DNA from: Agromyces cavernae
GTDB taxonomy: Bacteria; Actinomycetota; Actinomycetes; Actinomycetales; Microbacteriaceae
NCBI RefSeq assembly: GCF_021044935.1
Contig: NZ_JAJNMP010000001.1
Span: 248,001-312,000 of the forward strand
Direction: 5' to 3'
DNA: 64,000 bases
Positions 1-64,000 of the stretch are shown in pieces. Numbering within the stretch: position 1 is the stretch's first letter; every line of letters begins with the position of its first letter. A program made the translations under genes and the position numbers. Under the pieces are notes generated by a model. The model saw nothing but the letters and a program-made list of their open reading frames with translations, was not told the DNA's origin and did no database searches.

Positions 1-10
1 GGACGCCTAG
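1..10 (+). CDS. 3' end of an upstream gene, probably rpsF (partial)
   Basis: Bases 2-10 read GAC GCC TAG, an Asp-Ala-stop end, five bases before the ssb start. The order rpsF-ssb-rpsR-rplI is standard in actinobacteria, so the tail of ribosomal protein S6 is the likely owner. Only two sense codons are visible, so the call rests on gene order alone. Confidence 0.35.
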
Positions 11-15
11 TCCTC

Positions 16-534
16 ATGGCCGGCGAGACCATCATCACCGTGGTGGGCAACCTCACTGCAGATCCCGAGCTGCGTTACACGCAGAACGGCCTCGCGGTTG
101 CCAACTTCACCATCGCGTCCACTCCCCGCACGTTCGACCGTCAGGCGAACGAGTGGAAGGACGGTGAAGCGCTGTTCCTGCGCGCGAGCTGCTGGCGTGA
201 ATTCGCCGAGCACGTCGCCGGTTCACTCACCAAGGGTTCCCGGGTCATCGCTTCCGGGCGTCTCAAGCAGCGTTCCTACGAGACGAAGGAAGGCGAGAAG
301 CGCACCACCATCGAGCTCGAGATCGACGAGATCGGTCCGAGCCTGCGCTACGCCACCGCGTCCGTGACGCGCGCCCAGTCCAACCGCGGTGCGGTCGGCG
401 GCGGCGGCTCCTTCGGGGGCGGCCAGTCCGACGACGCATGGGCACCCAGCACGCCCGCAGCAGCCCAGCAGGGCGGCGGCGGCGATGTCTGGAACACGCC
501 CGGCACCAACTACGGCGACGAGACCCCCTTCTAA
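16..534 (+). CDS. ssb: Single-stranded DNA-binding protein
   Basis: This 172-residue protein binds single-stranded DNA during replication, repair and recombination. An OB-fold domain covers about residues 1-112 (start [20 protein letters not shown]). It is followed by a Gly/Ser/Gln-rich linker and the acidic tip DETPF, the usual docking peptide for partner proteins. Length and layout are normal for an actinobacterial SSB. The ATG lies five bases after the preceding stop and has no clear ribosome-binding site, so translation is probably coupled to the upstream gene. It heads the ssb-rpsR-rplI group, with dnaB following at 1853. Confidence 0.97.
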
Positions 535-542
535 TACTCACT

Positions 543-581
543 GCGGGTTTCTCGGCGCGGCTCCGCCGCTCCTCAACCCGC
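543..581. repeat. Inverted repeat between ssb and rpsR
   Basis: Arms GCGGGTT (543-549) and AACCCGC (575-581) enclose a GCGCGGCTCCGCCGC-like centre. The layout and the CTCAACCCGC end resemble the second element at 41577-41615, so this is probably a short member of the dispersed repeat family. A role as a weak attenuator between ssb and rpsR is also possible. Confidence 0.55.
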
Positions 582-603
582 GAACCTCAAGACAGGAAAG
601 ACA

Positions 604-864
604 ATGGCTGGAAAGTCGAGCGGCGATCGCCGCAAGCCGAGCCGCGGGAAGGGCGCGAAGAACGCCGCCCCGGCGAAGTCCATCAAGGTCGGTGTCATCG
701 ACTACAAGGACGTCGCGACCCTTCGCAAGTTCATCTCGGAGCGTGGAAAGATCCGCGCCCGTCGCATCACCGGTGTCTCCGTGCAGGAGCAGCGCCTCAT
801 CGCCCGCGCCGTGAAGAACGCGCGCGAGATGGCACTCCTGCCCTACTCGGGCTCCGGCCGCTAA
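604..864 (+). CDS. rpsR: 30S ribosomal protein S18
   Basis: This 86-residue, strongly basic protein is a component of the small ribosomal subunit platform, where it pairs with S6. The body from [20 protein letters not shown] through [20 protein letters not shown] is the S18 signature, preceded by a Lys/Arg/Gly-rich N-terminal tail. The ATG has an upstream AGGAAAG (594-600) site. It ends 11 bases before rplI and should share its transcript. Confidence 0.97.
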
Positions 865-875
865 GGAGCACGACA

Positions 876-1328
876 ATGGCAAAGGTAATTCTCACGCACG
901 AGGTCACCGGCCTCGGCACGCCCGGCGATGTCGTCGAGGTCAAGAACGGCTATGCGCGCAACTACCTGGTTCCCCAGGGCTTCGCCACGCCGTGGACCCG
1001 CGGTGGCCAGAAGCAGGTCGAGCAGATCAAGGCGGCTCGTGCCGCTCGCGAGCTGCACTCGCTCGAAGACGCGCAGGCCCTCAAGGCCAAGCTCGAGTCG
1101 GGCAAGGTCAAGCTGGCCGTGAAGGCGGGCCTCGGTGGCCGCCTGTTCGGTTCGGTGAAGGTGGCGGATGTCGCGGCTGCGGTCGCGGCGGCCGGCCTCG
1201 GCGACCTCGACAAGCGCAAGATCCAGATCACCACGCCCATCAAGGCGATCGGTGACCACGAGGCGACGGTTCGCCTCCACGACGAGCTCTCGGCGACGAT
1301 CACCCTCCAGGTGGTCGCGGCGAAGTAA
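876..1328 (+). CDS. rplI: 50S ribosomal protein L9
   Basis: This 150-residue protein belongs to the large ribosomal subunit. The N-terminal domain carries the L9 hallmark ([19 protein letters not shown], about residues 14-32). A charged connecting helix leads to a C-terminal domain rich in Val and Ala. The ATG at 876 follows an AAGGAG site (863-868). Longer in-frame extensions upstream overlap rpsR and have no support. A strong terminator follows at 1350. Confidence 0.97.
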
Positions 1329-1349
1329 CTCGCTCAGCACGACGCAGGC

Positions 1350-1383
1350 GGCGGTCGGAACCTCGGTTCCGACCGCCGTTTTC
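1350..1383 (+). terminator. Rho-independent terminator after rplI
   Basis: Arms GGCGGTCGGAACC (1350-1362) and GGTTCCGACCGCC (1365-1377) are perfectly complementary over 13 bases and are followed by GTTTTC. It closes the ssb-rpsR-rplI transcript and isolates it from dnaB. Confidence 0.88.
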
Positions 1384-1484
1384 GTCGTTCACGCGCACGG
1401 GTTCTCGCGTGCATCGGGGCGCCTCGACGGACCGGGCGGATCCTGCTGTCCGGATACACCCTGAGCAGCGCCGAGCGCAAGTTC

Positions 1485-1716
1485 CTTGTGGATTCACTTG
1501 GAGGGTTGTGCACAGGTGTGCGGTTCTCGGGGGTGGGATTCTGAAGAAGTTTTTCCCCACAGGTGTGGAAACCGAAAATACCCGGTCAACCTAAAATTGC
1601 ATCGGTGTAATTCACACTATTTCCACAGTTTTCCACAGGCCGAGTGCACATGTAGCGCGGCGTTTCGCGCAGTCTGTCCACAGAGTTATCCACAGGCCGG
1701 GTTGTGCTGTGGACGA
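1485..1716. promoter_or_regulatory. Cluster of DnaA-box-like 9-mers upstream of dnaB
   Basis: The 524-base gap between rplI and dnaB has no gene I can support and is AT-richer than its surroundings. It holds a perfect TTATCCACA at 1686-1694. Near-matches include TTTTCCACA about 1629-1638, CTGTCCACA about 1674-1682, TCGTCCACA (opposite strand) 1708-1716, TTGTGCACA about 1506-1514, ATTTCCACA about 1619-1627 and GTTTCCACA (opposite strand) about 1564-1572. A DnaA-binding regulatory or titration site is the natural reading. The true origin is expected near dnaA-dnaN, which are not in this window. Confidence 0.6.
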
Positions 1717-1852
1717 GGCTTCCATATCGTGAAGCAGCGTCCCTCGATCAGCGGTTGGCAACGGGTCGGAGAGTCCATGTCAGTGGCTCCGATCACACTG
1801 AAGAGCGGGCGGGGGAACTTGCTCTTCGGAGCCGAATTCGGAGGTCATCCAG

Positions 1853-3226
1853 TTGTCGATCGCGCACATCGGGCTCGCAGAACCGATCGAAGACGGTGAG
1901 TCCCGACGAGGCGAGCGCGTACCCCCGCACGACCTCCTCGCGGAGCAGAGCGCACTCGGCGGCATGATGCTCTCGAAAGACGCCGTCGCCGACGTCATCG
2001 AGACCATCCGGGGCATCGACTTCTACGTGCCCAAGCACGAGGTCGTCTTCAACGCGATCCTCACGCTCTACTCGCACGGTGAGCCTACCGACGTCATCGC
2101 CGTCACCGACGAGCTCACCAAGACCGGCGAGCTCCAGCGCGCCGGCGGTGTCGAGTACCTGCACAACCTCACGAGCCTGGTGCCGACCGCGGCGAACGCC
2201 GGCTTCTACGCATCGATCGTGGCCGAGCGAGCGCTGCTGCGGCGCCTGGTCGAGGCGGGCACCCGAATCGTGCAGATGGGTTACGCGGGCGAAGGCGAGG
2301 TCACCGATCTCGTCAACAACGCGCAGGCCGAGATCTACTCCGTCACGGGCTCGGTCGAGACCGAAGACTACGTGCCGCTCTCCGACGCGGTCAGCGTCGC
2401 GATCGACGAGATCGAGGCGGCCAAGCATACCGACGGCAAGTTCACGGGCGTGCCGACGGGCTTCGCCGACCTCGACGACCTAACCAACGGGTTCCACCCC
2501 GGCCAGATGATCATCGTCGCCGCTCGACCCGCCATGGGAAAGTCGACGCTCGCCCTCGACTTCGCGCGAGCCGCGTCGATCACCAACGACCTGCCGTCGG
2601 TCTTCTTCTCGCTCGAGATGGGCAAGAGCGAGATCGCGATGCGCCTGCTCTCGGCCGAGTCATCCGTGCCGCTCCAGAACATGCGCAAGGGCACCGTCGA
2701 CTCGCGCGACTGGACCACGATCGCCTCGACGCGCGGTCGCATCAACGAGGCGCCGCTCTATATCGACGACTCCCCCAACATGACGCTCGTCGAGATCCGC
2801 GCCAAGTGCCGCCGGCTGAAGCAGCGCGTAGGCCTCAAGATGGTCGTCATCGACTACCTGCAGCTCATGACGAGCGGCAAGCGCGTCGAGAGCCGCCAGC
2901 AAGAGGTGTCGGAGTTCTCGCGAGCGCTCAAGCTGCTCGCGAAAGAGCTGCAGGTGCCCGTCATCGCCTTGTCGCAGCTGAACCGCGGTCCCGAGCAGCG
3001 CGCCGACAAGATGCCCGCGCTCAGCGACCTGCGCGAGTCGGGCTCGATCGAGCAGGACGCCGACATGGTCATCCTGTTGCACCGCGAGGCGGCCTACGAG
3101 CGCGACAGCCCCCGAGCGGGCGAGGCCGATCTCATCGTCGCGAAACACCGAAACGGTCCGACCCGCACCATCACGGTCGCGTTCCACGGGCACTTCTCCC
3201 GGTTCGCCGACATGGTGCAGGTGTAG
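1853..3226 (+). CDS. dnaB: Replicative DNA helicase DnaB
   Basis: This 457-residue hexameric 5'-3' helicase unwinds DNA at the replication fork. The N-terminal domain (about residues 20-125; PHDLLAEQSALGGMMLS) mediates oligomer and primase contacts. The RecA-like C-terminal domain has Walker A ARPAMGKST (Lys about 229), Walker B VVIDYLQLM and the sequence SQLNRGPEQR. No intein interrupts it. The start is a TTG at 1853 with GAGGT at 1841-1845. The DnaA-box cluster lies directly upstream. Confidence 0.96.
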   Translation: MSIAHIGLAEPIEDGESRRGERVPPHDLLAEQSALGGMMLSKDAVADVIETIRGIDFYVPKHEVVFNAILTLYSHGEPTDVIAVTDELTKTGELQRAGGVEYLHNLTSLVPTAANAGFYASIVAERALLRRLVEAGTRIVQMGYAGEGEVTDLVNNAQAEIYSVTGSVETEDYVPLSDAVSVAIDEIEAAKHTDGKFTGVPTGFADLDDLTNGFHPGQMIIVAARPAMGKSTLALDFARAASITNDLPSVFFSLEMGKSEIAMRLLSAESSVPLQNMRKGTVDSRDWTTIASTRGRINEAPLYIDDSPNMTLVEIRAKCRRLKQRVGLKMVVIDYLQLMTSGKRVESRQQEVSEFSRALKLLAKELQVPVIALSQLNRGPEQRADKMPALSDLRESGSIEQDADMVILLHREAAYERDSPRAGEADLIVAKHRNGPTRTITVAFHGHFSRFADMVQV

Positions 3227-3272
3227 GGCCCGCGCGCGTCGCCCCCCGCTCGACGTCGGTAGGCTGCATGAC

Positions 3273-3923
3273 ATGGTCGAGGCAGTCGTGTTCGACATGG
3301 ACGGCGTGATCGTCGACAGCGAGCAGCGCTGGGAGGCCGTCCGTCGACAGCTCGTCATCGGCTCCGGTCGCCCCTATCCCGATGAGGCGACGCGGATGAT
3401 GCAGGGCATGAGCGCTCCCGAGTGGGAGGCCTACCTGCACGAGCATTTGGGGGTACCCGGCTCGCCGGCGGAGATCGGCCGCCGGGTGGTCGCCCGGATC
3501 GCGGAATCGTACCGCGACGACCTGCCGTTGATCTCCGGTGCGGCCGAGGCGATCCGCGCCCTCGCCGCACGGTACCCGCTTGCGGTCGCCTCATCGTCCA
3601 ACCGCGAACTGATCGAGTTGGCGCTCGAGCTGGCGGACCTGGCCGACGCGTTCAGTGCGGTCGTCTCCAGCGAGGAGGTCGAACGGGGCAAGCCCGCACC
3701 CGACGTCTACTTCGAGGCGGCATCGCGCCTCGGCATCGCGCCCGAGCGTTGCGCGGCGGTGGAGGACTCGTCGAACGGGCTGCGATCAGCACACGCCGCG
3801 GGCATGCGGGTGGTGGCCGTGCCCAACCGCGACTACCCGCCGGCGGCTGACGCGCTCGCGCTCGCCGACGTCGTGCTCCCTTCGATCGGCGAGCTCACGC
3901 CCGAGGTCGTCGAGGGGGCGTGA
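3273..3923 (+). CDS. HAD-superfamily hydrolase, beta-phosphoglucomutase-like
   Basis: This 216-residue cytoplasmic protein is a phosphatase or phosphomutase of HAD subfamily IA. Motif I is FDMDGVIVDS (nucleophile Asp and acid/base Asp about residues 8 and 10). Motif II is VASSSN, the motif III lysine is in RGKPAPD, and motif IV is AVEDSSNG. A helical cap lies between about residues 18 and 80. The substrate cannot be read from sequence; sugar phosphates are typical. It stands alone between dnaB and the convergent LysR gene. Confidence 0.85.
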   Translation: MVEAVVFDMDGVIVDSEQRWEAVRRQLVIGSGRPYPDEATRMMQGMSAPEWEAYLHEHLGVPGSPAEIGRRVVARIAESYRDDLPLISGAAEAIRALAARYPLAVASSSNRELIELALELADLADAFSAVVSSEEVERGKPAPDVYFEAASRLGIAPERCAAVEDSSNGLRSAHAAGMRVVAVPNRDYPPAADALALADVVLPSIGELTPEVVEGA

Positions 3924-4016
3924 CCCCGGCACGGTGATCGCGGGCAGCTCCGCCAGCCGTGCCTCGAGTCCGACCCGGCGTGTCGTCGGCGGAGCAACGC
4001 CTGCCGAAGCCAACGC

Positions 4017-4931
4017 TCATTCGGCGAGGACGCCGTCGGCTGCGAGGCCGACGGGTCCGGCGTCACGGCAGACTTCTGCGAACGCCCTGACAAGAGGCGT
4101 CTCGTTTGCCGTGCGCCAGATCAGCGCCCAGTGCAGCGGCGGGGCGTCGTGGATCGGCACGAACACCACGCCCGGGAAGCCGCCGTAGAACGCAGCCTGA
4201 GCGCCGGCCGGAGTGACGCACTGACGCGCCGACACGAGCGTCAGGACCTCGTGGAAGGTCTTCGGCCTCGGGCCGACGCGGGGGATCTTCCGCCCGCTGG
4301 GGGTTCGGGCGGGGAGCATGGCTCCGATCCAGTGCTCGGGGAGGTCGCCGGGGTCGACGTGCACGTGCTCGGGCAGGTCCTCGAGTGAGATGGACTCACG
4401 CTCGCCCAGCGGATGTCCTTCCCAGAGCGCGAGCACGCGACCGACCGTGAAGACGCTCGGTCCCTCGGTGAGGTCGGGTTCGCGAACCGGGCGCCACGCG
4501 ACGACGGCGTCCACCTCGCCGCGGCGGAGCTCACCGAACACGTCACTGAAGTGGATCTCGCGAATCTCGATCTCGCACCCGGTATGGCGTCGCCGGAAGT
4601 TCTCGATCAGCGCGATGAAGACGGAGCCATCGTTGCCCATCACGCCGAGGCGGAGCGTGCCGACCACGCCGCTCGCCGATTCCCTCGCCTTCGCGAGCCC
4701 GTCGAGGATCGCCTCGTAGCCGGCGCTGAGGTCGTCGCGGAGCTGGGCGCCGAGCGCGGTGAGCCTCACATGGCGACTGGTGCGCTCGAACAGCAGGCCG
4801 CCGAGCTGGCGCTCTTGGTTCCGGATCGCCTGGCTGACCCGCGCCTGAGATACGTGCAGACGCTCGGCCGTGCGGCCGAAGTGCAGCACCTCGGCCAACG
4901 TGAGGAAGATCTCGATGTCTCGCAGGTCCAC
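4017..4931 (-). CDS. LysR-family transcriptional regulator
   Basis: This 304-residue DNA-binding protein starts with the LysR winged helix (MDLRDIEIFLTLAEVLHFGR, recognition region AERLHVSQARVSQAIRNQE). A periplasmic-binding-protein-like effector domain covers about residues 90-295. A perfect inverted repeat at 4946-4967, 14 bases upstream of the start, is a likely autoregulatory site. The divergent PadR exporter operon is a possible target, but its start is nearly 300 bases away. The effector is unknown. Confidence 0.9.
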   Translation of the reverse strand: MDLRDIEIFLTLAEVLHFGRTAERLHVSQARVSQAIRNQERQLGGLLFERTSRHVRLTALGAQLRDDLSAGYEAILDGLAKARESASGVVGTLRLGVMGNDGSVFIALIENFRRRHTGCEIEIREIHFSDVFGELRRGEVDAVVAWRPVREPDLTEGPSVFTVGRVLALWEGHPLGERESISLEDLPEHVHVDPGDLPEHWIGAMLPARTPSGRKIPRVGPRPKTFHEVLTLVSARQCVTPAGAQAAFYGGFPGVVFVPIHDAPPLHWALIWRTANETPLVRAFAEVCRDAGPVGLAADGVLAE

Positions 4932-4945
4932 GTCCGTACCTCCAG

Positions 4946-4967
4946 GCGATAACCGTCAGGTTATCGC
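4946..4967. promoter_or_regulatory. LysR-type operator (perfect inverted repeat)
   Basis: GCGATAACC (4946-4954), spacer GTCA, then GGTTATCGC (4959-4967). It contains ATAAC-N6-GTTAT, which satisfies the T-N11-A rule of LysR boxes, and sits just upstream of the LysR start. Confidence 0.7.
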
Positions 4968-5120
4968 TGACCGCCCGATTTGCTGCTTGATCGGCCGTCC
5001 GTCGGCCACGATCGTTGGCCGTGGGAGGCACCGGTCAGTCGGGAGACGCGCGAGAACGAGGGCGCTACTCGGGCAGACCAGGACGTGAGCGCGACGTGTC
5101 GACTGATCCGCTATTCAGTG

Positions 5121-5185
5121 TTGCTATCTACCGGTACTTGTGCTTACTATGTAGTGGTAGTCAGCAACACAGAGTACTAGTACTC
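5121..5185 (+). promoter_or_regulatory. Promoter and 14-bp palindromic operator of the PadR operon
   Basis: A promoter-like pair TTGCTA (5121-5126) and TACTAT (5145-5150) has an 18-base spacer. About 15 bases past the expected transcription start lies the perfect 14-base palindrome GAGTACTAGTACTC (5172-5185). This suits PadR autorepression. The ribosome-binding site AAAGGAGG follows at about 5202-5210. Confidence 0.6.
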
Positions 5186-5219
5186 ATCAACACCAAGTAG
5201 TGAAAGGAGGAGAGGTTCC

Positions 5220-5561
5220 ATGGGCAAGCAGATGACCGAAATGCTCAAGGGCACGCTCGAGGGCATCGTCCTCACGATCCTGGCCGCACGCCCGGCGTAC
5301 GGCTATGAGATCACGGCCGGGCTGCGCGATCGGGGCTTCTCCGACATCGTCGAGGGCACCGTCTACGCCCTGCTGGTCAGGATCGAACAGCGGGGCCTCG
5401 TCGACGTCGAGAAGGTCCCGTCCGAGAAGGGGCCGCCGCGCAAGGTCTACTCGCTGAACGCACTAGGCGGCGAGTACCTCGAAGAGTTCTGGAGGACCTG
5501 GAGCTTCCTCGCAGAACGGATCGAACAGCTCCACAGCGAACGCGCAGAAGGAGAGCACTGA
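5220..5561 (+). CDS. PadR-family transcriptional regulator
   Basis: This 113-residue winged-helix repressor has the PadR core: LKGTLEGIVLTILAARPAYGYEI, then the wing segment EGTVYALLVRIEQRGLVDVE. The C-terminal dimerisation helix is short. Such regulators usually sense a toxic small molecule and control an adjacent exporter. The next genes encode DUF1048 and an ABC-2 exporter, with one base separating this gene from the first, so co-transcription and autoregulation are likely. Confidence 0.92.
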   Translation: MGKQMTEMLKGTLEGIVLTILAARPAYGYEITAGLRDRGFSDIVEGTVYALLVRIEQRGLVDVEKVPSEKGPPRKVYSLNALGGEYLEEFWRTWSFLAERIEQLHSERAEGEH

Positions 5562-5562
5562 A

Positions 5563-5931
5563 ATGGTCGCGAAATGGATCGAGACCCTCACCGGGTCCCT
5601 CGAGCAGAAGAAGCAGTACAAGCAGGACAAGGCCCGTATCGACGGGCTCCCCGAGCCGTACGCCACCGCGGCGAAGGCCATGCACCGGTACTTCATGTAC
5701 TACGGAGGCATCACCGACGGCGACACCCTCATGGTGATGTTCGGCGACCTGGCCGACCTGTGGGAGCGCGCCGCCGCCGACGGCACCCCGGTGCGCGAGA
5801 TCGTCGGCGAAGACCCGGTCGAATTCGCCGAGACCTTCGCTCAGGCCTACACCGGCACGAAGTGGATCGACAAGGAGCGCGCCCGCCTGACCAAGGCGAT
5901 CGAGGACGCAGAGCGAGAGGAGCGGAAATGA
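5563..5931 (+). CDS. DUF1048 family protein
   Basis: This 122-residue soluble, helical and charged protein matches my memory of DUF1048 (MVAKWIETLTGSLEQKKQYK... then YATAAKAMHRYFMYYGG). The family commonly sits between a PadR regulator and an ABC exporter, as here, but has no known biochemical role. Its stop overlaps the next start (ATGA at 5928-5931), so it is translationally coupled to the ATPase. Confidence 0.82.
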   Translation: MVAKWIETLTGSLEQKKQYKQDKARIDGLPEPYATAAKAMHRYFMYYGGITDGDTLMVMFGDLADLWERAAADGTPVREIVGEDPVEFAETFAQAYTGTKWIDKERARLTKAIEDAEREERK

Positions 5932-6764
5932 CCACGTCAGCACCGACCAGGGAACCAGCCATCCGAGTCCAGGGCATCGAGAAGTCCTTCAAGGACCTGC
6001 ACGTGCTGCGGGGCGTCGACTTCGACGTGGCGGCGGGGAGCATCTTCGCGCTGCTCGGCTCGAACGGCGCAGGCAAGACCACGCTCGTGCGCATCCTCTC
6101 GACGCTGCTGAAGGCCGACGCGGGCACCGCCACGGTGCACGGCTTCGACGTGGCCGGAAAGCCCGGCGACGTGCGTAATTCGATCAGCCTGACCGGCCAG
6201 TTCGCCGCCGTCGATGAAGTGCTCAGCGGCCGCGAGAACCTCGTGCTGATCGCGAAGCTCCGTCACCTCAAGAACCCGGGTGCGATCGCCGACGACCTGC
6301 TCGATCGCTTCTCGCTCACCGAAGCGGGCAACCGCAAGGCCTCGACCTACTCGGGCGGCATGCGCCGCCGGCTCGACATCGCGATGAGCCTGATCGGCAA
6401 CCCGCCGATCATCTTCCTCGACGAGCCGACGACGGGACTCGACCCCCAGGCGCGCATCGAGGTGTGGCAGACGGTCAAGCAGCTCGCCGACAACGGTACG
6501 ACCGTGCTGCTGACCACGCAGTACCTCGACGAGGCCGAGCAGCTCGCCGACAGGATCGCGATCCTGCACAAGGGCACGATCATCCAGAACGGCACCCTCG
6601 CCGAACTCAAGCAGCTGCTCCCGGCCGCCAAAGTCGAGTACGTCGAGAAGCAGCCCTCCCTCGAGGACGTCTTCCTCACCCTCGTCGGCGACACCGGCGA
6701 GACCGAAAACCCCGACGGCGACCGCAGCGGCGGCACCGTCCCTGCAGGAAAGGAATCCCGATGA
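5928..6764 (+). CDS. ABC-2 exporter ATP-binding protein, DrrA-like
   Basis: This 278-residue ATPase energises the permease encoded next. Walker A is GSNGAGKTT (about residues 43-51), the signature is YSGGMRRRLDIAM, and Walker B is IIFLDEPTTGLDP followed by the H-loop-like LLTTQYLDEAE. The C-terminal extension (EYVEKQPSLEDVFLTL) is typical of DrrA-type drug-resistance ATPases. The ATG at 5928 overlaps the upstream stop. The exported compound is unknown; a drug or amphiphile is typical for the family. Confidence 0.93.
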   Translation: MTTSAPTREPAIRVQGIEKSFKDLHVLRGVDFDVAAGSIFALLGSNGAGKTTLVRILSTLLKADAGTATVHGFDVAGKPGDVRNSISLTGQFAAVDEVLSGRENLVLIAKLRHLKNPGAIADDLLDRFSLTEAGNRKASTYSGGMRRRLDIAMSLIGNPPIIFLDEPTTGLDPQARIEVWQTVKQLADNGTTVLLTTQYLDEAEQLADRIAILHKGTIIQNGTLAELKQLLPAAKVEYVEKQPSLEDVFLTLVGDTGETENPDGDRSGGTVPAGKESR

Positions 6765-7525
6765 CCACCCACGTCCTCAGTGACACCCGGGTCCTCACCG
6801 GCCGATCACTGACCCACATCCTCCGCAGTCCCGACACGATCATCACCACCGCGGTCACCCCGATCGCACTGATGCTGCTGTTCGTGTACGTGCTCGGCGG
6901 CGCGATCAACACCGGATCCGACGAGTCGTACATCAACTACATGCTCCCCGGCATCCTGCTGATCACCATCGCGTCGGGCATCGCCTACACCGCGTACCGG
7001 CTGTTCCTCGACTTGCAGGGCGGCATCTTCGAGCGCTTCCAGTCGATGCCGATCGCGAGGTCGAGCGTGCTCTGGGCCCACGTGCTCACCTCGCTCGTAG
7101 CGAACCTCGTCTCGGTCGCGATCGTCATCGGCGTCGCCCTGCTCATGGGCTTCCGCACCGGGGCATCCGTCGGCGCGTGGCTCGCGGTCGCCGGCATCCT
7201 GATCCTGTTCACCCTCGCCCTGACCTGGCTCGCCGTGATCGCCGGCCTCTCGGCGAAGACCGTCGACGGCGCCAGCGCGTTCAGCTACCCGCTGATCTTC
7301 CTGCCGTTCATCAGCTCGGCGTTCGTGCCGACCGAGTCGATGCCCGCGCCGGTCGCATGGTTCGCCGAGAACCAGCCTGTGACCTCGATCGTGAACAGCA
7401 TGCGAGCGCTGTTCGCGGGCGAACCGGTCGGCAGTGACATCTGGATCGCTCTCGCGTGGCTCGTCGGTATCCTCGTCGTCGCCTACGGCTTCGCGATCGC
7501 GATCTACCGTCGCAAGATGAGCTGA
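6761..7525 (+). CDS. ABC-2 exporter permease, DrrB-like
   Basis: This 254-residue integral membrane protein has six predicted hydrophobic segments, a short cytoplasmic N-terminus and a C-terminal Arg/Lys tail (YRRKMS). The conserved ABC-2 core region FERFQSMPIARSSVLWAHVL is present. It partners the preceding ATPase, with which it shares an ATGA overlap (6761-6764). It is the last gene of the PadR operon. Confidence 0.92.
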   Translation: MTTHVLSDTRVLTGRSLTHILRSPDTIITTAVTPIALMLLFVYVLGGAINTGSDESYINYMLPGILLITIASGIAYTAYRLFLDLQGGIFERFQSMPIARSSVLWAHVLTSLVANLVSVAIVIGVALLMGFRTGASVGAWLAVAGILILFTLALTWLAVIAGLSAKTVDGASAFSYPLIFLPFISSAFVPTESMPAPVAWFAENQPVTSIVNSMRALFAGEPVGSDIWIALAWLVGILVVAYGFAIAIYRRKMS

Positions 7526-7712
7526 ATCGCACCGCGGAGTGCTCGACCGTTCGACGGATGCCGCCCGCTTCCCCACTGGGGAGGCGGGCGTCGTCGTCTC
7601 CACCTCGGTCGGGTTCGATCCGCGGATGCTTCGGGCCGCAGTGGCTTCGAACCGTGAGGGCGACCGCCACCGAGACGAGCGGGAGATCGGTGAGCTGGAC
7701 CGCACCCGTTGT

Positions 7713-7728
7713 CGAACAGGTTTGTTCG
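7713..7728. promoter_or_regulatory. Candidate operator upstream of the MFS gene
   Basis: CGAACA (7713-7718), GGTT, TGTTCG (7723-7728) is a perfect 6+6 inverted repeat in the 259-base gap before the exporter. It is followed by TTATGCT, a possible -10 region. The cognate regulator is not evident. Confidence 0.4.
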
Positions 7729-7784
7729 GGTTATGCTCTTGGGGCACCAACTCGAATATTCGTGTTCAACTTAGGAGGAGTGTC

Positions 7785-9176
7785 ATGTCGAGCGAGCGTG
7801 TCGAACTTCGCGGGGCCGTCGTACCCGATCCGAAACGATGGCGAATGCTGGCGACGGTCGGTATCGCGCAACTGATGCTGATCCTCGACATCACCGTCGT
7901 GACGATCGCGTTGCCGAACATCGGCACCGACCTGGGACTGGATCGCGGTGCGCTGACCTGGGTGGTCAGCGCCTACACCCTGGTGTTCGGCGGCCTGATG
8001 CTCCTCGGTGGCCGGGCGGCAGACCACTTCGGCGCCAAGCGGCTCATCCTCGCCGGGCTCGTGATCTTCACCGCAGCCTCGTTCGTCGCCGGATCCTCGA
8101 CCGGGGCGGAGATGCTGATCGGCGCCCGGATCGCGCAGGGCGTGGGTGCGGCCATGCTCTCGCCGGCGGCATTGTCCGCAGTCGTGACGACCTTCGAGGG
8201 TGAGGAACGCAACCGTGCGCTCGGCGTCTGGTCTGCGCTCGGTGGAGGAGGCGCCGCGCTGGGCGTACTCCTCGGCGGCCTGCTCACCGGTGGGCCCGGT
8301 TGGCCGTGGATCTTCTACATCAACGTGCCGGTCGGTATCGTCCTCCTGGTCGCGCTCGTGCGGTTGCTTCCCGCATCGACGGCCGTGCCGGAACGGCCGC
8401 GGCTCGATCTGCTCGGCGCATTGCTGGTCACTTCTGCAACCGGCGCCGTGATCTACGGCCTCATCAACGCCGGTGAATACGGCTGGGTGTCGGGCGCGAC
8501 GCTCATCCCGCTCGGGGCGGCGATCGTGATCTACGCACTGTTCGCGTGGTGGCAGCGCACCACCCGCTCGCCGCTCATGGACCTCGCCATCCTGACCCGT
8601 CGAACGGTTGCCGCCGGGACGTTCGTGATCCTCATCGCCACTGCGCTGATGATCGCCGTGTTCCTCCTCGGTTCGTTCACGTTCCAGCGCCTGCACGGGT
8701 TCGGCGCCATCGTGACCGGGCTCCTGTTCCTGCCGGTGGCCATCGCCACCATGGCCGGCGCGCACGTCGCCGGGATGATCATCGCCAGGGTGGGTGCGCG
8801 TCCGCTCGCATTGCTCGGGCTCGGGATGGCCGCGGTGGGCCTGGCGATCCCCGCGATCTGGCAGAACCCGGTTGCAACGGTCGCAGGGATGAGTGTCGCC
8901 GCCATCGGCATCGGTGCCGCATTCGTGGTGGCGTCTGCGACTGCCCTCGGGCGCATCGACCCGCGCGAGGCCGGGCTGGCGTCGGGCATCGTGAGCACGT
9001 TCCACGAGTTCGGCGCCGCCATCGGTGCCGCCGTCATCTCGAGCATCGCGGCCGCGAGCTTCGCCGGCACGACCGATGCGGGGTTCGCGCAGGGCTTCGC
9101 ATTCGCCGCCATCACGGCCGCAGTGGCCGCTGTCGTCGCGTCGCTCCTCATCCCGGGTCGACGGCCTCCGCAGTGA
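7785..9176 (+). CDS. MFS multidrug transporter, DHA2 (EmrB/QacA) type
   Basis: This 463-residue protein is a proton-driven drug exporter by family. It has roughly 14 hydrophobic helices. Helix 1 carries LILDITVVTIALPNIG, the DHA2 motif with an acidic residue in TM1. A motif-A-like GGRAADHFGAKR follows helix 2, and the Gly-rich antiporter region is around residue 150. The ATG at 7785 has a strong TAGGAGG site (7772-7778). Longer frames upstream lack a site and are rejected. Substrate unknown. Confidence 0.92.
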   Translation: MSSERVELRGAVVPDPKRWRMLATVGIAQLMLILDITVVTIALPNIGTDLGLDRGALTWVVSAYTLVFGGLMLLGGRAADHFGAKRLILAGLVIFTAASFVAGSSTGAEMLIGARIAQGVGAAMLSPAALSAVVTTFEGEERNRALGVWSALGGGGAALGVLLGGLLTGGPGWPWIFYINVPVGIVLLVALVRLLPASTAVPERPRLDLLGALLVTSATGAVIYGLINAGEYGWVSGATLIPLGAAIVIYALFAWWQRTTRSPLMDLAILTRRTVAAGTFVILIATALMIAVFLLGSFTFQRLHGFGAIVTGLLFLPVAIATMAGAHVAGMIIARVGARPLALLGLGMAAVGLAIPAIWQNPVATVAGMSVAAIGIGAAFVVASATALGRIDPREAGLASGIVSTFHEFGAAIGAAVISSIAAASFAGTTDAGFAQGFAFAAITAAVAAVVASLLIPGRRPPQ

Positions 9177-9261
9177 GGCCGTTGAATCCTGGCCACCCGC
9201 GCAGACACCGGCGGGTTCGCCGCCCGACTGGGCGTCGGCGTCCCGGCGGTAGGGTGCAACC

Positions 9262-10305
9262 GTGGAGAACACGTCGCGCCCGCCCGGCAGGGTGACCATC
9301 GCCGATATCGCGGCGCGCGCCGGAGTGTCGATCGGGGCGGTCTCCTTCGCGCTCAACGGCCGCAAGGGCGTCTCCGACGAGACCCGCGCCCGCATCCTGC
9401 GCGTCGCCGACGAACTCGGTTGGGCGCCTGCGAGTGCCGCGCGTTCGCTCGCCGAGGCGAAGACCGCCACGTTCGGCCTCGTACTCGCGCGCGACGCGAA
9501 GAACCTCGGCGTCGAGTCGTTCTACATGCAGTTCCTCGCGGGCATCGAGTCCGAGCTGGTGCTGCGCAACTACGGCCTCCTGCTGCAGGTCGTTCCCGAC
9601 GTCGAGACCGAGCTCGAGACGCTCCGCGCGTGGCGCAATACGCGTCGCGTCGACGGCGTGATCCTCGTCGACGTGCGCATCGAAGACCCGCGGATCGCGT
9701 ACCTCGGCAAGACGCCTGGGCTGCCCACGGTCGTGGTCGGCGATCCGGCCGTCGCCGGAGCACTGTCGTCGGTCTGGACGGATGACGCGGCCGCCGCCCG
9801 CCGCGCGGTGCGGCACCTCGCCGAACTCGGGCACCGACGCATCGGCCGCGTCTCGGGCCCAGCTGAGCTCGCGCACACCCGCATTCGTGACGACGCGTTC
9901 CTCGATGAGACTGCGGCACTGGGCTGCACGTCCGTCGTGCTGCGCACCGACTACACCCCCGAGCAGGGCGCCGTCGTCACCCGTGAGGCGCTCTCGGGGC
10001 CCGAGGCGCCGACGGCGTTCATCTACGACAACGACATCATGGCGGTCGCCGGCATCGGTGTGGCCGCCAACCTCGGCCTTCGAGTGCCCGATGACGTCTC
10101 GCTCATCGCGTGGGACGACTCTGTGCTGTGTCGGCACACGGTACCGCCGCTCACGGCGCTCAGCCACGATGTCGTGAACTTCGGGGCGCACGTCGCCCGG
10201 CGCCTGTTCGACGTCGTCGGCGGTGCCGAGCCCGCGGCGTTCCTCGACTCGACGCCGGAGCTGCGGGTGCGCGGCTCGACGTCGCGGGCGCCGGACGGCG
10301 CCTGA
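9262..10305 (+). CDS. LacI-family transcriptional regulator
   Basis: This 347-residue regulator has the LacI headpiece (VTIADIAARAGVSIGAVSFALNG, about residues 11-33), a hinge helix around RSLAEAKT and a periplasmic-binding-like effector domain. The start is GTG. It lies 85 bases after the MFS gene and converges with a second LacI gene. It could act on the mannoside locus or elsewhere; nothing in the sequence decides. Confidence 0.92.
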   Translation: MENTSRPPGRVTIADIAARAGVSIGAVSFALNGRKGVSDETRARILRVADELGWAPASAARSLAEAKTATFGLVLARDAKNLGVESFYMQFLAGIESELVLRNYGLLLQVVPDVETELETLRAWRNTRRVDGVILVDVRIEDPRIAYLGKTPGLPTVVVGDPAVAGALSSVWTDDAAAARRAVRHLAELGHRRIGRVSGPAELAHTRIRDDAFLDETAALGCTSVVLRTDYTPEQGAVVTREALSGPEAPTAFIYDNDIMAVAGIGVAANLGLRVPDDVSLIAWDDSVLCRHTVPPLTALSHDVVNFGAHVARRLFDVVGGAEPAAFLDSTPELRVRGSTSRAPDGA

Positions 10306-10313
10306 AAGCAGTC

Positions 10314-10357
10314 GGCCGGGGGCGTGGTCTCCGCACGGTGCGGGGCGACGCCCGGCC
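10314..10357. terminator. Hairpin between convergent LacI genes
   Basis: GGCCGGGGGCG (10314-10324) pairs imperfectly with CGCCCGGCC (10349-10357). There is a smaller nested CCGCAC/GTGCGG hairpin. It is placed as a bidirectional terminator and has no T-tract. Confidence 0.45.
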
Positions 10358-10358
10358 C

Positions 10359-11378
10359 TCAGCGACCCGGTTCGGCGGGCGCCCGTTCGCCGGAACCGCG
10401 CTCGACGATCCAGCTGGGGAGCACGAGCTGCTTCGTGGGGCCGTTCGCCTTGCCCATGCGCGCGAGTGCGAGGCGGGCCGCGCGGCGGCCGAGTTCGATC
10501 GGGTCGTAGGTGATGACGGAGACATCGAGCACATCGGCCGTGTCGAAGTCGTCGAAGCCGAGGAGCGCGGTATGCCCGTCGCCGAGCTCGCGCATGACGC
10601 GCAGCGCCGCGATGGTCATCCGGTTGTTGCCCGCGATGATGGCGGTGGGTGCGTCCCGTTGCTCGAGCAGGGCCCGGATGAGCCGCTCGGGGCGCACCGA
10701 GCGGTCGTCTTCGAGACGGGCCCACGCCGTGGTGTCGGTGATCCCCGCTTCAGCCATGGCGGCGCGGTAGCCGGCGATGCGCTCGGTCTGGCTCCATACG
10801 TCGGCCGGGTTGCAGATGTAGCCGATGCGGCGGTGCCCGAGCGCGAGCAGACGGCGGGTCGCCTCGTGCACGGTCTCGCGGTTCTCGAGCACGACCGAGT
10901 CGGCGGCGAGGTTGAGGGCCGGGCGGTCGATCGCGATGACGGGGGTGCCGAGTTGGCGCTCGCCCTCGAGGTAGGACTGGTCGTGCGAGGCGGGGATGAT
11001 GAGGAGCGCGTCGATGCGCTGGGAGAGGAGGGCGTCGGCGACGCGCGCCTCGCCGTCCGACGTGTCATCGGTCGTCGCGACGACGAGCCGGTGCCCCTGG
11101 GCGGCGAGTTCACGCTCGATGCCCGAAGCGACCTTGTAGTAGAACGGGTTGCCGAACTCGCCCATGATGAACCCGACCGTATTGGTCTTGCCGCCACGTC
11201 GGAGTCCCTGGGCGAGCGTGTTCGGGCGAAAACGGAGCCGTTTCGCCGAGGCGAGCACGCGCTCGACGGTGTCGGCGCCGACGAGCTCTCGCTGGTTGAA
11301 GACCCGCGACACGGTCTTCGCGCTCACGCCCGCGAGGCGTGCGACGTCATCGAGGGTCGCGCGCTGCTGAACCGTCAT
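10359..11378 (-). CDS. LacI-family regulator, probable repressor of the mannoside locus
   Basis: This 339-residue regulator has the headpiece ATLDDVARLAGVSAKTVSRVFN (about residues 7-28), hinge helix NTLAQGLRRG and a sugar-binding core (VGFIMGEFGNPFYYKVASGIE). It is divergent from the substrate-binding gene at 11648 with 269 bases between. That gap holds two palindromic sites (11431-11453 and 11540-11551), so it is the natural local repressor. The inducer is probably a beta-mannoside or mannose derivative, by inference from the neighbours. Confidence 0.92.
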   Translation of the reverse strand: MTVQQRATLDDVARLAGVSAKTVSRVFNQRELVGADTVERVLASAKRLRFRPNTLAQGLRRGGKTNTVGFIMGEFGNPFYYKVASGIERELAAQGHRLVVATTDDTSDGEARVADALLSQRIDALLIIPASHDQSYLEGERQLGTPVIAIDRPALNLAADSVVLENRETVHEATRRLLALGHRRIGYICNPADVWSQTERIAGYRAAMAEAGITDTTAWARLEDDRSVRPERLIRALLEQRDAPTAIIAGNNRMTIAALRVMRELGDGHTALLGFDDFDTADVLDVSVITYDPIELGRRAARLALARMGKANGPTKQLVLPSWIVERGSGERAPAEPGR

Positions 11379-11430
11379 GCCCCTCGTCCTCCGAGATGTA
11401 TTGGAACGTCAGGATCATATCCCCATGTCG

Positions 11431-11453
11431 GCAATGTCAACGATGGACATTGC
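11431..11453. promoter_or_regulatory. Candidate operator 1 of the mannoside locus
   Basis: GCAATGTC (11431-11438), seven bases, GACATTGC (11446-11453): perfect 8-base arms. It lies 52 bases upstream of the LacI gene start, a fitting place for autoregulation. Confidence 0.55.
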
Positions 11454-11539
11454 GCGGCGATCGGATGCTCCGGCAAATCTGCCCTCAAGAATTGCAGGTC
11501 AAGGCGATATTCATGACGAATCAATCAACAGCGCAAAAC

Positions 11540-11551
11540 TAAAGCGCTTTA
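11540..11551. promoter_or_regulatory. Candidate LacI operator of the mannoside locus
   Basis: TAAAGCGCTTTA is a perfect 12-base palindrome with the central CG typical of LacI-family operators. It lies about 96 bases upstream of the substrate-binding protein gene. Confidence 0.68.
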
Positions 11552-11647
11552 CTAATCGTCCGAACTGTCCTACGCTGCCATCCAGCACCCGACGGTGAGG
11601 GCATCCCGCTCTGACCGAGGGATGTCCACATTCAAGGGAGAAATCAC

Positions 11648-12967
11648 ATGGCATCACGCAAGGCAATGGCTGGCCTTGTCGCAGTTGCAGCCACGACGGC
11701 GCTCCTCCTCTCGTCGTGCTCGGCGGGCGGTGGCGACACGAACTCCGACGGCGAGCCGTCGGGTGAGATCACCTTCCTCACCAACCGCACCGACCTCGAG
11801 AAGGACGGCACCTTCGAGCGGTACACGGAGGAGTTCAACGAGACGTACCCCGACGTCACGGTGAACGTCGAGGCGATCACCAACTACGAGGACGACGTCC
11901 GCACTCGCATGAGTACCCCGAACGGATACGGCGACGTGCTGCTCGTTCCCGACGCCGTCGGCGTCGACCAGTTCCCCGACTTCTTCGAGCCGCTCGGGTC
12001 AATCGATGACCTCAGCGCGGACTACCGCTTCATCGCCGACAAGGCGCTCGACGGCCAGGTCTACGCGCTCGCCATCGGCGGCACCACCTTCGGCGTGCTC
12101 TACAACAAGGCCGTCTGGGACGAAGCCGGCGTCGCCGAGATCCCGACCTCGCCCGAGGAGTTCCTCGACGCGCTCCAGCAGATCAAGGACGACACCGACG
12201 CCACCCCGTACTACACGAACTACAAGGACGGCTGGCCGCTCGCCGGACAGTGGACCGACAACTTCGCCGGCACCGGCGGCAACGGCGACGTCGAGAACAC
12301 CTTGGCCGAGACCCCGGAGCCGTGGACCGAGGGCGAGCCCGCCGAGATCGTCGACGGCCTGCTCTTCGACATCGTGAAGCAGGGTCTGAACGAAGCCGAC
12401 CCGCTGACCACCAACTGGGAGCAGTCGAAGGACGACTTCGCGACCGGCAAGATCGCCTCGATGGTACTCGGCTCGTGGTCGGTGTCGCAGTTCCAGGAGG
12501 CCGCGACCAAGGCGGGCGCCGACCCGGCCGACGTCGGCTTCATGGCGTTCCCGTCCAACATCGACGGCCAGCAGTTCGCGAAGATCGGCGGCGACCGTCG
12601 CCTCGCCATCAACGTCAACTCCGAGAACAAGGCTGCCGCGAAGGCGTGGCTCGAGTTCCTCGTGAACGACTCCGACTTCGCTGCGATCTCGGGCATGATC
12701 TCGTCCTCCAAGAAGATCGAGGAGCTCCCCGAGAACCTCGCCGCCCTGCAGGAGGCGAATGTCGAGTTCTTCGAGAACGAGCGCGCCCCCGAGGGCAAGG
12801 AGGGCTTGCTCAACAAGGTCGCCGATGCGTCGCAGGTCGACGTCTGGGGCAACCTCTACCGCATGAGGCTCGTCGACATCGCACGCGGCCAGGCGGCCGG
12901 TGACAAGGCCTCGTTCTTCGCCGAACTGAACTCGACGTGGAGTGCGGCGGTCGACCAGCTCGGCTGA
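11648..12967 (+). CDS. Sugar ABC transporter substrate-binding lipoprotein
   Basis: This 439-residue extracytoplasmic binding protein is of the family 1 (maltose/oligosaccharide) type. A signal peptide ends in the lipobox LLSSC (Cys about residue 24), so it is lipid-anchored. The mature part has the usual two-lobe layout, with LYNKAVWDEAGV and a C-terminal W-rich region. It feeds the two permeases that follow. No ATPase is encoded here, so a shared MsmK-like ATPase elsewhere is expected. Given the adjacent beta-mannosidase, beta-mannosides are the likely cargo. Confidence 0.92.
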   Translation: MASRKAMAGLVAVAATTALLLSSCSAGGGDTNSDGEPSGEITFLTNRTDLEKDGTFERYTEEFNETYPDVTVNVEAITNYEDDVRTRMSTPNGYGDVLLVPDAVGVDQFPDFFEPLGSIDDLSADYRFIADKALDGQVYALAIGGTTFGVLYNKAVWDEAGVAEIPTSPEEFLDALQQIKDDTDATPYYTNYKDGWPLAGQWTDNFAGTGGNGDVENTLAETPEPWTEGEPAEIVDGLLFDIVKQGLNEADPLTTNWEQSKDDFATGKIASMVLGSWSVSQFQEAATKAGADPADVGFMAFPSNIDGQQFAKIGGDRRLAINVNSENKAAAKAWLEFLVNDSDFAAISGMISSSKKIEELPENLAALQEANVEFFENERAPEGKEGLLNKVADASQVDVWGNLYRMRLVDIARGQAAGDKASFFAELNSTWSAAVDQLG

Positions 12968-13069
12968 TCCCCAACCACCCCCGGATCGTGCGGTGGCGGC
13001 GAACGCGCCGCCACCGCATGAGCTCCCCCGAGTAGTGCAACGGGGCAACGCCCCCACAGGAGAACCATC

Positions 13070-14074
13070 ATGTCCGTCACAGCGGGTCCTGCACCCAGCG
13101 GTGCATCCGGCGTCCTTCCCGGCGTCGCGGTGGCCGAGGAAACCGGCAAGCTCCCCGGCCGCTCGCCGCGATCGCGCGAGCGGCACACCGGCGCCGCCGG
13201 GCGGCGGCTGCTCGGCAAGGCCACGCCCTACCTGTTCGTCGCGGTTGCGGTGGGACTCCTGCTCCTGCTGACGTACGCGCCCGCGGTCAACATGCTCTGG
13301 TACAGCCTGACCTCGTGGCGCGGGTTCGGGCCGGTGAAACCCGAGGATTTCGTCGGCCTCGACAACTACGTCCGCGTCTTCACCGACCCGACGATCTTCC
13401 GGGTCTTCTTCGTCAGCCTCTACTACTTCGCGGCGACGTTCGTGCAGATGGCGATCGCCCTCTATTTCGCGACGCTGCTCAGCTTCAGCACCCGGTTCTC
13501 GAACTTCTTCCGCGGCGTCATCTTCTTCCCGTACCTCTTGAACGGCGTCGCCATCGGCTTCGTCTTCCTCTACCTCTTCCAGCCGGGCGGCACCCTCGAC
13601 ACGGTGCTCGGGTGGTTCGGCATGAGCGACCCGCCGCAATGGCTCGGCGACGCCGACATCGCGAACTTCTCACTCGCCGGCACCTCGGTGTGGCGGTACA
13701 CGGGCCTGAACTTCGTGCTCTTCCTCGGGGCGATCCAGTCGATCTCGCCGGAGCTCTACGAAGCCGCAGAACTCGACGGCGCGAATCGGTGGAAGCAGTT
13801 CCGCTACATCATCTTCCCCGGAATCCGCCGGATCATCGGCCTCTCATTCATCCTCGCCGTCGCCGGCAGCCTCTCGGTCTTCGAGATCCCCTACATCATG
13901 ACCTCGGGCGCCAACGGAACGACGACCTTCGTGATCCAGACGATGCAGACCGCGTTCAACTACCACAACGTCGGGCTCGCCTCCGCGATGGCGGTGGTGC
14001 TGCTCGCCATCGTGCTCCTCGTCACCTGGGTGCAGCGCAAGTTCTTCCCCGACGAGAAAGTGGACCTCGCATGA
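13070..14074 (+). CDS. Sugar ABC transporter permease (MalF/UgpA type)
   Basis: This 334-residue integral membrane protein has six hydrophobic segments after an unusually long, positively charged N-terminal extension (about residues 1-50). The EAA loop is YEAAELDGANRWKQFRYIIFP. It pairs with the next gene to form the importer channel and overlaps it by four bases. The ribosome-binding site AGGAG is at about 13060. Confidence 0.92.
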   Translation: MSVTAGPAPSGASGVLPGVAVAEETGKLPGRSPRSRERHTGAAGRRLLGKATPYLFVAVAVGLLLLLTYAPAVNMLWYSLTSWRGFGPVKPEDFVGLDNYVRVFTDPTIFRVFFVSLYYFAATFVQMAIALYFATLLSFSTRFSNFFRGVIFFPYLLNGVAIGFVFLYLFQPGGTLDTVLGWFGMSDPPQWLGDADIANFSLAGTSVWRYTGLNFVLFLGAIQSISPELYEAAELDGANRWKQFRYIIFPGIRRIIGLSFILAVAGSLSVFEIPYIMTSGANGTTTFVIQTMQTAFNYHNVGLASAMAVVLLAIVLLVTWVQRKFFPDEKVDLA

Positions 14075-14889
14075 GCCGCCTCATCGCCCCACTCGCCAAG
14101 TACGCGAGCCTGATGCTCGCCGTCATCGTCGTACTGCTGCCCCTCTCGGTCATCCTCTTCGCGAGCTTGAAGACGAGTGAGGAATACGCGACGACCGGGC
14201 CGCTCGATCCGCCCGCGAACTGGTTCAACTGGGCGAACTTCGCCACGGCGATCGACGAGGCCGACATGGTCGCGGGCCTCGTCAACACCACTGTCGTGCT
14301 TGCGATCTCCCTCGTCATCACGATTCTCGTGGGCACCATGGCCGCCTACGCCGTCGACCGCTTCGCCTTCCGCGGCCGCAGTCTCGTCATGGGGATGTTC
14401 CTGCTGGCCACGCTGATCCCCAGCGTCACGAGCCAGGTCGCAACGTTCCAGATCATCACCGGTCTCGGCCTCTACAACACCAAGGCCGCACTGGTACTGC
14501 TCTTCGCAGGCACCGACATCATCGCGATCTACATCTTCCTGCAGTTCATCTCGTCCATTCCGGTCTCGCTCGACGAGGCCGCCAAGCTTGATGGCGCCAA
14601 CGCGTGGACGATCTACTGGCGGATCATCCTGCCCAACCTGAAGCCTGCGATCGCGACCGTGGTCATCATCAAGGGCATCGCGATCTACAACGAGTTCTAC
14701 CTGCCGTTCCTCTACCTGAAATCGGAGCCGATGATCTCGACCGCACTCTTCGACTTCAAGGGGCCGTACGGCGCGCAATGGGAGCTGATCGCGGCCGCGA
14801 CGCTCGTCGTGATCATCCCGACGGTCATCGCGTTCGTATTCCTGCAACGCTGGATATACAAGGGACTCGTGGCGGGAGCAGTCAAGTGA
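14071..14889 (+). CDS. Sugar ABC transporter permease (MalG/UgpE type)
   Basis: This 272-residue membrane protein has six hydrophobic helices and the EAA loop LDEAAKLDGANAWTIYWRIILP. The ATG at 14071 overlaps the stop of the partner permease. Its own stop lies 20 bases before the favoured ATG of the GH2 enzyme, so transporter and hydrolase are on one transcript. Confidence 0.93.
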   Translation: MSRLIAPLAKYASLMLAVIVVLLPLSVILFASLKTSEEYATTGPLDPPANWFNWANFATAIDEADMVAGLVNTTVVLAISLVITILVGTMAAYAVDRFAFRGRSLVMGMFLLATLIPSVTSQVATFQIITGLGLYNTKAALVLLFAGTDIIAIYIFLQFISSIPVSLDEAAKLDGANAWTIYWRIILPNLKPAIATVVIIKGIAIYNEFYLPFLYLKSEPMISTALFDFKGPYGAQWELIAAATLVVIIPTVIAFVFLQRWIYKGLVAGAVK

Positions 14890-14909
14890 GCGACGTGGAG
14901 GAGCAGGCG

Positions 14910-17396
14910 ATGGCGGTACCGGTGGTCCGGCGAGCACTGCAAGGCGGATGGCGGCTCAGCGCCGCCGATGGGCCCGTGCCCGAGTCGCTGCGCGGCGTCG
15001 TGGTGCCTGCGACCGTGCCCGGCGTGGTGCACACCGACCTGCTCGCGGCCGGTCTCATCCCCGACCCGTACCTCGACGACAACGAGTCGCTGCTCGCTTG
15101 GATCGGGCTCGTCGACTGGACCTACGAGACGACGCTCGAGGTCTCGGCCGAGGATCTCGCCGCGGCCGAGCGGCACGAACTCGCCTTCGACGGCATCGAC
15201 ACCGTCGCGACGATCACGCTCAACGGCGTCGCGCTCGCCGAGGTTGCGAACCAGCATCGTACGTATCGCTTCGACGTGACCGAGCTGCTCGGCGCCGGCG
15301 AGAACGTGCTCGTCGTCGCCTTCCGCAGCCCGGTGCGGTACGCCAACGCGCAGAGCCTCGAGCTCGGTGCGCGCGAGCGCCCCTACCCGTTGCCGTACGA
15401 GGCGATCCGCAAGTCGGCCTGCAACTTCGGCTGGGATTGGGGCATCGCGACGTTCACGAGCGGGCTCTGGCGGCCCGCGCGGCTGGAGTCGTGGTCGACC
15501 GCGCGCATCGCCCAGCTCCTCGTGCACGCCGCGCCCGGCGTCACGGGCGACAGTGAGAGCGACGCTGAGGGCGACCGCGGTTTCGTCGAGGCCACCGTGC
15601 GCGTGGCCCGCACCGGCGAGGAGGACCTGCACCTCGACGTCGAGGTCGCGGGCGTCCGGGTCGAGTCCGTGATCCCGGCAGGCGACAGCGAGGCGCGGGT
15701 GCGGGTGGAACTCGACTCGGTCGAGCGCTGGTGGCCGGCGGGCTACGGCGAGCAGCCGCTGTACGACGTGCGGGTGCGGCTCGGCGCCGCCGGCAGGGTG
15801 CTCGACGAGGCGACGCGCCGGGTCGGCTTCCGCACGGTGCGCTGGAACACGACGCCCGACGCCGACGGTACCCCGTTCCAGCTCGTCGTGAACGAGGTGC
15901 CCGTATTCGTGAAGGGCGCCAACTGGATCCCCGACGACGCCCTTCCCGTGCGCGTCGACCGCGGGCGCTACTCCCGCAGGCTGCGTCAGGCGAAGGCGGC
16001 GAACCTCAACCTCATCCGTGTGTGGGGCGGCGGCATCTACGAGACGGACGACTTCTACGAGCTCTGCGACGAGCTCGGCCTGCTCACCTGGCAGGACTTC
16101 CTGTTCGCGTGCGCCGCCTATCCCGAGGAGGAGCCGATCCGCTCCGAGGTCGAGGCCGAGGCCCGCGACAACGTCGCCCGCCTCGCGCACCACGCCTCGC
16201 TCGTGCTGCTGACGGGCAACAACGAGAACCTCTGGGGCTACGAGGACTGGGGCTGGAAGGAGCGCCTCGACGGCAAGACGTGGGGCGAGCTCTACTACTA
16301 CGAGCTGCTGCCCGCGGTCGTCCGCGAGCTCGCACCGCACGTGCCCTATTCCCCCGGCAGCCCGTTCAGCCCGGGCAGCGAGCACCCGAACGCCGAGCAC
16401 CACGGCACGATGCACATCTGGGACCTCTGGAACCAGAAGGACTGGTCGCACTACCGCGACTACGCACCGCGCCTCGTCGCGGAGTTCGGCTGGCAGGGCC
16501 CGCCGGCCTGGTCGACGCTGACGCGCTCGATCTCCGACCGACCGCTCACCCCCGAGTCGCCGGGCATGATCGTGCACCAGAAGGCCATGGAGGGCAACGT
16601 CAAGCTCACGAACGGCCTCGTGCGTCACTACCGCGTACCGCGCGATATGGAGACCTGGCACTGGGCGATGCAGCTCAACCAGGCGAACGCGATCAGCTGC
16701 GCGCTCGACTGGTTCCGCTCGAACGCCCCGCACACCTCGGGCGCGGTGATGTGGCAGTTGAACGACTGCTGGCCGGTCACCTCGTGGGCCGCGATCGACG
16801 GCGACGGTCGTGAGAAGCCCCTCTACCACGCCGTCCGCAATGCTTTCGCGCCGCGGGTCGTGACGATCCAGCCGCGCGGTGACGGGCTCGTCGCGGTGGT
16901 CGCCAACGACACCGCCGAGGCTTGGGTCGCCGACCTCGTGCTCGAGCGCCGCGGGTTCGATGGCACCGTACTCGCGACAGAGACGGTCACGGTCGACACG
17001 GCTTCCCACGGGTCCGCCGCGGTTGGGGTGCCTGCACGCATCGCGACGGCCGGCGACGCGGCATCCGAGCTTCTGCTCGCGAGCGTCGGCGGTGTACGAG
17101 GCTTCTGGTTCTTCGCCGAGCCGCGCGACAGCGCGCTCGTCGCGCCGACGCTCACCGCAGACGTGCGCCGAGAGGGCGACGCGTTCGTGGTGACGGTCGC
17201 GAGCGACGCGCTCGTACGCGACCTCACGCTGCTCGTCGACAAGATCGCCCCCGACGCCACGGTCGACTCGGGTCTGGTCACGCTGCTGCCGGGCGAGCAG
17301 GCGACGTTCCGCGTCGCCGGGCTCGCCGAGCTCGACACGATCGACGTGCTCGCGCCCACGGTGCTGCGCCACGGCAACCAGTTGGTGGCCGCGTGA
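14910..17396 (+). CDS. Glycoside hydrolase family 2 beta-mannosidase
   Basis: This 828-residue enzyme has no signal peptide and is probably cytoplasmic. By family it removes non-reducing beta-mannose from imported oligosaccharides. The order is a jelly-roll sugar-binding domain (about residues 5-190, with NFGWDWGIATFTSGLW), an Ig-like domain, then a TIM barrel (about 290-600). The acid/base Glu is in TGNNENLWG (about E439) and the nucleophile in LVAEFGWQGPP (about E525), as in GH2 beta-mannosidases. I chose ATG 14910 because GGAGGAG lies at 14897-14903. A GTG at 14886 overlapping the permease stop is the alternative. Confidence 0.92.
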   Translation: MAVPVVRRALQGGWRLSAADGPVPESLRGVVVPATVPGVVHTDLLAAGLIPDPYLDDNESLLAWIGLVDWTYETTLEVSAEDLAAAERHELAFDGIDTVATITLNGVALAEVANQHRTYRFDVTELLGAGENVLVVAFRSPVRYANAQSLELGARERPYPLPYEAIRKSACNFGWDWGIATFTSGLWRPARLESWSTARIAQLLVHAAPGVTGDSESDAEGDRGFVEATVRVARTGEEDLHLDVEVAGVRVESVIPAGDSEARVRVELDSVERWWPAGYGEQPLYDVRVRLGAAGRVLDEATRRVGFRTVRWNTTPDADGTPFQLVVNEVPVFVKGANWIPDDALPVRVDRGRYSRRLRQAKAANLNLIRVWGGGIYETDDFYELCDELGLLTWQDFLFACAAYPEEEPIRSEVEAEARDNVARLAHHASLVLLTGNNENLWGYEDWGWKERLDGKTWGELYYYELLPAVVRELAPHVPYSPGSPFSPGSEHPNAEHHGTMHIWDLWNQKDWSHYRDYAPRLVAEFGWQGPPAWSTLTRSISDRPLTPESPGMIVHQKAMEGNVKLTNGLVRHYRVPRDMETWHWAMQLNQANAISCALDWFRSNAPHTSGAVMWQLNDCWPVTSWAAIDGDGREKPLYHAVRNAFAPRVVTIQPRGDGLVAVVANDTAEAWVADLVLERRGFDGTVLATETVTVDTASHGSAAVGVPARIATAGDAASELLLASVGGVRGFWFFAEPRDSALVAPTLTADVRREGDAFVVTVASDALVRDLTLLVDKIAPDATVDSGLVTLLPGEQATFRVAGLAELDTIDVLAPTVLRHGNQLVAA

Positions 17397-17500
17397 ACGC
17401 GGCCGGCTTGCTCGAGACGCATTGCTCTCCGCACGGGAGGCCCGCGGGCGCGTACCTCACCGAGCAGTACCGCGCGTGGCGTGCAGCGGTGACGACGTGA
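17393..17500 (+). CDS. 35-residue coupled micro-ORF of unknown function
   Basis: A GTG at 17393 overlaps the beta-mannosidase stop (GTGA). The frame runs 35 codons (VNAAGLLETHCSPHGRPAG, then AYLTEQYRAWRAAVTT) and its stop overlaps the GTG start of the kinase (GTGA at 17497-17500). Both junctions are therefore 4-base stop/start overlaps, a pattern of translated genes in this genome. It is soluble, with a single Cys-Ser-Pro-His cluster. I recognise no family. It may be a real small protein or a translational relay. Confidence 0.55.
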   Translation: MNAAGLLETHCSPHGRPAGAYLTEQYRAWRAAVTT

Positions 17501-18486
17501 CCGACCCGAACGGCGCGCGGCTCGCGCTCGACGCCGGCCAGACCGGCATCAAGCTTCGCTTCGAGCGACCCGGCGTATCCCCCGTCGAGGAGGTGCTGCC
17601 GGGCGTGCGCACCCACGAACCGCTGTTGCCGCAGCTGGCGGCGGCGGTCCGGCACGTGCACGACGTCTCGGGAACCCCCGTCGCGACGGTCGCGAGCGGC
17701 GTGTCCGGACTCACCGAGGAGGGGGCGGATGCCTCGGCCCTGCTCTCGCTCGTCGGGTCGCTCGGTGCGCATCGAGTGCTGCTCGCGCACGACTCGATCA
17801 CCTCGTTCCTCGGCACCCTCGGCGACCGGCGCGGCGCGGTCGTCGCCTCGGGCACCGGCGTCGTCACCCTCGCGGTCGGCCGTGAACTGGTGGCGCGGGT
17901 CGACGGGTGGGGCAACATCATGGGCGACGCCGGGAGTGGCCACTGGATCGGGCGCGAGGCACTCGACGCCGCTATGCGCGCCTACGACGGGCGGGGGCCC
18001 GAGACCGGCCTGCTCGGGCTGCTCCGCGATCGATGGCCCAACGCCGAGGAGGCGTACATCCAGCTGCAGGGCGACCCGGACCGGGTGCGCACCGTCGCCT
18101 CGTTCGCCGGCCCGACTGCGTACCTCGCGGCCGAGGGCGACGCGGTCGCGCGCCGCATCTGCCTCAGCGCCGCCCGCGAGCTGGCGCACTCGGTCGACGC
18201 GGCCCTGCGCCGCGTTGCGGGACCCGGCCAGGGGCGGCCCGGTGACGGGGCTGCTGACGGGTCTGGCGAGCGGCCCGATGACGGGCCCGACGTCAGCGCG
18301 ATCGGCGGTGTCTTCGGTTCGGCGCTGATCCGCGACCGCTTCGACGCGCTGCTGCGCGAGCGGTACCCGGCGATGCGACCGCACGCCCCCCACGGCACCG
18401 GCCTCGATGGGGCGGCGACCCTCGCGACCCTCCCTGAAGGGCATCCATTGCGTGCACACGTCGCCGTGGCGTCATCCGACGGGTGA
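17497..18486 (+). CDS. BadF/BadG-type sugar kinase (GlcNAc kinase-like)
   Basis: This 329-residue protein of the ASKHA fold probably phosphorylates the sugar released in this locus. The phosphate-1 motif is ALDAGQTGIKLRF near the N-terminus. The phosphate-2 region is VVASGTGVVTLAV, and the downstream Gly-rich NIMGDAGSGHWIGREAL is typical of the BadF/N-acetylglucosamine-kinase family. The C-terminus has an adenosine-type motif SAIGGVFGSALI. The insert around residues 245-268 is Gly/Asp-rich and unusual. Mannose as substrate is inferred from the neighbouring mannosidase and isomerase. Confidence 0.85.
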   Translation: MTDPNGARLALDAGQTGIKLRFERPGVSPVEEVLPGVRTHEPLLPQLAAAVRHVHDVSGTPVATVASGVSGLTEEGADASALLSLVGSLGAHRVLLAHDSITSFLGTLGDRRGAVVASGTGVVTLAVGRELVARVDGWGNIMGDAGSGHWIGREALDAAMRAYDGRGPETGLLGLLRDRWPNAEEAYIQLQGDPDRVRTVASFAGPTAYLAAEGDAVARRICLSAARELAHSVDAALRRVAGPGQGRPGDGAADGSGERPDDGPDVSAIGGVFGSALIRDRFDALLRERYPAMRPHAPHGTGLDGAATLATLPEGHPLRAHVAVASSDG

Positions 18487-18638
18487 CACGCGGTCGTGAG
18501 GTCGAACTCGAGCGACGAGCGGGTCGACAGATCGAGCGTGGGCGAGTCGGCCGGCGTTCGCCCGAACCGGCGCCCGCCCACCTTCCTGCCCCTTCCGACC
18601 TCTCCATCTCTCCCGCCGCCCTGTCCAGAGGAGCACCG

Positions 18639-19817
18639 ATGACCGAACACCCCGCCCTCTTCACCGCGATCACGAACGAGCCGAAGGATTACGCCTGGGG
18701 GGCGATCGACGGGATCGCGACCGTGCTGGGCCGCCCCGGCAGCGGCAGGCGCGAGGCCGAGCTCTGGTTCGGTGCACACGCCTCGGGGGCGAGCCGCGCT
18801 GCGGTGTCCGGGCAGGGGTCCTGGGCAGACCTCGCCGAGTGGGAGGCGGCCTCGGGCGAACGGCTGCCCTACCTCCTGAAGATCCTCTGCGCGGCGGCCC
18901 CGTTGTCGATCCAGGCGCACCCGACGCTCGAGCAGGCGCGAGCCGGATTCGACCGCGAGGAGGCGTTCGGGATTCCCCTCGACGCCCGCCACCGCAACTA
19001 CAAGGACCCGTACGCGAAGCCCGAGCTGATCGTCGCGCTCCGCGACGGCTTCGAGGCACTCTGCGGGTTCCGACCGGTCGTCGAGACGATCGACGCGATC
19101 GACGAGCTCGCCGCGTCAGGGGTCGCAGAGACCCTGCTCGCCCCGTGGCGCGAACGCCTGAGCGGCGAGCCCGACCCGAGCCGGGCCTTCGACTGGCTCC
19201 TGTCGGGCCTTCCCGTCGTCGCGGAACTCGTCGCGGCCGTCGGGGTCGTCGCCGCGCGCGGGCCACGAGGCGGACTCGTCGCCCGGCTCGCGGCTGCCTG
19301 CCCCGGCGACGCCGGCATCCTCGTCGCGCTCATGATGAATCACGTCGTCCTCGCGGCCGGCGAGGCGATCTGGCTGCCGGCGGGCAACGTGCACGCCTAC
19401 CTTCGCGGCGATGGCGTCGAGCTGATGGGCCCGAGCGACAACGTGCTGCGCGGCGGCCTGACTCCGAAGCACATCGACACGGCCGAGCTCGCACGAGTCC
19501 TCGACTTCTCGACCGGAGCCGCCTCGTTGCTCGCCTCGGCGCGGCTCGACGACGGGGTGCTGGCCTACCGGCCGCGCGCGGTCGAGTCGGGCAGCGACGT
19601 GCCGTTCGAACTGCTCGCGGTCGACTCCGACGCCGAACTCGCGCTGCAGGGCGCATCGATCGCCGTCGTCACCGACGGCTCGTTCGCGTTCGCGGGCGAC
19701 GGTGAGGTGATCGCGGCGCCGCGCGGCACCGCGGTGTTCGTCGCCCGCGCATCGACGGTGACGGTCACCGGCCGAGGCCGGCTGTTCGTCGCGACGGCGC
19801 CGACCACGCGGGGGTGA
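18639..19817 (+). CDS. manA: Mannose-6-phosphate isomerase, class I
   Basis: This 392-residue zinc enzyme interconverts mannose 6-phosphate and fructose 6-phosphate, passing the product into glycolysis. The metal-site motif SIQAHPTLEQA (Gln about 92, His about 94) and the segment YKDPYAKPELIVAL are conserved. A C-terminal cupin part follows VWLPAGNVHAYL-like sequence (here AIWLPAGNVHAYL). ATG 18639 follows AGAGGAG. A gap of 152 bases separates it from the kinase gene. Confidence 0.95.
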   Translation: MTEHPALFTAITNEPKDYAWGAIDGIATVLGRPGSGRREAELWFGAHASGASRAAVSGQGSWADLAEWEAASGERLPYLLKILCAAAPLSIQAHPTLEQARAGFDREEAFGIPLDARHRNYKDPYAKPELIVALRDGFEALCGFRPVVETIDAIDELAASGVAETLLAPWRERLSGEPDPSRAFDWLLSGLPVVAELVAAVGVVAARGPRGGLVARLAAACPGDAGILVALMMNHVVLAAGEAIWLPAGNVHAYLRGDGVELMGPSDNVLRGGLTPKHIDTAELARVLDFSTGAASLLASARLDDGVLAYRPRAVESGSDVPFELLAVDSDAELALQGASIAVVTDGSFAFAGDGEVIAAPRGTAVFVARASTVTVTGRGRLFVATAPTTRG

Positions 19818-19889
19818 ACCGGCGCTGAGGGTTGCGCCGGCCGGAACGGGGCGGGAGCTGCCGGGACGCTGGCATCCTCGGTATCGACC

Positions 19890-19935
19890 TGCAAAGATTC
19901 TCTTGCAAAGATTTCTTTGCAGCAGTATCTTTGCA
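19890..19935. promoter_or_regulatory. Nested operator over a leaderless promoter of the ArsR-type gene
   Basis: Four copies of one octamer lie in 46 bases: TGCAAAGA at 19890 and 19904, and TCTTTGCA ending at 19921 and 19935. The inner pair makes TGCAAAGA-TT-TCTTTGCA. The array overlaps a promoter-like pair TTGCAA (19903-19908) and TATCTT (19926-19931) with a 17-base spacer. The predicted transcript start falls on or next to the ATG at 19938. Confidence 0.72.
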
Positions 19936-19937
19936 AC

Positions 19938-20600
19938 ATGGCAACGATGAACCCAGACGACCTCGAGGCCCAGCCGAGCAGCTTGCGCCACCCCGGCGTC
20001 GACCATGTGCTGCCGAGCGCGAGCCTGAAGTCCCTCGCCCATCCGCTGCGCGTGCGCATCTACGACGAGCTCTCGGCCTACGGTCCGCTCACCGCGAGCG
20101 GCCTCGCAGAGCGGCTCGGCGAGTCGAGCGGGGCGACGAGCTACCACCTGCGCCAGCTCGAGCGCGCGGGGCTCATTCGCGAGGACACGGCGCGCGGCAA
20201 GGGCCGTGAACGCTGGTGGGAGCGAGTACCGGGCTCGATCGCGATCCCCGATGCGCGCTCGCTGCCGGCGGGCAGCGCCGAGCGCCTCGCGGTCAAACTC
20301 GTCGAAGACGAGTGGTTCCGCTCGCGCGAGCAGAACTTCCGCGAGTTCGTGGCCGAGGGTGAGGCGGTGTTCGGCCCAGAGTGGCTCGACATCGCCACGA
20401 GCGACACGATCAACCTGCGCCTCACGCCCGAGCAGCTGAGCGCTCTGGTCGCCGACCTCGACGTCGTCTTCATGAAGTTCATCGACGCGTACAAGCGCAC
20501 CCCGTCACCGGGCTCGCGTCCGGTGCAGATCCACCTCAACGCGTTCCCCCTCGTACGCGGGGAACCCACAGACGAATCCATCCCGAAGGAGCACCGATGA
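19938..20600 (+). CDS. ArsR-type winged-helix transcriptional regulator
   Basis: This 220-residue regulator has an N-terminal winged helix (LKSLAHPLRVRIYDELSAYG, recognition part SGATSYHLRQLERAGLI, about residues 30-85) and a helical C-terminal domain of unknown role, about 130 residues long. I chose ATG 19938. It has no ribosome-binding site and probably starts a leaderless mRNA. ATG 19947 is an alternative. The nested operator upstream implies autoregulation. It overlaps the next small gene by four bases. Confidence 0.88.
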   Translation: MATMNPDDLEAQPSSLRHPGVDHVLPSASLKSLAHPLRVRIYDELSAYGPLTASGLAERLGESSGATSYHLRQLERAGLIREDTARGKGRERWWERVPGSIAIPDARSLPAGSAERLAVKLVEDEWFRSREQNFREFVAEGEAVFGPEWLDIATSDTINLRLTPEQLSALVADLDVVFMKFIDAYKRTPSPGSRPVQIHLNAFPLVRGEPTDESIPKEHR

Positions 20601-20809
20601 ACACCGCAACCCTCTCCCCCGGATCCGGCGTACTCGCAAGCTGGGCCGTGCGCGGTGGCCTCTCCGTCGCGAGCTGGGGTCTCCAGCGCGCGACGCGCCG
20701 CACCGACCGCGACCGTCAGCTGAGTCGCCTCGAGGCACGCGCCGCGGCCGAAGCAGCGCTCGCAGAACGAGACGCGCTGTACCGCAGCGCCGGTTATCGC
20801 GCGCTCTGA
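20597..20809 (+). CDS. Small protein coupled to the ArsR-type regulator
   Basis: This 70-residue protein starts at an ATGA overlap with the regulator stop. It has an Ala/Ser/Gly-rich first half that could form an amphipathic or weak membrane segment (VLASWAVRGGLSVASWGLQ). A charged helical tail follows, with RTDRDRQLSRLEARAAAEAA. I do not recognise a family with confidence. The coupling suggests it works with, or under control of, the regulator. Confidence 0.7.
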   Translation: MNTATLSPGSGVLASWAVRGGLSVASWGLQRATRRTDRDRQLSRLEARAAAEAALAERDALYRSAGYRAL

Positions 20810-20837
20810 CGGCGGGAGCCCATGGTGGAATAACCGC

Positions 20838-21131
20838 ATGCTCGTCCATCCGCCGAAGGCCCGCCCCGGCGACCGGGTCGCCGTCGTCCCCGCCTCATTC
20901 GCCGCTCCCGCCGCCGGCCCGGCCGTCCACGAGCAGGCGATGCGGCGGCTCGCCGAGCTCACCGAGCACAGCCGCGACGCCGCCATCGAAGCGATCGGGC
21001 GGTACAACCCCGGGGCGGTCGTCTGCGTGGGGGTGCCGTTCGGCCACACGCGTCCGCAGTGGATCGTGCCGCACGGCGGCGAGATCACGCTCGACGGTGC
21101 AGCGCAGCGGGTCTGGGCCGACTACCGCTGA
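20838..21131 (+). pseudogene. Internally deleted S66 LD-carboxypeptidase remnant
   Basis: The 97-residue frame joins an S66 N-terminus (PPKARPGDRVAVVPASFAAP) to an S66-type C-terminus (YNPGAVVCVGVPFGHTRPQ, then WIVPHGGEITLDG). Family members have about 300-350 residues and hydrolyse murein tetrapeptides or related cytoplasmic substrates. The middle, including the nucleophile Ser and the Glu/His pair, is absent. The remaining frame is intact, so a short product could still be made, but catalysis is not possible. Confidence 0.72.
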
Positions 21132-21369
21132 GAATGAGCGGCGGGCATCGAGCGGATGTCCCGGCCTCGGCCGGACGCGAAGGCGCGGGGTCTTCGAAGT
21201 CGGACGCGTGGCGGAACTCCGGGATGATGTCCCCGGAACGAAAGATTCCCGATTCTTAAGTATCGAATTGGGGTCATTCGGCGCGACTCCGGCATTGCGC
21301 CGCTTACGCTGATCGACATGCTGCAGTGACGCCGTCGGCGGCGTCCGCTCATCGAGGAGGAGAAGCTGC

Positions 21370-23013
21370 ATGTCTCGTATCGGCATCGTGACCGAGCAGA
21401 GTCCGGAGGCCCGCGTCGCGGCCACACCGGCGACGGTGAAGCAGTTGACGGCGCTCGGCCACGAGGTCGTCGTCGAAGCCGGCGCCGGCTCCGCCTCGGC
21501 ATTCCTCGATGCGTCGTACCTCGAGGCGGGCGCGCGCATCACGACGGCGGCCGAGGCGCTCGCGAGCGATATCGTGCTCAAGGTCAACGCCCCCACCGAG
21601 GCTGAGATCGCACAGGTCACTCCCGGTGCGATGCTCATCGGCCTGCTGGCGCCCGCCTTCAAGCCCGAGTTGCTCGAGGCGCTCGCCGCGCGGGGTGTTA
21701 CCGCGCTCGCGATGGACGCAGTACCGCGCATCTCACGCGCGCAGTCGATGGACGTGCTCAGCTCGATGGCGAACATCTCGGGCTATCGCGCGGTCGTCGA
21801 GGCCGCCCACGAGTTCGGTCGCTTCTTCACCGGTCAGGTCACGGCGGCCGGCAAGGTGCCGCCGGCGAAGGTGCTCGTCGCCGGTGCCGGCGTCGCCGGA
21901 CTCGCCGCGATCGGCGCGGCGTCGAGCCTCGGCGCGATCGTGCGGGCGACCGACCCGCGGCCCGAGGTCGCCGACCAGGTCAAGTCGATCGGCGGCGAGT
22001 ACCTGAAGGTCGAGGTCGAGGTCGAGCAGTCGACCGACGGCTACGCCAAGGCGACGAGCGAAGCCTACGACCGACGTGCCGCCGAGATCTACGCCGAGCA
22101 GGCGCGCGACGTCGACATCATCATCACGACCGCGCTCATCCCCGGACGGCCCGCGCCCAAGCTCATCACGGCGGCGGATGTCGCGAGCATGAAGTCGGGC
22201 AGCGTGATCGTCGACATGGCTGCAGGGCAGGGCGGAAACGTCGCGGGCTCGGTCGCGGGCGAGCGCATCGTGACGCCGAACGGCGTGATCATCCTCGGCT
22301 ACACCGATCTCGCGTCGCGCCTCCCGACCCAGGCCTCGCAGCTGTACGGCACGAACGTCGTGAACCTCGTGAAGCTGCTGACGCCCGCCAAGGACGGGGT
22401 TCTCGTGCTCGACTTCGACGACGTCGTGCAGCGTTCGGTCACGGTCGCGCGCGACGGCCAGGTGACCTGGCCGCCGCCACCCGTGCAGGTCTCCGCCGCA
22501 CCTGCGGCAGCGGCATCCGCCCCATCGACAGCCGGCGCGGCCGCCGCGCCCACGCAGAAGAAGCCGATGTCGCCCGTGAAGAAGGTGGCGCTCATCGCGG
22601 TCGGCGTCGCGGCGCTGTTCGCCGTGAACGCGATCGCTCCCCCGCCGCTGCCGCAGCACTTCACCGTGCTCGTGCTCGCGATCGTCGTCGGGTTCTACGT
22701 GATCGGCAAGGTCGCGCACGCCCTGCACACGCCGCTCATGAGCGTGACGAACGCGATCTCGGGCATCATCGTGGTCGGCGCGATGGTGCAGATCACGAGC
22801 GAGGTGCCCGTGGTCCAGGTGCTCGCGGCCGTGGCCGTGCTGCTGGCCAGCATCAACATCTTCGGCGGATTCGCCGTCACCCGACGCATGCTCGCGATGT
22901 TCGCGAAGGGTGCAGCGCCTGCGGCTGCTGCATCCACGAGCGCGCCGTCGACGTCGGCATCCGCGAAGGGCACCCCTGCTGTGAACGTCAAGACTGGAGC
23001 CGAGCGTGCCTGA
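21370..23013 (+). CDS. pntA: NAD(P) transhydrogenase subunit alpha
   Basis: This 547-residue membrane protein forms, with PntB, the proton-pumping transhydrogenase that moves hydride between NADH and NADP+. The NAD-binding domain I covers about residues 1-370 (start [20 protein letters not shown], Rossmann [18 protein letters not shown]). An Ala/Pro-rich linker leads to four hydrophobic helices (about 400-520) ending in an Ala/Ser-rich tail. It carries the alpha-1 and alpha-2 parts fused, as in E. coli. It overlaps pntB by eight bases. A GAGGAGGAG site precedes the ATG. Confidence 0.95.
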
Positions 23014-24427
23014 GACCGCAGCCCTGCTGACCCCGGCGTCGATCGCCGGAGCCGCGTACATCGTCGCGGCGCTGTTGTTCATCATGAGCCTCGCCGGGCT
23101 CAGCCGCCATGAAACCGCCAAGGCCGGTGTCAACTACGGCATCGCCGGCATGGCCATCGCGCTCGTCGCCACCGTGTGGCTGACGTTCGCGGGCGCCTGG
23201 GGCTCGCCGCAGGCGACGACCGGACTGATCCTCCTCGTGGTGGCCGTCGTCGTCGGCGCGGCGATCGGCCTCTGGCGGGCACGTCTCGTCCCCATGACCG
23301 GCATGCCCGAGCTCATCGCCCTGCTGCACAGCTTCGTGGGACTCGCCGCCGTGCTCGTGGGCTGGAACGGCGCGCTCGAGGAAACCGGCATGACCGGTGC
23401 GCTGCTCGACATCCACCACGCAGAGGTCTTCATCGGCGTCTTCATCGGCGCCGTCACCTTCACCGGGTCGATCGTGGCGTTCCTCAAGCTCTCAGCGCGC
23501 ATGTCGTCGGCACCGCTCATGCTCCCCGGCAAGAACGCGCTCAATCTCGGCGCGCTCGTCGCGTTCGTGGTGCTCACCGTCTGGTACGTGATCACCCCCG
23601 AGCTCTGGCTGCTCGTCGTGGTCACGGCACTCGCCCTCGCCCTCGGCTGGCACCTCGTGGCGTCGATCGGCGGTGGTGACATGCCGGTCGTCATCTCGAT
23701 GCTGAACAGCTACTCGGGCTGGGCGGCGGCAGCGGCGGGCTTCCTGCTGAACAACGACCTGCTGATCGTCACGGGTGCGCTCGTCGGCTCTTCGGGTGCG
23801 TACCTGTCGTACATCATGTGCAAGGCGATGAACCGCTCGTTCATCTCGGTGATCGCGGGCGGCTTCGGCATCGCGGCGCCCTCGAAAGGCGACGCGGAGG
23901 TGGGCGAGCACCGCGAGATCGAGGTCGAGGATGCCGCGGAGATGCTGAAGAACGCCTCGAGCGTGGTCATCACGCCCGGGTACGGCATGGCGGTGGCGCA
24001 GGCGCAGTACCCCGTCGCCGAACTCACGCAGAAGCTGCGCGAGCGGGGCATCGAGGTGCGCTTCGGCATCCACCCCGTCGCCGGTCGCCTGCCGGGACAC
24101 ATGAACGTGCTGCTCGCCGAGGCGAAGGTGCCGTACGACATCGTGGAGGAGATGGACGAGATCAACGACGACCTCGCCGACACCTCCGTCGTGCTCGTGA
24201 TCGGAGCGAACGACACGGTGAATCCGGCTGCGGCCGAAGACCCGGGCAGTCCGATCGCCGGCATGCCCGTGCTGCGCGTGTGGGAGGCCGACAACGTGAT
24301 CGTGTTCAAGCGGTCCATGGCGTCGGGGTATGCCGGTGTTCCGAACCCGCTGTTCTACCGCGACAACGCGCAGATGCTGTTCGGCGACGCCAAGCAGCGC
24401 GTCGAGGACATCCTGCGCGCGATCTGA
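23006..24427 (+). CDS. pntB: NAD(P) transhydrogenase subunit beta
   Basis: This 473-residue partner of PntA has about nine transmembrane helices (residues 10-290) followed by the NADP-binding domain III. Domain III shows [41 protein letters not shown] and [14 protein letters not shown], all diagnostic. The start is GTG at 23006 inside the pntA end. Together they supply NADPH at the expense of the proton gradient. Confidence 0.96.
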
Positions 24428-24475
24428 GGCCTGCGCCGGTCGATCGCGGCTGTTCCTCGGTCGCTCGCCGCGAGC

Positions 24476-24533
24476 GTTTCCGTTCGCGCGCCCTGTTTCC
24501 GTTGCGACGGCCACATTCGGCGCGAACGGAAAC
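24476..24533. repeat. Long inverted repeat after pntB
   Basis: GTTTCCGTTCGCGC (24476-24489) is exactly complementary to GCGCGAACGGAAAC (24520-24533), with a third partial copy TGTTTCCGTTGCG in the 30-base loop. Lack of a T-tract and the internal third copy suggest a repeat element that may also end transcription. Confidence 0.65.
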
Positions 24534-24630
24534 ATTCGGCGACCGGGCCCCGTCAGGAGGCGCCGGCGAAGGAGGCGCTCCGAGACGGCACGTAGGATGG
24601 ATCGGTAACCCCGATGTGAAAGAGGTCGCC

Positions 24631-25224
24631 GTGGCCACCGCCCGCGATACTGCTCCGGAGCGCGCCCAGTACTGGGTCGTCCCGGTCGTCCGCGGCCTCT
24701 TCGCCGCGGTGGCCGCCGTCGTCATCACGTTCTCGCAGGACCACTCGCCCGAGTTCGGCTCGCTCGTCTTCGGCGTGTGGGCCGTCGTCTCGGGCCTCGT
24801 CGTCGGGGCCCTGTCGTTGCGACTCGTCACGGCACGGGGCATCCGATCGCTCTTCGCCATCACGGCCGTCGTCACCGTCGTCGCCGGCCTGCTCGCGTTG
24901 ACGGTGCCCGGCGGCGGCCTGCCGTTCCTGCTCTACCTCGTCAGTGTCTGGGCAGCCGTCACGGGCTTCGTCGAGCTCTTCGCGGGTCTGCGCGCCCGTG
25001 GCCGCGAGGCCGCCGCACGCGACTGGATCGCCGTCGGCGCGCTCACCGCGATCCTCGCGATCGTCTTCCTGCTGCTTCCCCCCGACGCCGTCACCGCGGT
25101 CGGCCTGCTCGGTGGATACCTCGTGATCGTCGGTGTGTACCTCATCATCGGCGGTCTCTCGTTGAAGTGGGCCGCCGCCCCGGCCGAACCGGGCCCGGCG
25201 GCTGGAACGGAGCAGCAGTCGTGA
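24631..25224 (+). CDS. DUF308/HdeD-like integral membrane protein
   Basis: This 197-residue protein has six closely spaced hydrophobic helices with short loops and a repeated hairpin pattern (FGVWAVVSGLVVGALSL, then LLYLVSVWAAVTGFVELFAG, then LLGGYLVIVGVYLIIGGLSL). This matches DUF308/HdeD-type proteins. E. coli HdeD is linked to acid resistance; function here is unknown. I chose GTG 24631 because AGAGG precedes it at 24621-24625. It overlaps the next gene by four bases. Confidence 0.72.
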   Translation: MATARDTAPERAQYWVVPVVRGLFAAVAAVVITFSQDHSPEFGSLVFGVWAVVSGLVVGALSLRLVTARGIRSLFAITAVVTVVAGLLALTVPGGGLPFLLYLVSVWAAVTGFVELFAGLRARGREAAARDWIAVGALTAILAIVFLLLPPDAVTAVGLLGGYLVIVGVYLIIGGLSLKWAAAPAEPGPAAGTEQQS

Positions 25225-25520
25225 GCCAGTCCCCCGGTGAGTTCAAGCCGAGCCGGCGCGACGTGCTGCGCCCCGTCGAGTATGTCGGCGGTGCGGCGAT
25301 CGCTGCGGTCTTCACGGGTGTGGTCGTGCTCTTCACCACTCGCGACCTCACGCTGACGCTCATCATCGCCGGCATCGCGTTCATCGCCGTGCTCGTCGTG
25401 CTCGCCCTGCTCGCGATGGCCATGAAACCCAACGCCGACGAGACGGCTGAGATCGACGGCACGGATGACCCGGGCGACGCCGATCCCGGAGACCGGGGCG
25501 GTCCCGGCTCGGCGCACTGA
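25221..25520 (+). CDS. Small two-helix membrane protein
   Basis: This 99-residue protein begins with a GTG overlapping the stop of the DUF308-like gene. It has two hydrophobic helices (about residues 21-42 and 46-69) and a long acidic C-terminal tail rich in Asp, Gly and Pro. I do not recognise it. Tight coupling suggests it works with the preceding membrane protein. Confidence 0.72.
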   Translation: MSQSPGEFKPSRRDVLRPVEYVGGAAIAAVFTGVVVLFTTRDLTLTLIIAGIAFIAVLVVLALLAMAMKPNADETAEIDGTDDPGDADPGDRGGPGSAH

Positions 25521-25639
25521 GTCGAAGGAACATCTGCCCGACACGCCGGCTCGGTGCGGAGTGCCGCCCGAGCCGCCCTGCGACTCGGCGCCCCAGTCGT
25601 TCTTCGGCAGCGGCGCATTCAACGCACCTGCGCCATGCC

Positions 25640-26524
25640 TCAGTCGGCCCGCTGTAGACGACCGAGCTCGGATCCGGTGACATCGAGCAGCACGAGCTCA
25701 TCACCGTCGAAGCCCGCGAGGTGGGCGGACCCGATCCAGCCGGGAACTTGGATGTTGTCGCATCCGATCAACGTCGAAGGCCCGGATGTCGCAAGGAGGT
25801 CGCCCTCGTCCGCGATCGTCCATCGACCGCCGCTGCCATTGCAGCCGTCGGACCCGGCCCAGACTCCGGACCGTTGGAACTCCACATGGGCATCGTTCGC
25901 ACCCGGGGCGTCGACTGGAGTCCAGCGACCATGCAGCTCGGTGGCGGTCGCCGGTTCGAGCGTCTCCGGCAGCGGGGCGGCATCGCGGAATGCCGCTCGA
26001 ACGCCCTCGTCGATCACTGGGGGCTCGGTGTAGAACTCGGCCGCGGTCGGGATCGGCTCGGGCGCGCCGTCGATCGCGAGCGACGCCATCACCGCGCCCG
26101 TGTCGTCGACGAGCCGCCACCCGGTCTCGGCGGGCTCGTACGACGTCACCGAATCGAGCCATGGGATCTCGGGCAGCGAGCCATCGATGCATTCCCCCGA
26201 TCCTCCATGGACGCTCGCGACGAAGGCCCGTTCTCCGGCGCGCCACGCGCCGTCGAGCATGCCGCACTCGCGCCACAACTGGAATTGCCCTGCCTCGAGC
26301 CGAAGCCAGGTCTGGTCGCTTTCACCGGCTGCGCCCGACACGCGCCAGAGGCCGATCAACTCGATCGGCTCCGAGCCGCCCGGGGTGACCGCCCCAGTGG
26401 CGCTCGGAGCGGCACTGGGTTGAGCGACGGAAGGTTGCGACTCGCCTACGGGGTCGGATGCGCATCCCGCGCCGAGCGCGACCAACAGCAGTGCGACTGC
26501 AAGTGCGAACGGTCGTCGGCGCAT
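25640..26524 (-). CDS. Secreted lipoprotein, META-like domains (paralogue 1)
   Basis: This 294-residue protein has a signal peptide ending in the lipobox LGAGC (Cys about residue 21), then a Pro/Ser/Ala-rich spacer and two beta-rich repeats. The phrases LIGLWRVSGAAGESDQTWLR and GSDGCNGSGGRWTIADEGDL resemble the heat-shock HslJ/META fold. Function unknown; surface anchored. It lies nine bases downstream of its paralogue, so both are likely one operon. Confidence 0.75.
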   Translation of the reverse strand: MRRRPFALAVALLLVALGAGCASDPVGESQPSVAQPSAAPSATGAVTPGGSEPIELIGLWRVSGAAGESDQTWLRLEAGQFQLWRECGMLDGAWRAGERAFVASVHGGSGECIDGSLPEIPWLDSVTSYEPAETGWRLVDDTGAVMASLAIDGAPEPIPTAAEFYTEPPVIDEGVRAAFRDAAPLPETLEPATATELHGRWTPVDAPGANDAHVEFQRSGVWAGSDGCNGSGGRWTIADEGDLLATSGPSTLIGCDNIQVPGWIGSAHLAGFDGDELVLLDVTGSELGRLQRAD

Positions 26525-26533
26525 GACCCCAGC

Positions 26534-27439
26534 CTAGAGACCGTCGGGCCGCTGGAGGCGTCCGAGTTCCACGCCGTCGCGGTCGAGGAGCACGAGCTCC
26601 TGCCCGTCGAGTCCGGCGAGGCGCGCGCCTGTCACCCAACTCGACACGGGGGCGCCCTCGCACCACATGTCCGACGACCCGCCAGTGGTCGTGAGCAGTC
26701 CACCGTCGTCCTCGAATGCCCACCTGCCGCGTTGGCCGTTGCAGCCGTCGGACCCGTTCCAGTCGCCGAACGCCAGGAACACCACGTGCGGATCCGTCAT
26801 GACGGAGAGCCCGACCGGATCCCATCGACCGATCAGGTCGTCGGTCGAGGCCGGTGCGAGCGATTCCGGCAATGGCGGTGCGTCGGCGAAGAGCGCACGC
26901 GCCAGGTCGTCGGTCACCGGCGCCTCGGCGAAGGACGCTTCCACGCCGTTGATCGGCTCGGGCGCCCCGTCGATCGCGAGCGAGGCGACGGGCTCGCCTC
27001 CGGCGTCGAGCAGCTGCCATCCGTCGGCGGTCGCCCGGTACGAGGCCGCCGCATCGAGCCACCCGACGTCGGCGAACGCCACCCCGCAATCCCTGCTCGC
27101 GGACCAGATCTGCGCGAGGAAGGCCCGCTCGCCGGCGATCCACGAGCCGCCGAGCGTTCCGCACTCGCGCCAGAGCGCGAGTTCGCCGCCGCCGAGGCGA
27201 AGCCAGGTTTCGTCGCTTTCGCCTGCGGCACCCGATACTCGCCACAGGCCGACGAGCCCGATCGGGTCGGCTGCCGCGGCAGTCGGCGTCGGAGTCGAGG
27301 GTGCCGTCGAAGGACCTGGTGGCGCCGACGAGGTTGCGCAGCCGGGCGTGATGGATGCCGCGACGAGCGCAAGCGCGAGCCATGCGAGTCGGCCGATCCT
27401 CGCCGGCCTGTCCGCGGTCCGCTCGCCGGCGTTCGCCAC
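26534..27439 (-). CDS. Secreted lipoprotein, META-like domains (paralogue 2)
   Basis: This 301-residue protein is a close paralogue of its neighbour: GLWRVSGAAGESDETWLRLG, SDGCNGQRGRWAFEDDGGL and ELVLLDRDGVELGRLQRPDG align almost word for word. The signal peptide ends ASITPGC (lipobox-like, Cys about residue 30). The start is GTG at 27439 with GGAGGGG seven bases upstream. A tandem duplication best explains the pair. Function unknown. Confidence 0.75.
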   Translation of the reverse strand: MANAGERTADRPARIGRLAWLALALVAASITPGCATSSAPPGPSTAPSTPTPTAAAADPIGLVGLWRVSGAAGESDETWLRLGGGELALWRECGTLGGSWIAGERAFLAQIWSASRDCGVAFADVGWLDAAASYRATADGWQLLDAGGEPVASLAIDGAPEPINGVEASFAEAPVTDDLARALFADAPPLPESLAPASTDDLIGRWDPVGLSVMTDPHVVFLAFGDWNGSDGCNGQRGRWAFEDDGGLLTTTGGSSDMWCEGAPVSSWVTGARLAGLDGQELVLLDRDGVELGRLQRPDGL

Positions 27440-27598
27440 TTTCGATCCCCTCCGCGCGTTCACACATAGGATGTGTTCGGCTGCAGACCGTTCTTGCATC
27501 ACTCGGCGGAATTCGGCGCGTCGATGAGCCCTGCGCGTGGCCGCGTCTCGGGCGTATCCTGAGCAGATCTCCACCATCGGTCGACTGAGGGAGGGGTC

Positions 27599-27757
27599 AT
27601 GGCTGCGAAGGCGCTGCGATGCCGTCTCGGCATGCACAAGTGGGTGCTGCGGAGCAGCACTGAGAACGGCGCATTCCACGAGTGCGCGCGGTGCGGGAAA
27701 ATGGGGACTTCCGACTGGGGTCCGCCCGTCGGCGGCACGCTCGAGGATCACTCCTAG
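27599..27757 (+). CDS. Small Cys-pair (zinc-ribbon-like) protein
   Basis: This 52-residue reading frame has a strong GAGGGAGGGG site just upstream of its ATG. It encodes LRCRLGMHKWVLRSSTENG followed by HECARCGKMG. The CARC pair and the earlier RC suggest a small metal-binding knuckle. I recall similar short actinobacterial proteins but no function. It is flanked by the divergent lipoprotein operon and a repeat block. Confidence 0.65.
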   Translation: MAAKALRCRLGMHKWVLRSSTENGAFHECARCGKMGTSDWGPPVGGTLEDHS

Positions 27758-27778
27758 ACGCATCGCCGTGCCGGCGTT

Positions 27779-27901
27779 CTCGAGAGTGCATCTCACGCCT
27801 CGTGACGGGCGGGGACTGCACTGTCGGCCCGGGTGCGCCGCGCGGGGAGTTTCGAGAGTGCACCTCACGCCCCTTGGTGGGCGGCGTGTGCACTCTCGGC
27901 G
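27779..27901. repeat. Two-copy palindromic repeat before purB 3' end
   Basis: TCGAGAGTGCAYCTCACGCC occurs at about 27779 and 27852. The second copy ends in a complementary GTGTGCACTCTCG (to 27899), making a 20-base-arm hairpin. It lies between the small Cys protein and convergent purB and may serve as a terminator for both. Confidence 0.6.
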
Positions 27902-27907
27902 AAGGGA

Positions 27908-29287
27908 CTAGAGCCGGTCGACGAGTTGCGACGCGATCCCGGTGTACGTCCCCGGCGTGAGCGCGAGCAGGCGTTGCTTGGCCTCGTCGCCGATCTCGAG
28001 GCCGTTCACGAACTCGGCCAGCTCGACCGCGCCGACGCGCTTGCCGCGAGTGAGCTCCTTGAGCATCGCGTACGGGTCGGCGATCGTCGAGCGACCGGCG
28101 ACGACCTCGGCGCGGATGACCGTCTGGATGGCCTCGCCGAGCACCTCCCAGTTCGCGTCGAGGTCGGCCGCCAGCACGGCGAGGTCGAGGTCGATCTCGC
28201 CGAGGCCGCGCTGGATGTTGTCGAGCGCGAGTAGCGAGTGCCCGAAGCCGACGCCGATGTTGCGCTGCGCCGAAGAGTCGGTGAGGTCTCGCTGCAGGCG
28301 CGACGTGACCAGCGTCGCGGCGAGCGAGTCGAGTACCGCGGACGACAGCTCGAGGTTCGCCTCGGCGTTCTCGAAGCGGATGGGGTTGACCTTGTGCGGC
28401 ATCGTCGACGAGCCCGTCGCACCCGGCGCCGGGATCTGGCGGAACACGCCCAGCGAGATGTAGGTCCAGATGTCGGTCGCGAGGTTGTGCAGCACCCGGT
28501 TCGCGTGCGAGATGCGCCCATAGAGCTCGGCCTGCCAGTCGTGCGACTCGATCTGCGTGGTCAGCGGGTTCCAGGTGAGACCGAGCGACTCGACGAACTC
28601 GCGAGAGACATCGGGCCACGCGACATCCGGTGCGGCGACGACGTGTGCCGAGAACGTGCCCGTGGCGCCCGAGAACTTGCCGAGGTACTCGCTCGCCTCG
28701 ACCTGCGAGGCGATGCGAGACAGGCGGTAGACGAAGACCGCGAGCTCCTTGCCCATGGTCGACGGGGTCGCCGGCTGCCCGTGCGTGCGCGAGAGCATTG
28801 CGGCGTCGCGATGCTCGACGGCGAGGGCGGCGAGCCCGTCGATGACGAGGCGGAATTTCGGCAGCCACACGTCGCGCACGGCGTCGCGCACGGTGATGGC
28901 GTAGGAGAGGTTGTTGATGTCTTCGCTCGTGCACGCGAAGTGGGTGAGCTCGGCGATGTGCGCGAGTCCGAGGTCGTCGAGGCGCCGGCGCACGTAGTAC
29001 TCGACGGCCTTCACGTCGTGGCGGGTGGTGGCCTCGAGCGTGGCGAGCTCGTCGATGTCGGCCTGGCCGAAGTCGGTGACGACCTGCCGCAGCGCAGCCT
29101 TCTGCGACGCGTCGAGCGGCGAAGTGCCGAAGAAACCGCGGTCGGTCTGGGCGATGAGCCACTCGACCTCGACGTGCACGCGCGCCCGGTTGAGACCCGC
29201 CTCGGAGAGGTGCTCGCCGAGCCCGCCGACCGCCGAACGGTACCGGCCGTCAAGGGGGCTGAGCGGCTGGGGAGGCAGCGAAGTCAT
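27908..29287 (-). CDS. purB: Adenylosuccinate lyase
   Basis: This 459-residue homotetrameric enzyme makes AMP from adenylosuccinate and AICAR from SAICAR in purine synthesis. The signature loop SSTMPHKVNPIRFENAEAN, the His region SRTHGQPATPSTMGKE and TSEDINNLSYA are intact. Length fits the long, E. coli-like branch. Its ATG overlaps the stop of the phosphatase gene upstream (29284-29287). Confidence 0.96.
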   Translation of the reverse strand: MTSLPPQPLSPLDGRYRSAVGGLGEHLSEAGLNRARVHVEVEWLIAQTDRGFFGTSPLDASQKAALRQVVTDFGQADIDELATLEATTRHDVKAVEYYVRRRLDDLGLAHIAELTHFACTSEDINNLSYAITVRDAVRDVWLPKFRLVIDGLAALAVEHRDAAMLSRTHGQPATPSTMGKELAVFVYRLSRIASQVEASEYLGKFSGATGTFSAHVVAAPDVAWPDVSREFVESLGLTWNPLTTQIESHDWQAELYGRISHANRVLHNLATDIWTYISLGVFRQIPAPGATGSSTMPHKVNPIRFENAEANLELSSAVLDSLAATLVTSRLQRDLTDSSAQRNIGVGFGHSLLALDNIQRGLGEIDLDLAVLAADLDANWEVLGEAIQTVIRAEVVAGRSTIADPYAMLKELTRGKRVGAVELAEFVNGLEIGDEAKQRLLALTPGTYTGIASQLVDRL

Positions 29288-29820
29288 CGGATTCCTTGTC
29301 TGAGTGCGGGGGCGAGCTGGCGGAAGAGCGCCTGAGTCGACCGTTCAATCATGCCAAGAACTCGATCGAACATCGCCGCGTCCGAGTAATAGGGGTCGGG
29401 CACGTCCTGCTGCCCGCTCGGATCGCCAGCGAACTCGAGCAGCAACCGCACCTTTTGCTGCTCGGTCGTCGAGCCCGCCCAGTTGCGCAGGATGCGGGCC
29501 TGGCCGCGGTCGAAGGCGACGACGAGGTCGAGATTCGGAAAGTCGGACGCGTCGAACTGCCGGGCACGGTGGTGGGTGCCGTCGTATCCGGCGCGCGCGA
29601 GCGCGTCGATCGTGCGCTGGTCGGCGGGCTCGCCGACGTGCCAGTCGCCGGTCGCGGCCGACTCGATGGCGATGCGCGCTCCGAGCCCGGCGTCGTCGGC
29701 GAGCGTGCGCAACACCACCTCGGCCATCGGTGAGCGGCAGATATTGCCTGTGCACACGAATGAGACACTGAATTGTTGCGCGGCGTGACCCCTGGGCACC
29801 CCTCGCGTCATGGGTTCCAT
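29284..29820 (-). CDS. Low-molecular-weight protein tyrosine phosphatase
   Basis: This 178-residue cytoplasmic phosphatase carries the P-loop CTGNICRS (nucleophile Cys and Arg of C-X5-R, about residues 24-30) and the general acid in DVPDPYYSD near residue 145. It may counter BY-kinases or act on small phosphoesters. The start is uncertain: ATG 29820, ATG 29811 and a GTG at about 29793 are all in frame without a good ribosome-binding site. It is coupled to purB by a 4-base overlap. Confidence 0.88.
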   Translation of the reverse strand: MEPMTRGVPRGHAAQQFSVSFVCTGNICRSPMAEVVLRTLADDAGLGARIAIESAATGDWHVGEPADQRTIDALARAGYDGTHHRARQFDASDFPNLDLVVAFDRGQARILRNWAGSTTEQQKVRLLLEFAGDPSGQQDVPDPYYSDAAMFDRVLGMIERSTQALFRQLAPALRQGIR

Positions 29821-29891
29821 TGTGGACGAGATCGGCGGTTCGCACAGCCCCCTTTCGGGCGCGGTGAACCCGTGTTGAGGGAGGTCGCATT

Positions 29892-30785
29892 GTGATGTCG
29901 GATGCTCCGCCGCCCGACTTCCACGTCGACGCAGAGCTCGCGGCGCGGCTCGTGTCATCGCAACATCCCGACCTCGCGGGCCCGCTGACGCCCGTCGCCA
30001 ACGGATGGGACAACGCGATCTTCCGCCTCGGCGACGAACTCGCGGTGCGACTCCCCCGTCGCGAGCTCGCAGTGCGCCTCGTCGAGCACGAGCAGCGGTG
30101 GCTGCCGCGTCTCGCGCCACGACTGCCGGTGGCGGTGCCGGCGCCGGTGCGCATCGGCCGGCCAGCGCCTCAGCTCGGGTACGACGTGCCGTGGAGCATC
30201 GTGCCGTGGCTGCCGGGACGCGTCGCGACCGAGTTCGCGACGCCGCAGCGTGATGTCGCGGCTCACGCGCTCGCGGAGTTCGTGGCGGCGCTCGCCCGCC
30301 CTGCGCCACCCGATGCGCCGCGGAACGCGTATCGCGGAGTGCCGCTGGCACAGCGTGATGACACGATGCGCGCGCGCTTCGCGGGTGGACGACTGACGGA
30401 TGCCTCGCGGCTGGTGCCCCTCTGGGAGCGGGCGCTCGCCGCGCCGGAGTGGTCGGGGCCGAGGCTCTGGGTGCACGGCGACCTGCACCCGGCGAACCTG
30501 CTGCTCGGGACATCCGGTCACCTTGCCGCGGTCATCGACTTCGGCGACCTCACTGCCGGCGACCCGGCGACGGATCTCGCGACGGCGTGGCTGACGTTCG
30601 GCCCGGAGGGCCGACGGGTGTTCAGGGAAGAGGTGGAGGCACGCACGAGTGTCGACGACGCGACGTGGGGGCGGGCGCGAGGCTGGGCGCTCGTCATCGC
30701 GAGCGCCGTGGTCGAGGCGACCGGAACGACGAGCCCGCTCGGGCAGGTCGCGGCGTACGTGCTCGAGCAGCTCATCGCCGACTGA
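29892..30785 (+). CDS. Aminoglycoside-phosphotransferase-family kinase
   Basis: This 297-residue APH/ChoK-fold protein has NGWDNAIFRLGDELAVRLPR at the nucleotide-binding end, the catalytic loop WVHGDLHPANLLLG and the metal motif VIDFGDL. Natural substrates of this branch are unknown and resistance should not be assumed. It starts GTGATG at 29892, with GGGAGGT at 29879-29885. It is divergent from the phosphatase. Confidence 0.85.
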   Translation: MMSDAPPPDFHVDAELAARLVSSQHPDLAGPLTPVANGWDNAIFRLGDELAVRLPRRELAVRLVEHEQRWLPRLAPRLPVAVPAPVRIGRPAPQLGYDVPWSIVPWLPGRVATEFATPQRDVAAHALAEFVAALARPAPPDAPRNAYRGVPLAQRDDTMRARFAGGRLTDASRLVPLWERALAAPEWSGPRLWVHGDLHPANLLLGTSGHLAAVIDFGDLTAGDPATDLATAWLTFGPEGRRVFREEVEARTSVDDATWGRARGWALVIASAVVEATGTTSPLGQVAAYVLEQLIAD

Positions 30786-30891
30786 CCACGGCTCCGCCGA
30801 CTCACCCTCGACAGGCGGTTCCGGCTGCGAGCTCTCCACGACGATGGGCGCGCGCGGTCCGGCGCGCCGGTGTCGCAGCAGACTCGGCGGC

Positions 30892-31227
30892 ATGGATGAA
30901 GCAGACCGGTTCGTCGCGCTGGTCACTGGCCGCGCCGTGACGGCCGATCAGGTCGATGCAGCGGTGCGGCTGCGCGGGCGGCTGCGCGCACTTCGCGACG
31001 AGGTGGAGCAGACGGTGCCGGGGCTCGCGCCGCGCGCCGCCGGTGGGTGGCGGTCGACGGCGGCCGACCGGTACGCGGAACGGCTCGACGAGTTGCAGGC
31101 GCTGTTCGTCGAGGTGCAGGCCGCCTTCGGCGCGGCCGAGGTGCAGCTCGACGAGCGGATCCGGCGCTTGCGAGACCAGCTCGACGCGCAACTCGCGGCG
31201 CTCACCGAGGAGGCCCGGCGTGGGTGA
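30892..31227 (+). CDS. WXG100-like helical hairpin protein
   Basis: This 111-residue, almost all-helical protein has a central turn GGWRSTAADRYAERLDEL that resembles the WXG100 pattern (Trp-x-Gly/Ser turn followed by Ala and Tyr). Longer heptad-like helices lie on both sides. It overlaps the following alpha/beta hydrolase gene by eight bases. A type VII-style partner or chaperone of the hydrolase is one reading. No ESX apparatus is in the window. Confidence 0.6.
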   Translation: MDEADRFVALVTGRAVTADQVDAAVRLRGRLRALRDEVEQTVPGLAPRAAGGWRSTAADRYAERLDELQALFVEVQAAFGAAEVQLDERIRRLRDQLDAQLAALTEEARRG

Positions 31228-32683
31228 CGGGCTGACGATCTCGGGCGGCGGCGAGACCACGGTCGCGACCGACGAGCTGTTCGTCGATGCCGCTCGCCTG
31301 GGCGCCGCGGCCGGGGTGATCGACAGGTGGATGTCGAGCGCGGCGGCGCTGCACGCCGAACTCGACGACGCCGGCCTCGACGGCGGCACCGGCTGGGCGG
31401 AACCGGCGCCGGCCGATGCGATGCGACGGGTCGAGCGGGAGCTGGGCCGCTGCGGCGACACGGCCGAGGAGTTGCGCTCCGCCCTCATCGCGAGCGCAGA
31501 ACGCTACGGGTGGGCCGAGCGCACGATCGACGGGTTCTGGAAGGCCGGGGGCGGGCTCATCGCGGGGCTGCTCGGCTGGGTTGCGGCGCCGGTCGGCATC
31601 GGTCTCGGCGTCGGTCTCGCGGCGAACTCGGCATGGCGCGGTCTGATCGGTCCGACACCGCTCGACCAGTGGATCACGTCCAATAGGGGGCTGCTCTCCG
31701 ATCCCACGTTCGTTCGCGTTGTGCGGGCAGCCGCCGACTCGGTCGACGAGTTCCTCGCAGGCGTTCGGGGGGCACCCGGTTCCCATGCGATCGGTCAGTT
31801 CGTGGGCGCGCCCGAAAGTGCGTCGGTGCTCCTCGCGCTGACCGCGCTGCTCGGTTCGAAGTCGCTCGTGGACGGTCCGGTGTCGGTGACGAGGGCGAAT
31901 CCAGGACAGGGCGCACCGCCGGGACATCCCGCGGCCGCGCCCGTTCGCTTCGTGGCCGCGCCGACCGGGGTTTCCGATCTCGCCGACCGCGTGCCATCAG
32001 GCGAAGGCCCGCAGATCCGCATCGAACGCTACGGGCAGCCCGACGACCCGCGCTGGGTGGTCTACGTCAGCGGCACCGTCGAGTCATCGCTCGTGGCGGG
32101 CGAAGAACCATTCGACCACTCGTCGAACGTCTTCGGCATCGCCGACGACTCGGTCATCGACGCCCTGCGCATGGCCGGTGCGGAGTCGGGCGCCGGCGAG
32201 CGGGCGGTGCGGCAGGCGATGGAGGAGGCAGGGGTCGCGCCCGGCGACCCCGTCATGCCCGTCGGCCACTCGGGCGGCGGCATCATCGCCGCGAAGGTCG
32301 CGGCCGATCCCGAGCTCAATGTCGTGGGTGCCGTGAACCTCGGCGGCCCCACTGCGTCGGCACCGACGAGCGAGGGCGTGCCCGTGCTCTCGATCGAGCA
32401 CGATGAAGACATCGTTCCGGCGGTCGGTGGGTTCGGACAACCGTCGCCCGAACGCCTCACGGTCTCCCGCAGCGTGCTCGAGGAAGGGCGCGAGTACGAC
32501 TCCGCCCTGCCCGCCCACGAGTTGGCGCGCTATCGCGAGACGGCGGCGCTGGTCGACGAGTCCGAGGAGGCGCGCCTCGTCGCATTCGTCGAACTCATCG
32601 GGTTCACGGGCGGCGGCCCGGGCGAGGTGAGCGAGTGGACCGCGAGGCGCGACGGCTTCAGCTCTTCGACGGGCGCACGATGA
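31220..32683 (+). CDS. Alpha/beta hydrolase with N-terminal helical domain
   Basis: This 487-residue protein has an N-terminal helical part (about residues 1-110), a Gly-rich hydrophobic segment GGGLIAGLLGWVAAPVGIGLG (about 112-135) and a C-terminal alpha/beta hydrolase domain. The nucleophile elbow is VGHSGGGI (Ser about 351); the late catalytic acid is probably within SIEHDEDIVPAVGG. There is no classical signal peptide. GTG 31220 has GAGGAGG at 31207-31213. The layout resembles actinobacterial surface or secreted lipase/esterase-like effectors. Substrate unknown. Confidence 0.78.
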   Translation: MGDGLTISGGGETTVATDELFVDAARLGAAAGVIDRWMSSAAALHAELDDAGLDGGTGWAEPAPADAMRRVERELGRCGDTAEELRSALIASAERYGWAERTIDGFWKAGGGLIAGLLGWVAAPVGIGLGVGLAANSAWRGLIGPTPLDQWITSNRGLLSDPTFVRVVRAAADSVDEFLAGVRGAPGSHAIGQFVGAPESASVLLALTALLGSKSLVDGPVSVTRANPGQGAPPGHPAAAPVRFVAAPTGVSDLADRVPSGEGPQIRIERYGQPDDPRWVVYVSGTVESSLVAGEEPFDHSSNVFGIADDSVIDALRMAGAESGAGERAVRQAMEEAGVAPGDPVMPVGHSGGGIIAAKVAADPELNVVGAVNLGGPTASAPTSEGVPVLSIEHDEDIVPAVGGFGQPSPERLTVSRSVLEEGREYDSALPAHELARYRETAALVDESEEARLVAFVELIGFTGGGPGEVSEWTARRDGFSSSTGAR

Positions 32684-33041
32684 GTCCGATGAGCCAGCTG
32701 ATCAGGCCGAGCACGAGGGCACCGAGCACGCCCCACCAGAAGCTCTCGACCACGAGGCCGAAGCCCAGCAGGTCGCTGATCCAGTCGACGAGCAGCAGCA
32801 GCAGGCCGTTCACGATGAACGAGATGAGCCCCAGCGTCAGCACGTAGATGGGGAACGCGACGATCCTGATGAACGTGCCGACGATCGCGTTCACGAGGCC
32901 GAAGATGAGGGCGACGAGCAGGTAGGTGAGCACCGTGGCGAGCTGCGTGTTCTCGTAGGGCACCACACGCACGCCCGACACGATGAACGTCGTGAGCCAG
33001 AGGGCGAATGCGACGACGATGACCTTGACGATGAACCGCAT
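32658..33041 (-). CDS. Four-helix membrane protein, phage-holin-like family (DUF360 type)
   Basis: This 127-residue protein has four hydrophobic helices joined by short loops ([21 protein letters not shown], then [20 protein letters not shown]). It fits the widespread bacterial family named for similarity to a phage holin, though most members are not phage genes and their role is unclear. I chose ATG 33041. The 3' end overlaps the convergent hydrolase gene by 26 bases. Confidence 0.82.
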
Positions 33042-33085
33042 GGGTTCAACTCTGGCAGAGAGGCGCGGCGGGGCGAAGGGGTACG

Positions 33086-34198
33086 GTGGAAATCGTGACC
33101 GCACCGGAGCAGCCAGGCGCGAGTGTTCGACTCCGCCCCGAGATCGCAGCCCTTCCCGCCTACCGCCAGGGGCGCCCTGCGCCAGCCGACGGCTTCAAGC
33201 TCTCGAGCAACGAGAATCCGCACGAGCCGTTGCCGGGCGTCGAGGCCGCCGTCGCCGCGAGCGCCCACGAGATCCACCGCTACCCAGACGCCACGGCACT
33301 CGCCGTGCGTGAGCGCATCGCCGGTCGCTTCGGCGTCACCGCCGACGAGGTGATCGTCGGCGCCGGCTCGGTGTCGCTCATCGCCCAGTTCATCAGCGCC
33401 GCGGCAGCGGCGGGCGACGAGGTCGTCTACTCGTGGCGCTCGTTCGAGGCCTACCCGGGACTCGTCACCGTCGCAGGTGCAACGAGCGTGCGCGTGCCCA
33501 ACCGGGCCGACCACAGCCACGACCTCGAGGCCATGGCGGCGGCGATCACCGACCGCACGCGAGTCGTCATCGTCTGCTCGCCGAACAACCCCACCGGCAC
33601 GGTCGTCACGGCCGACGAGTTCGAGCGATTCATGGCCGCCGTGCCCGGCGATCTGCTCGTGCTGCTCGACGAGGCGTACATCGAGTTCGTCCGCGATGAG
33701 GCATCCGTCGACGGCCGCACCCTCATCGGCCGCTACCCGAACCTCATCGTGCTGCGCACCTTCTCGAAGGCCTACGGGCTCGCGGGCCTGCGCGTCGGCT
33801 ATGCGATCGGACCCGTCGCGATCCTCGACGCGGCGCGCTCGACGGCGATCCCCCTCAGCGTGACGGCGGCGTCGTCGGCCGGCGCGATCGCCTCGCTCGA
33901 CGCCGAGGCGGAGCTGCTGGCACGCGTCGACGTCATCGTCGAGCGCCGCGACCGCGTGCGTGCCGCGCTCATCGCGCAGGGCTGGCCCATTCCGCAGGCC
34001 CAGGGCAACTTCGTCTGGCTGCCCACGGGCGACGCCACGTCAGCCGTCGCCGAGCGTCTGTTCGATGCAGGGCTCGTGACTCGGGCGTTCCCGCCCGAGG
34101 GCATCCGGGTGTCGGTGGGCGAAGAAGAATCTGTCGAGATCCTCCTCCGGATTCTGGGTGAGCTTGTACCGGCCTCACAAGAAGGGGCCGCCGTCTAG
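33086..34198 (+). CDS. hisC: Histidinol-phosphate (or aromatic) aminotransferase
   Basis: This 370-residue PLP-dependent class I/II aminotransferase contains [12 protein letters not shown] near the N-terminus, CSPNNPTGT, the DEAYIEF motif and the PLP lysine in [15 protein letters not shown] (about residue 228). By family it makes histidinol phosphate from imidazole-acetol phosphate. In actinobacteria the close relative Pat handles aromatic amino acids, and the isolated position beside a 2-oxoacid dehydrogenase leaves that open. The start is GTG 33086, with GTG 33095 as an alternative. Confidence 0.85.
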
Positions 34199-34214
34199 CG
34201 GGTAGCGTGGAACG

Positions 34215-35348
34215 GTGCCAGCCCGCGAGAGAGACTTCACCGCGCCGACGGTCCAGCTGCTGACCCCCGAGGGCGAGCTGCGCGCGACGCCCGAGGCCGA
34301 GGCGTATCTCCCCCTCGTCGAAGCGCTCGACGACGCAACTCTGCAGCGGTTCTACCGCGACATGACGGTGTCACGGCGACTCGACGTCGCCGGGGCCAAC
34401 CTGCAGCGGCAGGGGCAGCTGGCCCTCTGGGTGCCGAGCCTCGGGCAAGAGGCGGCCCAGGTCGGGTCGGCGCATGCCGCCCGCCCTCAAGACCACATCT
34501 TCCCGTCGTACCGCGAGCACATCGTCGGCATGATCCGCGGCCTCGATCCCGTACGCATCCTCTCGCTGCTGCGTGGCGTGACCCTCGGCGGGTGGAACCC
34601 CGAGGAGAACGGCAACTTCCACCTCTACACCCTGGTGCTCGCGTCGCAGACCCTGCACTCCACCGGATACGCCATGGGCCTCCAGTTCGACGGCGCGACG
34701 GCGACCGGCGACCCCGACGTCGACCAGGCCGTGCTCGTCTATTACGGCGACGGCTCGACCTCGCAGGGCGACGCCAACGAGGCGCTCGTCTTCGCGTCCA
34801 GCTACCAGACGCCGCAGGTCTTCTTCATCCAGAACAACCAGTGGGCGATCTCGGTGCCGGTCTCGCGCCAGTCGCGAAGCCCGCTCTCGCTGCGCGGCGG
34901 CGGCTTCGGCATGCCCGGCATCCGCATCGACGGCAACGACGTGCTCGTGAGCTACGCCGTCACCCGCCGGGCGCTCGAAGAGGCGCGGGCCGGCGACGGG
35001 CCGAGCCTCATCGAGGCGCTGACCTACCGCATGGGCGCGCACACCACCGCTGACGACCCGACGAAGTACCGCACCGACGCCGAGGTCGAGTACTGGCAGC
35101 AGCGCGACCCGATCTCGCGGTATCGCACCTGGCTCGGGGGCAAGGGCGCATCGGCCGCGTTCTTCGACGAGGTCGATGAAGAGGCATCCGACATCGCGGC
35201 CGATGTGCGCCGTCGGGCGCTCGAGATCGCCGTGCCGACGCGCGAGAAGATGTTCGCCCACGTCTACAGCGAGCCGCACCCGCTCATGGCCGAACAGGCG
35301 GCGTGGCTCGACGCGTTCGAGAACTCGTTCGACGGAGACGCGGAATGA
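34215..35348 (+). CDS. 2-oxoacid dehydrogenase E1 component, alpha subunit
   Basis: This 377-residue thiamine-diphosphate subunit forms with E1beta the decarboxylase of a branched-chain or pyruvate dehydrogenase complex. The ThDP motif is present: GDGSTSQGDANEALVFAS through NNQWAISVP. The phosphorylation-loop-like segment is YRMGAHTTADDP. Its sequence is nearer to branched-chain/acetoin-type E1alpha than to homodimeric actinobacterial AceE, which is inference. It starts 16 bases after hisC and overlaps E1beta by four bases. Confidence 0.92.
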   Translation: MPARERDFTAPTVQLLTPEGELRATPEAEAYLPLVEALDDATLQRFYRDMTVSRRLDVAGANLQRQGQLALWVPSLGQEAAQVGSAHAARPQDHIFPSYREHIVGMIRGLDPVRILSLLRGVTLGGWNPEENGNFHLYTLVLASQTLHSTGYAMGLQFDGATATGDPDVDQAVLVYYGDGSTSQGDANEALVFASSYQTPQVFFIQNNQWAISVPVSRQSRSPLSLRGGGFGMPGIRIDGNDVLVSYAVTRRALEEARAGDGPSLIEALTYRMGAHTTADDPTKYRTDAEVEYWQQRDPISRYRTWLGGKGASAAFFDEVDEEASDIAADVRRRALEIAVPTREKMFAHVYSEPHPLMAEQAAWLDAFENSFDGDAE

Positions 35349-36466
35349 GCGCGCGAATCGATGAGGAGGTCCGTGTGACGGATGTCGCGAACGGGGCTTC
35401 GGGTCTCGATACACCTTCGGCTACTCGACCGGCGGAGGCGCCCGCCGCGGCCGCTCCCCCGGTCGACTCGCCTGCGCCCGCGGTGCGGGGCGTGCAGACG
35501 CTCTCGATGGCGAAGGCCATCAACGCGGGCCTTCGCGAGGCGCTGCTCGGCGACGACAAGGTGCTGCTCATGGGTGAGGACATCGGGCCGCTCGGCGGCG
35601 TGTTCCGCGTCACCGAGGGCCTGTCGGCCGAGTTCGGCGACAAGCGCGTGCTCGATACCCCGCTCGCCGAGTCGGGCATCGTCGGCACTGCGATCGGCCT
35701 CGCCATGCGCGGTTACCGGCCGGTCATCGAGATCCAGTTCGACGGGTTCATCTTCCCCGCGTTCGACCAGATCACCACCCAGCTCTCACGTCAGACCCTG
35801 CGCCACGACGGCACGCTCTCGATGCCGATCGTCATCCGCGTGCCCTACGGCGGGCACATCGGCTCGATCGAACATCATCAAGAGAGCCCCGAGGCGTACT
35901 TCGCGCACACTCCGGGCCTTCGGGTGGTCAGCCCGTCGAGCCCGCACGACGCGTACTGGATGATCCAAGAGGCGATCGCCTCGAACGACCCGGTGCTGTT
36001 CTTCGAGCCCAAGAGCCGCTACTGGCCCAAGGGGCCGGTCGACCTCGACCACTCGGGGCTGCCGCTGCACGCGAGCCGCGTCGTGCGGCAGGGCACCGAT
36101 GTGACGCTCGTCGGTCACGGTGCGATGGTCGCGACGTTGCTGCAGGCGGCCGACATCGCCGCCGAAGAGGGCCGCAGCGTCGAGGTCGTCGACCTTCGCT
36201 CGCTCTCGCCCATCGACTACGGTCCGCTGCTCGACTCCGTCAACCGCACCGGCCGGCTCGTCGTCGCCCAGGAGGCGTACGGCAACGTCTCGATCGGATC
36301 CGAGATCGCGGCGACGGTCGCCGAGCGCGCGTTCTACTCGCTCGAGGCGCCGGTGCTGCGCGTCTCGGGCTTCGACACCCCGTTCCCTCCCGCGGCCCTC
36401 GAGACCGAGTACCTCCCGAGTCCCGATCGGGTGCTCGAGGCGGTCGACCGATCCTTGGCCTACTGA
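35345..36466 (+). CDS. 2-oxoacid dehydrogenase E1 component, beta subunit
   Basis: This 373-residue partner of E1alpha starts in earnest near VQTLSMAKAINAGLREAL (about residue 54). It contains GEDIGPLGGVFRVT, EIQFDGFIFPAFDQI and the C-terminal VVDLRSLSPIDYG, all conserved. The first 50 or so residues are Ala/Pro-rich and absent from typical members; they include translated repeat sequence (35402-35430). ATG 35345 overlaps the E1alpha stop and has GGAG seven bases upstream. GTG 35375, behind GAGGAGGT (35363-35370), is an equal candidate. Confidence 0.9.
   Translation: MSARIDEEVRVTDVANGASGLDTPSATRPAEAPAAAAPPVDSPAPAVRGVQTLSMAKAINAGLREALLGDDKVLLMGEDIGPLGGVFRVTEGLSAEFGDKRVLDTPLAESGIVGTAIGLAMRGYRPVIEIQFDGFIFPAFDQITTQLSRQTLRHDGTLSMPIVIRVPYGGHIGSIEHHQESPEAYFAHTPGLRVVSPSSPHDAYWMIQEAIASNDPVLFFEPKSRYWPKGPVDLDHSGLPLHASRVVRQGTDVTLVGHGAMVATLLQAADIAAEEGRSVEVVDLRSLSPIDYGPLLDSVNRTGRLVVAQEAYGNVSIGSEIAATVAERAFYSLEAPVLRVSGFDTPFPPAALETEYLPSPDRVLEAVDRSLAY
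35402..35430. repeat. Palindromic repeat inside the E1beta N-terminus
   Basis: GGTCTCGATACACC followed by TTCGGCTACTCGACC is a compact copy of the dispersed repeat. It is read in frame as GLDTPSATRP within the low-complexity N-terminal extension of E1beta. Confidence 0.75.
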
Positions 36467-36511
36467 CATTCCGATCACGGCATAACTCGACTGCGAGGGT
36501 AGAAGACACCT

Positions 36512-37930
36512 ATGAGCGAGATCCGATTCCCCCTTCCAGATGTCGGTGAAGGCCTCACCGAGGCCGAGATCGTGCAGTGGCGCGTCGCGCCCGGCGACCG
36601 CATCGCGCTCGACCAGGTCTTCGTCGAGATCGAGACGGCGAAGTCGCTCGTCGAGCTGCCCAGCGCCTACGAGGGCATCGTGTCGGAACTCCTCGTCGAC
36701 GAGGGCAAGACGGTCGGCGTCGGCACGCCGATCCTCGTGATCCAGACGGATGTCCCTGCCGCCGCCGACTCGTCGGAGCCGGGTGCGCCCGCCACCGCTG
36801 GTGCACCCGATGCAGCGACGACGGCGACCGCCGCGGCACCGGCACCCGCTGCCGACGAGGGCGGCGCCGTACTCGTCGGGCACGGAGCATCAGGCCCCGT
36901 GAACACTCGCCGCCGCCGTCACCCGTCCCCCGCCGGTGCGCACACGACCCTGGCCGCGCCGCCCGCGCCCGCCGCAGCGCCGGCCGCGCCGGTCGTGCCA
37001 GCCGCCCCGGCCGCCGCGACGCAGGCCGCGACATCCGCCACTCGCACCGAAGCGGCGCCTGAGCCGCACGTGCCGGTGATCGCGAAGCCGCCAATCCGCA
37101 AGCTCGCGAAAGACCTCGGCGTCGACCTGTCGCGGGTCACCGCGACCGGCCCGATCGGCGACATCACGCGCGAAGACGTCATTCGCGAGGCGAGCCAGGC
37201 GAGCGTGTTCCGCAATATCCAGACGCCCGAGGCGCCGGCCGACCGCGAGACCCGCATTCCCGTCAAGGGCGTGCGCAAGGCGATCGCCGGCGCGATGGTG
37301 CAGAGTGCATTCCAAGCGCCGCATGTATCGGTCTTCGTCGACGTCGACGCGACGCGCACCATGGAATACCTCAAGCGGCTGAAGGCCTCGCCCGACTACG
37401 CCGGCATCAAGATCTCGCCGCTGCTCATCATGGCCAAGGCGATGATCTGGGCGGTGCGCCGCAACCCCACCGTCAACGCGCAGTGGACCGACGACGAGAT
37501 CATCGTCAAGCACTACGTGAACCTCGGCATCGCCGCGGCCACGCCGCGCGGGCTCATCGTGCCGAACGTGAAGGACGCGCAGGCGATGTCGATGGTCGAG
37601 CTCGCCGCGGCGCTCGAGCAGCTGACGCTGACTGCCCGCGAGGGCAAGACGCAGCCTGCCGAGATGCAGGGCGGCACGATCACGATCACCAACATCGGCG
37701 TCTTCGGCATGGACACGGGCACGCCCATCCTCAATCCCGGTGAGGTCGGCATCGTCGCGCTCGGCACGATCAAGCAGAAGCCGTGGGTCGTCGACGGCGA
37801 GGTGCGCCCGCGGTACGTGACGACGATCGGCGGATCGTTCGACCACCGCGTCGTCGACGGGGACGTGGTGTCGCGGTTCGTCGCCGACGTCGCCTCGATC
37901 ATCGAGGAGCCCGCGCTACTGCTGGAGTAG
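36512..37930 (+). CDS. 2-oxoacid dehydrogenase E2 (dihydrolipoamide acyltransferase)
   Basis: This 472-residue core subunit has one lipoyl domain (residues 1-80; lipoyl Lys about 44 in ETAKSLVEL) and an Ala/Pro linker. The peripheral-subunit-binding domain is [20 protein letters not shown] (about 195-215). The catalytic domain from about 245 holds the active site [10 protein letters not shown] (His about 445, Asp about 449). It transfers the acyl group to CoA. E3 (lipoamide dehydrogenase) is not in this window. Confidence 0.95.
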
Positions 37931-37940
37931 CTTGTTCTGC

Positions 37941-38080
37941 CGGTCGAGTAGGCTCGCCAGCGCCGTATCGAGACCAGGTGGGCAACTGGTGCGAGCCCCG
38001 GAGCTCCGGGGCTCGATACGCTGGTCTCGAGACGGCGCTTCGCGCCTCCTCGACCCATCGCCTTCGTCGCTACTCGACCG
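37941..38080. repeat. Composite repeat block with a 24-bp perfect palindrome
   Basis: A reverse copy GGTCGAGTAG...GTATCGAGACC occupies 37941-37974. A perfect 24-base palindrome (37991-38014, half-site CGAGCCCCGGAG) follows, then forward copies at 38022-38054 (GGTCTCGAGACGG...CTCCTCGACC) and ending CTACTCGACCGG at 38080. It separates the convergent E2 and GNAT genes and can fold as a bidirectional terminator. Confidence 0.8.
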
Positions 38081-38088
38081 GCGCAGCC

Positions 38089-38604
38089 CTAGAGGCGGAG
38101 CTCGTAGGTGATCGAGTCGGGCGTACGGGACGCTTCGGCGAAGCCCTCGCCCTCGAGCACGCGGCGCGCGGGGAGGTTCGAGATCTCGGCTTCGGCGCGG
38201 GCCACGCGAGCGCCCGCCGACCGCGCGAGCGCGACCGTCGCGGCGACCGTGTGCTGCGACAGGCCCTCGCCGCGCACCGCGGGCACGAGCCCGAACACGA
38301 ACTCGACGACGCCGTCGACGTCGGGCGGGCCGAACAGGTTCACTCCCCCGATGGCCGCGCCGTCGTCGCCGCGGCGCACGAGGTAGGGGCCGAACGGGGC
38401 CGGGTCGCCGTTCTCTCGCACCGCACGCACGTACTCCGAGAGCAGTTCGGGTTCGTCGGTGAACGCGTACGCGCCCTCCCACCCGTCGTGGGGGTCGACC
38501 TCGCCGGCCAGCATGCGCTCGGCGTCGTCGAGGGTGAACGGATGCAACGTGAGGGGAGTCGTCGTCGTATCCACGTACTTCACTCTCGCACGTCGGTCCG
38601 ACAC
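38089..38604 (-). CDS. GNAT-family N-acetyltransferase
   Basis: This 171-residue protein resembles RimJ/RimL-type acetyltransferases. The N-terminal strand LTLHPFTLDDAERML and central FGLVPAVRGEGLSQHTVAAT hold the acetyl-CoA loop (here VRGEGLS in place of the usual RGxGxG/A). The C-terminal NLPARRVLEGEGF is the family closing motif. The acceptor is unknown. The start is GTG 38604 or GTG 38583; neither has a clear ribosome-binding site. Confidence 0.85.
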   Translation of the reverse strand: MSDRRARVKYVDTTTTPLTLHPFTLDDAERMLAGEVDPHDGWEGAYAFTDEPELLSEYVRAVRENGDPAPFGPYLVRRGDDGAAIGGVNLFGPPDVDGVVEFVFGLVPAVRGEGLSQHTVAATVALARSAGARVARAEAEISNLPARRVLEGEGFAEASRTPDSITYELRL

Positions 38605-38667
38605 TCGCCAGAGTTCTCCACAGGATGACGGGGAATGTCACGAGCGGCCGTGCGTTCCTGTTCGAGG

Positions 38668-38700
38668 GGTCTCGAGACGCGTGCTCCATCGTCGCGCGCT
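38668..38700. repeat. Truncated copy of the dispersed palindromic repeat
   Basis: GGTCTCGAGACGCGTGCTCC and the following CATCGTCGCGCGCTCC match the left part of the copy at 41530, but the CTACTCGACC end is missing. It lies just upstream of the Zur box. Confidence 0.6.
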
Positions 38701-38726
38701 CCCCGCCCGGCAGGACGTTACTGGTT

Positions 38727-38755
38727 TTGACAATCATTATCAATAAGCGTAGGTT
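38727..38755 (+). promoter_or_regulatory. Zur box over the znuA promoter
   Basis: TTGACAAT-C-ATTATCAA (38727-38743) is an 8-1-8 inverted repeat with one mismatch, typical of Fur/Zur sites. TTGACA (38727-38732) is also a perfect -35; TAGGTT (38750-38755) with a 17-base spacer is the -10. The expected transcript start is at or next to the znuA ATG (38762), so the mRNA is probably leaderless and repression direct. Confidence 0.82.
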
Positions 38756-38761
38756 CGAAGC

Positions 38762-39853
38762 ATGACCCGCCCACCGCGAGACACCGCATCCCGATCGACC
38801 CGCCTGCTCGCGGCAGGCGGCGTCATCGCCGCGGGGGTGCTGGTGCTCGCGGGCTGCGCGAGCCCCGGGGCATCCGGCGACTCGTCAGAAGGGCCGTCGA
38901 TCGTGGCGACGACGACGCAGGTCGGCGACTTCACGCGCGAGCTCGCGGGCTCATCGGCCGACGTCACCCAGTTGCTCTCGCCCGGGCAGGGTGCGCACGG
39001 GTTCGACCCGTCGGCCGGGCAGCTGCTCGCCCTGGCGAGTGCCGATGCGCTCGTCGTCAACGGCGGCGGGCTCGAGAGCTGGCTCGACGACGCCATCGCG
39101 GCGTCGGGCTTCAGCGGGGTGCTCATCGACGCGAGCGAGGGCATCGAGCTGTACGGCACCGGCGACCACGGAGACGAGGCGGCAGGCGAGGCCGGCCACG
39201 ACGGCCACGCGAGCGACGCCCATGCCCCCGACGCTGCAGCCGAGGCGACCGACGACCACGCGGGCCACGACCACGGCGACGGCAACCCGCACATCTGGAC
39301 CGACCCGGCGCTCGCCGAGCGCATGGTCGAGAACATCGCCCACGGTCTCGCCGAGGTGCCGGGTGTCGATGCCGACGAGATCGAGGCGAACGAGTCCGAC
39401 TACACGGCAGAGCTCCACGCGCTCGACGAGTGGGTCACCGAGAACGTGGCCACGGTGCCGGTCGAGCACCGCCTGCTCGTGACCAACCACGACGCGTTCA
39501 CCTACTTCGTCGACGCGTACGACGTCACGTTCATCGGCAGCATCATCCCGAGCTTCGACGACAACGCAGAGCCGAGCGCCGCCGAGATCGACGACCTCGT
39601 CGCGAAGATCCGCGACACGGGCGTGCGGGCCGTGTTCTCAGAGGCGTCGATCTCGCCGAAGGCCGCCGAGACGATCGCGGCCGAGTCGGGCGCCACCGTG
39701 TACTCGGGCGATGACGCGCTCTACGGCGACTCGCTCGGCCCGGCGGGCACCGAGGGGGAGACCTATCTCGGCAGCCAGGTGCACAACGCCCGGCTGATCC
39801 TCGAGTCGTGGGGCGTCGAGCCTTCCGCGCTCCCCGCCGCCCTGCAAGGATGA
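38762..39853 (+). CDS. znuA: Zinc ABC transporter substrate-binding lipoprotein
   Basis: This 363-residue cluster A-1 binding protein captures zinc outside the cell. The signal peptide ends in the lipobox VLAGC (Cys about residue 29). A His/Asp/Glu-rich loop (about residues 138-180, with GHDHGDGNPHIW) is the hallmark of zinc rather than manganese binders. Metal ligands are expected at HGFDPS, the NPHIW His, TNHDAF and a late Asp. It heads the zinc operon behind a Zur box. Confidence 0.94.
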   Translation: MTRPPRDTASRSTRLLAAGGVIAAGVLVLAGCASPGASGDSSEGPSIVATTTQVGDFTRELAGSSADVTQLLSPGQGAHGFDPSAGQLLALASADALVVNGGGLESWLDDAIAASGFSGVLIDASEGIELYGTGDHGDEAAGEAGHDGHASDAHAPDAAAEATDDHAGHDHGDGNPHIWTDPALAERMVENIAHGLAEVPGVDADEIEANESDYTAELHALDEWVTENVATVPVEHRLLVTNHDAFTYFVDAYDVTFIGSIIPSFDDNAEPSAAEIDDLVAKIRDTGVRAVFSEASISPKAAETIAAESGATVYSGDDALYGDSLGPAGTEGETYLGSQVHNARLILESWGVEPSALPAALQG

Positions 39854-39857
39854 CGCC

Positions 39858-40637
39858 ATGACCGACTCGCCCGTGCTGCGCCTCGTGGATGCCGCATTCA
39901 CCCATCCCGGTGGTGCGGGTGTCGAAGGGCTCCGCCTCGACATCGCGCCGGGCGAGGCCGTGGCACTGATCGGACCGAACGGGGCGGGCAAGTCGACGCT
40001 GCTGAAGGGGATCCTCGGTCTCGTGCCGCGGACCGCGGGCACGATCGAGATCGGCGGCGTTCCCGGTGACGCCCAAGCGCATGCCCGACACGGCATAGTC
40101 TCGTTCCTGCCGCAGTCCGCCGACCTCGACCCCGACTTCCCGATCAGTCTCGAGCAAGTCGTCATGCAGGGGCGCTACCGCGGGCTGGGGCTGTTCCGAT
40201 GGCCCGGCCGCGTCGACCGTGCCGCCGTTCGGCACGCACTCGAGACGGTCGGCCTCGACTCGCTCGCCGCGCGCCCGTTCGGCGAGCTCTCGGGCGGCCA
40301 GCGACAGCGCGGACTGCTCGCGCGCGCGCTCGCATCGGAGCCCCGACTGCTGCTGCTCGACGAGCCGTTCAACGGACTCGACCAGCCGAACCGCGATGCA
40401 CTCGTCGACACGCTCCGCTCACTCAAGCGCGACGGCGTCGCGGTGCTGGTCTCGACCCACGACCTCGAGCTCGCTCGGCTCGTGTGCGACTCCGTCGTGC
40501 TCGTGAACCGCACCCAAGTCTCGTGCGGTCCGGTCGACGAGGTGTTCACCCTCGGCAACATCCAGGAGTGCTTCGAGGGCGTCGAGGTCGAGATCGACGA
40601 GCACACGGTCGTCGTTCCCGGGCACGAGGGGCGTTGA
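39858..40637 (+). CDS. znuC: Zinc ABC transporter ATP-binding protein
   Basis: This 259-residue ATPase drives the ZnuB channels. Walker A is GPNGAGKST, the Q-loop is FLPQSADLD, the signature [15 protein letters not shown] and Walker [14 protein letters not shown] His switch is in [10 protein letters not shown]. It begins four bases after znuA. Confidence 0.94.
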
Positions 40638-40683
40638 TGCCGTTGCCGGCATACTGCTCGATCGCGCGGGGGAGGGGGAGCGG

Positions 40684-41640
40684 ATGTCCCTGACCGACGC
40701 ACTCTTCGCCGCCTTCTCGATCCCGTTCATGGGCCGGGCGCTGCTCGTGATGCTCGTGCTCGCGGTCGTCGCCGGAGTCGTCGGCGTGCTCGTGAACCTG
40801 CGCGGCCTCGAGTTCATCAGCGACGGTCTCACGCACGCCGTCTTCCCCGGCCTTGCCATCGGACTCGTCATGGGCGGCACGGCGGGACTCGTGCCCGGGG
40901 CGACGATCGCGGCACTCGCGGGTGCGCTCGCACTGACCTGGCTCGACCGGGCCGGCATCACGGCCGACGCCGCGATCGCCATCGTGCTGACCGCGACGTT
41001 CAGCATCGGCGTCATCGTCGTATCGATGAGCGACGACTACGCTGGGGCGCTCGAGGCGCTGCTGTTCGGGCGCGTGCTCACGATCCCGCCCGACGAGGTG
41101 CTGCCGCTCGTGCTGGTGAGCCTCATCGCGCTCGCAGCGACCGGCCTGACGCTCAAGCAGCAGCTCTTCCGGGCGTTCGACGCACCGGGAAGCCGGGCCG
41201 CCGGCAACTCGGCCCTCGCGCTCGACCTCGTGCTGAACGCGGCGATCGCCCTCGTGGTGGTCGCCGCAGCGAGCACGATCGGCACGCTGCTCGTGCTCGC
41301 CCTGCTCATCGTGCCCGGCGCCGTGGCGCGCCTCGTCACCCGGCGTCTCTGGTGGCTGTTCCCGGTCGCGGCACTCTTCGCCGCCGTCGGCTCGTGGCTC
41401 GGCCTGGCGACAGGCTTCGCGATCTCGGTCGGTGCGGGTGTCGACCTGCCGGCCGGCGCGACGATCGTCGGCGTGTTCGTGCTCGGGTATGCGGTGGTGC
41501 TGCTGGGGCGGTTCCTTCTCGGGCGTGGGGGTCTCGATACGCGTGCTCCTTCGTCGGGCGCTACTCGACCGGCGGAGGGTTTCGAGACGCTCGCTCCGCT
41601 CGCTCCTCAACCCGCAGAGGGTGCGGGGGAGGGGCGCTGA
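40684..41640 (+). CDS. znuB: Zinc ABC transporter permease, first copy
   Basis: This 318-residue membrane protein has about eight hydrophobic helices and the family region [20 protein letters not shown]. The usual protein ends near [10 protein letters not shown] (about residue 282). Beyond this is a low-complexity tail of about 35 residues ([20 protein letters not shown]) encoded by two inserted palindromic repeats (41530-41615). It overlaps the next permease by one base (TGATG). Confidence 0.92.
41530..41615. repeat. Two palindromic repeats inside the znuB 3' end
   Basis: GGTCTCGATACGCGTGCTCC...GCGCTACTCGACC fills 41530-41570. A second unit GGGTTTCGAGACGCTCGCTC...CTCCTCAACCCGC fills 41577-41615. 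Both are translated in frame as a C-terminal extension of the permease. Confidence 0.8.
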
Positions 41641-42482
41641 TGGGGTACTTCGAGCGGGCCCTCCTCGCCGCGGTGGTCATCGGCATCGGCGCGGGATTCG
41701 TGGGTGCCCTGGTGGTGCTGCGTCGGCGTACGTTCTTCGCCCAGGCGCTCACGCACGGCACCTACCCGGGCGCAGTGGTCGCCGCGGCGCTCGGCGCGAG
41801 CGTGCCCGTCGGTGCGGCAGTGGCATCCGTCGCACTCGTCGCGGTGATGGCCGGCATCGCACGCATCCGCCGGCAGGGAGCGCAGGTGGCCGCCGGCATC
41901 GTGCTCACGGGCGGGTTCGCCGCCGGTGCGCTGCTGCAGGCGATGATCCCCGGGCTGCCCGTGCAGGCGGAGTCGCTGCTCGTCGGATCGATCCTCACAG
42001 TGACCGACGCCGACATCGTGCTGGCGGCCTGCGTCGCGCTCATCGCCGTCGCTGCGGTCGCGCTCGCAGGCAAGGAGATCGCCTTCTCGACGTTCGATCC
42101 CGCCGGCTTCCGCGCCGCGGGCTATCGAGAGTGGCCGATCGAACTGCTCGTGCTCGTGCTCACCGCCGCATCGGTCGTGAGTTCGTTGCCCGCGGTCGGC
42201 GCGATCCTCGCCATCGCGCTCATCGCCGCACCGGCCGCCGCGGCGCGACTGGTCGTCGGCTCGTTCCGCGGCGTGCTGCTGGCGGCACCGGTGATCGGTG
42301 CCGCTGCGGGAGTGCTCGGCGTGCTCGCTTCGCGGGCGTTCGCGATCGCGGCGGGGCCCGCGATCGCGCTGGCCGCCACCGGATTCTTCCTGCTCGCCTT
42401 GGGGATCTCCAAGCTGCGGGGGCTACCGTTGAAGAGAGTCGACATCCCCGTCGAGACCGCAGAGGACGCACGAATCGCATGA
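41640..42482 (+). CDS. znuB: Zinc ABC transporter permease, second copy
   Basis: This 280-residue paralogue of the preceding permease has eight or so helices, with VLRRRTFFAQALTHGTYPGAV matching the family region. Having two different permease genes suggests a heterodimeric channel, seen in some actinobacterial metal importers. The ATG overlaps the previous stop, and its own stop overlaps the zur start (ATGA). Confidence 0.92.
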   Translation: MGYFERALLAAVVIGIGAGFVGALVVLRRRTFFAQALTHGTYPGAVVAAALGASVPVGAAVASVALVAVMAGIARIRRQGAQVAAGIVLTGGFAAGALLQAMIPGLPVQAESLLVGSILTVTDADIVLAACVALIAVAAVALAGKEIAFSTFDPAGFRAAGYREWPIELLVLVLTAASVVSSLPAVGAILAIALIAAPAAAARLVVGSFRGVLLAAPVIGAAAGVLGVLASRAFAIAAGPAIALAATGFFLLALGISKLRGLPLKRVDIPVETAEDARIA

Positions 42483-42877
42483 AACGCAACACGTGGCAAC
42501 GCGAGGCCGTGCGCGAGGCGCTCGACGCGACCGAGGGGTTCATCAGCGCGCAGGCACTTCACTCCACGCTGCACGCGACCGGATCGCCGATCGGCCTCGC
42601 CACCGTCTACCGGGCGCTCGGCGATCTCGCCACGAGCGGTGAGGCCGACTCGCTGCAGTCGCCCGACGGCGAGTCGCTCTACCGCGCGTGCACCACGACC
42701 GGACACCACCATCACCTCATCTGCCGCAACTGCGGGCTGACGGTCGAGATCGCGGCCGACGAGGTCGAGGCGTGGGCGAAGCGCGTCGCCGCGCGCCACG
42801 GCTTCACGCAGGCGGCGCACGTGGTCGATGTCTTCGGCCTGTGCGAGAACTGCACGAGGCTCGCAGCGGGGGAGTAG
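42479..42877 (+). CDS. zur: Zinc uptake regulator, Fur family
   Basis: This 132-residue repressor has an N-terminal winged helix (NTWQREAVREALDATEGFIS, recognition GLATVYRALGDLATSG). The Fur-family metal region is HHHHLICRNCG, with a structural zinc Cys4 site completed by CENC near the end. It most likely represses this operon through the box at 38727. The stop codon lies inside the first unit of a 24-base tandem repeat. Confidence 0.92.
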   Translation: MKRNTWQREAVREALDATEGFISAQALHSTLHATGSPIGLATVYRALGDLATSGEADSLQSPDGESLYRACTTTGHHHHLICRNCGLTVEIAADEVEAWAKRVAARHGFTQAAHVVDVFGLCENCTRLAAGE

Positions 42878-42930
42878 CAGAAGCTCGCAGCGGGGGAGTC
42901 GCAGAGGGTCGCAGCGGGGGAGTCGCAGCC
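42861..42930 (+). repeat. 24-bp tandem repeat spanning the zur stop
   Basis: Three units begin at 42861, 42885 and 42909 with TCGCAGCGGGGGAGT. The unit is 24 bases, so it keeps the zur frame and encodes LAAGE-x-Q-x. In unit 1 the x codon is TAG, the stop; in units 2 and 3 it is TCG (Ser). Confidence 0.9.
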
Positions 42931-42989
42931 CGACGTGCATTCGCCGCCTCCGCGGTCTGGTCGGAGGCCATTTCCAGCGTGCATCGATC

Positions 42990-43003
42990 GACTTTCATCG
43001 GAA
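42990..43003 (+). promoter_or_regulatory. Candidate operator upstream of tatA
   Basis: GACTTTCATCGGAA shares its 10-base core ACTTTCATCG with CAACTTTCATCGAAGG at 54286. It resembles GACTTTCATTGCAAG upstream of the ROK gene (63888-63902, opposite strand). Confidence 0.45.
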
Positions 43004-43069
43004 TCTGTGATTAGTCTGTCCTCGCCTGCGGCGCCGCCGGTGCCGAACAGGCCTTCGACTGGAGGAATC

Positions 43070-43309
43070 ATGTTCGCGAACCTCAACGGCTGGCACGCCG
43101 TCATCGTCATCGCCGTCATCCTGCTGCTGTTCGGCGCCCCCAAGATCCCGCAGCTGGCGCGGTCGCTCGGACAGTCGATGCGCATCCTGAAGACCGAGAT
43201 CCGCGAGGAACCGGGCGTCGCGATGCCCGGGGCAACGGTGTCGCCGGTTCCGGACGTGGCTGAGCCGGCAGCCGCTACTTATGACGGTGCATCGACTAAA
43301 GCTCTCTGA
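43070..43309 (+). CDS. tatA: Sec-independent translocase subunit TatA
   Basis: This 79-residue protein has one N-terminal hydrophobic helix ([16 protein letters not shown]), the FGAPKIP hinge and an amphipathic helix ([15 protein letters not shown]), then a polar tail. TatA oligomers form the passage for folded proteins. It stands alone, without tatC, just before a gene whose product has a twin-arginine signal. GGAGGA precedes the ATG. Confidence 0.88.
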
Positions 43310-43317
43310 GAGTCCGC

Positions 43318-43356
43318 CAACTTTTGCTTGACCGACTCGTTTCAAATGCATAGAGT
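43318..43356 (+). promoter_or_regulatory. Promoter with shared upstream element, Tat-exported TIM-barrel gene
   Basis: CAACTTTTGCTTGAC (43318-43332) is identical to 47863-47877. It runs into a -35 TTGACC (43328-43333) with -10 TAGAGT (43351-43356) 17 bases on. Start of the gene is at 43424. Confidence 0.68.
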
Positions 43357-43423
43357 TCCGAAAAGCGAGCAGGTGATTCCACTGCGAGCTGTGTACACCC
43401 CTCTTCACGTGCAAAGGAGCATC

Positions 43424-44578
43424 ATGAACGACGATCTCATCGATCGCAGCGACGATCCGCAGCTGGGGCGCAGCCTCGGCCTCACCCGACGCCAGCTGCT
43501 CGCGGCGACGACGGGCATGGCCGCAGCCGCCGCACTCGGTGCCGCCGCATTCGGCGCGGGCCCGGCCCACGCCGCAACGGCCGCCGCGGCGCGCACCGCG
43601 CCCGGCGCCAACGGAGTGCTGATCCCGCCCGGCAAGCGGGGCATCATCCTCTACACCGTCCGCGACGCCATCTCGCGCGACCCCGGCACCACCCCGTTGG
43701 CATCCGGGTTCCGCGCGGTCTTCGAAGAGCTGTCGCGCATCGGGTACAAGCAGATCGAGTTCGCGGGCTACGGTCAGCACGCGAACGCCGAGGGCGGCAA
43801 CGTCAACAACGTCGCCGGCGCCCACCTGCTGCGTACGTGGCTCGACGACAACGGACTCGAGGCCGAGGGCAACCACGGCTCCATCCCGTCGACGATCACC
43901 GACGCGACGCTCGCAGCGTTCGACGCGCAGTGCGAGATCGCGAACATCCTCGGGTTCGGCCACATCGGCACGGGCGGCGACCCCACCGGCAGCGCCTACG
44001 TCGCCGACTGGGAGGCGGCGGCCGAGCGATGGAACATCCTGGGTGAGCGCGCCGCAGGGCACGGGCTGAAGCTGTACACGCACAATCACGACGCCGCGTA
44101 CAGCTTCCTGCTCGACAGCGGCCCGCTCGACGCGCTGGGTCGCCCGACCCGGTCGAGTGGCATCCGGCGTCTCGAGCACTTCCTGGCGAACACCGATCCG
44201 AACTACGTGTACCTCGAGATGGACATCTACTGGGCGCACGTCGCGCAGTACAAGCACAAGGTGTTCACCGCCCCCGACGGCAGCTCGGTCGAGAGCATCT
44301 TCGACCCGGCCGCCGTCGTCGCAGCCCAGACCACCCGGTTCCCGCTGTTCCACGCCAAGGACGGCAAGAGCAACCCGAACACGGCGAACGGCTACGACAT
44401 GGTTCCGTTCGGCACTGGAGACATCGACTACACGACGTTCTTCCAGCGCATCGGGGCCAAGGGCTATCACAACCCCATGTGGGAGCAGGACTCGGCTCCG
44501 GGCGGCGCAGCCAACCCCGGCCAGTCCCTCGCGTTCGCGCAGACCTCCTACAGCAACATGGCCGCCCTGCGCGGTTAG
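43424..44578 (+). CDS. Tat-exported TIM-barrel protein, sugar phosphate isomerase/epimerase family
   Basis: This 384-residue protein starts with a twin-arginine signal (LGLTRRQLLAATTGMAAAAA, cleavage after AHA about residue 48) and so is exported folded. The mature part is an AP-endonuclease-2/xylose-isomerase-like TIM barrel. Likely metal-site segments are KLYTHNHDAA, YLEMDIYWAH, PLFHAKDGK and NPMWEQDSA. Relatives include epimerases and keto-glycoside lyases/hydratases; the reaction here is not known. ATG 43424 follows AAAGGAG. Confidence 0.85.
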   Translation: MNDDLIDRSDDPQLGRSLGLTRRQLLAATTGMAAAAALGAAAFGAGPAHAATAAAARTAPGANGVLIPPGKRGIILYTVRDAISRDPGTTPLASGFRAVFEELSRIGYKQIEFAGYGQHANAEGGNVNNVAGAHLLRTWLDDNGLEAEGNHGSIPSTITDATLAAFDAQCEIANILGFGHIGTGGDPTGSAYVADWEAAAERWNILGERAAGHGLKLYTHNHDAAYSFLLDSGPLDALGRPTRSSGIRRLEHFLANTDPNYVYLEMDIYWAHVAQYKHKVFTAPDGSSVESIFDPAAVVAAQTTRFPLFHAKDGKSNPNTANGYDMVPFGTGDIDYTTFFQRIGAKGYHNPMWEQDSAPGGAANPGQSLAFAQTSYSNMAALRG

Positions 44579-44584
44579 TGCATC

Positions 44585-44620
44585 TGCCCCGGGCCGTGCC
44601 CGTAACGCCGGCCCGGGGCA
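44585..44620. terminator. Hairpin after the TIM-barrel gene
   Basis: TGCCCCGGGCC (44585-44595) is exactly complementary to GGCCCGGGGCA (44610-44620), with a 14-base loop and no T-run. It may attenuate rather than stop reading into the next gene. Confidence 0.6.
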
Positions 44621-44660
44621 TCCGTTCATCTCATGACACCCCTCTTCCAAGGAGACACTC

Positions 44661-47429
44661 ATGTCAACACCCCGGTTCCGCCTGGGCGCACTCGTGCTCA
44701 GCGGACTCCTGGCGGTCACCTCGCTCACCCTGAGCGCCGGTGCCGCCTCTGCCCATGAAGGGCACGATCACGGCGACGAGGTCAGCGCCACCACGTGGGC
44801 GAACTACGAGCGCGTGACCCTGTCGCGTGATGTCGGCGAGCCGATCGACCTCGCCGTGCTGCCCGACTCGCGCGTGCTGCACACGACCCGTGGCGGCCAG
44901 GTGCGCCTCACCGATCCGGCCCAGGGCACGACGACGGTCGTCAACACGATCGACGTCTACGCGAACTCCGAGGACGGGCTGCAGACGATCGCCCTCGACC
45001 CCGGCTTCGAAGAGAACAACTGGGTCTACCTCTACTACGCGCCCAAAACGATGACGGCGCCGTACCCGGCGACCACGCCGACCGGCTCGGCGCCGAACAC
45101 CCTGCCGGCTGGTGCCGACGAGTCGTACTGGAACCAGTGGAAGGGCTACAACCAGCTCAGCCGCTTCCAGTGGGATGCCGAGACGAACTCCCTCGACCTC
45201 GCGAGCGAACAGGTGATCATCAAGGTCGAGGTGCAGCGCGGCCAGTGCTGCCACGTCGCGGGTGACCTCGCCTGGGACAACGACGGCAACCTGCTGCTCT
45301 CGACGGGCGACAACACGCCCGCAGGCACGCCGGGTGCCAACGGCTACGCGCCGAACAACGACCGGGTCGGCTACAACCCCGGTCTCGATGCGCGTCGCGG
45401 CGCGGGCAACTCGAACGACCTCCGCGGCAAGATCCTGAGGATCGACGTGCAGGACGACGGCTCGTACACGATTCCCGCCGGCAACCTGTTCGCCCCGGGT
45501 ACCGCGAAGACCCGCCCCGAGATCTACGTCACGGGCCTCCGCAACCCGTTCCGCATCGACTACGACCCCGAGACGAGTGCACTCACGTGGGGCGACTACG
45601 GCCCCGACGCGGGTACGGCGAGCGATCTGCGCGGCCCGATGGGGTACGTCGAGTGGCAGAGCACGACCAAGCCGATCAACGGCGGCTGGCCGTATTGCCA
45701 CGGCCCGAACGCGAACTACAACGACTGGGACTTCGAGACCCTCACGCAGGGGCCCTGGTTCGACTGCGCGGCCGGTCCGCTCAACACCTCGCGCCACAAC
45801 ACGGGCCTCGACCAGCTGCCCGCGGCAACCGCGCCGCAGATCTGGTACGGCGACCAGCCCACGCACCAGCCCTGGCCCGAACTCGGCGCCGGCGGCCAGG
45901 CGCCGATGGGCGGCCCCACCTACCGGTACGACGAGGAGAACGAGGCGACGACGAAGTTCCCCGAGTACTGGGACGGCAAGGCGTTCCTCGCCGAGTTCTC
46001 GCGCGACCGCCTCTTCGCCTTCAGCCAGGAGGACCCCGACGGCGAGGTCACGAAGATCGAGGACTTCCTGCCGAACTCCGCCCTCAACGCGGCGGGCATG
46101 CCCCCGTGGGACAACGTGATCGACTTCGAGTTCGGTCCTGACGGCTCGCTCTACGTGCTCGACTACGGCGACGGCTTCTTCCGGCCGAACCCCGACGCCG
46201 GCCTGTACCGGGTCGACTACGTCGAGGGCACCAAGGGCCCGCGCGTCCAGCTCGACGCGTCGGTGACGTCGGGCCAGGGTCCGCTCGAGGTCGACTTCTC
46301 GGCCGCCGAGAGCACCCACCCCGACGGCCTCGCGCTCAGCTACGCGTGGGACCTCGAGGGGAGCGGCACGTTCACCGACGGTGAGGCCGAGGTGAGCCAC
46401 ACGTTCACCGAAGACGGGCAGTACACGGCTCGTGTGCGGGTCACCGACTCCGGTGGACGCGTCAGCCTCGCGTCGGTCGTCATCACGGTGGGCAACACCG
46501 CACCGACGATCGAGATCGTGGCTCCCGAGAACGGCTCGTTCGCCGACTGGGGCGACGCCGTCGCCTTCGAGGTGAAGGTCACCGATCCCGAGGACACCGA
46601 GATCGACTGCTCGCGTGTGAACTGGAGCTACGCCCTGGGCCACGACAACACCCACGCCCACCCGCTGTTCACCGGCACCGGCTGCACCGCGGAGATCGAG
46701 ATGCAGGAGGAGGCCGGCCACGGCGAGACCGAGAACATCTACGCCCAGATCGGCGCCTCGTACACCGACGGCGGCAGCGCGACGGCTCCTGCGCTGACGA
46801 GTGACGACGTGACGTTGCTCAACCCGCGCGAGCTGCAGGCCGAGCACGCCGACGCGAAGGGCGGCGAGACGACCATCGTCGACGACGAGACCGCGCACGC
46901 GTTCCGCAAGGTCACGTCGTTCGACCCGGGTGATTGGCTCGCCTTCGACCCGGTCAACCTCGTCGGGATCACGGGTGTCGAGGCTCGCGCCATCGGCGCC
47001 GGAACCCTCGCCCTGCGCTGGGGCAGCGTCGACGCCGAACCGTTCGCCACGATCGACGTCGCGAGCACCGGCTCGGAGTGGCAGAACGCCGCGACCGCAC
47101 TGGTCGACGCGCCTGAGGGCACCGATCGCCTCTACGTGACGTCCACGGGCGGTGTCGACCTCGACCAGCTCGCCTTCACGACGAGCGCGGTCGACGTGCG
47201 TGCACTGCTCGACGCGCTCGTCGAGTCCGGTGACATCACCAACGGCGCGCGCACGTCGCTGCAGGTCAACCTCGACCGTGCGATCGCGAAGCTCGCGGCC
47301 GACGACGTGGCCGGTGCCGTCGCCGACCTCGAGTCCGCGAAGAACCTCGCCGGCAGCGTCATCCGCGACACCGACGCCCGCGCGCTGGTCGTCACGGCCA
47401 TCGAGGCGGTGATCGCCGACCTCCAGTAG
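44661..47429 (+). CDS. Secreted PQQ/GSDH-type beta-propeller dehydrogenase with PKD, CBM6 and FIMAH domains
   Basis: This 922-residue protein has a Sec signal (about residues 1-31, ending ASA) followed by HEGHDHGDE. A six-bladed propeller of the soluble glucose/sorbosone dehydrogenase type covers about 40-525 (EDGLQTIALDPGFEENNWVY, NSNDLRGKILRID, YVTGLRNPFRIDYD). Then come a PKD domain (about 530-620), a beta domain with HDNTHAHPLF, a CBM6-like region (about 725-840) and a C-terminal helical FIMAH-like domain (about 845-922). It probably oxidises a sugar or glycan outside the cell. PQQ use is family inference. AAGGAGA precedes the ATG. Confidence 0.88.
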   Translation: MSTPRFRLGALVLSGLLAVTSLTLSAGAASAHEGHDHGDEVSATTWANYERVTLSRDVGEPIDLAVLPDSRVLHTTRGGQVRLTDPAQGTTTVVNTIDVYANSEDGLQTIALDPGFEENNWVYLYYAPKTMTAPYPATTPTGSAPNTLPAGADESYWNQWKGYNQLSRFQWDAETNSLDLASEQVIIKVEVQRGQCCHVAGDLAWDNDGNLLLSTGDNTPAGTPGANGYAPNNDRVGYNPGLDARRGAGNSNDLRGKILRIDVQDDGSYTIPAGNLFAPGTAKTRPEIYVTGLRNPFRIDYDPETSALTWGDYGPDAGTASDLRGPMGYVEWQSTTKPINGGWPYCHGPNANYNDWDFETLTQGPWFDCAAGPLNTSRHNTGLDQLPAATAPQIWYGDQPTHQPWPELGAGGQAPMGGPTYRYDEENEATTKFPEYWDGKAFLAEFSRDRLFAFSQEDPDGEVTKIEDFLPNSALNAAGMPPWDNVIDFEFGPDGSLYVLDYGDGFFRPNPDAGLYRVDYVEGTKGPRVQLDASVTSGQGPLEVDFSAAESTHPDGLALSYAWDLEGSGTFTDGEAEVSHTFTEDGQYTARVRVTDSGGRVSLASVVITVGNTAPTIEIVAPENGSFADWGDAVAFEVKVTDPEDTEIDCSRVNWSYALGHDNTHAHPLFTGTGCTAEIEMQEEAGHGETENIYAQIGASYTDGGSATAPALTSDDVTLLNPRELQAEHADAKGGETTIVDDETAHAFRKVTSFDPGDWLAFDPVNLVGITGVEARAIGAGTLALRWGSVDAEPFATIDVASTGSEWQNAATALVDAPEGTDRLYVTSTGGVDLDQLAFTTSAVDVRALLDALVESGDITNGARTSLQVNLDRAIAKLAADDVAGAVADLESAKNLAGSVIRDTDARALVVTAIEAVIADLQ

Positions 47430-47451
47430 CGCGTCGTCAGACGCCCCGACG

Positions 47452-47482
47452 GGTCCCCGGTTCGCGAAGCGAGCCGGGGACC
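47452..47482 (+). terminator. Hairpin after the 922-residue propeller gene
   Basis: GGTCCCCGG pairs with CCGGGGACC across a 13-base loop that itself contains TTCGCGAA. It is followed by TTCGCC. A reasonable factor-independent terminator without a long T-run. Confidence 0.6.
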
Positions 47483-47862
47483 TTCGCCTGACGGATGCCG
47501 CTCACGGCACGGTCGACGACCCCCATGTCCGGGGCGAGCGGGCTTCGGGCCTGTTCCGACGCGCAGCGCGTGGCCGATGCGCTCGCAGCCGTCGAAGGCC
47601 GAGAAACGCGTTCTGGGCCGCACCCGTAACGCGCGACCCAGAACACTGCGGCACCCCTCTTCCAGGAATAGCCAGCCTGAGAATCCTAATCCTCACGGCG
47701 GTGTTCCGGTTCACCCCAGCACGGGGGTGAACGGCGACGCGAAATCGCGAGGGCGCGACATCCGCGCCGTTGCAGGCATCCCGCTCCGGCGGGGTTTTCC
47801 CATTTCTGCGTGCGGTGAACATTACTTGATCGGGAATCGACATAATTCGGTCGAAACGGCGG

Positions 47863-47902
47863 CAACTTTTGCTTGACGATCGGTGTTCGGCACCCCTAGA
47901 TT
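47863..47902 (+). promoter_or_regulatory. Promoter with shared upstream element, ThuA-propeller gene
   Basis: CAACTTTTGCTTGAC (47863-47877) is repeated exactly from 43318. The -35 is TTGACG (47873-47878) and the -10 TAGATT (47897-47902), with an 18-base spacer. The gene starts at 47972 after GGAGGT. Confidence 0.68.
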
Positions 47903-47971
47903 CGTGACCGTACGCGCGCGTGCCCAGGTATTCCGAACGTGCGCCCGGCACTTGGAACCAATGGAGGTCTC

Positions 47972-50900
47972 ATGCTCACCCCCTTGCACAACGTCGCCGC
48001 CCGGCTCGTCGCCGGGTTGATCGCGGCAGTGCTCGTCATCGGATCCGTCGCGTTCGCGGCGGTGCCGGCCCAGGCCCACCCCGGCGCCCACGTCCTGATA
48101 TTCACGAAGACGACGCAATTCCGGCATACGGACGCGATCGACAAGGGCACGCCACTGATCGTGGCCGCGCTCGCCGCCGAGGGGATCGAGGCGACGCACA
48201 CCGAGGACTCGACGCTGTTCAACGACACCGAGCTCGCGAAGTACGACGCCGTGATCATGTTCCAGGCGTCGGGCGATCCGTGGAACGCCGAACAGAAGGC
48301 AGCCCTCGAGCGGTACCAGCAGGCCGGCGGCGGCATCGTCGCGATCCACAACGCGACCGACATGCGCGGCAACTACCCCTGGTGGGACCAGCTCGTCGGC
48401 TCGCTGATGCCCGGGCACGCCGCGACCGGCACCGACCCCGGCCTGCGCGGCACGGTGCGGATCGAAGACGACACGCACCCGTCGACCGAGCACTTCGAGG
48501 AGAGCCGCTGGGAGCGGTCCGACGAGTGGTACAACTTCTCCAACAACGTGCGCGGCACCGCGCACGTGCTCGCGTCCATGGACGAGTCGACGTATGACGC
48601 CGGCGGCAACAAGATGGGCTACGACCACCCGATCTCGTGGTGCAAGCCGTACGACGGCGGTCGTGCGTGGGCCACGGCGATGGGGCACTTCGGCTCGCAC
48701 TACCAGGAGCCCGCGTTCATGCAGCACATCGTGGGCGGCGTGAAGTACGCAGCCGGCGTCGAGCAAGGCGACTGCGGCGGCACGGTCTGGGACAGCTTCG
48801 AGAAGGTGCCGCTCGACCAGAACACGTCGGCACCGTTCGCGATGGACATCGCCGACGACGGTCGGGTCTTCTACACCGAACTCGTGCGTGGGCAGGTCCG
48901 CATGTGGGACCCCGCCACGAACGACGTCACGACCGTGCTCGAGCTCGACGTCTACTCGGGCGGTGAGGACGGCCTGCTCGGCATCGCCCTCGACCCCGAC
49001 TTCACCGAGAACGGCCGACTCTACCTGTACCGTTCGCCCGACGCGCCGAACAACTCCGACCCGTCGAGCTTCTTCAGCCGCGTCTCGCGGTTCACGATGG
49101 AGAACGGCGTCATCGACCCCGCCACCGAGGAGCTCATCATCGAGGTGCCGGCACGGCGCCTGCCCGATGAGCCTGGCCACACCGGCGGTGGGCTGGACTT
49201 CGACGCCCAGGGCAACCTGTACCTCGGCGTCGGCGACGACGTGAACCCGCACTCCGAGCCCTCAGGCGGCTACGCGCCGCTGTCGACCCGGCCCGGCACG
49301 TTCCACGACGCGCGCGAGACCTCGGCGAACACGAACGACCTGCGCGGCAAGCTGCTGCGCATCACCCCGAAGGCAGACGGCCCGGGCTACACGATTCCCG
49401 AGGGCAACCTCTTCGACGAGGCCGCCGACGCCGCGAACAAGACGCTGCCCGAGATCTATGCGATGGGATTCCGCAACCCGTTCCGGTTCTCGGTCGACCA
49501 GAAGACCGGTGCGATCAGCCTCGCCGACTACTCGCCTGACAACGGCACCGACGCACCCGCGACGCGCGGCCCCGCCGGCATCGCCGAGTGGAACTACATC
49601 ACGAGCCCCGGCAACTACGGCTGGCCGCTCTGCATGGGTGACAACGAGCCGTTCCGCGATGTCGACTACACGACGAACCCGGTGACGGTCGGAGAGTTCT
49701 TCGACTGCGCCAGCCCGATCAACGACTCACCGCGCAACACGGGCCTCACGGAGCTTCCGGCCGCTCGTGGTGCCGACATGTTCTACGGCTACAAGCGCTC
49801 GTCGGTCCCCGGAATCATCCCCCAGGGCGGCGGTCTCGCTCCGATGGGCGGCCCGGTGTACAACTACGACCCGGCGCTCGTGTCCGACACGAAGTTCCCG
49901 GCCTCGTACGACGGCAAGCCCTTCTTCTACGAGTGGGCACGCAACAAGATGTACTCCATCCAGCTCAAGGACCCCGCGGCCTCGTCGGGCTCGCAGGTGG
50001 AGAAGGTCAACGCGTTCCTTCCCCAGGAGCAGTTCCTCGCACCGATCGATTCGCGGTTCGGTCCCGACGGCTCGCTCTACGTGCTCGACTGGGGCGGTGG
50101 ATTCGGGCGAGACAACCCGAACTCGGGCCTGCACCGCATCGACTACATCTCGGGCTCGCGCTCCCCGGTGGCGAAGGCCACGTCCGACAAGGACTCCGGC
50201 CAGGCGCCGCTCACGGTGGCATTCGACGGTTCGGCCTCGTTCGACCCCGAGAACGCGGCACTCGCGTACGCCTGGGACTTCGACGGCGACGGCACGGTCG
50301 ACGCGACCACCGCGCAGGCCAGCCACACGTTCGCGTCGGAGGGCGTGTTCGACGCGCGGCTGACGGTCACCGATCCCGACGGCAAGACCGGCACCACGAC
50401 GGTGCCGATCACCGTGGGGAACACGCGGCCCGACGTCGCGATCTCGCTCCCGCCGAGCGGCGCGTTCTTCGACTTCGGCGACGATGTGTCCTGGGCCGCC
50501 CAGGTGACGGATCCCGAGGACGGCACGATCAACGGTGACGACCTCATCATCCAGCCCGCACTCGGACACGACGAGCACGCCCACCCGCTGACGCCGCTCA
50601 GCGGCTTCACCGGAACGACCGCGACGAGCCTCGGCGGACACGCACCCGACGAGGACATCTTCTTCGCGATCGACGCGCGGTACACCGACCGCGGCGGCGC
50701 CGGCGGCGCGAACCCGCTCACGGGGTCGCAGACGACGCTCCTGTATCCGAAGGTCAAGCAGGCGGAGTTCTTCGACTCGGCCTCGGCGGGCATGAAGACC
50801 GGACCGAGCCGTGATGTCGAGGGCATCGCCGGCGACCTCGTGATCACCGGCGGCGACGGCGCCTGGGCGCACTACGACCCGGTGAACTTCCACCGGATCG

Positions 50901-53900
50901 ACGACCTCGCGCTGCGGGTGTCGGCGAACACCGCGGGATCGAGCATCGAGCTTCGCAAGGGAGCCGTCGACGGCGAGCTGCTCGCCACCGCGGACGTCCC
51001 GGCCACGGGCTCGATGCGGTTCACCGATGTCATCGTCGACGTGAGCGCCTTCCCGAACGAGACGCTCGACCTCTACGTCGTCTTCCGCGGCGGTGAGATC
51101 AAGCTCAACTTCCTCGAGGCGATCGGCCGGGGAGCCTCGCCCGTGGCGGCGCCCACGGTCGCGATCACGGCACCCCAGCAGGACGTCCAACTCGAGCCCG
51201 GGCAGGACGTCACCGTCGCCGCGGACGCCGCGGACACGCAGGGCGAGGTCTCGAAGGTCGAGTTCTTCGTCGACGGCGTGTCGATCGGCGCGGACGACTC
51301 CGCCCCGTACTCGGCGACCTGGACCGCTCCCGAGGAGGGCCTGTACGAGCTCACCGCGGTCGCGACCAACACGGGTGACAAGTCGAAGACCTCGCGCATC
51401 GTCCTGGCTCAGGTCGGCGAGCTGTTCGGCGACCTCGTGCCGTTCACGAACGCCGAAGGCACCTTCGAGCGCATCGGCGACGGGAAGTTCCGCATCAACG
51501 GTGCCGGCGACAACACCTGGCAGGGCACCGACGAGTACTCGACGCTCTTCGCGCCGGCCGGTGGCGACGACAACTGGGAGGCGGTCGTGAAGATCGACGC
51601 CCAGGAGAACACGAACGGGTCGGCCAAGGCGGGCCTCATCGTCCGCAACGACGTGACCCTGCCGGGTACGTCGCCGGGCTACGCGCTGGTCGGCATCCGC
51701 CCGAACGGCGGGGTCGAGTTCCTCACCGACCCCGACGGCAACGGGCAGCTGAACGCCTCCGTGGCAGGCGGCACGACGAGCTACCCCACGTGGGTCAAGC
51801 TCAAGCGCGATGCGTCGGGCTACACGGCGTACTTCTCGAAGAACGGCACGTCGTGGACGCAGGTCGGCGGAGCGGTCACGCTCGCCGGGGCTGCGGCAAC
51901 CCAGGACGTGGGCATGTTCATGGTGTCGCACTCGGCGACCGAGGGAACGGTCGACTTCGCGGACTTCGCGATCGACACCGACCCGGCCGGACCTCAGCCG
52001 GTCGAGCCCCTCCAGCCGCTGGCCTGCCCGACCGGACCGCTCTCCGACGAGTTCGACGCACCCGCGCTGGCTCCGTCGTGGGCGCTGCGCTCCGACCCGG
52101 CGAAGCCGATCACCCAGTCGGGTGGAACGCTGAACCTGCCGGTGACCACGGGCGACATCAACGAGGCCGCGACCGGCCCGGTGAGCTTCGCGGGCAAGCC
52201 GCTGCCCGCCGGCGCCTGGGAGGCGACCACGAAGATCACGCTCGCGCACACGTCGCACTGGCAGTGGGCCGGACTGGTCGTGCACCAGAACGACAACGAG
52301 TACAACAAGCTCGCGTTCGTGCGGGGCCAGGGCGGTGGACGGTTCATCGAGTTCCAGAGCGAGACCGCGGGCTCCCGGACCACCCCGGCTGCCCCGGCAT
52401 TGGCCACGGACTTCCCGTCGACCATCCACCTCAAGCTGACGAGCAACGGCACTGTGCTGACGGGCGCGTACTCGGCCGACGGCCAGACGTGGACGGCACT
52501 CACCGGCCAGCTGCAGCTCAAGCAGAACGCGCGCATCGGCGTGATGGCGGCCGGTGACCTGGGCACGACCCCGGTCACGGCCCAGGTGGACTGGTTCCGC
52601 TTCAGCCCCGAGCCCGCACCGGGCGAACTGGTCGGTCCGAACGACGAGTTCGACGGAACCGCGCTCGACGGCTGCCGCTGGGACCAGAGCGTGCGCTACG
52701 ACTCGAACAACGCGAAGGTCGCCGACGGACACCTGAAGATCACGACCCAGCCGGGCGACATCAACGGTGCCAACCCCATCTCGCCGCGCAACTTCATCCT
52801 CACCAAGGCTCCCGAGGGAGACTGGGTGGCGACGACGAAGTTCAAGGCGCCGCTGAAGCACCGCTGGCAGCTCGCAGGCCTGCTGATGTGGGCCGATGAC
52901 GACAACTACGTCAAGGCGGATGTCGTGGCCACCAACAACCCGGGCACGGCCCTCAACCTGAAGGCCGAAATGGCCGGCGAGGCGAACGGCACGGGCTTCG
53001 GGAGCCGCAACATCGAGATCCCCGACTCCAGCGAGAGCGGGTACTGGTACATCCGGGTCACGAAGACCGGCGACCAGTACACGTCGGAGGTGAGTGACGG
53101 CGGAGTCAACTGGACCCCGATCGGCACGTCGGCGATCACGTTCGACAAGCCGCTGCGCGGCCTCGGGCTGATGGCCATCGGCCCCCAGCAGGAGGAGCCC
53201 GTCGTCGTCGAGTTCGACTCCTTCCACCTCGAGCAGGAAGTCGACGACACCACCGCACCGACGACCAGCCTCACGTGGGCTCCCGACGCGCCGGACGGCG
53301 AGAACGGCTGGTACCGCACGGCGCCGAAGTTCACGCTCGCGGCGACCGACGGCGACGGTTCGGGCGTGACCTCGACCGAGTACGCGATCGGCGACGGCGC
53401 GTGGACGGCCTACGATGCTCCGGTCGAGCTGTCCGGGCAGGGCGAGGTCTCCGTGTCGTACCGCTCGACCGATGAGGCCGGCAACGTCGAGGAGAAGGGC
53501 ACTGCCACGGTGAGCGTCGACACGGTCGCCGCCGCCACAACGGCCACGGTCGAGGAGGTCGAGGGGGGCGTCCGCGTCACCCTGGCCGCCGTCGACGACA
53601 CGTCGGGCGTGGCAGGCACGCAGTACCGTCTCGACGGCGGGGAGTGGGCGGCGTATGCCGAACCGATCCTCGTGACCGGCGCCGGCGACCACACGGTGGA
53701 CTACCGGTCCACCGACAAGGCGGGTCATGTCGAAGTCGACCAGACGGCGACCGTGACGATCGGCGAGGATCCCGGTCCCGTCGAGCTGAAGCTCACGAGC
53801 GCGGCGGCGTCGCAGTGCGTCGACAGGATCGCACAGGTCGCGGTCTACGCCACCAACGCGGGTAATGTCTGGGCCGACATGCGGATCGACACCCCGTGGG

Positions 53901-54073
53901 GCACGCATGAGGTCGAGAAGGTCGCGCCCGGCGCGACCGTCTACCACCTGTTCGACACCGGATCGGCGAAGGTGAAGAAGGGCACCGCGACGGTCACGGC
54001 CTTCCACTCGGACGGCAGCCGCGACTACGACGCCACTCAGAAGGCGGCGTTCGCGCAGGTCAACTGCAAGTAG
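47972..54073 (+). CDS. Giant secreted ThuA / beta-propeller / multi-domain carbohydrate protein
   Basis: This 2033-residue protein has a Sec signal (about 1-34, AQA) and a ThuA domain of the glutamine-amidotransferase-like fold (about 37-245, HVLIFTKTTQFRHTDAIDKG). A GSDH/PQQ-type propeller (about 270-726) and a PKD domain (about 733-820) follow. Next are a beta domain (about 822-931), a CBM6-like domain (about 930-1055) and an Ig-like domain (about 1058-1148). Three lectin-like beta-sandwich units lie at about 1149-1340, 1357-1550 and 1553-1758, then two OmpL47-like repeats (about 1760-1933) and a tail ending QVNCK. The propeller resembles that of the 922-residue neighbour. No sortase motif or membrane anchor is visible. 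ThuA proteins are linked to trehalose/keto-sugar use; the exact reaction is unknown. Confidence 0.87.
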   Translation: MLTPLHNVAARLVAGLIAAVLVIGSVAFAAVPAQAHPGAHVLIFTKTTQFRHTDAIDKGTPLIVAALAAEGIEATHTEDSTLFNDTELAKYDAVIMFQASGDPWNAEQKAALERYQQAGGGIVAIHNATDMRGNYPWWDQLVGSLMPGHAATGTDPGLRGTVRIEDDTHPSTEHFEESRWERSDEWYNFSNNVRGTAHVLASMDESTYDAGGNKMGYDHPISWCKPYDGGRAWATAMGHFGSHYQEPAFMQHIVGGVKYAAGVEQGDCGGTVWDSFEKVPLDQNTSAPFAMDIADDGRVFYTELVRGQVRMWDPATNDVTTVLELDVYSGGEDGLLGIALDPDFTENGRLYLYRSPDAPNNSDPSSFFSRVSRFTMENGVIDPATEELIIEVPARRLPDEPGHTGGGLDFDAQGNLYLGVGDDVNPHSEPSGGYAPLSTRPGTFHDARETSANTNDLRGKLLRITPKADGPGYTIPEGNLFDEAADAANKTLPEIYAMGFRNPFRFSVDQKTGAISLADYSPDNGTDAPATRGPAGIAEWNYITSPGNYGWPLCMGDNEPFRDVDYTTNPVTVGEFFDCASPINDSPRNTGLTELPAARGADMFYGYKRSSVPGIIPQGGGLAPMGGPVYNYDPALVSDTKFPASYDGKPFFYEWARNKMYSIQLKDPAASSGSQVEKVNAFLPQEQFLAPIDSRFGPDGSLYVLDWGGGFGRDNPNSGLHRIDYISGSRSPVAKATSDKDSGQAPLTVAFDGSASFDPENAALAYAWDFDGDGTVDATTAQASHTFASEGVFDARLTVTDPDGKTGTTTVPITVGNTRPDVAISLPPSGAFFDFGDDVSWAAQVTDPEDGTINGDDLIIQPALGHDEHAHPLTPLSGFTGTTATSLGGHAPDEDIFFAIDARYTDRGGAGGANPLTGSQTTLLYPKVKQAEFFDSASAGMKTGPSRDVEGIAGDLVITGGDGAWAHYDPVNFHRIDDLALRVSANTAGSSIELRKGAVDGELLATADVPATGSMRFTDVIVDVSAFPNETLDLYVVFRGGEIKLNFLEAIGRGASPVAAPTVAITAPQQDVQLEPGQDVTVAADAADTQGEVSKVEFFVDGVSIGADDSAPYSATWTAPEEGLYELTAVATNTGDKSKTSRIVLAQVGELFGDLVPFTNAEGTFERIGDGKFRINGAGDNTWQGTDEYSTLFAPAGGDDNWEAVVKIDAQENTNGSAKAGLIVRNDVTLPGTSPGYALVGIRPNGGVEFLTDPDGNGQLNASVAGGTTSYPTWVKLKRDASGYTAYFSKNGTSWTQVGGAVTLAGAAATQDVGMFMVSHSATEGTVDFADFAIDTDPAGPQPVEPLQPLACPTGPLSDEFDAPALAPSWALRSDPAKPITQSGGTLNLPVTTGDINEAATGPVSFAGKPLPAGAWEATTKITLAHTSHWQWAGLVVHQNDNEYNKLAFVRGQGGGRFIEFQSETAGSRTTPAAPALATDFPSTIHLKLTSNGTVLTGAYSADGQTWTALTGQLQLKQNARIGVMAAGDLGTTPVTAQVDWFRFSPEPAPGELVGPNDEFDGTALDGCRWDQSVRYDSNNAKVADGHLKITTQPGDINGANPISPRNFILTKAPEGDWVATTKFKAPLKHRWQLAGLLMWADDDNYVKADVVATNNPGTALNLKAEMAGEANGTGFGSRNIEIPDSSESGYWYIRVTKTGDQYTSEVSDGGVNWTPIGTSAITFDKPLRGLGLMAIGPQQEEPVVVEFDSFHLEQEVDDTTAPTTSLTWAPDAPDGENGWYRTAPKFTLAATDGDGSGVTSTEYAIGDGAWTAYDAPVELSGQGEVSVSYRSTDEAGNVEEKGTATVSVDTVAAATTATVEEVEGGVRVTLAAVDDTSGVAGTQYRLDGGEWAAYAEPILVTGAGDHTVDYRSTDKAGHVEVDQTATVTIGEDPGPVELKLTSAAASQCVDRIAQVAVYATNAGNVWADMRIDTPWGTHEVEKVAPGATVYHLFDTGSAKVKKGTATVTAFHSDGSRDYDATQKAAFAQVNCK

Positions 54074-54090
54074 GCGATCACCCGCATGCC

Positions 54091-54123
54091 CGCGGCCCCG
54101 GCAGTTCGACTGCCGGGGCCGCG
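54091..54123 (+). terminator. Strong hairpin after the giant protein gene
   Basis: CGCGGCCCCGGCAGT (54091-54105) is perfectly complementary to ACTGCCGGGGCCGCG (54109-54123) with a three-base loop. It has no T-tract but very high stability. Confidence 0.78.
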
Positions 54124-54285
54124 GCGTGCTGTGCGCGAGTTCTGCTCCGCGCCGTCGAAACGGTGCGGAAGCGCGGCTCCGGTCGCGCCCCTGCCCTGTT
54201 CCGCCGGGCCGCGACTTCGACCACGGATCGGGCAAAGCAATAGGCTTTCTCGGACCGCCGAACGACAAGACGAAGTCGTTACCAT

Positions 54286-54317
54286 CAACTTTCATCGAAG
54301 GACTAGCAAAAGTCGCC
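54286..54317. promoter_or_regulatory. Candidate double operator upstream of the Gfo/Idh-ABC operon
   Basis: CAACTTTCATCGAAGG (54286-54301) is followed by AGCAAAAGTCGCC (54305-54317). The reverse complement of the second, GGCGACTTTTGCT, matches GGCAACTTTTGCT at 47861 in 12 of 13 positions. The gene starts 23 bases downstream. Confidence 0.58.
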
Positions 54318-54340
54318 GGATGTGTGCCACTATTACCGAC

Positions 54341-55447
54341 ATGACAACGGACGTCAGCGTACTGACCCGAACACTGCGGGCGGCATTCATCGGCGGCGGC
54401 TTCATGGCCGCAGTGCACTCCCGCGCCGCCCGCGCCGCCGGGGCCGAGTTGGTGGGTGCTGCGTCCTCCTCCGCGAAGCGTGCGGCCGATGCCGCAGCAC
54501 GGCTCGGCCTCGCCGGCTCGTTCGACTCGGTCGACGCGCTCCTCACCGATCCCTCGATCGACGTGGTCCACGTGTGCACGCCCAACGCCACCCACGCCCC
54601 CCTCGCCCGCGCCGTGCTCGAGGCCGGCAAGCACGTCATCTGCGAGAAGCCGCTCGCGACCGGTTCCGCCGATGCCGCCGAGCTCACGGCGCTCGCCGCC
54701 GAGCGCGGCCTCGTCGCATCCGTCCCCTTCGTCTACCGGTTCCACCCGATGGCACGCGAGGCTCGGGCCCGCGTCGCATCCGGCGAGCTCGGCGCACTCG
54801 CGACCGTGCAGGGCGAATACCTCCAGGACTGGCTCGCGAACGCGACCGACGACGACTGGCGCGTCGACACCGCCCTGGGCGGCCCATCTCGAGCCTTCGC
54901 CGACATCGGCTCCCACCTCGTCGACCTGGTGGAGTTCACCTCGGGCGACCGCATCGTCCGGCTGAGCGCCGCAGCCCGCACCGTTCACGCGAACCGCGTG
55001 AAGCACGCCGACATCTCGACCGAAGACCTCGCGGCCGTCGTCGTCGAACTGGCGAGCGGGGCGGTCGGCACCCTGCTGGTGTCGCAGGTCGCGCCCGGGC
55101 ACAAGAACGGGCTCGTCATCGAGCTCTCGGGCGCCGACGCGACCGTGCGGTTCGAGCAGGAGCGGCCCGACCGGCTCTGGCTCGGCCGCGTGAGCGGATC
55201 GCAGCTCGTCGAGCGCGATCCTGCCGCCCTGGCGCCCGATGCCGCCCGGCTGTCGCGCGTCCCGGCGGGACATCCGATGGGCTATCAGGACGCCTTCAAC
55301 GCGTTCGTCGCCGACAGCTACGCGGCGATCAGGGGAGAGGCGCCCGACGGGCTGCCGACCTTCGCCGACGGGCTGCGGGCGGTTCAGGTGACCGAGGCGG
55401 TCCTCGCCTCGGCGGCATCACGAGACTGGGTGGAGGTGCCCGCATGA
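54341..55447 (+). CDS. Gfo/Idh/MocA-family oxidoreductase
   Basis: This 368-residue NAD(P)-dependent dehydrogenase has a Rossmann N-terminus (RAAFIGGGFMAAVHSRAARA) and the family motif CEKPLATGSADAAEL with catalytic Lys. The C-terminal alpha/beta domain contains ADIGSHLVDLVEF (His of the active site). Members oxidise or reduce hydroxyl groups of cyclic sugars, often at C3. As first gene of the ABC operon it likely acts on the imported sugar. ATG 54341 has no strong ribosome-binding site. Its stop overlaps the ATPase start. Confidence 0.92.
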   Translation: MTTDVSVLTRTLRAAFIGGGFMAAVHSRAARAAGAELVGAASSSAKRAADAAARLGLAGSFDSVDALLTDPSIDVVHVCTPNATHAPLARAVLEAGKHVICEKPLATGSADAAELTALAAERGLVASVPFVYRFHPMAREARARVASGELGALATVQGEYLQDWLANATDDDWRVDTALGGPSRAFADIGSHLVDLVEFTSGDRIVRLSAAARTVHANRVKHADISTEDLAAVVVELASGAVGTLLVSQVAPGHKNGLVIELSGADATVRFEQERPDRLWLGRVSGSQLVERDPAALAPDAARLSRVPAGHPMGYQDAFNAFVADSYAAIRGEAPDGLPTFADGLRAVQVTEAVLASAASRDWVEVPA

Positions 55448-56952
55448 CCGAGCCGATCCTCATCGCCGAGGGGCTCGAGAAGTCCTTCTTCGGCGTCCAG
55501 GTGCTCCGGGGCGTCGGACTGACGTTGTACCCCGGCGAGGTGCACGGCCTCATCGGTGAGAACGGCGCCGGCAAGTCGACGTTCATGAAGATCCTCGCGG
55601 GAGTGTACGAGCGCGACGCCGGCACGATCCGGCTGGCCGGCGAAGAGGTGGACTTCCAGCACCCCGTGCAGGCCGCTCGCGCGGGTCTCGCGACGGTGTT
55701 CCAGGAGTTCAACCTCCTTCCCGAGCGCACGGTCGCCGAGAACGTCTTCGTCGGGCGCGAGCCCAAGCGCGGCGGATTCGTCGACCGCAAGGCGATGGTG
55801 CGCAAGACCCGCGAACTGCTCGCCGACCTCGGCATCGATTCGATCGAGGCGGATGCTCCGGTGCGTAGCCTATCCGTGGCCGAGCAGCAGATCGTGGAGA
55901 TCGTGAAGGCGCTCTCGACCGACGCCCGGGTGATCCAGATGGACGAGCCGACGGCGGCGCTGGCCGACCACGAGGTCGAGCTCCTCTACGCGATCGTCCG
56001 GCGGCTGCAGGAGCGCGGCGTCGCGATCATCTACGTGTCGCACCGCCTCAAGGAGATCTTCGACCTCTGCGACTCCATCACGGTGCTGAAGGACGGCGCG
56101 CTCGTCTCGACCGGTCCGGCCTCCGAGCTCGACACCGACGAGCTGGTCCGCCGCATGGTCGGTCGGCCGATCGAGGCGTACTACCCCGACCCCGAGCCGG
56201 GTACCGAACTCGGCGAACCGCGCCTGGTGCTCCGCGGCGTCGGCAACGCCTACGTCGACGGCGTCGATCTCGAGCTGCGTGCCGGCGAGATCGTCGGTGT
56301 CGCGGGCCTGCAGGGATCCGGCCGTACCGAGCTCGTCGAGGGCGTGTTCGGCATCACGCCGTTCACCCGCGGGCAGATACTGCTCGACGGCGCCGAGATC
56401 ACCATCACGAGCGCGAGGCGCGCGGTGCAGAAGGGCTTCGCGCTCATCACCGAGGACCGCAAGGCACAGGGCCTCGCCCTCAACCAGTCGGTCCTCGACA
56501 ACGCGCTGCTCGTGATCCGTTCCGTGTTCGCCCGCCGCACCCGTACCGTGCGACGGGAGCTGCCCGGCGTGCTGTCCAGCCTCGAGGTGGTCTTCCGCGG
56601 TGTCGACCAGGAGGTGCAGTACCTCTCCGGCGGCAACCAGCAGAAGGTCGTCCTCGCGAAGTGGCTGGCGACTGCGCCGCGCGTCGTGCTGCTCGATGAG
56701 CCGACGCGCGGCATCGATGTCGGCGCAAAGGTCGCCGTCTACCGGCTCATGCGCCGTCTGGCGAAGGAAGGGGTTGCGATCCTCATGATCTCCTCGGAAC
56801 TGCCCGAGGTCATCGGCATGTCCGACCGCATCGTCGTGATGCACGACGGCCGCGCGTCGGCGGAGCTGCCGGCGCGCAGCGACGAGGCCACCATCCTCAC
56901 CGCCGCGACCGGCTCGGTCTCGGCCATCGACCTCGTGGGAGGTGCGGAATGA
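55444..56952 (+). CDS. Sugar ABC importer ATP-binding protein, RbsA type
   Basis: This 502-residue double ATPase has two nucleotide-binding halves. The first has Walker A GENGAGKST and signature-like LSVAEQQIVEIVKAL. The second has the degenerate Walker A GLQGSGRTEL normal for the family, and LSGGNQQKVVLAKWL. It energises the two permeases that follow. It belongs to the ribose/xylose/galactose class, which imports monosaccharides or small glycosides. Four-base overlaps join it to both neighbours. Confidence 0.95.
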   Translation: MTEPILIAEGLEKSFFGVQVLRGVGLTLYPGEVHGLIGENGAGKSTFMKILAGVYERDAGTIRLAGEEVDFQHPVQAARAGLATVFQEFNLLPERTVAENVFVGREPKRGGFVDRKAMVRKTRELLADLGIDSIEADAPVRSLSVAEQQIVEIVKALSTDARVIQMDEPTAALADHEVELLYAIVRRLQERGVAIIYVSHRLKEIFDLCDSITVLKDGALVSTGPASELDTDELVRRMVGRPIEAYYPDPEPGTELGEPRLVLRGVGNAYVDGVDLELRAGEIVGVAGLQGSGRTELVEGVFGITPFTRGQILLDGAEITITSARRAVQKGFALITEDRKAQGLALNQSVLDNALLVIRSVFARRTRTVRRELPGVLSSLEVVFRGVDQEVQYLSGGNQQKVVLAKWLATAPRVVLLDEPTRGIDVGAKVAVYRLMRRLAKEGVAILMISSELPEVIGMSDRIVVMHDGRASAELPARSDEATILTAATGSVSAIDLVGGAE

Positions 56953-58025
56953 GCACCATCGCCCCGGCGAAGCAGCGTCGCCGTCGCCGGCAGCTCGACG
57001 CCACCTTCATCGTCGGTGTCGCCCTGGTCGTGGTCATCGTCGTGGGCGCGATCCTCGTCTCGACCGTCGGTCGCAACTTCTTCAGCCCGGGCAACATCCG
57101 CGACATCCTCACCGGGATGAGCGTGCTGGGCTTCGTCGCGATCGGCCAGACCCTCGTGATCCTGTGCGCGTCGCTCGATCTCTCCGTTCCCTACGTGATC
57201 AGCCTCTCGAGCCTGATCGCAGCCGATCTGATGCAGGGGAACCCGGCGAACATCCCGTTCGCGGTGCTCGTCACCCTCGCCGTCGCGGCGGTGATCGGTC
57301 TCGCGAACGGGCTGATCGTCACCAAGCTCAAGGTCAACGGCTTCATCGCCACGCTGGGCACCGGCCTCATCATCAAGGGCTACCTCGACTCGACCTACAA
57401 GGGCACGAGCGGCAATGTCCCTTGGGAGTTCCAGCTGATCGGCGCCACGGGGCTCGGCCCGATCCCGGTGTCGACGCTCCTCATGCTCGCGACGGCGCTC
57501 CTCGCCGCACTGTTCCTCTCGCGCACGCGCATCGGACATCAGATGTTCGCCGTCGGCGGCAGCGAGCAGGTCGCCCGACTGTCGGGCATCCGCACCGCCC
57601 GGCCGATCATCGTCGCACACGTGCTCTGCTCGATCGCGGCGGCGCTCGCGGGCCTGCTGCTCGCCAGCCGGCTCGGCGTCGGGAGCCCGACCGTCGGCAC
57701 CCAGGGCGGCTACGACCTGCTCTCGATCGCCGCGGTCGTGCTCGGTGGAACCCTGCTCATGGGTGGCCGCGGCTCGATCTGGGGCACGATCGGCGGCGTC
57801 GCGATCTTCGCCGTCATGGACAGCGTGATGAGCGTCATGCAGGTGAACCCGTTCCTCAAGGACGTGGTGCGAGGCGTCGTCATCGTGGCGGCCGTCGCGA
57901 TCTACACGAGTCGCAACCTCGATCGTCGTCGGCCCCGCTTCGGCCCGGGCGGATCGGTCGCAGCGATCACCGACGCCCCCACCGCCGAGAAGCCGTCGAT
58001 CACGAAGGAAGGAGCGAAGCGATGA
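56949..58025 (+). CDS. Sugar ABC importer permease, RbsC type (first)
   Basis: This 358-residue membrane protein has about nine to ten hydrophobic helices, with ILTGMSVLGFVAIGQTLVIL and KVNGFIATLGTGLIIKGYLD as family regions and SIAAVVLGGTLLMGGRGS late. The charged N-terminus (AKQRRRRRQLD) faces the cytoplasm. It forms a heterodimer with the next permease. Confidence 0.93.
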   Translation: MSTIAPAKQRRRRRQLDATFIVGVALVVVIVVGAILVSTVGRNFFSPGNIRDILTGMSVLGFVAIGQTLVILCASLDLSVPYVISLSSLIAADLMQGNPANIPFAVLVTLAVAAVIGLANGLIVTKLKVNGFIATLGTGLIIKGYLDSTYKGTSGNVPWEFQLIGATGLGPIPVSTLLMLATALLAALFLSRTRIGHQMFAVGGSEQVARLSGIRTARPIIVAHVLCSIAAALAGLLLASRLGVGSPTVGTQGGYDLLSIAAVVLGGTLLMGGRGSIWGTIGGVAIFAVMDSVMSVMQVNPFLKDVVRGVVIVAAVAIYTSRNLDRRRPRFGPGGSVAAITDAPTAEKPSITKEGAKR

Positions 58026-59206
58026 CCACCGTCACGGAAGCCGCGCCCACGACCGGCGAGCGCATCGCCGCCCTGGGGCGCAACCTGATCAGCCCGCGTG
58101 GGGCCGTGTTCCTCCTGCTCGCGGTGCTGTTGGTGGCGATCACGATCCTCAACCCGTCGTTCGCAGAACCCGGCCAGTTCATCCGGTTCATCCAGCGGGT
58201 GGCCCCGGTCGCGATCGTCGCGATCGGACAGTACTTCGTCATCGTCGGCGGCGAGTTCGACCTGTCGATGGGGTCGGTCGTGACCGCACAGGTGGTCATC
58301 GCCGGCAACCTCATCGGCGAGGACGACGCGAAGTCGATCCCGGTGCTGCTCCTGATGCTCGCCTTCGGTGCGCTCATCGGACTGGTGAACGGGCTGATCG
58401 TCTCCTTCCTGAAGGTGCCGAGCTTCATCGTCACCCTCGGCATGATGCTCGCCCTGCTGGGCGGGGTGCTCTACTGGACCGGCGGCGCCGCCACCGGCAA
58501 CCCCGCCGACAACTTCAGGGAGATCGGCAGGGGCGGCATCCGCGACCTTCCGGTCATCGAAATCCTGCCGTGGTCGGTCGTCGTGCTCGCGGCCATCCTC
58601 GCGCTTGCGATCTGGTTCTCGCGCCGGCCGTTCGGTCGCACGATCATCGCCCTCGGCGACAACGCCACGACCACCGGCTTCGCGGGAGCACGCACCTGGT
58701 GGGTGAAGACCTCGACGTTCGTCATCTCGTCGCTCTCGGCCACGGTCGCCGGGGTGCTGCTCGTCGGCTATGCCGGCGTCCACCCCAGCGTCGGCAGGGG
58801 ATACGAGTTCATCGCGATCACCGCGGTCGTGCTCGGCGGCGTGGTGCTCGGAGGCGGGCGCGGCTGGGTTGTCGCAGCGGTGGCGGGAGCGTTCGCGCTC
58901 GAGGCGCTGTTCACGCTGCTGAACTTCGCCGGCATCCCGTCGACCTGGCGCGACGCCGTCCAGGGCGTGATCATCATCCTCGCCGTCGCCTACGCGGCCA
59001 CGACCTTCCGGGCACGCCGGAAGGGCCACGCGCTGGAGGCGCCCGCCTCGCATCCGTCACCCGATGCGTCCCAGACTTCGCCCGAGACGGCGAACCAGAC
59101 TTCGCCCGCACCCGGAGCGAAGGAGTCGGATGACCCGTCATCCGCTCGTCCTGCAGCAATTCCCTCATCGCAGAGGGCTGACAACGAAACCAAAGGAGGT
59201 TCGTGA
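58022..59206 (+). CDS. Sugar ABC importer permease, RbsC type (second)
   Basis: This 394-residue permease has the family regions VAIGQYFVIVGGEFDLSMGS and KVPSFIVTLGMMLALLGGVL, and AITAVVLGGVVLGGGRG. A long polar C-terminal tail of about 60 residues, rich in Ser/Pro/Ala/Glu, contains the repeated phrase QTSPETANQTSPAPG and is unusual. It overlaps the preceding gene by four bases, and its stop abuts the binding-protein start. Confidence 0.92.
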   Translation: MTTVTEAAPTTGERIAALGRNLISPRGAVFLLLAVLLVAITILNPSFAEPGQFIRFIQRVAPVAIVAIGQYFVIVGGEFDLSMGSVVTAQVVIAGNLIGEDDAKSIPVLLLMLAFGALIGLVNGLIVSFLKVPSFIVTLGMMLALLGGVLYWTGGAATGNPADNFREIGRGGIRDLPVIEILPWSVVVLAAILALAIWFSRRPFGRTIIALGDNATTTGFAGARTWWVKTSTFVISSLSATVAGVLLVGYAGVHPSVGRGYEFIAITAVVLGGVVLGGGRGWVVAAVAGAFALEALFTLLNFAGIPSTWRDAVQGVIIILAVAYAATTFRARRKGHALEAPASHPSPDASQTSPETANQTSPAPGAKESDDPSSARPAAIPSSQRADNETKGGS

Positions 59207-60411
59207 TGCGACGCAAGTTCACTGTGGTATCGGCCATGGTCGGCGCTCTCGCGCTGATGACGCTCGCCGGTTGTACGACCGATCCGAACGTGGCCGCCCC
59301 GTCCGCAGAGGCGGAGACCACTGAGGAGGCGGTCGAGTGGTTCGACCAGGCGCTCTTCGACAAGCAGGACGCCGAGCGCGACGTCGTGCCCGAGGGCCCG
59401 GAGGACCAGCCGTGGCTCCAGTACATCAACGCGGAGATGGTGGACACGTCCTCGTTCGCCAGCGAGGGCGCGAAGAAGGCGTGCTTCGCCAACGCCTCGA
59501 TCTCCAACCCGTGGCGCCAGACCGGCTGGATCACCATGAACCAGCAGCTGAAGGTGCTCCAGGAGGCCGGGGCGATCTCCGAGATGGAGACGCGCGACGC
59601 GCAGGATTCCGATGACACGCAGATCGCCGACATCGACTACTTCATCAACGAAGGCAACTGCGACGTCTTCATCATCTCGCCGAACTCCACCGCGGCGATG
59701 ACGCCGGCCGTCGAGCGTGCGTGCGACACGGGCAAGCCCGTGATCGTGTTCGACCGCGGCGTGCAGACCGACTGCCCCGTCACGTTCATCCACCCGATCG
59801 GTGGATTCGCGTGGGGCATCGACACGGCCGAGTTCCTCATCGGCGAGCTCGAGGAAGGCGACAAGGTCGTGGCGCTCCGCATCCTGGCCGGCGTCGACGT
59901 CCTCGAGCAGCGCTGGGCCGCCGCCGAGAAGCTGTTCGACGAGGCCGGTATCGAGGCAGTCGACTACTTCACGGGTGCCGACCCCGCCGAGATCAAGAAG
60001 ATCATCTCCGACGAGCTCGCCAAGGGCGACGTGCAGGGCGTGTGGATGGATGCCGGTGACGGCGCCGTCGCGGCCATCGAGGCGTTCGAGGACGCCGGCG
60101 TCGACTACCCCGTGATGACGGGTGAGGACGAGATGAGCTTCCTCCGCAAGTGGAAGGAGACCGGGCTCACGGGCCTCGCGCCGGTGTACTCCAACTTCCA
60201 GTGGCGCACGCCGCTCCTCGCGGTGCAGAAGATCTTCGCCGGCGAAGAGGTGCCGAAGGAGTGGGTGCTGCCCCAGTCCCCGATCGCCGCGGAGGAGGTC
60301 GACGAGTACCTCGCGCTCAACGAGGGCATGCCCGACGGCCACTACGCGAAGTTCGGTGGCGAGGACCTGCCCGGCTACCCGCAGGTCTGGGAAGAGCGCG
60401 TGATGCCGTAA
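59206..60411 (+). CDS. Sugar ABC importer substrate-binding lipoprotein, ribose type
   Basis: This 401-residue protein has a signal peptide ending in the lipobox TLAGC (Cys about residue 22). The periplasmic-binding-protein type 1 fold includes NPWRQTGWITMNQQLKVLQE, FIISPNSTAAMTPAVERAC and GVWMDAGDGAVAAIEAFEDA. It captures a sugar for the RbsA/C-type importer. I chose ATG 59206 because AAAGGAGGT ends at 59200; a GTG three bases earlier is too close. Confidence 0.93.
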   Translation: MRRKFTVVSAMVGALALMTLAGCTTDPNVAAPSAEAETTEEAVEWFDQALFDKQDAERDVVPEGPEDQPWLQYINAEMVDTSSFASEGAKKACFANASISNPWRQTGWITMNQQLKVLQEAGAISEMETRDAQDSDDTQIADIDYFINEGNCDVFIISPNSTAAMTPAVERACDTGKPVIVFDRGVQTDCPVTFIHPIGGFAWGIDTAEFLIGELEEGDKVVALRILAGVDVLEQRWAAAEKLFDEAGIEAVDYFTGADPAEIKKIISDELAKGDVQGVWMDAGDGAVAAIEAFEDAGVDYPVMTGEDEMSFLRKWKETGLTGLAPVYSNFQWRTPLLAVQKIFAGEEVPKEWVLPQSPIAAEEVDEYLALNEGMPDGHYAKFGGEDLPGYPQVWEERVMP

Positions 60412-60434
60412 GCCTCAGCTGATCACCAACACCC

Positions 60435-60523
60435 CGTCGGTCGAGTAGCGCGAAGCGCGTATCGAGACCACACGCTCGATCGTGGTCTCGATACGCTCGC
60501 TTCGCTCCCTACTCGACCGACGG
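60435..60523. repeat. Long inverted repeat within the sugar operon
   Basis: CCGTCGGTCGAGTAG (60435-60449) and CTACTCGACCGACGG (60509-60523) are exact complements. Two oppositely oriented copies of the dispersed repeat lie inside (GTATCGAGACCAC...GTGGTCTCGATAC). It occupies most of the 132-base gap between the binding protein and the epimerase gene and may attenuate read-through. Confidence 0.85.
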
Positions 60524-60543
60524 AGCAATTCAAGGAGCAAAAC

Positions 60544-61413
60544 ATGCGCCGCACGATCGGTGTGAACACCTGGGTCTGGACCTCACCGCTGGATGACGAC
60601 TCATTGGCCGATCTCGCGGCGAAGGCGGCCGCCATGGGCTTCGGATCGATCGAACTCCCGATCGAGCAGGAGGGGGACTGGTCACCCGATGCCGCGGCCG
60701 ACGTGCTCGCCGAGCATCGTCTGCTTCCCGTGGTGATCGGGGCGATGGGTCCCGGCTGCAACCTGGTGGCGGCACCGGGCTCCGAGGTCGTCGCGACGCA
60801 GAACTACCTCGTGCACTGCGTGAAGGTCGCGCAGCGCCTCGGCTCCCGCGTCGTGGCCGGTCCCTTCACCGCGTCGACCGGACGCACCTGGCGCATGGAC
60901 GATGCCGAGCGCGCCGCGCGCTACGACGAACTGCGGGCGGGTCTCGCGCCCGTGGTGCGGCAGGCGGAGGAGCGAGGCATCCGTCTCGCGATCGAGCCGC
61001 TGAACCGCTACGAGACGAGCCTCGTGAACACGGTCGACCAGGCCCTCGATGCCCTGGGGCCGCTCCTCGGCCCCGGACTCGGGCTCGCGCTCGACAGCTA
61101 CCACCTGAACATCGAGGAGAAGGACATCGGCGCGGCGATCCGCGCCGCGGGGGAGCACATCGCCTACGTGCAGGTGTGCGGCAACGATCGGGGCGCGGTC
61201 GGCGACGACCACATCGACTGGCCGGGCTTCCTCGACGCGCTCGACGACGCCGGCTACGCCGGACCGCTCGGCCTCGAGAGCTTCACCGGCGAGAACGCCA
61301 CGATCGCGGTCGCCGCATCGGTGTGGCGTCCGCTCGCCGACTCGCAGGACGACCTCGCGCAGCGGAGCATCCGCTATCTCGACGCTTTGCAGAATAAGAG
61401 GGACGGACGATGA
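60544..61413 (+). CDS. Sugar isomerase/epimerase, D-tagatose 3-epimerase-like
   Basis: This 289-residue cytoplasmic TIM barrel has the likely metal-site residues of ketose 3-epimerases: Glu in [12 protein letters not shown], Asp and His in [13 protein letters not shown], His in DDHIDWPGF and Glu in GLESFTGE. Start region [20 protein letters not shown] is family-like. It could epimerise a keto-sugar or act as a lyase/hydratase on a 3-keto product. AAGGAG precedes the ATG. Confidence 0.88.
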
Positions 61414-61447
61414 CCGACCGACCCGGCACCGCATCAAGGAGGATTCT

Positions 61448-62449
61448 GTGACCCGACCGATCACGTTGTTCACCGGCCAATGGGCCGACCTGCCGCTCGA
61501 GGAGGTCGCCCGACTCGCATCCGGCTGGGGCTACGACGGCCTCGAGATCGCCTGCTGGGGCGACCACCTCGACCCGTGGCGGTGGGACGACGATGACTAC
61601 ATCGCCGACCGGCTCGCGCTGCTCGAGCGGCACGGTCTCAAGGTCTACGCCATCTCGAACCACCTCAAGGGCCAGGCCGTCTGCGACGACCCGATCGACG
61701 CCCGCCACCGCGACATCCTCTCGGCGAAGGTGTGGGGCGACGGCGACCCTGAAGGCGTTCGCCAGCGCGCCGCCGAAGAGATGAAGCACACCGCGCGTCT
61801 CGCGGCCCGCCTCGGCGTCGACACGGTCGTCGGCTTCACCGGCTCGGCGATCTGGAAGTACGTGGCGATGTTCCCGCCCGTCTCGCAGGAGATGATCGAC
61901 GCCGGCTACCAGGACTTCGCCGATCGCTGGAACCCGATCCTCGACGTGTTCGACGAGGTCGGCGTGCGCTTCGCCCATGAAGTGCACCCCTCCGAGATCG
62001 CCTACGACTACTGGACCACCGTGCGCACGCTCGAGGCGATCGGGCACCGCCCGGCGTTCGGCCTGAACTGGGACCCGAGCCACATGGTCTGGCAGGACCT
62101 CGACCCGGTCAGCTTCCTCTGGGACTTCCGCGACCGCATCTACCACGTCGACTGCAAGGACACGAGGAAGCGCATGGCGAACGGCCGCAACGGCCGCCTC
62201 GGCTCGCACCTCGCGTGGGCCGACCCGCGCCGCGGATGGGACTTCATCTCGACGGGCCACGGCGACGTGCCCTGGGAGGACGCGTTCCGCATGCTCAACA
62301 CGATCGACTACCAGGGCCCGATCTCGATCGAGTGGGAGGACGCCGGCATGGACCGCCTCATGGGCGCGCCCGAGGCCCTCGAGTTCGTGCGCCGCCTCGC
62401 GTTCGACGCGCCCGACGCGGCCTTCGACGCGGCGTTCAGTACGAAATAG
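61448..62449 (+). CDS. Sugar phosphate isomerase/epimerase family TIM-barrel protein
   Basis: This 333-residue cytoplasmic TIM barrel has probable metal-site segments [34 protein letters not shown] and ISIEWEDAG, with acidic and His residues in the usual strand ends. It is distinct from the preceding epimerase. The paired presence suits a two-step eliminate/rehydrate scheme as in levoglucosan catabolism, which is inference. The start is GTG 61448 with AAGGAGG just upstream. Confidence 0.88.
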
Positions 62450-62470
62450 CGTCGTCGCCGCCTGAGAACG

Positions 62471-62509
62471 ACGGATGCCGCGGGGTGTGTGTTCCCCCGC
62501 GGCATCCGT
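62471..62509. terminator. Bidirectional terminator
   Basis: ACGGATGCCGCGGGG (62471-62485) pairs perfectly with CCCCGCGGCATCCGT (62495-62509), followed by ATTTCTG. It lies between the convergent epimerase and ROK genes. Confidence 0.85.
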
Positions 62510-62533
62510 ATTTCTGCCTGGTACCGGCCGGTG

Positions 62534-63760
62534 CTAGACCTTCGCCATGCCCGGTGCGCCGATGACCATCTCCTCGATGTTCGCGGGCGAAAGGGCGTGG
62601 TGGATCGCGAGCATGCAGGCGCCGAGCACAGCGGCGTCGGCCCCGGCCTTCGACTGGGTGATCTGCAGGTGCTCGGTGGCGAGCGGCATGGAGCGCGTGT
62701 AGACGATCTCGCGCACGCCCGCGATGAGGTGCTCGCCCACCTGCGCTGCCGAGCCGCCGATGACGATGACCGACGGGTTGATGAGGCTCACGCAGGTGTT
62801 CAGCACCTCGCCGATGTCGCGGCCGGCCTGGCGCACGGCCTGGATCGCGTCGATGTTGCCGCGCTTGACGAGCTCGACGACGTCTTGGCCGGTCTCGGCG
62901 CTGAGTCCCATCTCACTGAGGGCACGGGCGAGTGCGGGCCCTGAGGCGAGCGCCTCGAGGCAGCCGCGGTTGCCGCACTTGCACGGGACGTCGGCGCCGC
63001 GCGCCACGTAGACGTGGCCGATGTCGCCCGCGGTGCCCTGCGCGCCGCGCTGCAGGATGCCGCCCGAGATGACGCCGGAGCCGATGCCGGTGGCGACTTT
63101 GACGAACATGAGGTGATCGACCTCGGGCCACGAGAGCTCGCGCTCGCCGAGGGCCATGATGTTGACGTCGTTGTCGACGAGCACCGGCACGTCCCAGCTG
63201 TCGTGGAACCAGCCGGGCACGTCGAAGCGGTCCCAGCCGGGCATGATCGGAGGGTTGATGGGGCGGCCGGTGCTGTACTCGACGGGACCGGGCAGGCCGA
63301 TGCCGATCGCGAGCACGTCGCTCGGTGAGCGACCGAGCTGGGCGAGCAGATCGTGACCGGCGCTCGACACCCAGCTGAGCACGGCCTCGGGGCCTTCGGC
63401 GACCTGGATGGGCTCGTTGCTCTCGGCCTGCAGGCGACCCGTGAGATCGCTCACCGCGATGCGCACATGCGACGCGCCGACATCGACGCCGAGGACGACC
63501 CGGCCGCTCGCCGCGATGGCGAACTGGCTCGAGGGGCGACCGCCGGTCGAGACCGCGTCGCCGACGGGGCCGACGAGGCCGAGCTTCATGAGCGCATCGA
63601 TGCGAAGTGCGACGGTCGAACGGGCGAGGCCGGTCATCGTCGAGAGTTCCGTGCGAGTGCGTGGGCGGCCGTCGCGGAGGATCTGGAAGAGGTCGCTCGC
63701 TACTGAGGATCCGAGGGCGGTGACGTGCCCGTCGCCCCCCTCGCGACTTATGTCGGTCAT
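62534..63760 (-). CDS. ROK-family transcriptional regulator
   Basis: This 408-residue protein has an N-terminal winged helix (RTRTELSTMTGLARSTVALR, about residues 32-65) and a ROK sugar-kinase-fold domain. The domain contains GVDVGASHVRIAVSD, the sugar-site IGIGLPGPVEY, and the zinc motif CKCGNRGCLEAL. It likely senses a sugar from this island and represses its genes. ATG 63760 is chosen; an open extension upstream has no site. A motif shared with island promoters lies at 63888-63902. Confidence 0.92.
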   Translation of the reverse strand: MTDISREGGDGHVTALGSSVASDLFQILRDGRPRTRTELSTMTGLARSTVALRIDALMKLGLVGPVGDAVSTGGRPSSQFAIAASGRVVLGVDVGASHVRIAVSDLTGRLQAESNEPIQVAEGPEAVLSWVSSAGHDLLAQLGRSPSDVLAIGIGLPGPVEYSTGRPINPPIMPGWDRFDVPGWFHDSWDVPVLVDNDVNIMALGERELSWPEVDHLMFVKVATGIGSGVISGGILQRGAQGTAGDIGHVYVARGADVPCKCGNRGCLEALASGPALARALSEMGLSAETGQDVVELVKRGNIDAIQAVRQAGRDIGEVLNTCVSLINPSVIVIGGSAAQVGEHLIAGVREIVYTRSMPLATEHLQITQSKAGADAAVLGACMLAIHHALSPANIEEMVIGAPGMAKV

Positions 63761-63887
63761 AGTCTTATTATTCCATGCCTTCTGGTCAAAGGGTGCGCGC
63801 TTCGGCCGTTTGAGCGAACTCGATTCGGTGGCCGTGATGGATAGCAGAGCGATCCATGCTTTCCCATGGATCGCCTGTTCCGTCGCG

Positions 63888-63902
63888 CCTTGCAATGAAA
63901 GT
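63888..63902 (-). promoter_or_regulatory. Candidate ROK operator
   Basis: Read on the minus strand: GACTTTCATTGCAAG. It shares GACTTTCAT with 42990 and ACTTTCAT with 54286. It lies 128 bases upstream of the ROK start, in a 181-base gap with no other clear signal. Confidence 0.42.
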
Positions 63903-63941
63903 CACGCTATCTTCGGCATAAGTGGGGCGCAAGGGTTCGTC

Positions 63942-64000
63942 CTTACAGCGTGATCTCGGTGGAAGCCGGATCGGGAACGTCGCCGAGCACGCCGAGCGGG
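63942..64000 (-). CDS. 3' end of an unknown gene (partial)
   Basis: On the minus strand the frame PLGVLGDVPDPASTEITL ends in TAA at 63942-63944. It runs off the window edge. Eighteen residues are too few to name a family; the Asp/Pro/Thr-rich end would suit an enzyme of sugar metabolism, but that is a guess. Confidence 0.35.

Follow-up and report, generated by a model that had tools for sequence, protein, structure and literature searches.

A possible keto-glycoside gene block with secreted and cytoplasmic enzymes in Agromyces cavernae, compared with known oxidation-elimination systems

Non-hydrolytic cleavage of glycosides is a recent field in which few systems have been worked out. The oxidation-elimination-hydration-reduction chemistry of keto-glycosides is already described (PMC10628242, PMC7676230), and for lactose use in Caulobacter oxidation outside the cytoplasm followed by cleavage of the glycoside, with LacABC and a DUF1080 hydrolase, has also been proposed (PMC9007349). 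The other systems to be compared are the Agrobacterium tumefaciens AtOGE/AtHYD/Gfo operon (PMC10628242; PDB 8bvk, 8ro4), the levoglucosan lgd pathway (PMC7676230, PMC10066097), the Bacteroidota 3-keto-beta-glucopyranoside-1,2-lyases AL1 and BT1 (PDB 8tcd, 8tcr, 8tct; names from the entry titles) and the soluble PQQ aldose sugar dehydrogenases (PDB 3a9g, 3das, 2g8s, 1c9u). There is thus precedent for the chemistry of the pathway that a preliminary description of this DNA had called possibly undescribed. Among the literature matches listed there was no paper on the present gene set.

Agromyces is a soil bacterium, and the window, by which we mean the whole 64,000-nucleotide stretch of Agromyces cavernae DNA that was analysed, has the following features, with single letters for the genes.

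43277..43302, + strand: ROK-operator-like inverted repeat, ACTTTTG-N12-CAAAAGT with 3 mismatches, ahead of T
43320..43332, + strand: exact 13-mer ACTTTTGCTTGAC, an operator half-site plus a -35-like TTGAC
43424-44578, + strand: T, Tat-exported TIM barrel, predicted 3-keto-glycoside 1,2-lyase (PF01261; Tat motif by eye)
44661-47429, + strand: G, secreted propeller of PQQ-aldose-dehydrogenase fold with PKD, CBM6 and FIMAH domains (signal peptide by eye)
47865..47877, + strand: second exact copy of ACTTTTGCTTGAC, before H; a -10-like TAGATT follows (by eye)
47972-54073, + strand: H, secreted, 2033 aa, with ThuA, GSDH propeller, PKD, CBM6, Big_7, GH43_C2/DUF1349-type and OmpL47-type domains (family matches; signal peptide by eye)
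54288..54313, + strand: ROK-operator match (N12 form) with 2 mismatches ahead of D, the best in the genome
54341-55447, + strand: D, Gfo/Idh/MocA dehydrogenase, LgdC-like (EKP and D-I-G-S-H motifs present)
55444-56952, + strand: a, ribose/arabinose-type ABC ATPase (family match)
56949-58025, + strand: p, permease (BPD_transp_2; family match)
58022-59206, + strand: q, permease (BPD_transp_2; family match)
59203-60411, + strand: s, sugar-binding protein (Peripla_BP_4; family match, lipoprotein signal by eye)
60544-61413, + strand: E, ketose-3-epimerase-like TIM barrel with Gln replacing a metal-ligand His
61448-62449, + strand: F, TIM barrel of 2-hydroxy-3-keto-glucal hydratase type
62534-63760, - strand: R, ROK-family regulator, convergent with F (family match)

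The gene content first claimed for the block is upheld, since family matches together with codon-position signal support all 11 genes. There is indeed a block of genes, but the bounds first given, 42990..63902, are better replaced by about 43277-63760, position 42990 falling ahead of the first gene. The long minus-strand open reading frames (e.g. 42995-44728 and 49727-55273) are taken as high-G+C artefacts after codon-position gene calling.

We read the block as a ROK-controlled regulon for beta-glucoside-like compounds, with an oxidation-elimination-hydration-reduction route divided across the membrane, and give this reading, the best explanation that we have, slightly under an even chance. 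The computed part comprises families, folds, catalytic residues, gene linkage and a shared operator-like sequence, while the substrates, C3 regiochemistry, PQQ use, ROK binding, imported compound and roles of E and ThuA are what we infer. Outside the cell G, and perhaps H too, would oxidise the sugar, presumably at C3, and T would split off the aglycone by beta-elimination to give 2-hydroxy-3-keto-glucal. The importer formed by a, p, q and s would take up this compound or the keto-glycoside, and inside the cell F would hydrate 2-hydroxy-3-keto-glucal to 3-keto-glucose, which D would reduce to glucose. E may act on epimeric or side-product keto sugars, or eliminate in compounds imported whole. 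The secreted proteins had been presented as an arm parallel to the cytoplasmic one; they do fit oxidation and elimination outside the cell, but the two arms look serial rather than parallel.

T is predicted to be a 3-keto-glycoside 1,2-lyase of the AL1/BT1 and AtOGE type, active by beta-elimination. In a fold comparison its nearest structures are the AL1/BT1 lyases, tied with two uncharacterised Parabacteroides structures, and the eliminase metal ligands and catalytic H-x-H are kept in 25/25 aligned sequences, the motifs aligning with those of 8tcs, 8tcd and 8tct. Identity to AL1/BT1 is about 20%, and T differs from them in its Tat export, its Gram-positive hosts and its PQQ-type propeller neighbours.

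G is a candidate extracellular oxidase. Its propeller, as modelled, has the fold of the soluble PQQ aldose sugar dehydrogenases and shares with them an invariant His and an RNP motif, the catalytic roles of the His and RN pair being those of 1c9u. His and RNP are both invariant in the 17 propellers aligned, and RNP is present in 74/74; a strict text pattern for the His motif matches only 5 of the 74, but the alignment has the His itself in 17/17 with variable neighbours. PQQ use by the secreted propeller is plausible from this fold. The propellers here differ from the soluble dehydrogenases in their long PKD/CBM6 tails, some being ThuA-fused, and in the window genome having no PqqC over cut-off (best 16.3 bits against 240); PqqC is over cut-off in 4 of 19 T-bearing genomes. 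With the NCBIfam model for glucose/sorbosone PQQ dehydrogenase, TIGR03606, H reaches 49.7 bits against a cut-off of 434.55, and G is absent from the matches at 0.001. Characterised PQQ aldose dehydrogenases oxidise C1, so C3 oxidation would be new; this and the PqqC result in the window genome count against our reading. The A. tumefaciens operon oxidises by a flavoenzyme (PMC10628242), where the window would use a secreted propeller. In comparison with Caulobacter the window enzymes are of other families (PMC9007349), and DUF1080 (PF06439) was seen only in relatives, fused to ThuA.

The two cytoplasmic TIM barrels had both been called isomerases, a name that does not simply apply to either, as F matches a hydratase and E lacks an epimerase metal ligand. 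The metal ligands of ketose 3-epimerases are Glu, Asp, His and Glu, and in E and 11 relatives (12/12 aligned) the His is Gln, so that E is doubtful as a ketose-3-epimerase. F is predicted to be of the 2-hydroxy-3-keto-glucal hydratase type, since it matches AtHYD (8ro4) at 8e-35 over residues 16-327, nearly its full length, with active-site motifs kept; 2zds is a closer solved relative (577 bits), with no function stated for it. The window has the four-step logic in common with the A. tumefaciens operon, with F a relative of AtHYD and a Gfo oxidoreductase as the last step in both, but with an export signal on its lyase-type protein (PMC10628242).

D is a candidate 3-keto-glucose reductase or glucoside 3-dehydrogenase. 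A Gfo protein, PF01261 TIM barrels and a sugar ABC importer are shared with the lgd pathway, and ROK regulators are also found in lgd neighbourhoods (PMC7676230, PMC10066097). However D has only 170.9 bits with the LgdA model NF052479 of NCBIfam, for which the curated cut-off is 650 bits, and likeness to LgdB1, a reference named by position as the TIM barrel adjoining true LgdA genes, is at best 26% over 124 residues for E and 24% over 87 for F. In one of four lgd loci the second Gfo, which lies near LgdA, has 51% identity to D over 273 residues; its name LgdC is given by position only. The keto-glycoside chemistry proposed earlier is supported, the block having relatives of a lyase and of a hydratase whose structures are solved, but membership of the levoglucosan pathway is rejected on the LgdA and LgdB1 results.

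With regard to regulation, the T, H and D units are probably under joint control through putative ROK operators. The site before D is the strongest, that before T is weaker and H has a half-site only. Exact ACTTTTGCTTGAC occurs in the genome only before T and before H; in Pedococcus, Terrabacter and others it forms the beginning of the operator that precedes the ATPase gene, and operator-like sites lie upstream of T in other Agromyces, Nocardioides and one Microbacterium. The operator at 3 mismatches gives 7 sites genome-wide and 12 in the reversed control, which taken alone is chance level, and the 13-mer at up to one mismatch gives 2 hits against 2 and 1 in the reversed control, which is no enrichment, so that what favours it is solely its exact match and its position. 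Within 2 mismatches the operator is present in 3 of 18 further loci (L027, L114, L112) and was not found in the other 15, which include Micromonospora, Nonomuraea, Kineosporia and A. humatus; of 40 regions upstream of T, 31 lacked a site when up to 3 mismatches were allowed, and some of the T genes concerned are internal to operons. An operator-like site at window position 4072, inside a gene that is LysR-type by eye, is taken as chance. A -10-like TAGAGT can be seen by eye 17 bases after the TTGACC of the 43320..43332 site.

For linkage we used the best 80 of 102 T relatives, the window's own left out, and looked for neighbours in flanks fetched to at most 10 kb; some of the 80 loci are short contigs on which neighbours may be cut off. 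Among these best 80 of 102 T is accompanied by a GSDH/ThuA propeller gene from the same cluster in 60 and by a hydratase-like gene (F) in 30, a co-occurrence beyond chance, while 30, including 8 of the 9 Agromyces loci, lack an F, Gfo or EboE neighbour. F is located elsewhere in 20 of 32 T-bearing genomes and was not found in 3. The two arms are separable modules.

In a possible though less likely account, two separate modules lie side by side and may have a regulator in common: the cytoplasmic operon would import the whole glycoside, with D (for both oxidation and reduction), E and F doing all four steps, and the secreted proteins would serve another substrate. Among 40 fetched Microbacteriaceae loci, 9 carry the complete R-D-a-p-q-s-E-F operon but not T, G or H, and neither T nor H was found in those genomes at the cut-offs used, so the operon's enzymes must be enough for some purpose by themselves; T-G likewise stands without F or Gfo in 8/9 Agromyces loci, some on short contigs. 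A. humatus has a different importer-Gfo set between G and F, where the window has H-D-a-p-q-s-E, and the window's F belongs in the tree with the T-locus type, so that the window block is a hybrid. However F stayed with T-G through the exchange, which argues against two independent modules, as does the operator-like sequence common to T and the cytoplasmic genes. In Intrasporangiaceae, Flexivirga and Kineosporia, moreover, an importer-Gfo-F operon includes T among its genes.

We think it improbable that the secreted arm is non-nutritional, with T and the propellers modifying a cell-surface or exported prenyl-cyclitol compound that EBO operons make, and with only a secondary link to sugar catabolism. 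EboE is present in 27/80 T loci (best 80 of 102), and in the window genome a GSDH propeller gene lies directly before genes for polyprenyl synthase, inositol-phosphate synthase and EboC-, EboA- and EboE-type proteins; but the block in the window showed no EBO gene, and there the secreted arm has an importer and a hydratase-type gene beside it.

The membrane-divided regulon can itself be extended, tentatively, to a Gram-positive glycoside pathway in which a PQQ-type propeller would carry out C3 oxidation outside, a Tat-exported lyase would free 2-hydroxy-3-keto-glucal, and this reactive unsaturated keto sugar would be imported for hydration and reduction inside, the secreted lyase-propeller pair being re-used beside EBO operons. 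If true, this would tie the EBO metabolite-traffic cluster to keto-sugar chemistry; the EBO neighbourhood offers a definite clue to the chemistry of that cluster. If actinobacteria do have such a route under joint control and with an exported lyase, its opening half can take place extracellularly, and some of the very large secreted GSDH/ThuA proteins would acquire a function; the operator and genes named above are available for testing.

Inositol-type catabolism, with D as inositol dehydrogenase and F and E as inosose-processing TIM barrels, is very unlikely and is rejected, as D matches iolG (117.6 bits) and F matches iolE (47 bits) only weakly, far under the curated cut-offs (355 and 290), and F matches AtHYD better (124 bits, from a different search with scores only roughly comparable).

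Eleven genes extend from the Fur-family gene (42479-42877) to the end of the window, which is contig C2 248001-312000 of a genome of 4.07 Mb that is 99.98% complete. They are arranged as T-G, H and D-a-p-q-s-E-F on the plus strand, with R on the minus strand.

T, plus strand: Tat-exported TIM barrel, predicted 3-keto-glycoside 1,2-lyase
G, plus strand: secreted propeller of GSDH fold
H, plus strand: secreted ThuA-GSDH protein of 2033 residues
D, plus strand: Gfo/Idh/MocA dehydrogenase
a, p, q, s, plus strand: ribose-type ABC ATPase, two permeases and binding lipoprotein (SBP)
E, 60544-61413, plus strand: TIM barrel resembling ketose 3-epimerases
F, plus strand: TIM barrel of 2-hydroxy-3-keto-glucal hydratase type
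R, minus strand: ROK regulator

Pfam and NCBIfam matches bear out the gene list of the preliminary description. By eye, the signals are of twin-arginine type in T (LTRRQLLAATTG), of Sec type in G and H and of lipoprotein type in s; the genes from D to s overlap by 4 bases each, provided that s begins at its GTG. Directly upstream of the block (38837-42877) are a ZnuA-type zinc-uptake gene, ABC genes and the Fur-family regulator, an order also found in A. humatus. There is a separate sugar region at 10359-19817 with a LacI regulator, SBP_bac_1-type ABC importer, GH2 enzyme, BadF-type ATPase family protein and phosphomannose isomerase, which suggests mannoside use.

F matches 2zds (SCO6571, a structure without stated function) at 577 bits and the A. 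tumefaciens 2-hydroxy-3-keto-glucal hydratase (8ro4) at 124 bits, with the active-site motifs aligned. E lies near ketose 3-epimerases (8yeb, 1e-30), but in all 12 aligned E proteins (that of the window and 11 others) Gln replaces a metal-ligand His, and it is thus doubtful that E is a plain epimerase. The two had been described as cytoplasmic isomerases, a name that cannot simply be given to F as a hydratase match or to E with this replacement. Of 11 fetched E loci, 10 have a member of this E-type subfamily beside the a-p-q-s importer. D has the EKP and D-I-G-S-H motifs of a Gfo/Idh/MocA protein. LgdA, the levoglucosan dehydrogenase, is above cut-off in 4 of 198 genomes of the order, and D has 30-33% identity to these four proteins; in one of the four loci a second Gfo protein near LgdA, in the place of LgdC, is 51% identical to D over 273 residues.

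Four steps are established in other systems: C3 oxidation, beta-elimination, hydration and reduction (PMC10628242, PMC7676230, PMC13273386). The best explanation of the block is a serial route, with the secreted arm acting before the cytoplasmic arm, which we hold tentatively and at a little under an even chance. The secreted genes would provide the first two steps, the importer would link the secreted and cytoplasmic steps, and F and D would provide hydration and reduction in the cytoplasm; action in series would explain why the two arms differ in enzyme type. The serial route requires uptake of an unsaturated keto sugar, and also C3 oxidation by a propeller family, the family being known for C1 oxidation. 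The earlier proposal of a keto-sugar pathway is partly supported, in that the secreted and cytoplasmic genes fit the four steps and F resembles 8ro4; a place in the levoglucosan pathway is not, since D scores 170.9 bits for levoglucosan dehydrogenase against an NCBIfam cut-off of 650.

The main alternative is that there are two separate modules under one regulator. Of 150 sampled genomes of the family, that of the window among them, 98 contain F (E-value up to 1e-80), 13 contain E (up to 1e-40), 4 contain H (up to 1e-100) and 2 contain T (up to 1e-60). Among 40 loci of 20 kb that we retrieved for E (11), T (one) or F (the rest), 9 have the complete order of R (divergent), D, a, p, q, s, E and F. 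The cytoplasmic half of the gene set recurs in other Microbacteriaceae; none of these nine 20-kb stretches has T, G or H, and a search of the nine genomes for T and H found neither at the same cut-offs. The cytoplasmic module can therefore work without the secreted one. Only the locus fetched for T (L112, 9583-18916) has T or G among the 40; there diverged forms of both (39% and 53% identity) adjoin a ribose-type importer, like that of the cytoplasmic module, and its SBP. It has an operator-like site with 2 mismatches at 18263.

Identity to A. humatus is 90.3% and 88.6% over two stretches up to 47490, the end of G, and 94.6% again over 61425-62521, which is F. Between them A. humatus has 5.8 kb with permease, ATPase, SBP and LgdA-like Gfo genes, and the window has 13.9 kb with H-D-a-p-q-s-E. 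The D-to-F stretch of the window is 79% identical to the stand-alone operon from a different genome of the genus. A tree of 50 F proteins places the window F beside that of A. humatus (support 100/98) and all 9 stand-alone-operon F proteins in another group (100/100). From the identity pattern and the tree it therefore seems that T-G and F stayed in place as one importer-dehydrogenase set between them gave way to another. This suggests a step common to T, G and F, with the substrate set by the middle genes.

The genome scan for T gave 102 loci, of which the best 80 were kept, all from Actinomycetota (22 genus labels, one blank, and 10 families), with Agromyces the nearest named relatives. Among these best 80 of 102, by our own clustering, GSDH/ThuA propeller genes are in 60 loci, ROK in 35, F in 30 (8 genera, 5 families), EboE in 27, LgdA-like Gfo in 16 and the importer ATPase in 15; 30 have neither F, Gfo nor EboE, in a sample that includes loci shorter than 21 kb, whose neighbours can be cut off. 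Typical loci have ROK, ATPase, permease, SBP, Gfo, T, G and F in that order, as in Ornithinibacter and Kineosporia (where ROK shares the strand of the other genes); Pedococcus, Knoellia and Flexivirga have the same order lacking G. Across the class, 33 of 394 sampled genomes, that of the window among them, contain T (E-value up to 1e-60), 18 of the matches having at most 55% identity; F is in 29 of the other 32, within 15 kb of T in 9 and elsewhere in 20. In Pedococcus and two Knoellia loci a gene of one cluster directly follows F; the member in L017 was identified as xylose isomerase (TIGR02631, 633 bits), which perhaps marks the aldose product.

Joint control by R is likely, judging from operator-like sequences. 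ACTTTTG-N12/13-CAAAAGT is common to the divergent ROK promoter regions, with at most 2 mismatches in 20 of the 21 regions from which it was itself derived, the remaining region being empty owing to an error in its coordinates. The best genome-wide match (2 mismatches) precedes D and a 3-mismatch site precedes T, but 7 sites in the genome have 3 mismatches or fewer, against 12 for a reversed control, and the T site by itself is therefore no proof. Of 40 T upstream regions from other genomes, with gaps of more than 100 bases, 6 have the site within 2 mismatches and 9 within 3 (five from Agromyces, three from Nocardioides and one from Microbacterium); the corresponding counts for seven control words are 0 and 0-3. 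The 13-mer ACTTTTGCTTGAC, half-site plus -35 box, forms the start of the operators in Pedococcus, Terrabacter and one Knoellia. The window's genome holds two exact copies, one ahead of T and one ahead of H, both without the right half-site; allowing one mismatch adds no match, and the counts for the reversed control are 2 and 1. A site within 2 mismatches is present in 3 of 18 further loci scanned.

EboE-type genes are also in T loci of Streptomyces, Terrabacter, Humibacillus, Microbispora and Micromonospora. One scanned Streptomyces locus has an EboA domain (168 bits), EboE (425) and an SCO3242-type prenyltransferase (389) above cut-off, with the EboC model (132 of 250) and EboA-family model (60 of 320) below it. 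The genome of the window has a further GSDH propeller gene directly 5' of an EBO-type operon (L144, C2:738001-758000, 7913-20001), which comprises polyprenyl synthase, inositol-phosphate synthase, SCO3242/EboC-type, TIM barrel, EboA-domain, TatD-type and EboE genes. Proposed roles of EBO are the synthesis of an isoprenoid-cyclitol compound (PMC5133447) and, in Nostoc, a part in excreting scytonemin intermediates into the periplasm (PMC6282210). A literature search on EBO with ThuA or GSDH gave no paper on such a link among the matches listed.

A ThuA cluster is present in 24 of the best 80 of 102 T loci, only in Micromonospora and Streptomyces. Two scanned members (L046:1312-2661 and L054:13528-15600) are fusions of ThuA with a 3-keto-disaccharide hydrolase domain (PF06439), which hints at a role for ThuA in keto-sugar chemistry; both adjoin GSDH genes. 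Further large ThuA-GSDH proteins of 1468-2079 residues are found in the window's own genome (L006:1871-6277) and in L141, L142 and L143, about 2 kb from an F/LgdA-like Gfo/importer set in L141, about 11 kb from such a set in the genome of L142, and as two in tandem in L143.
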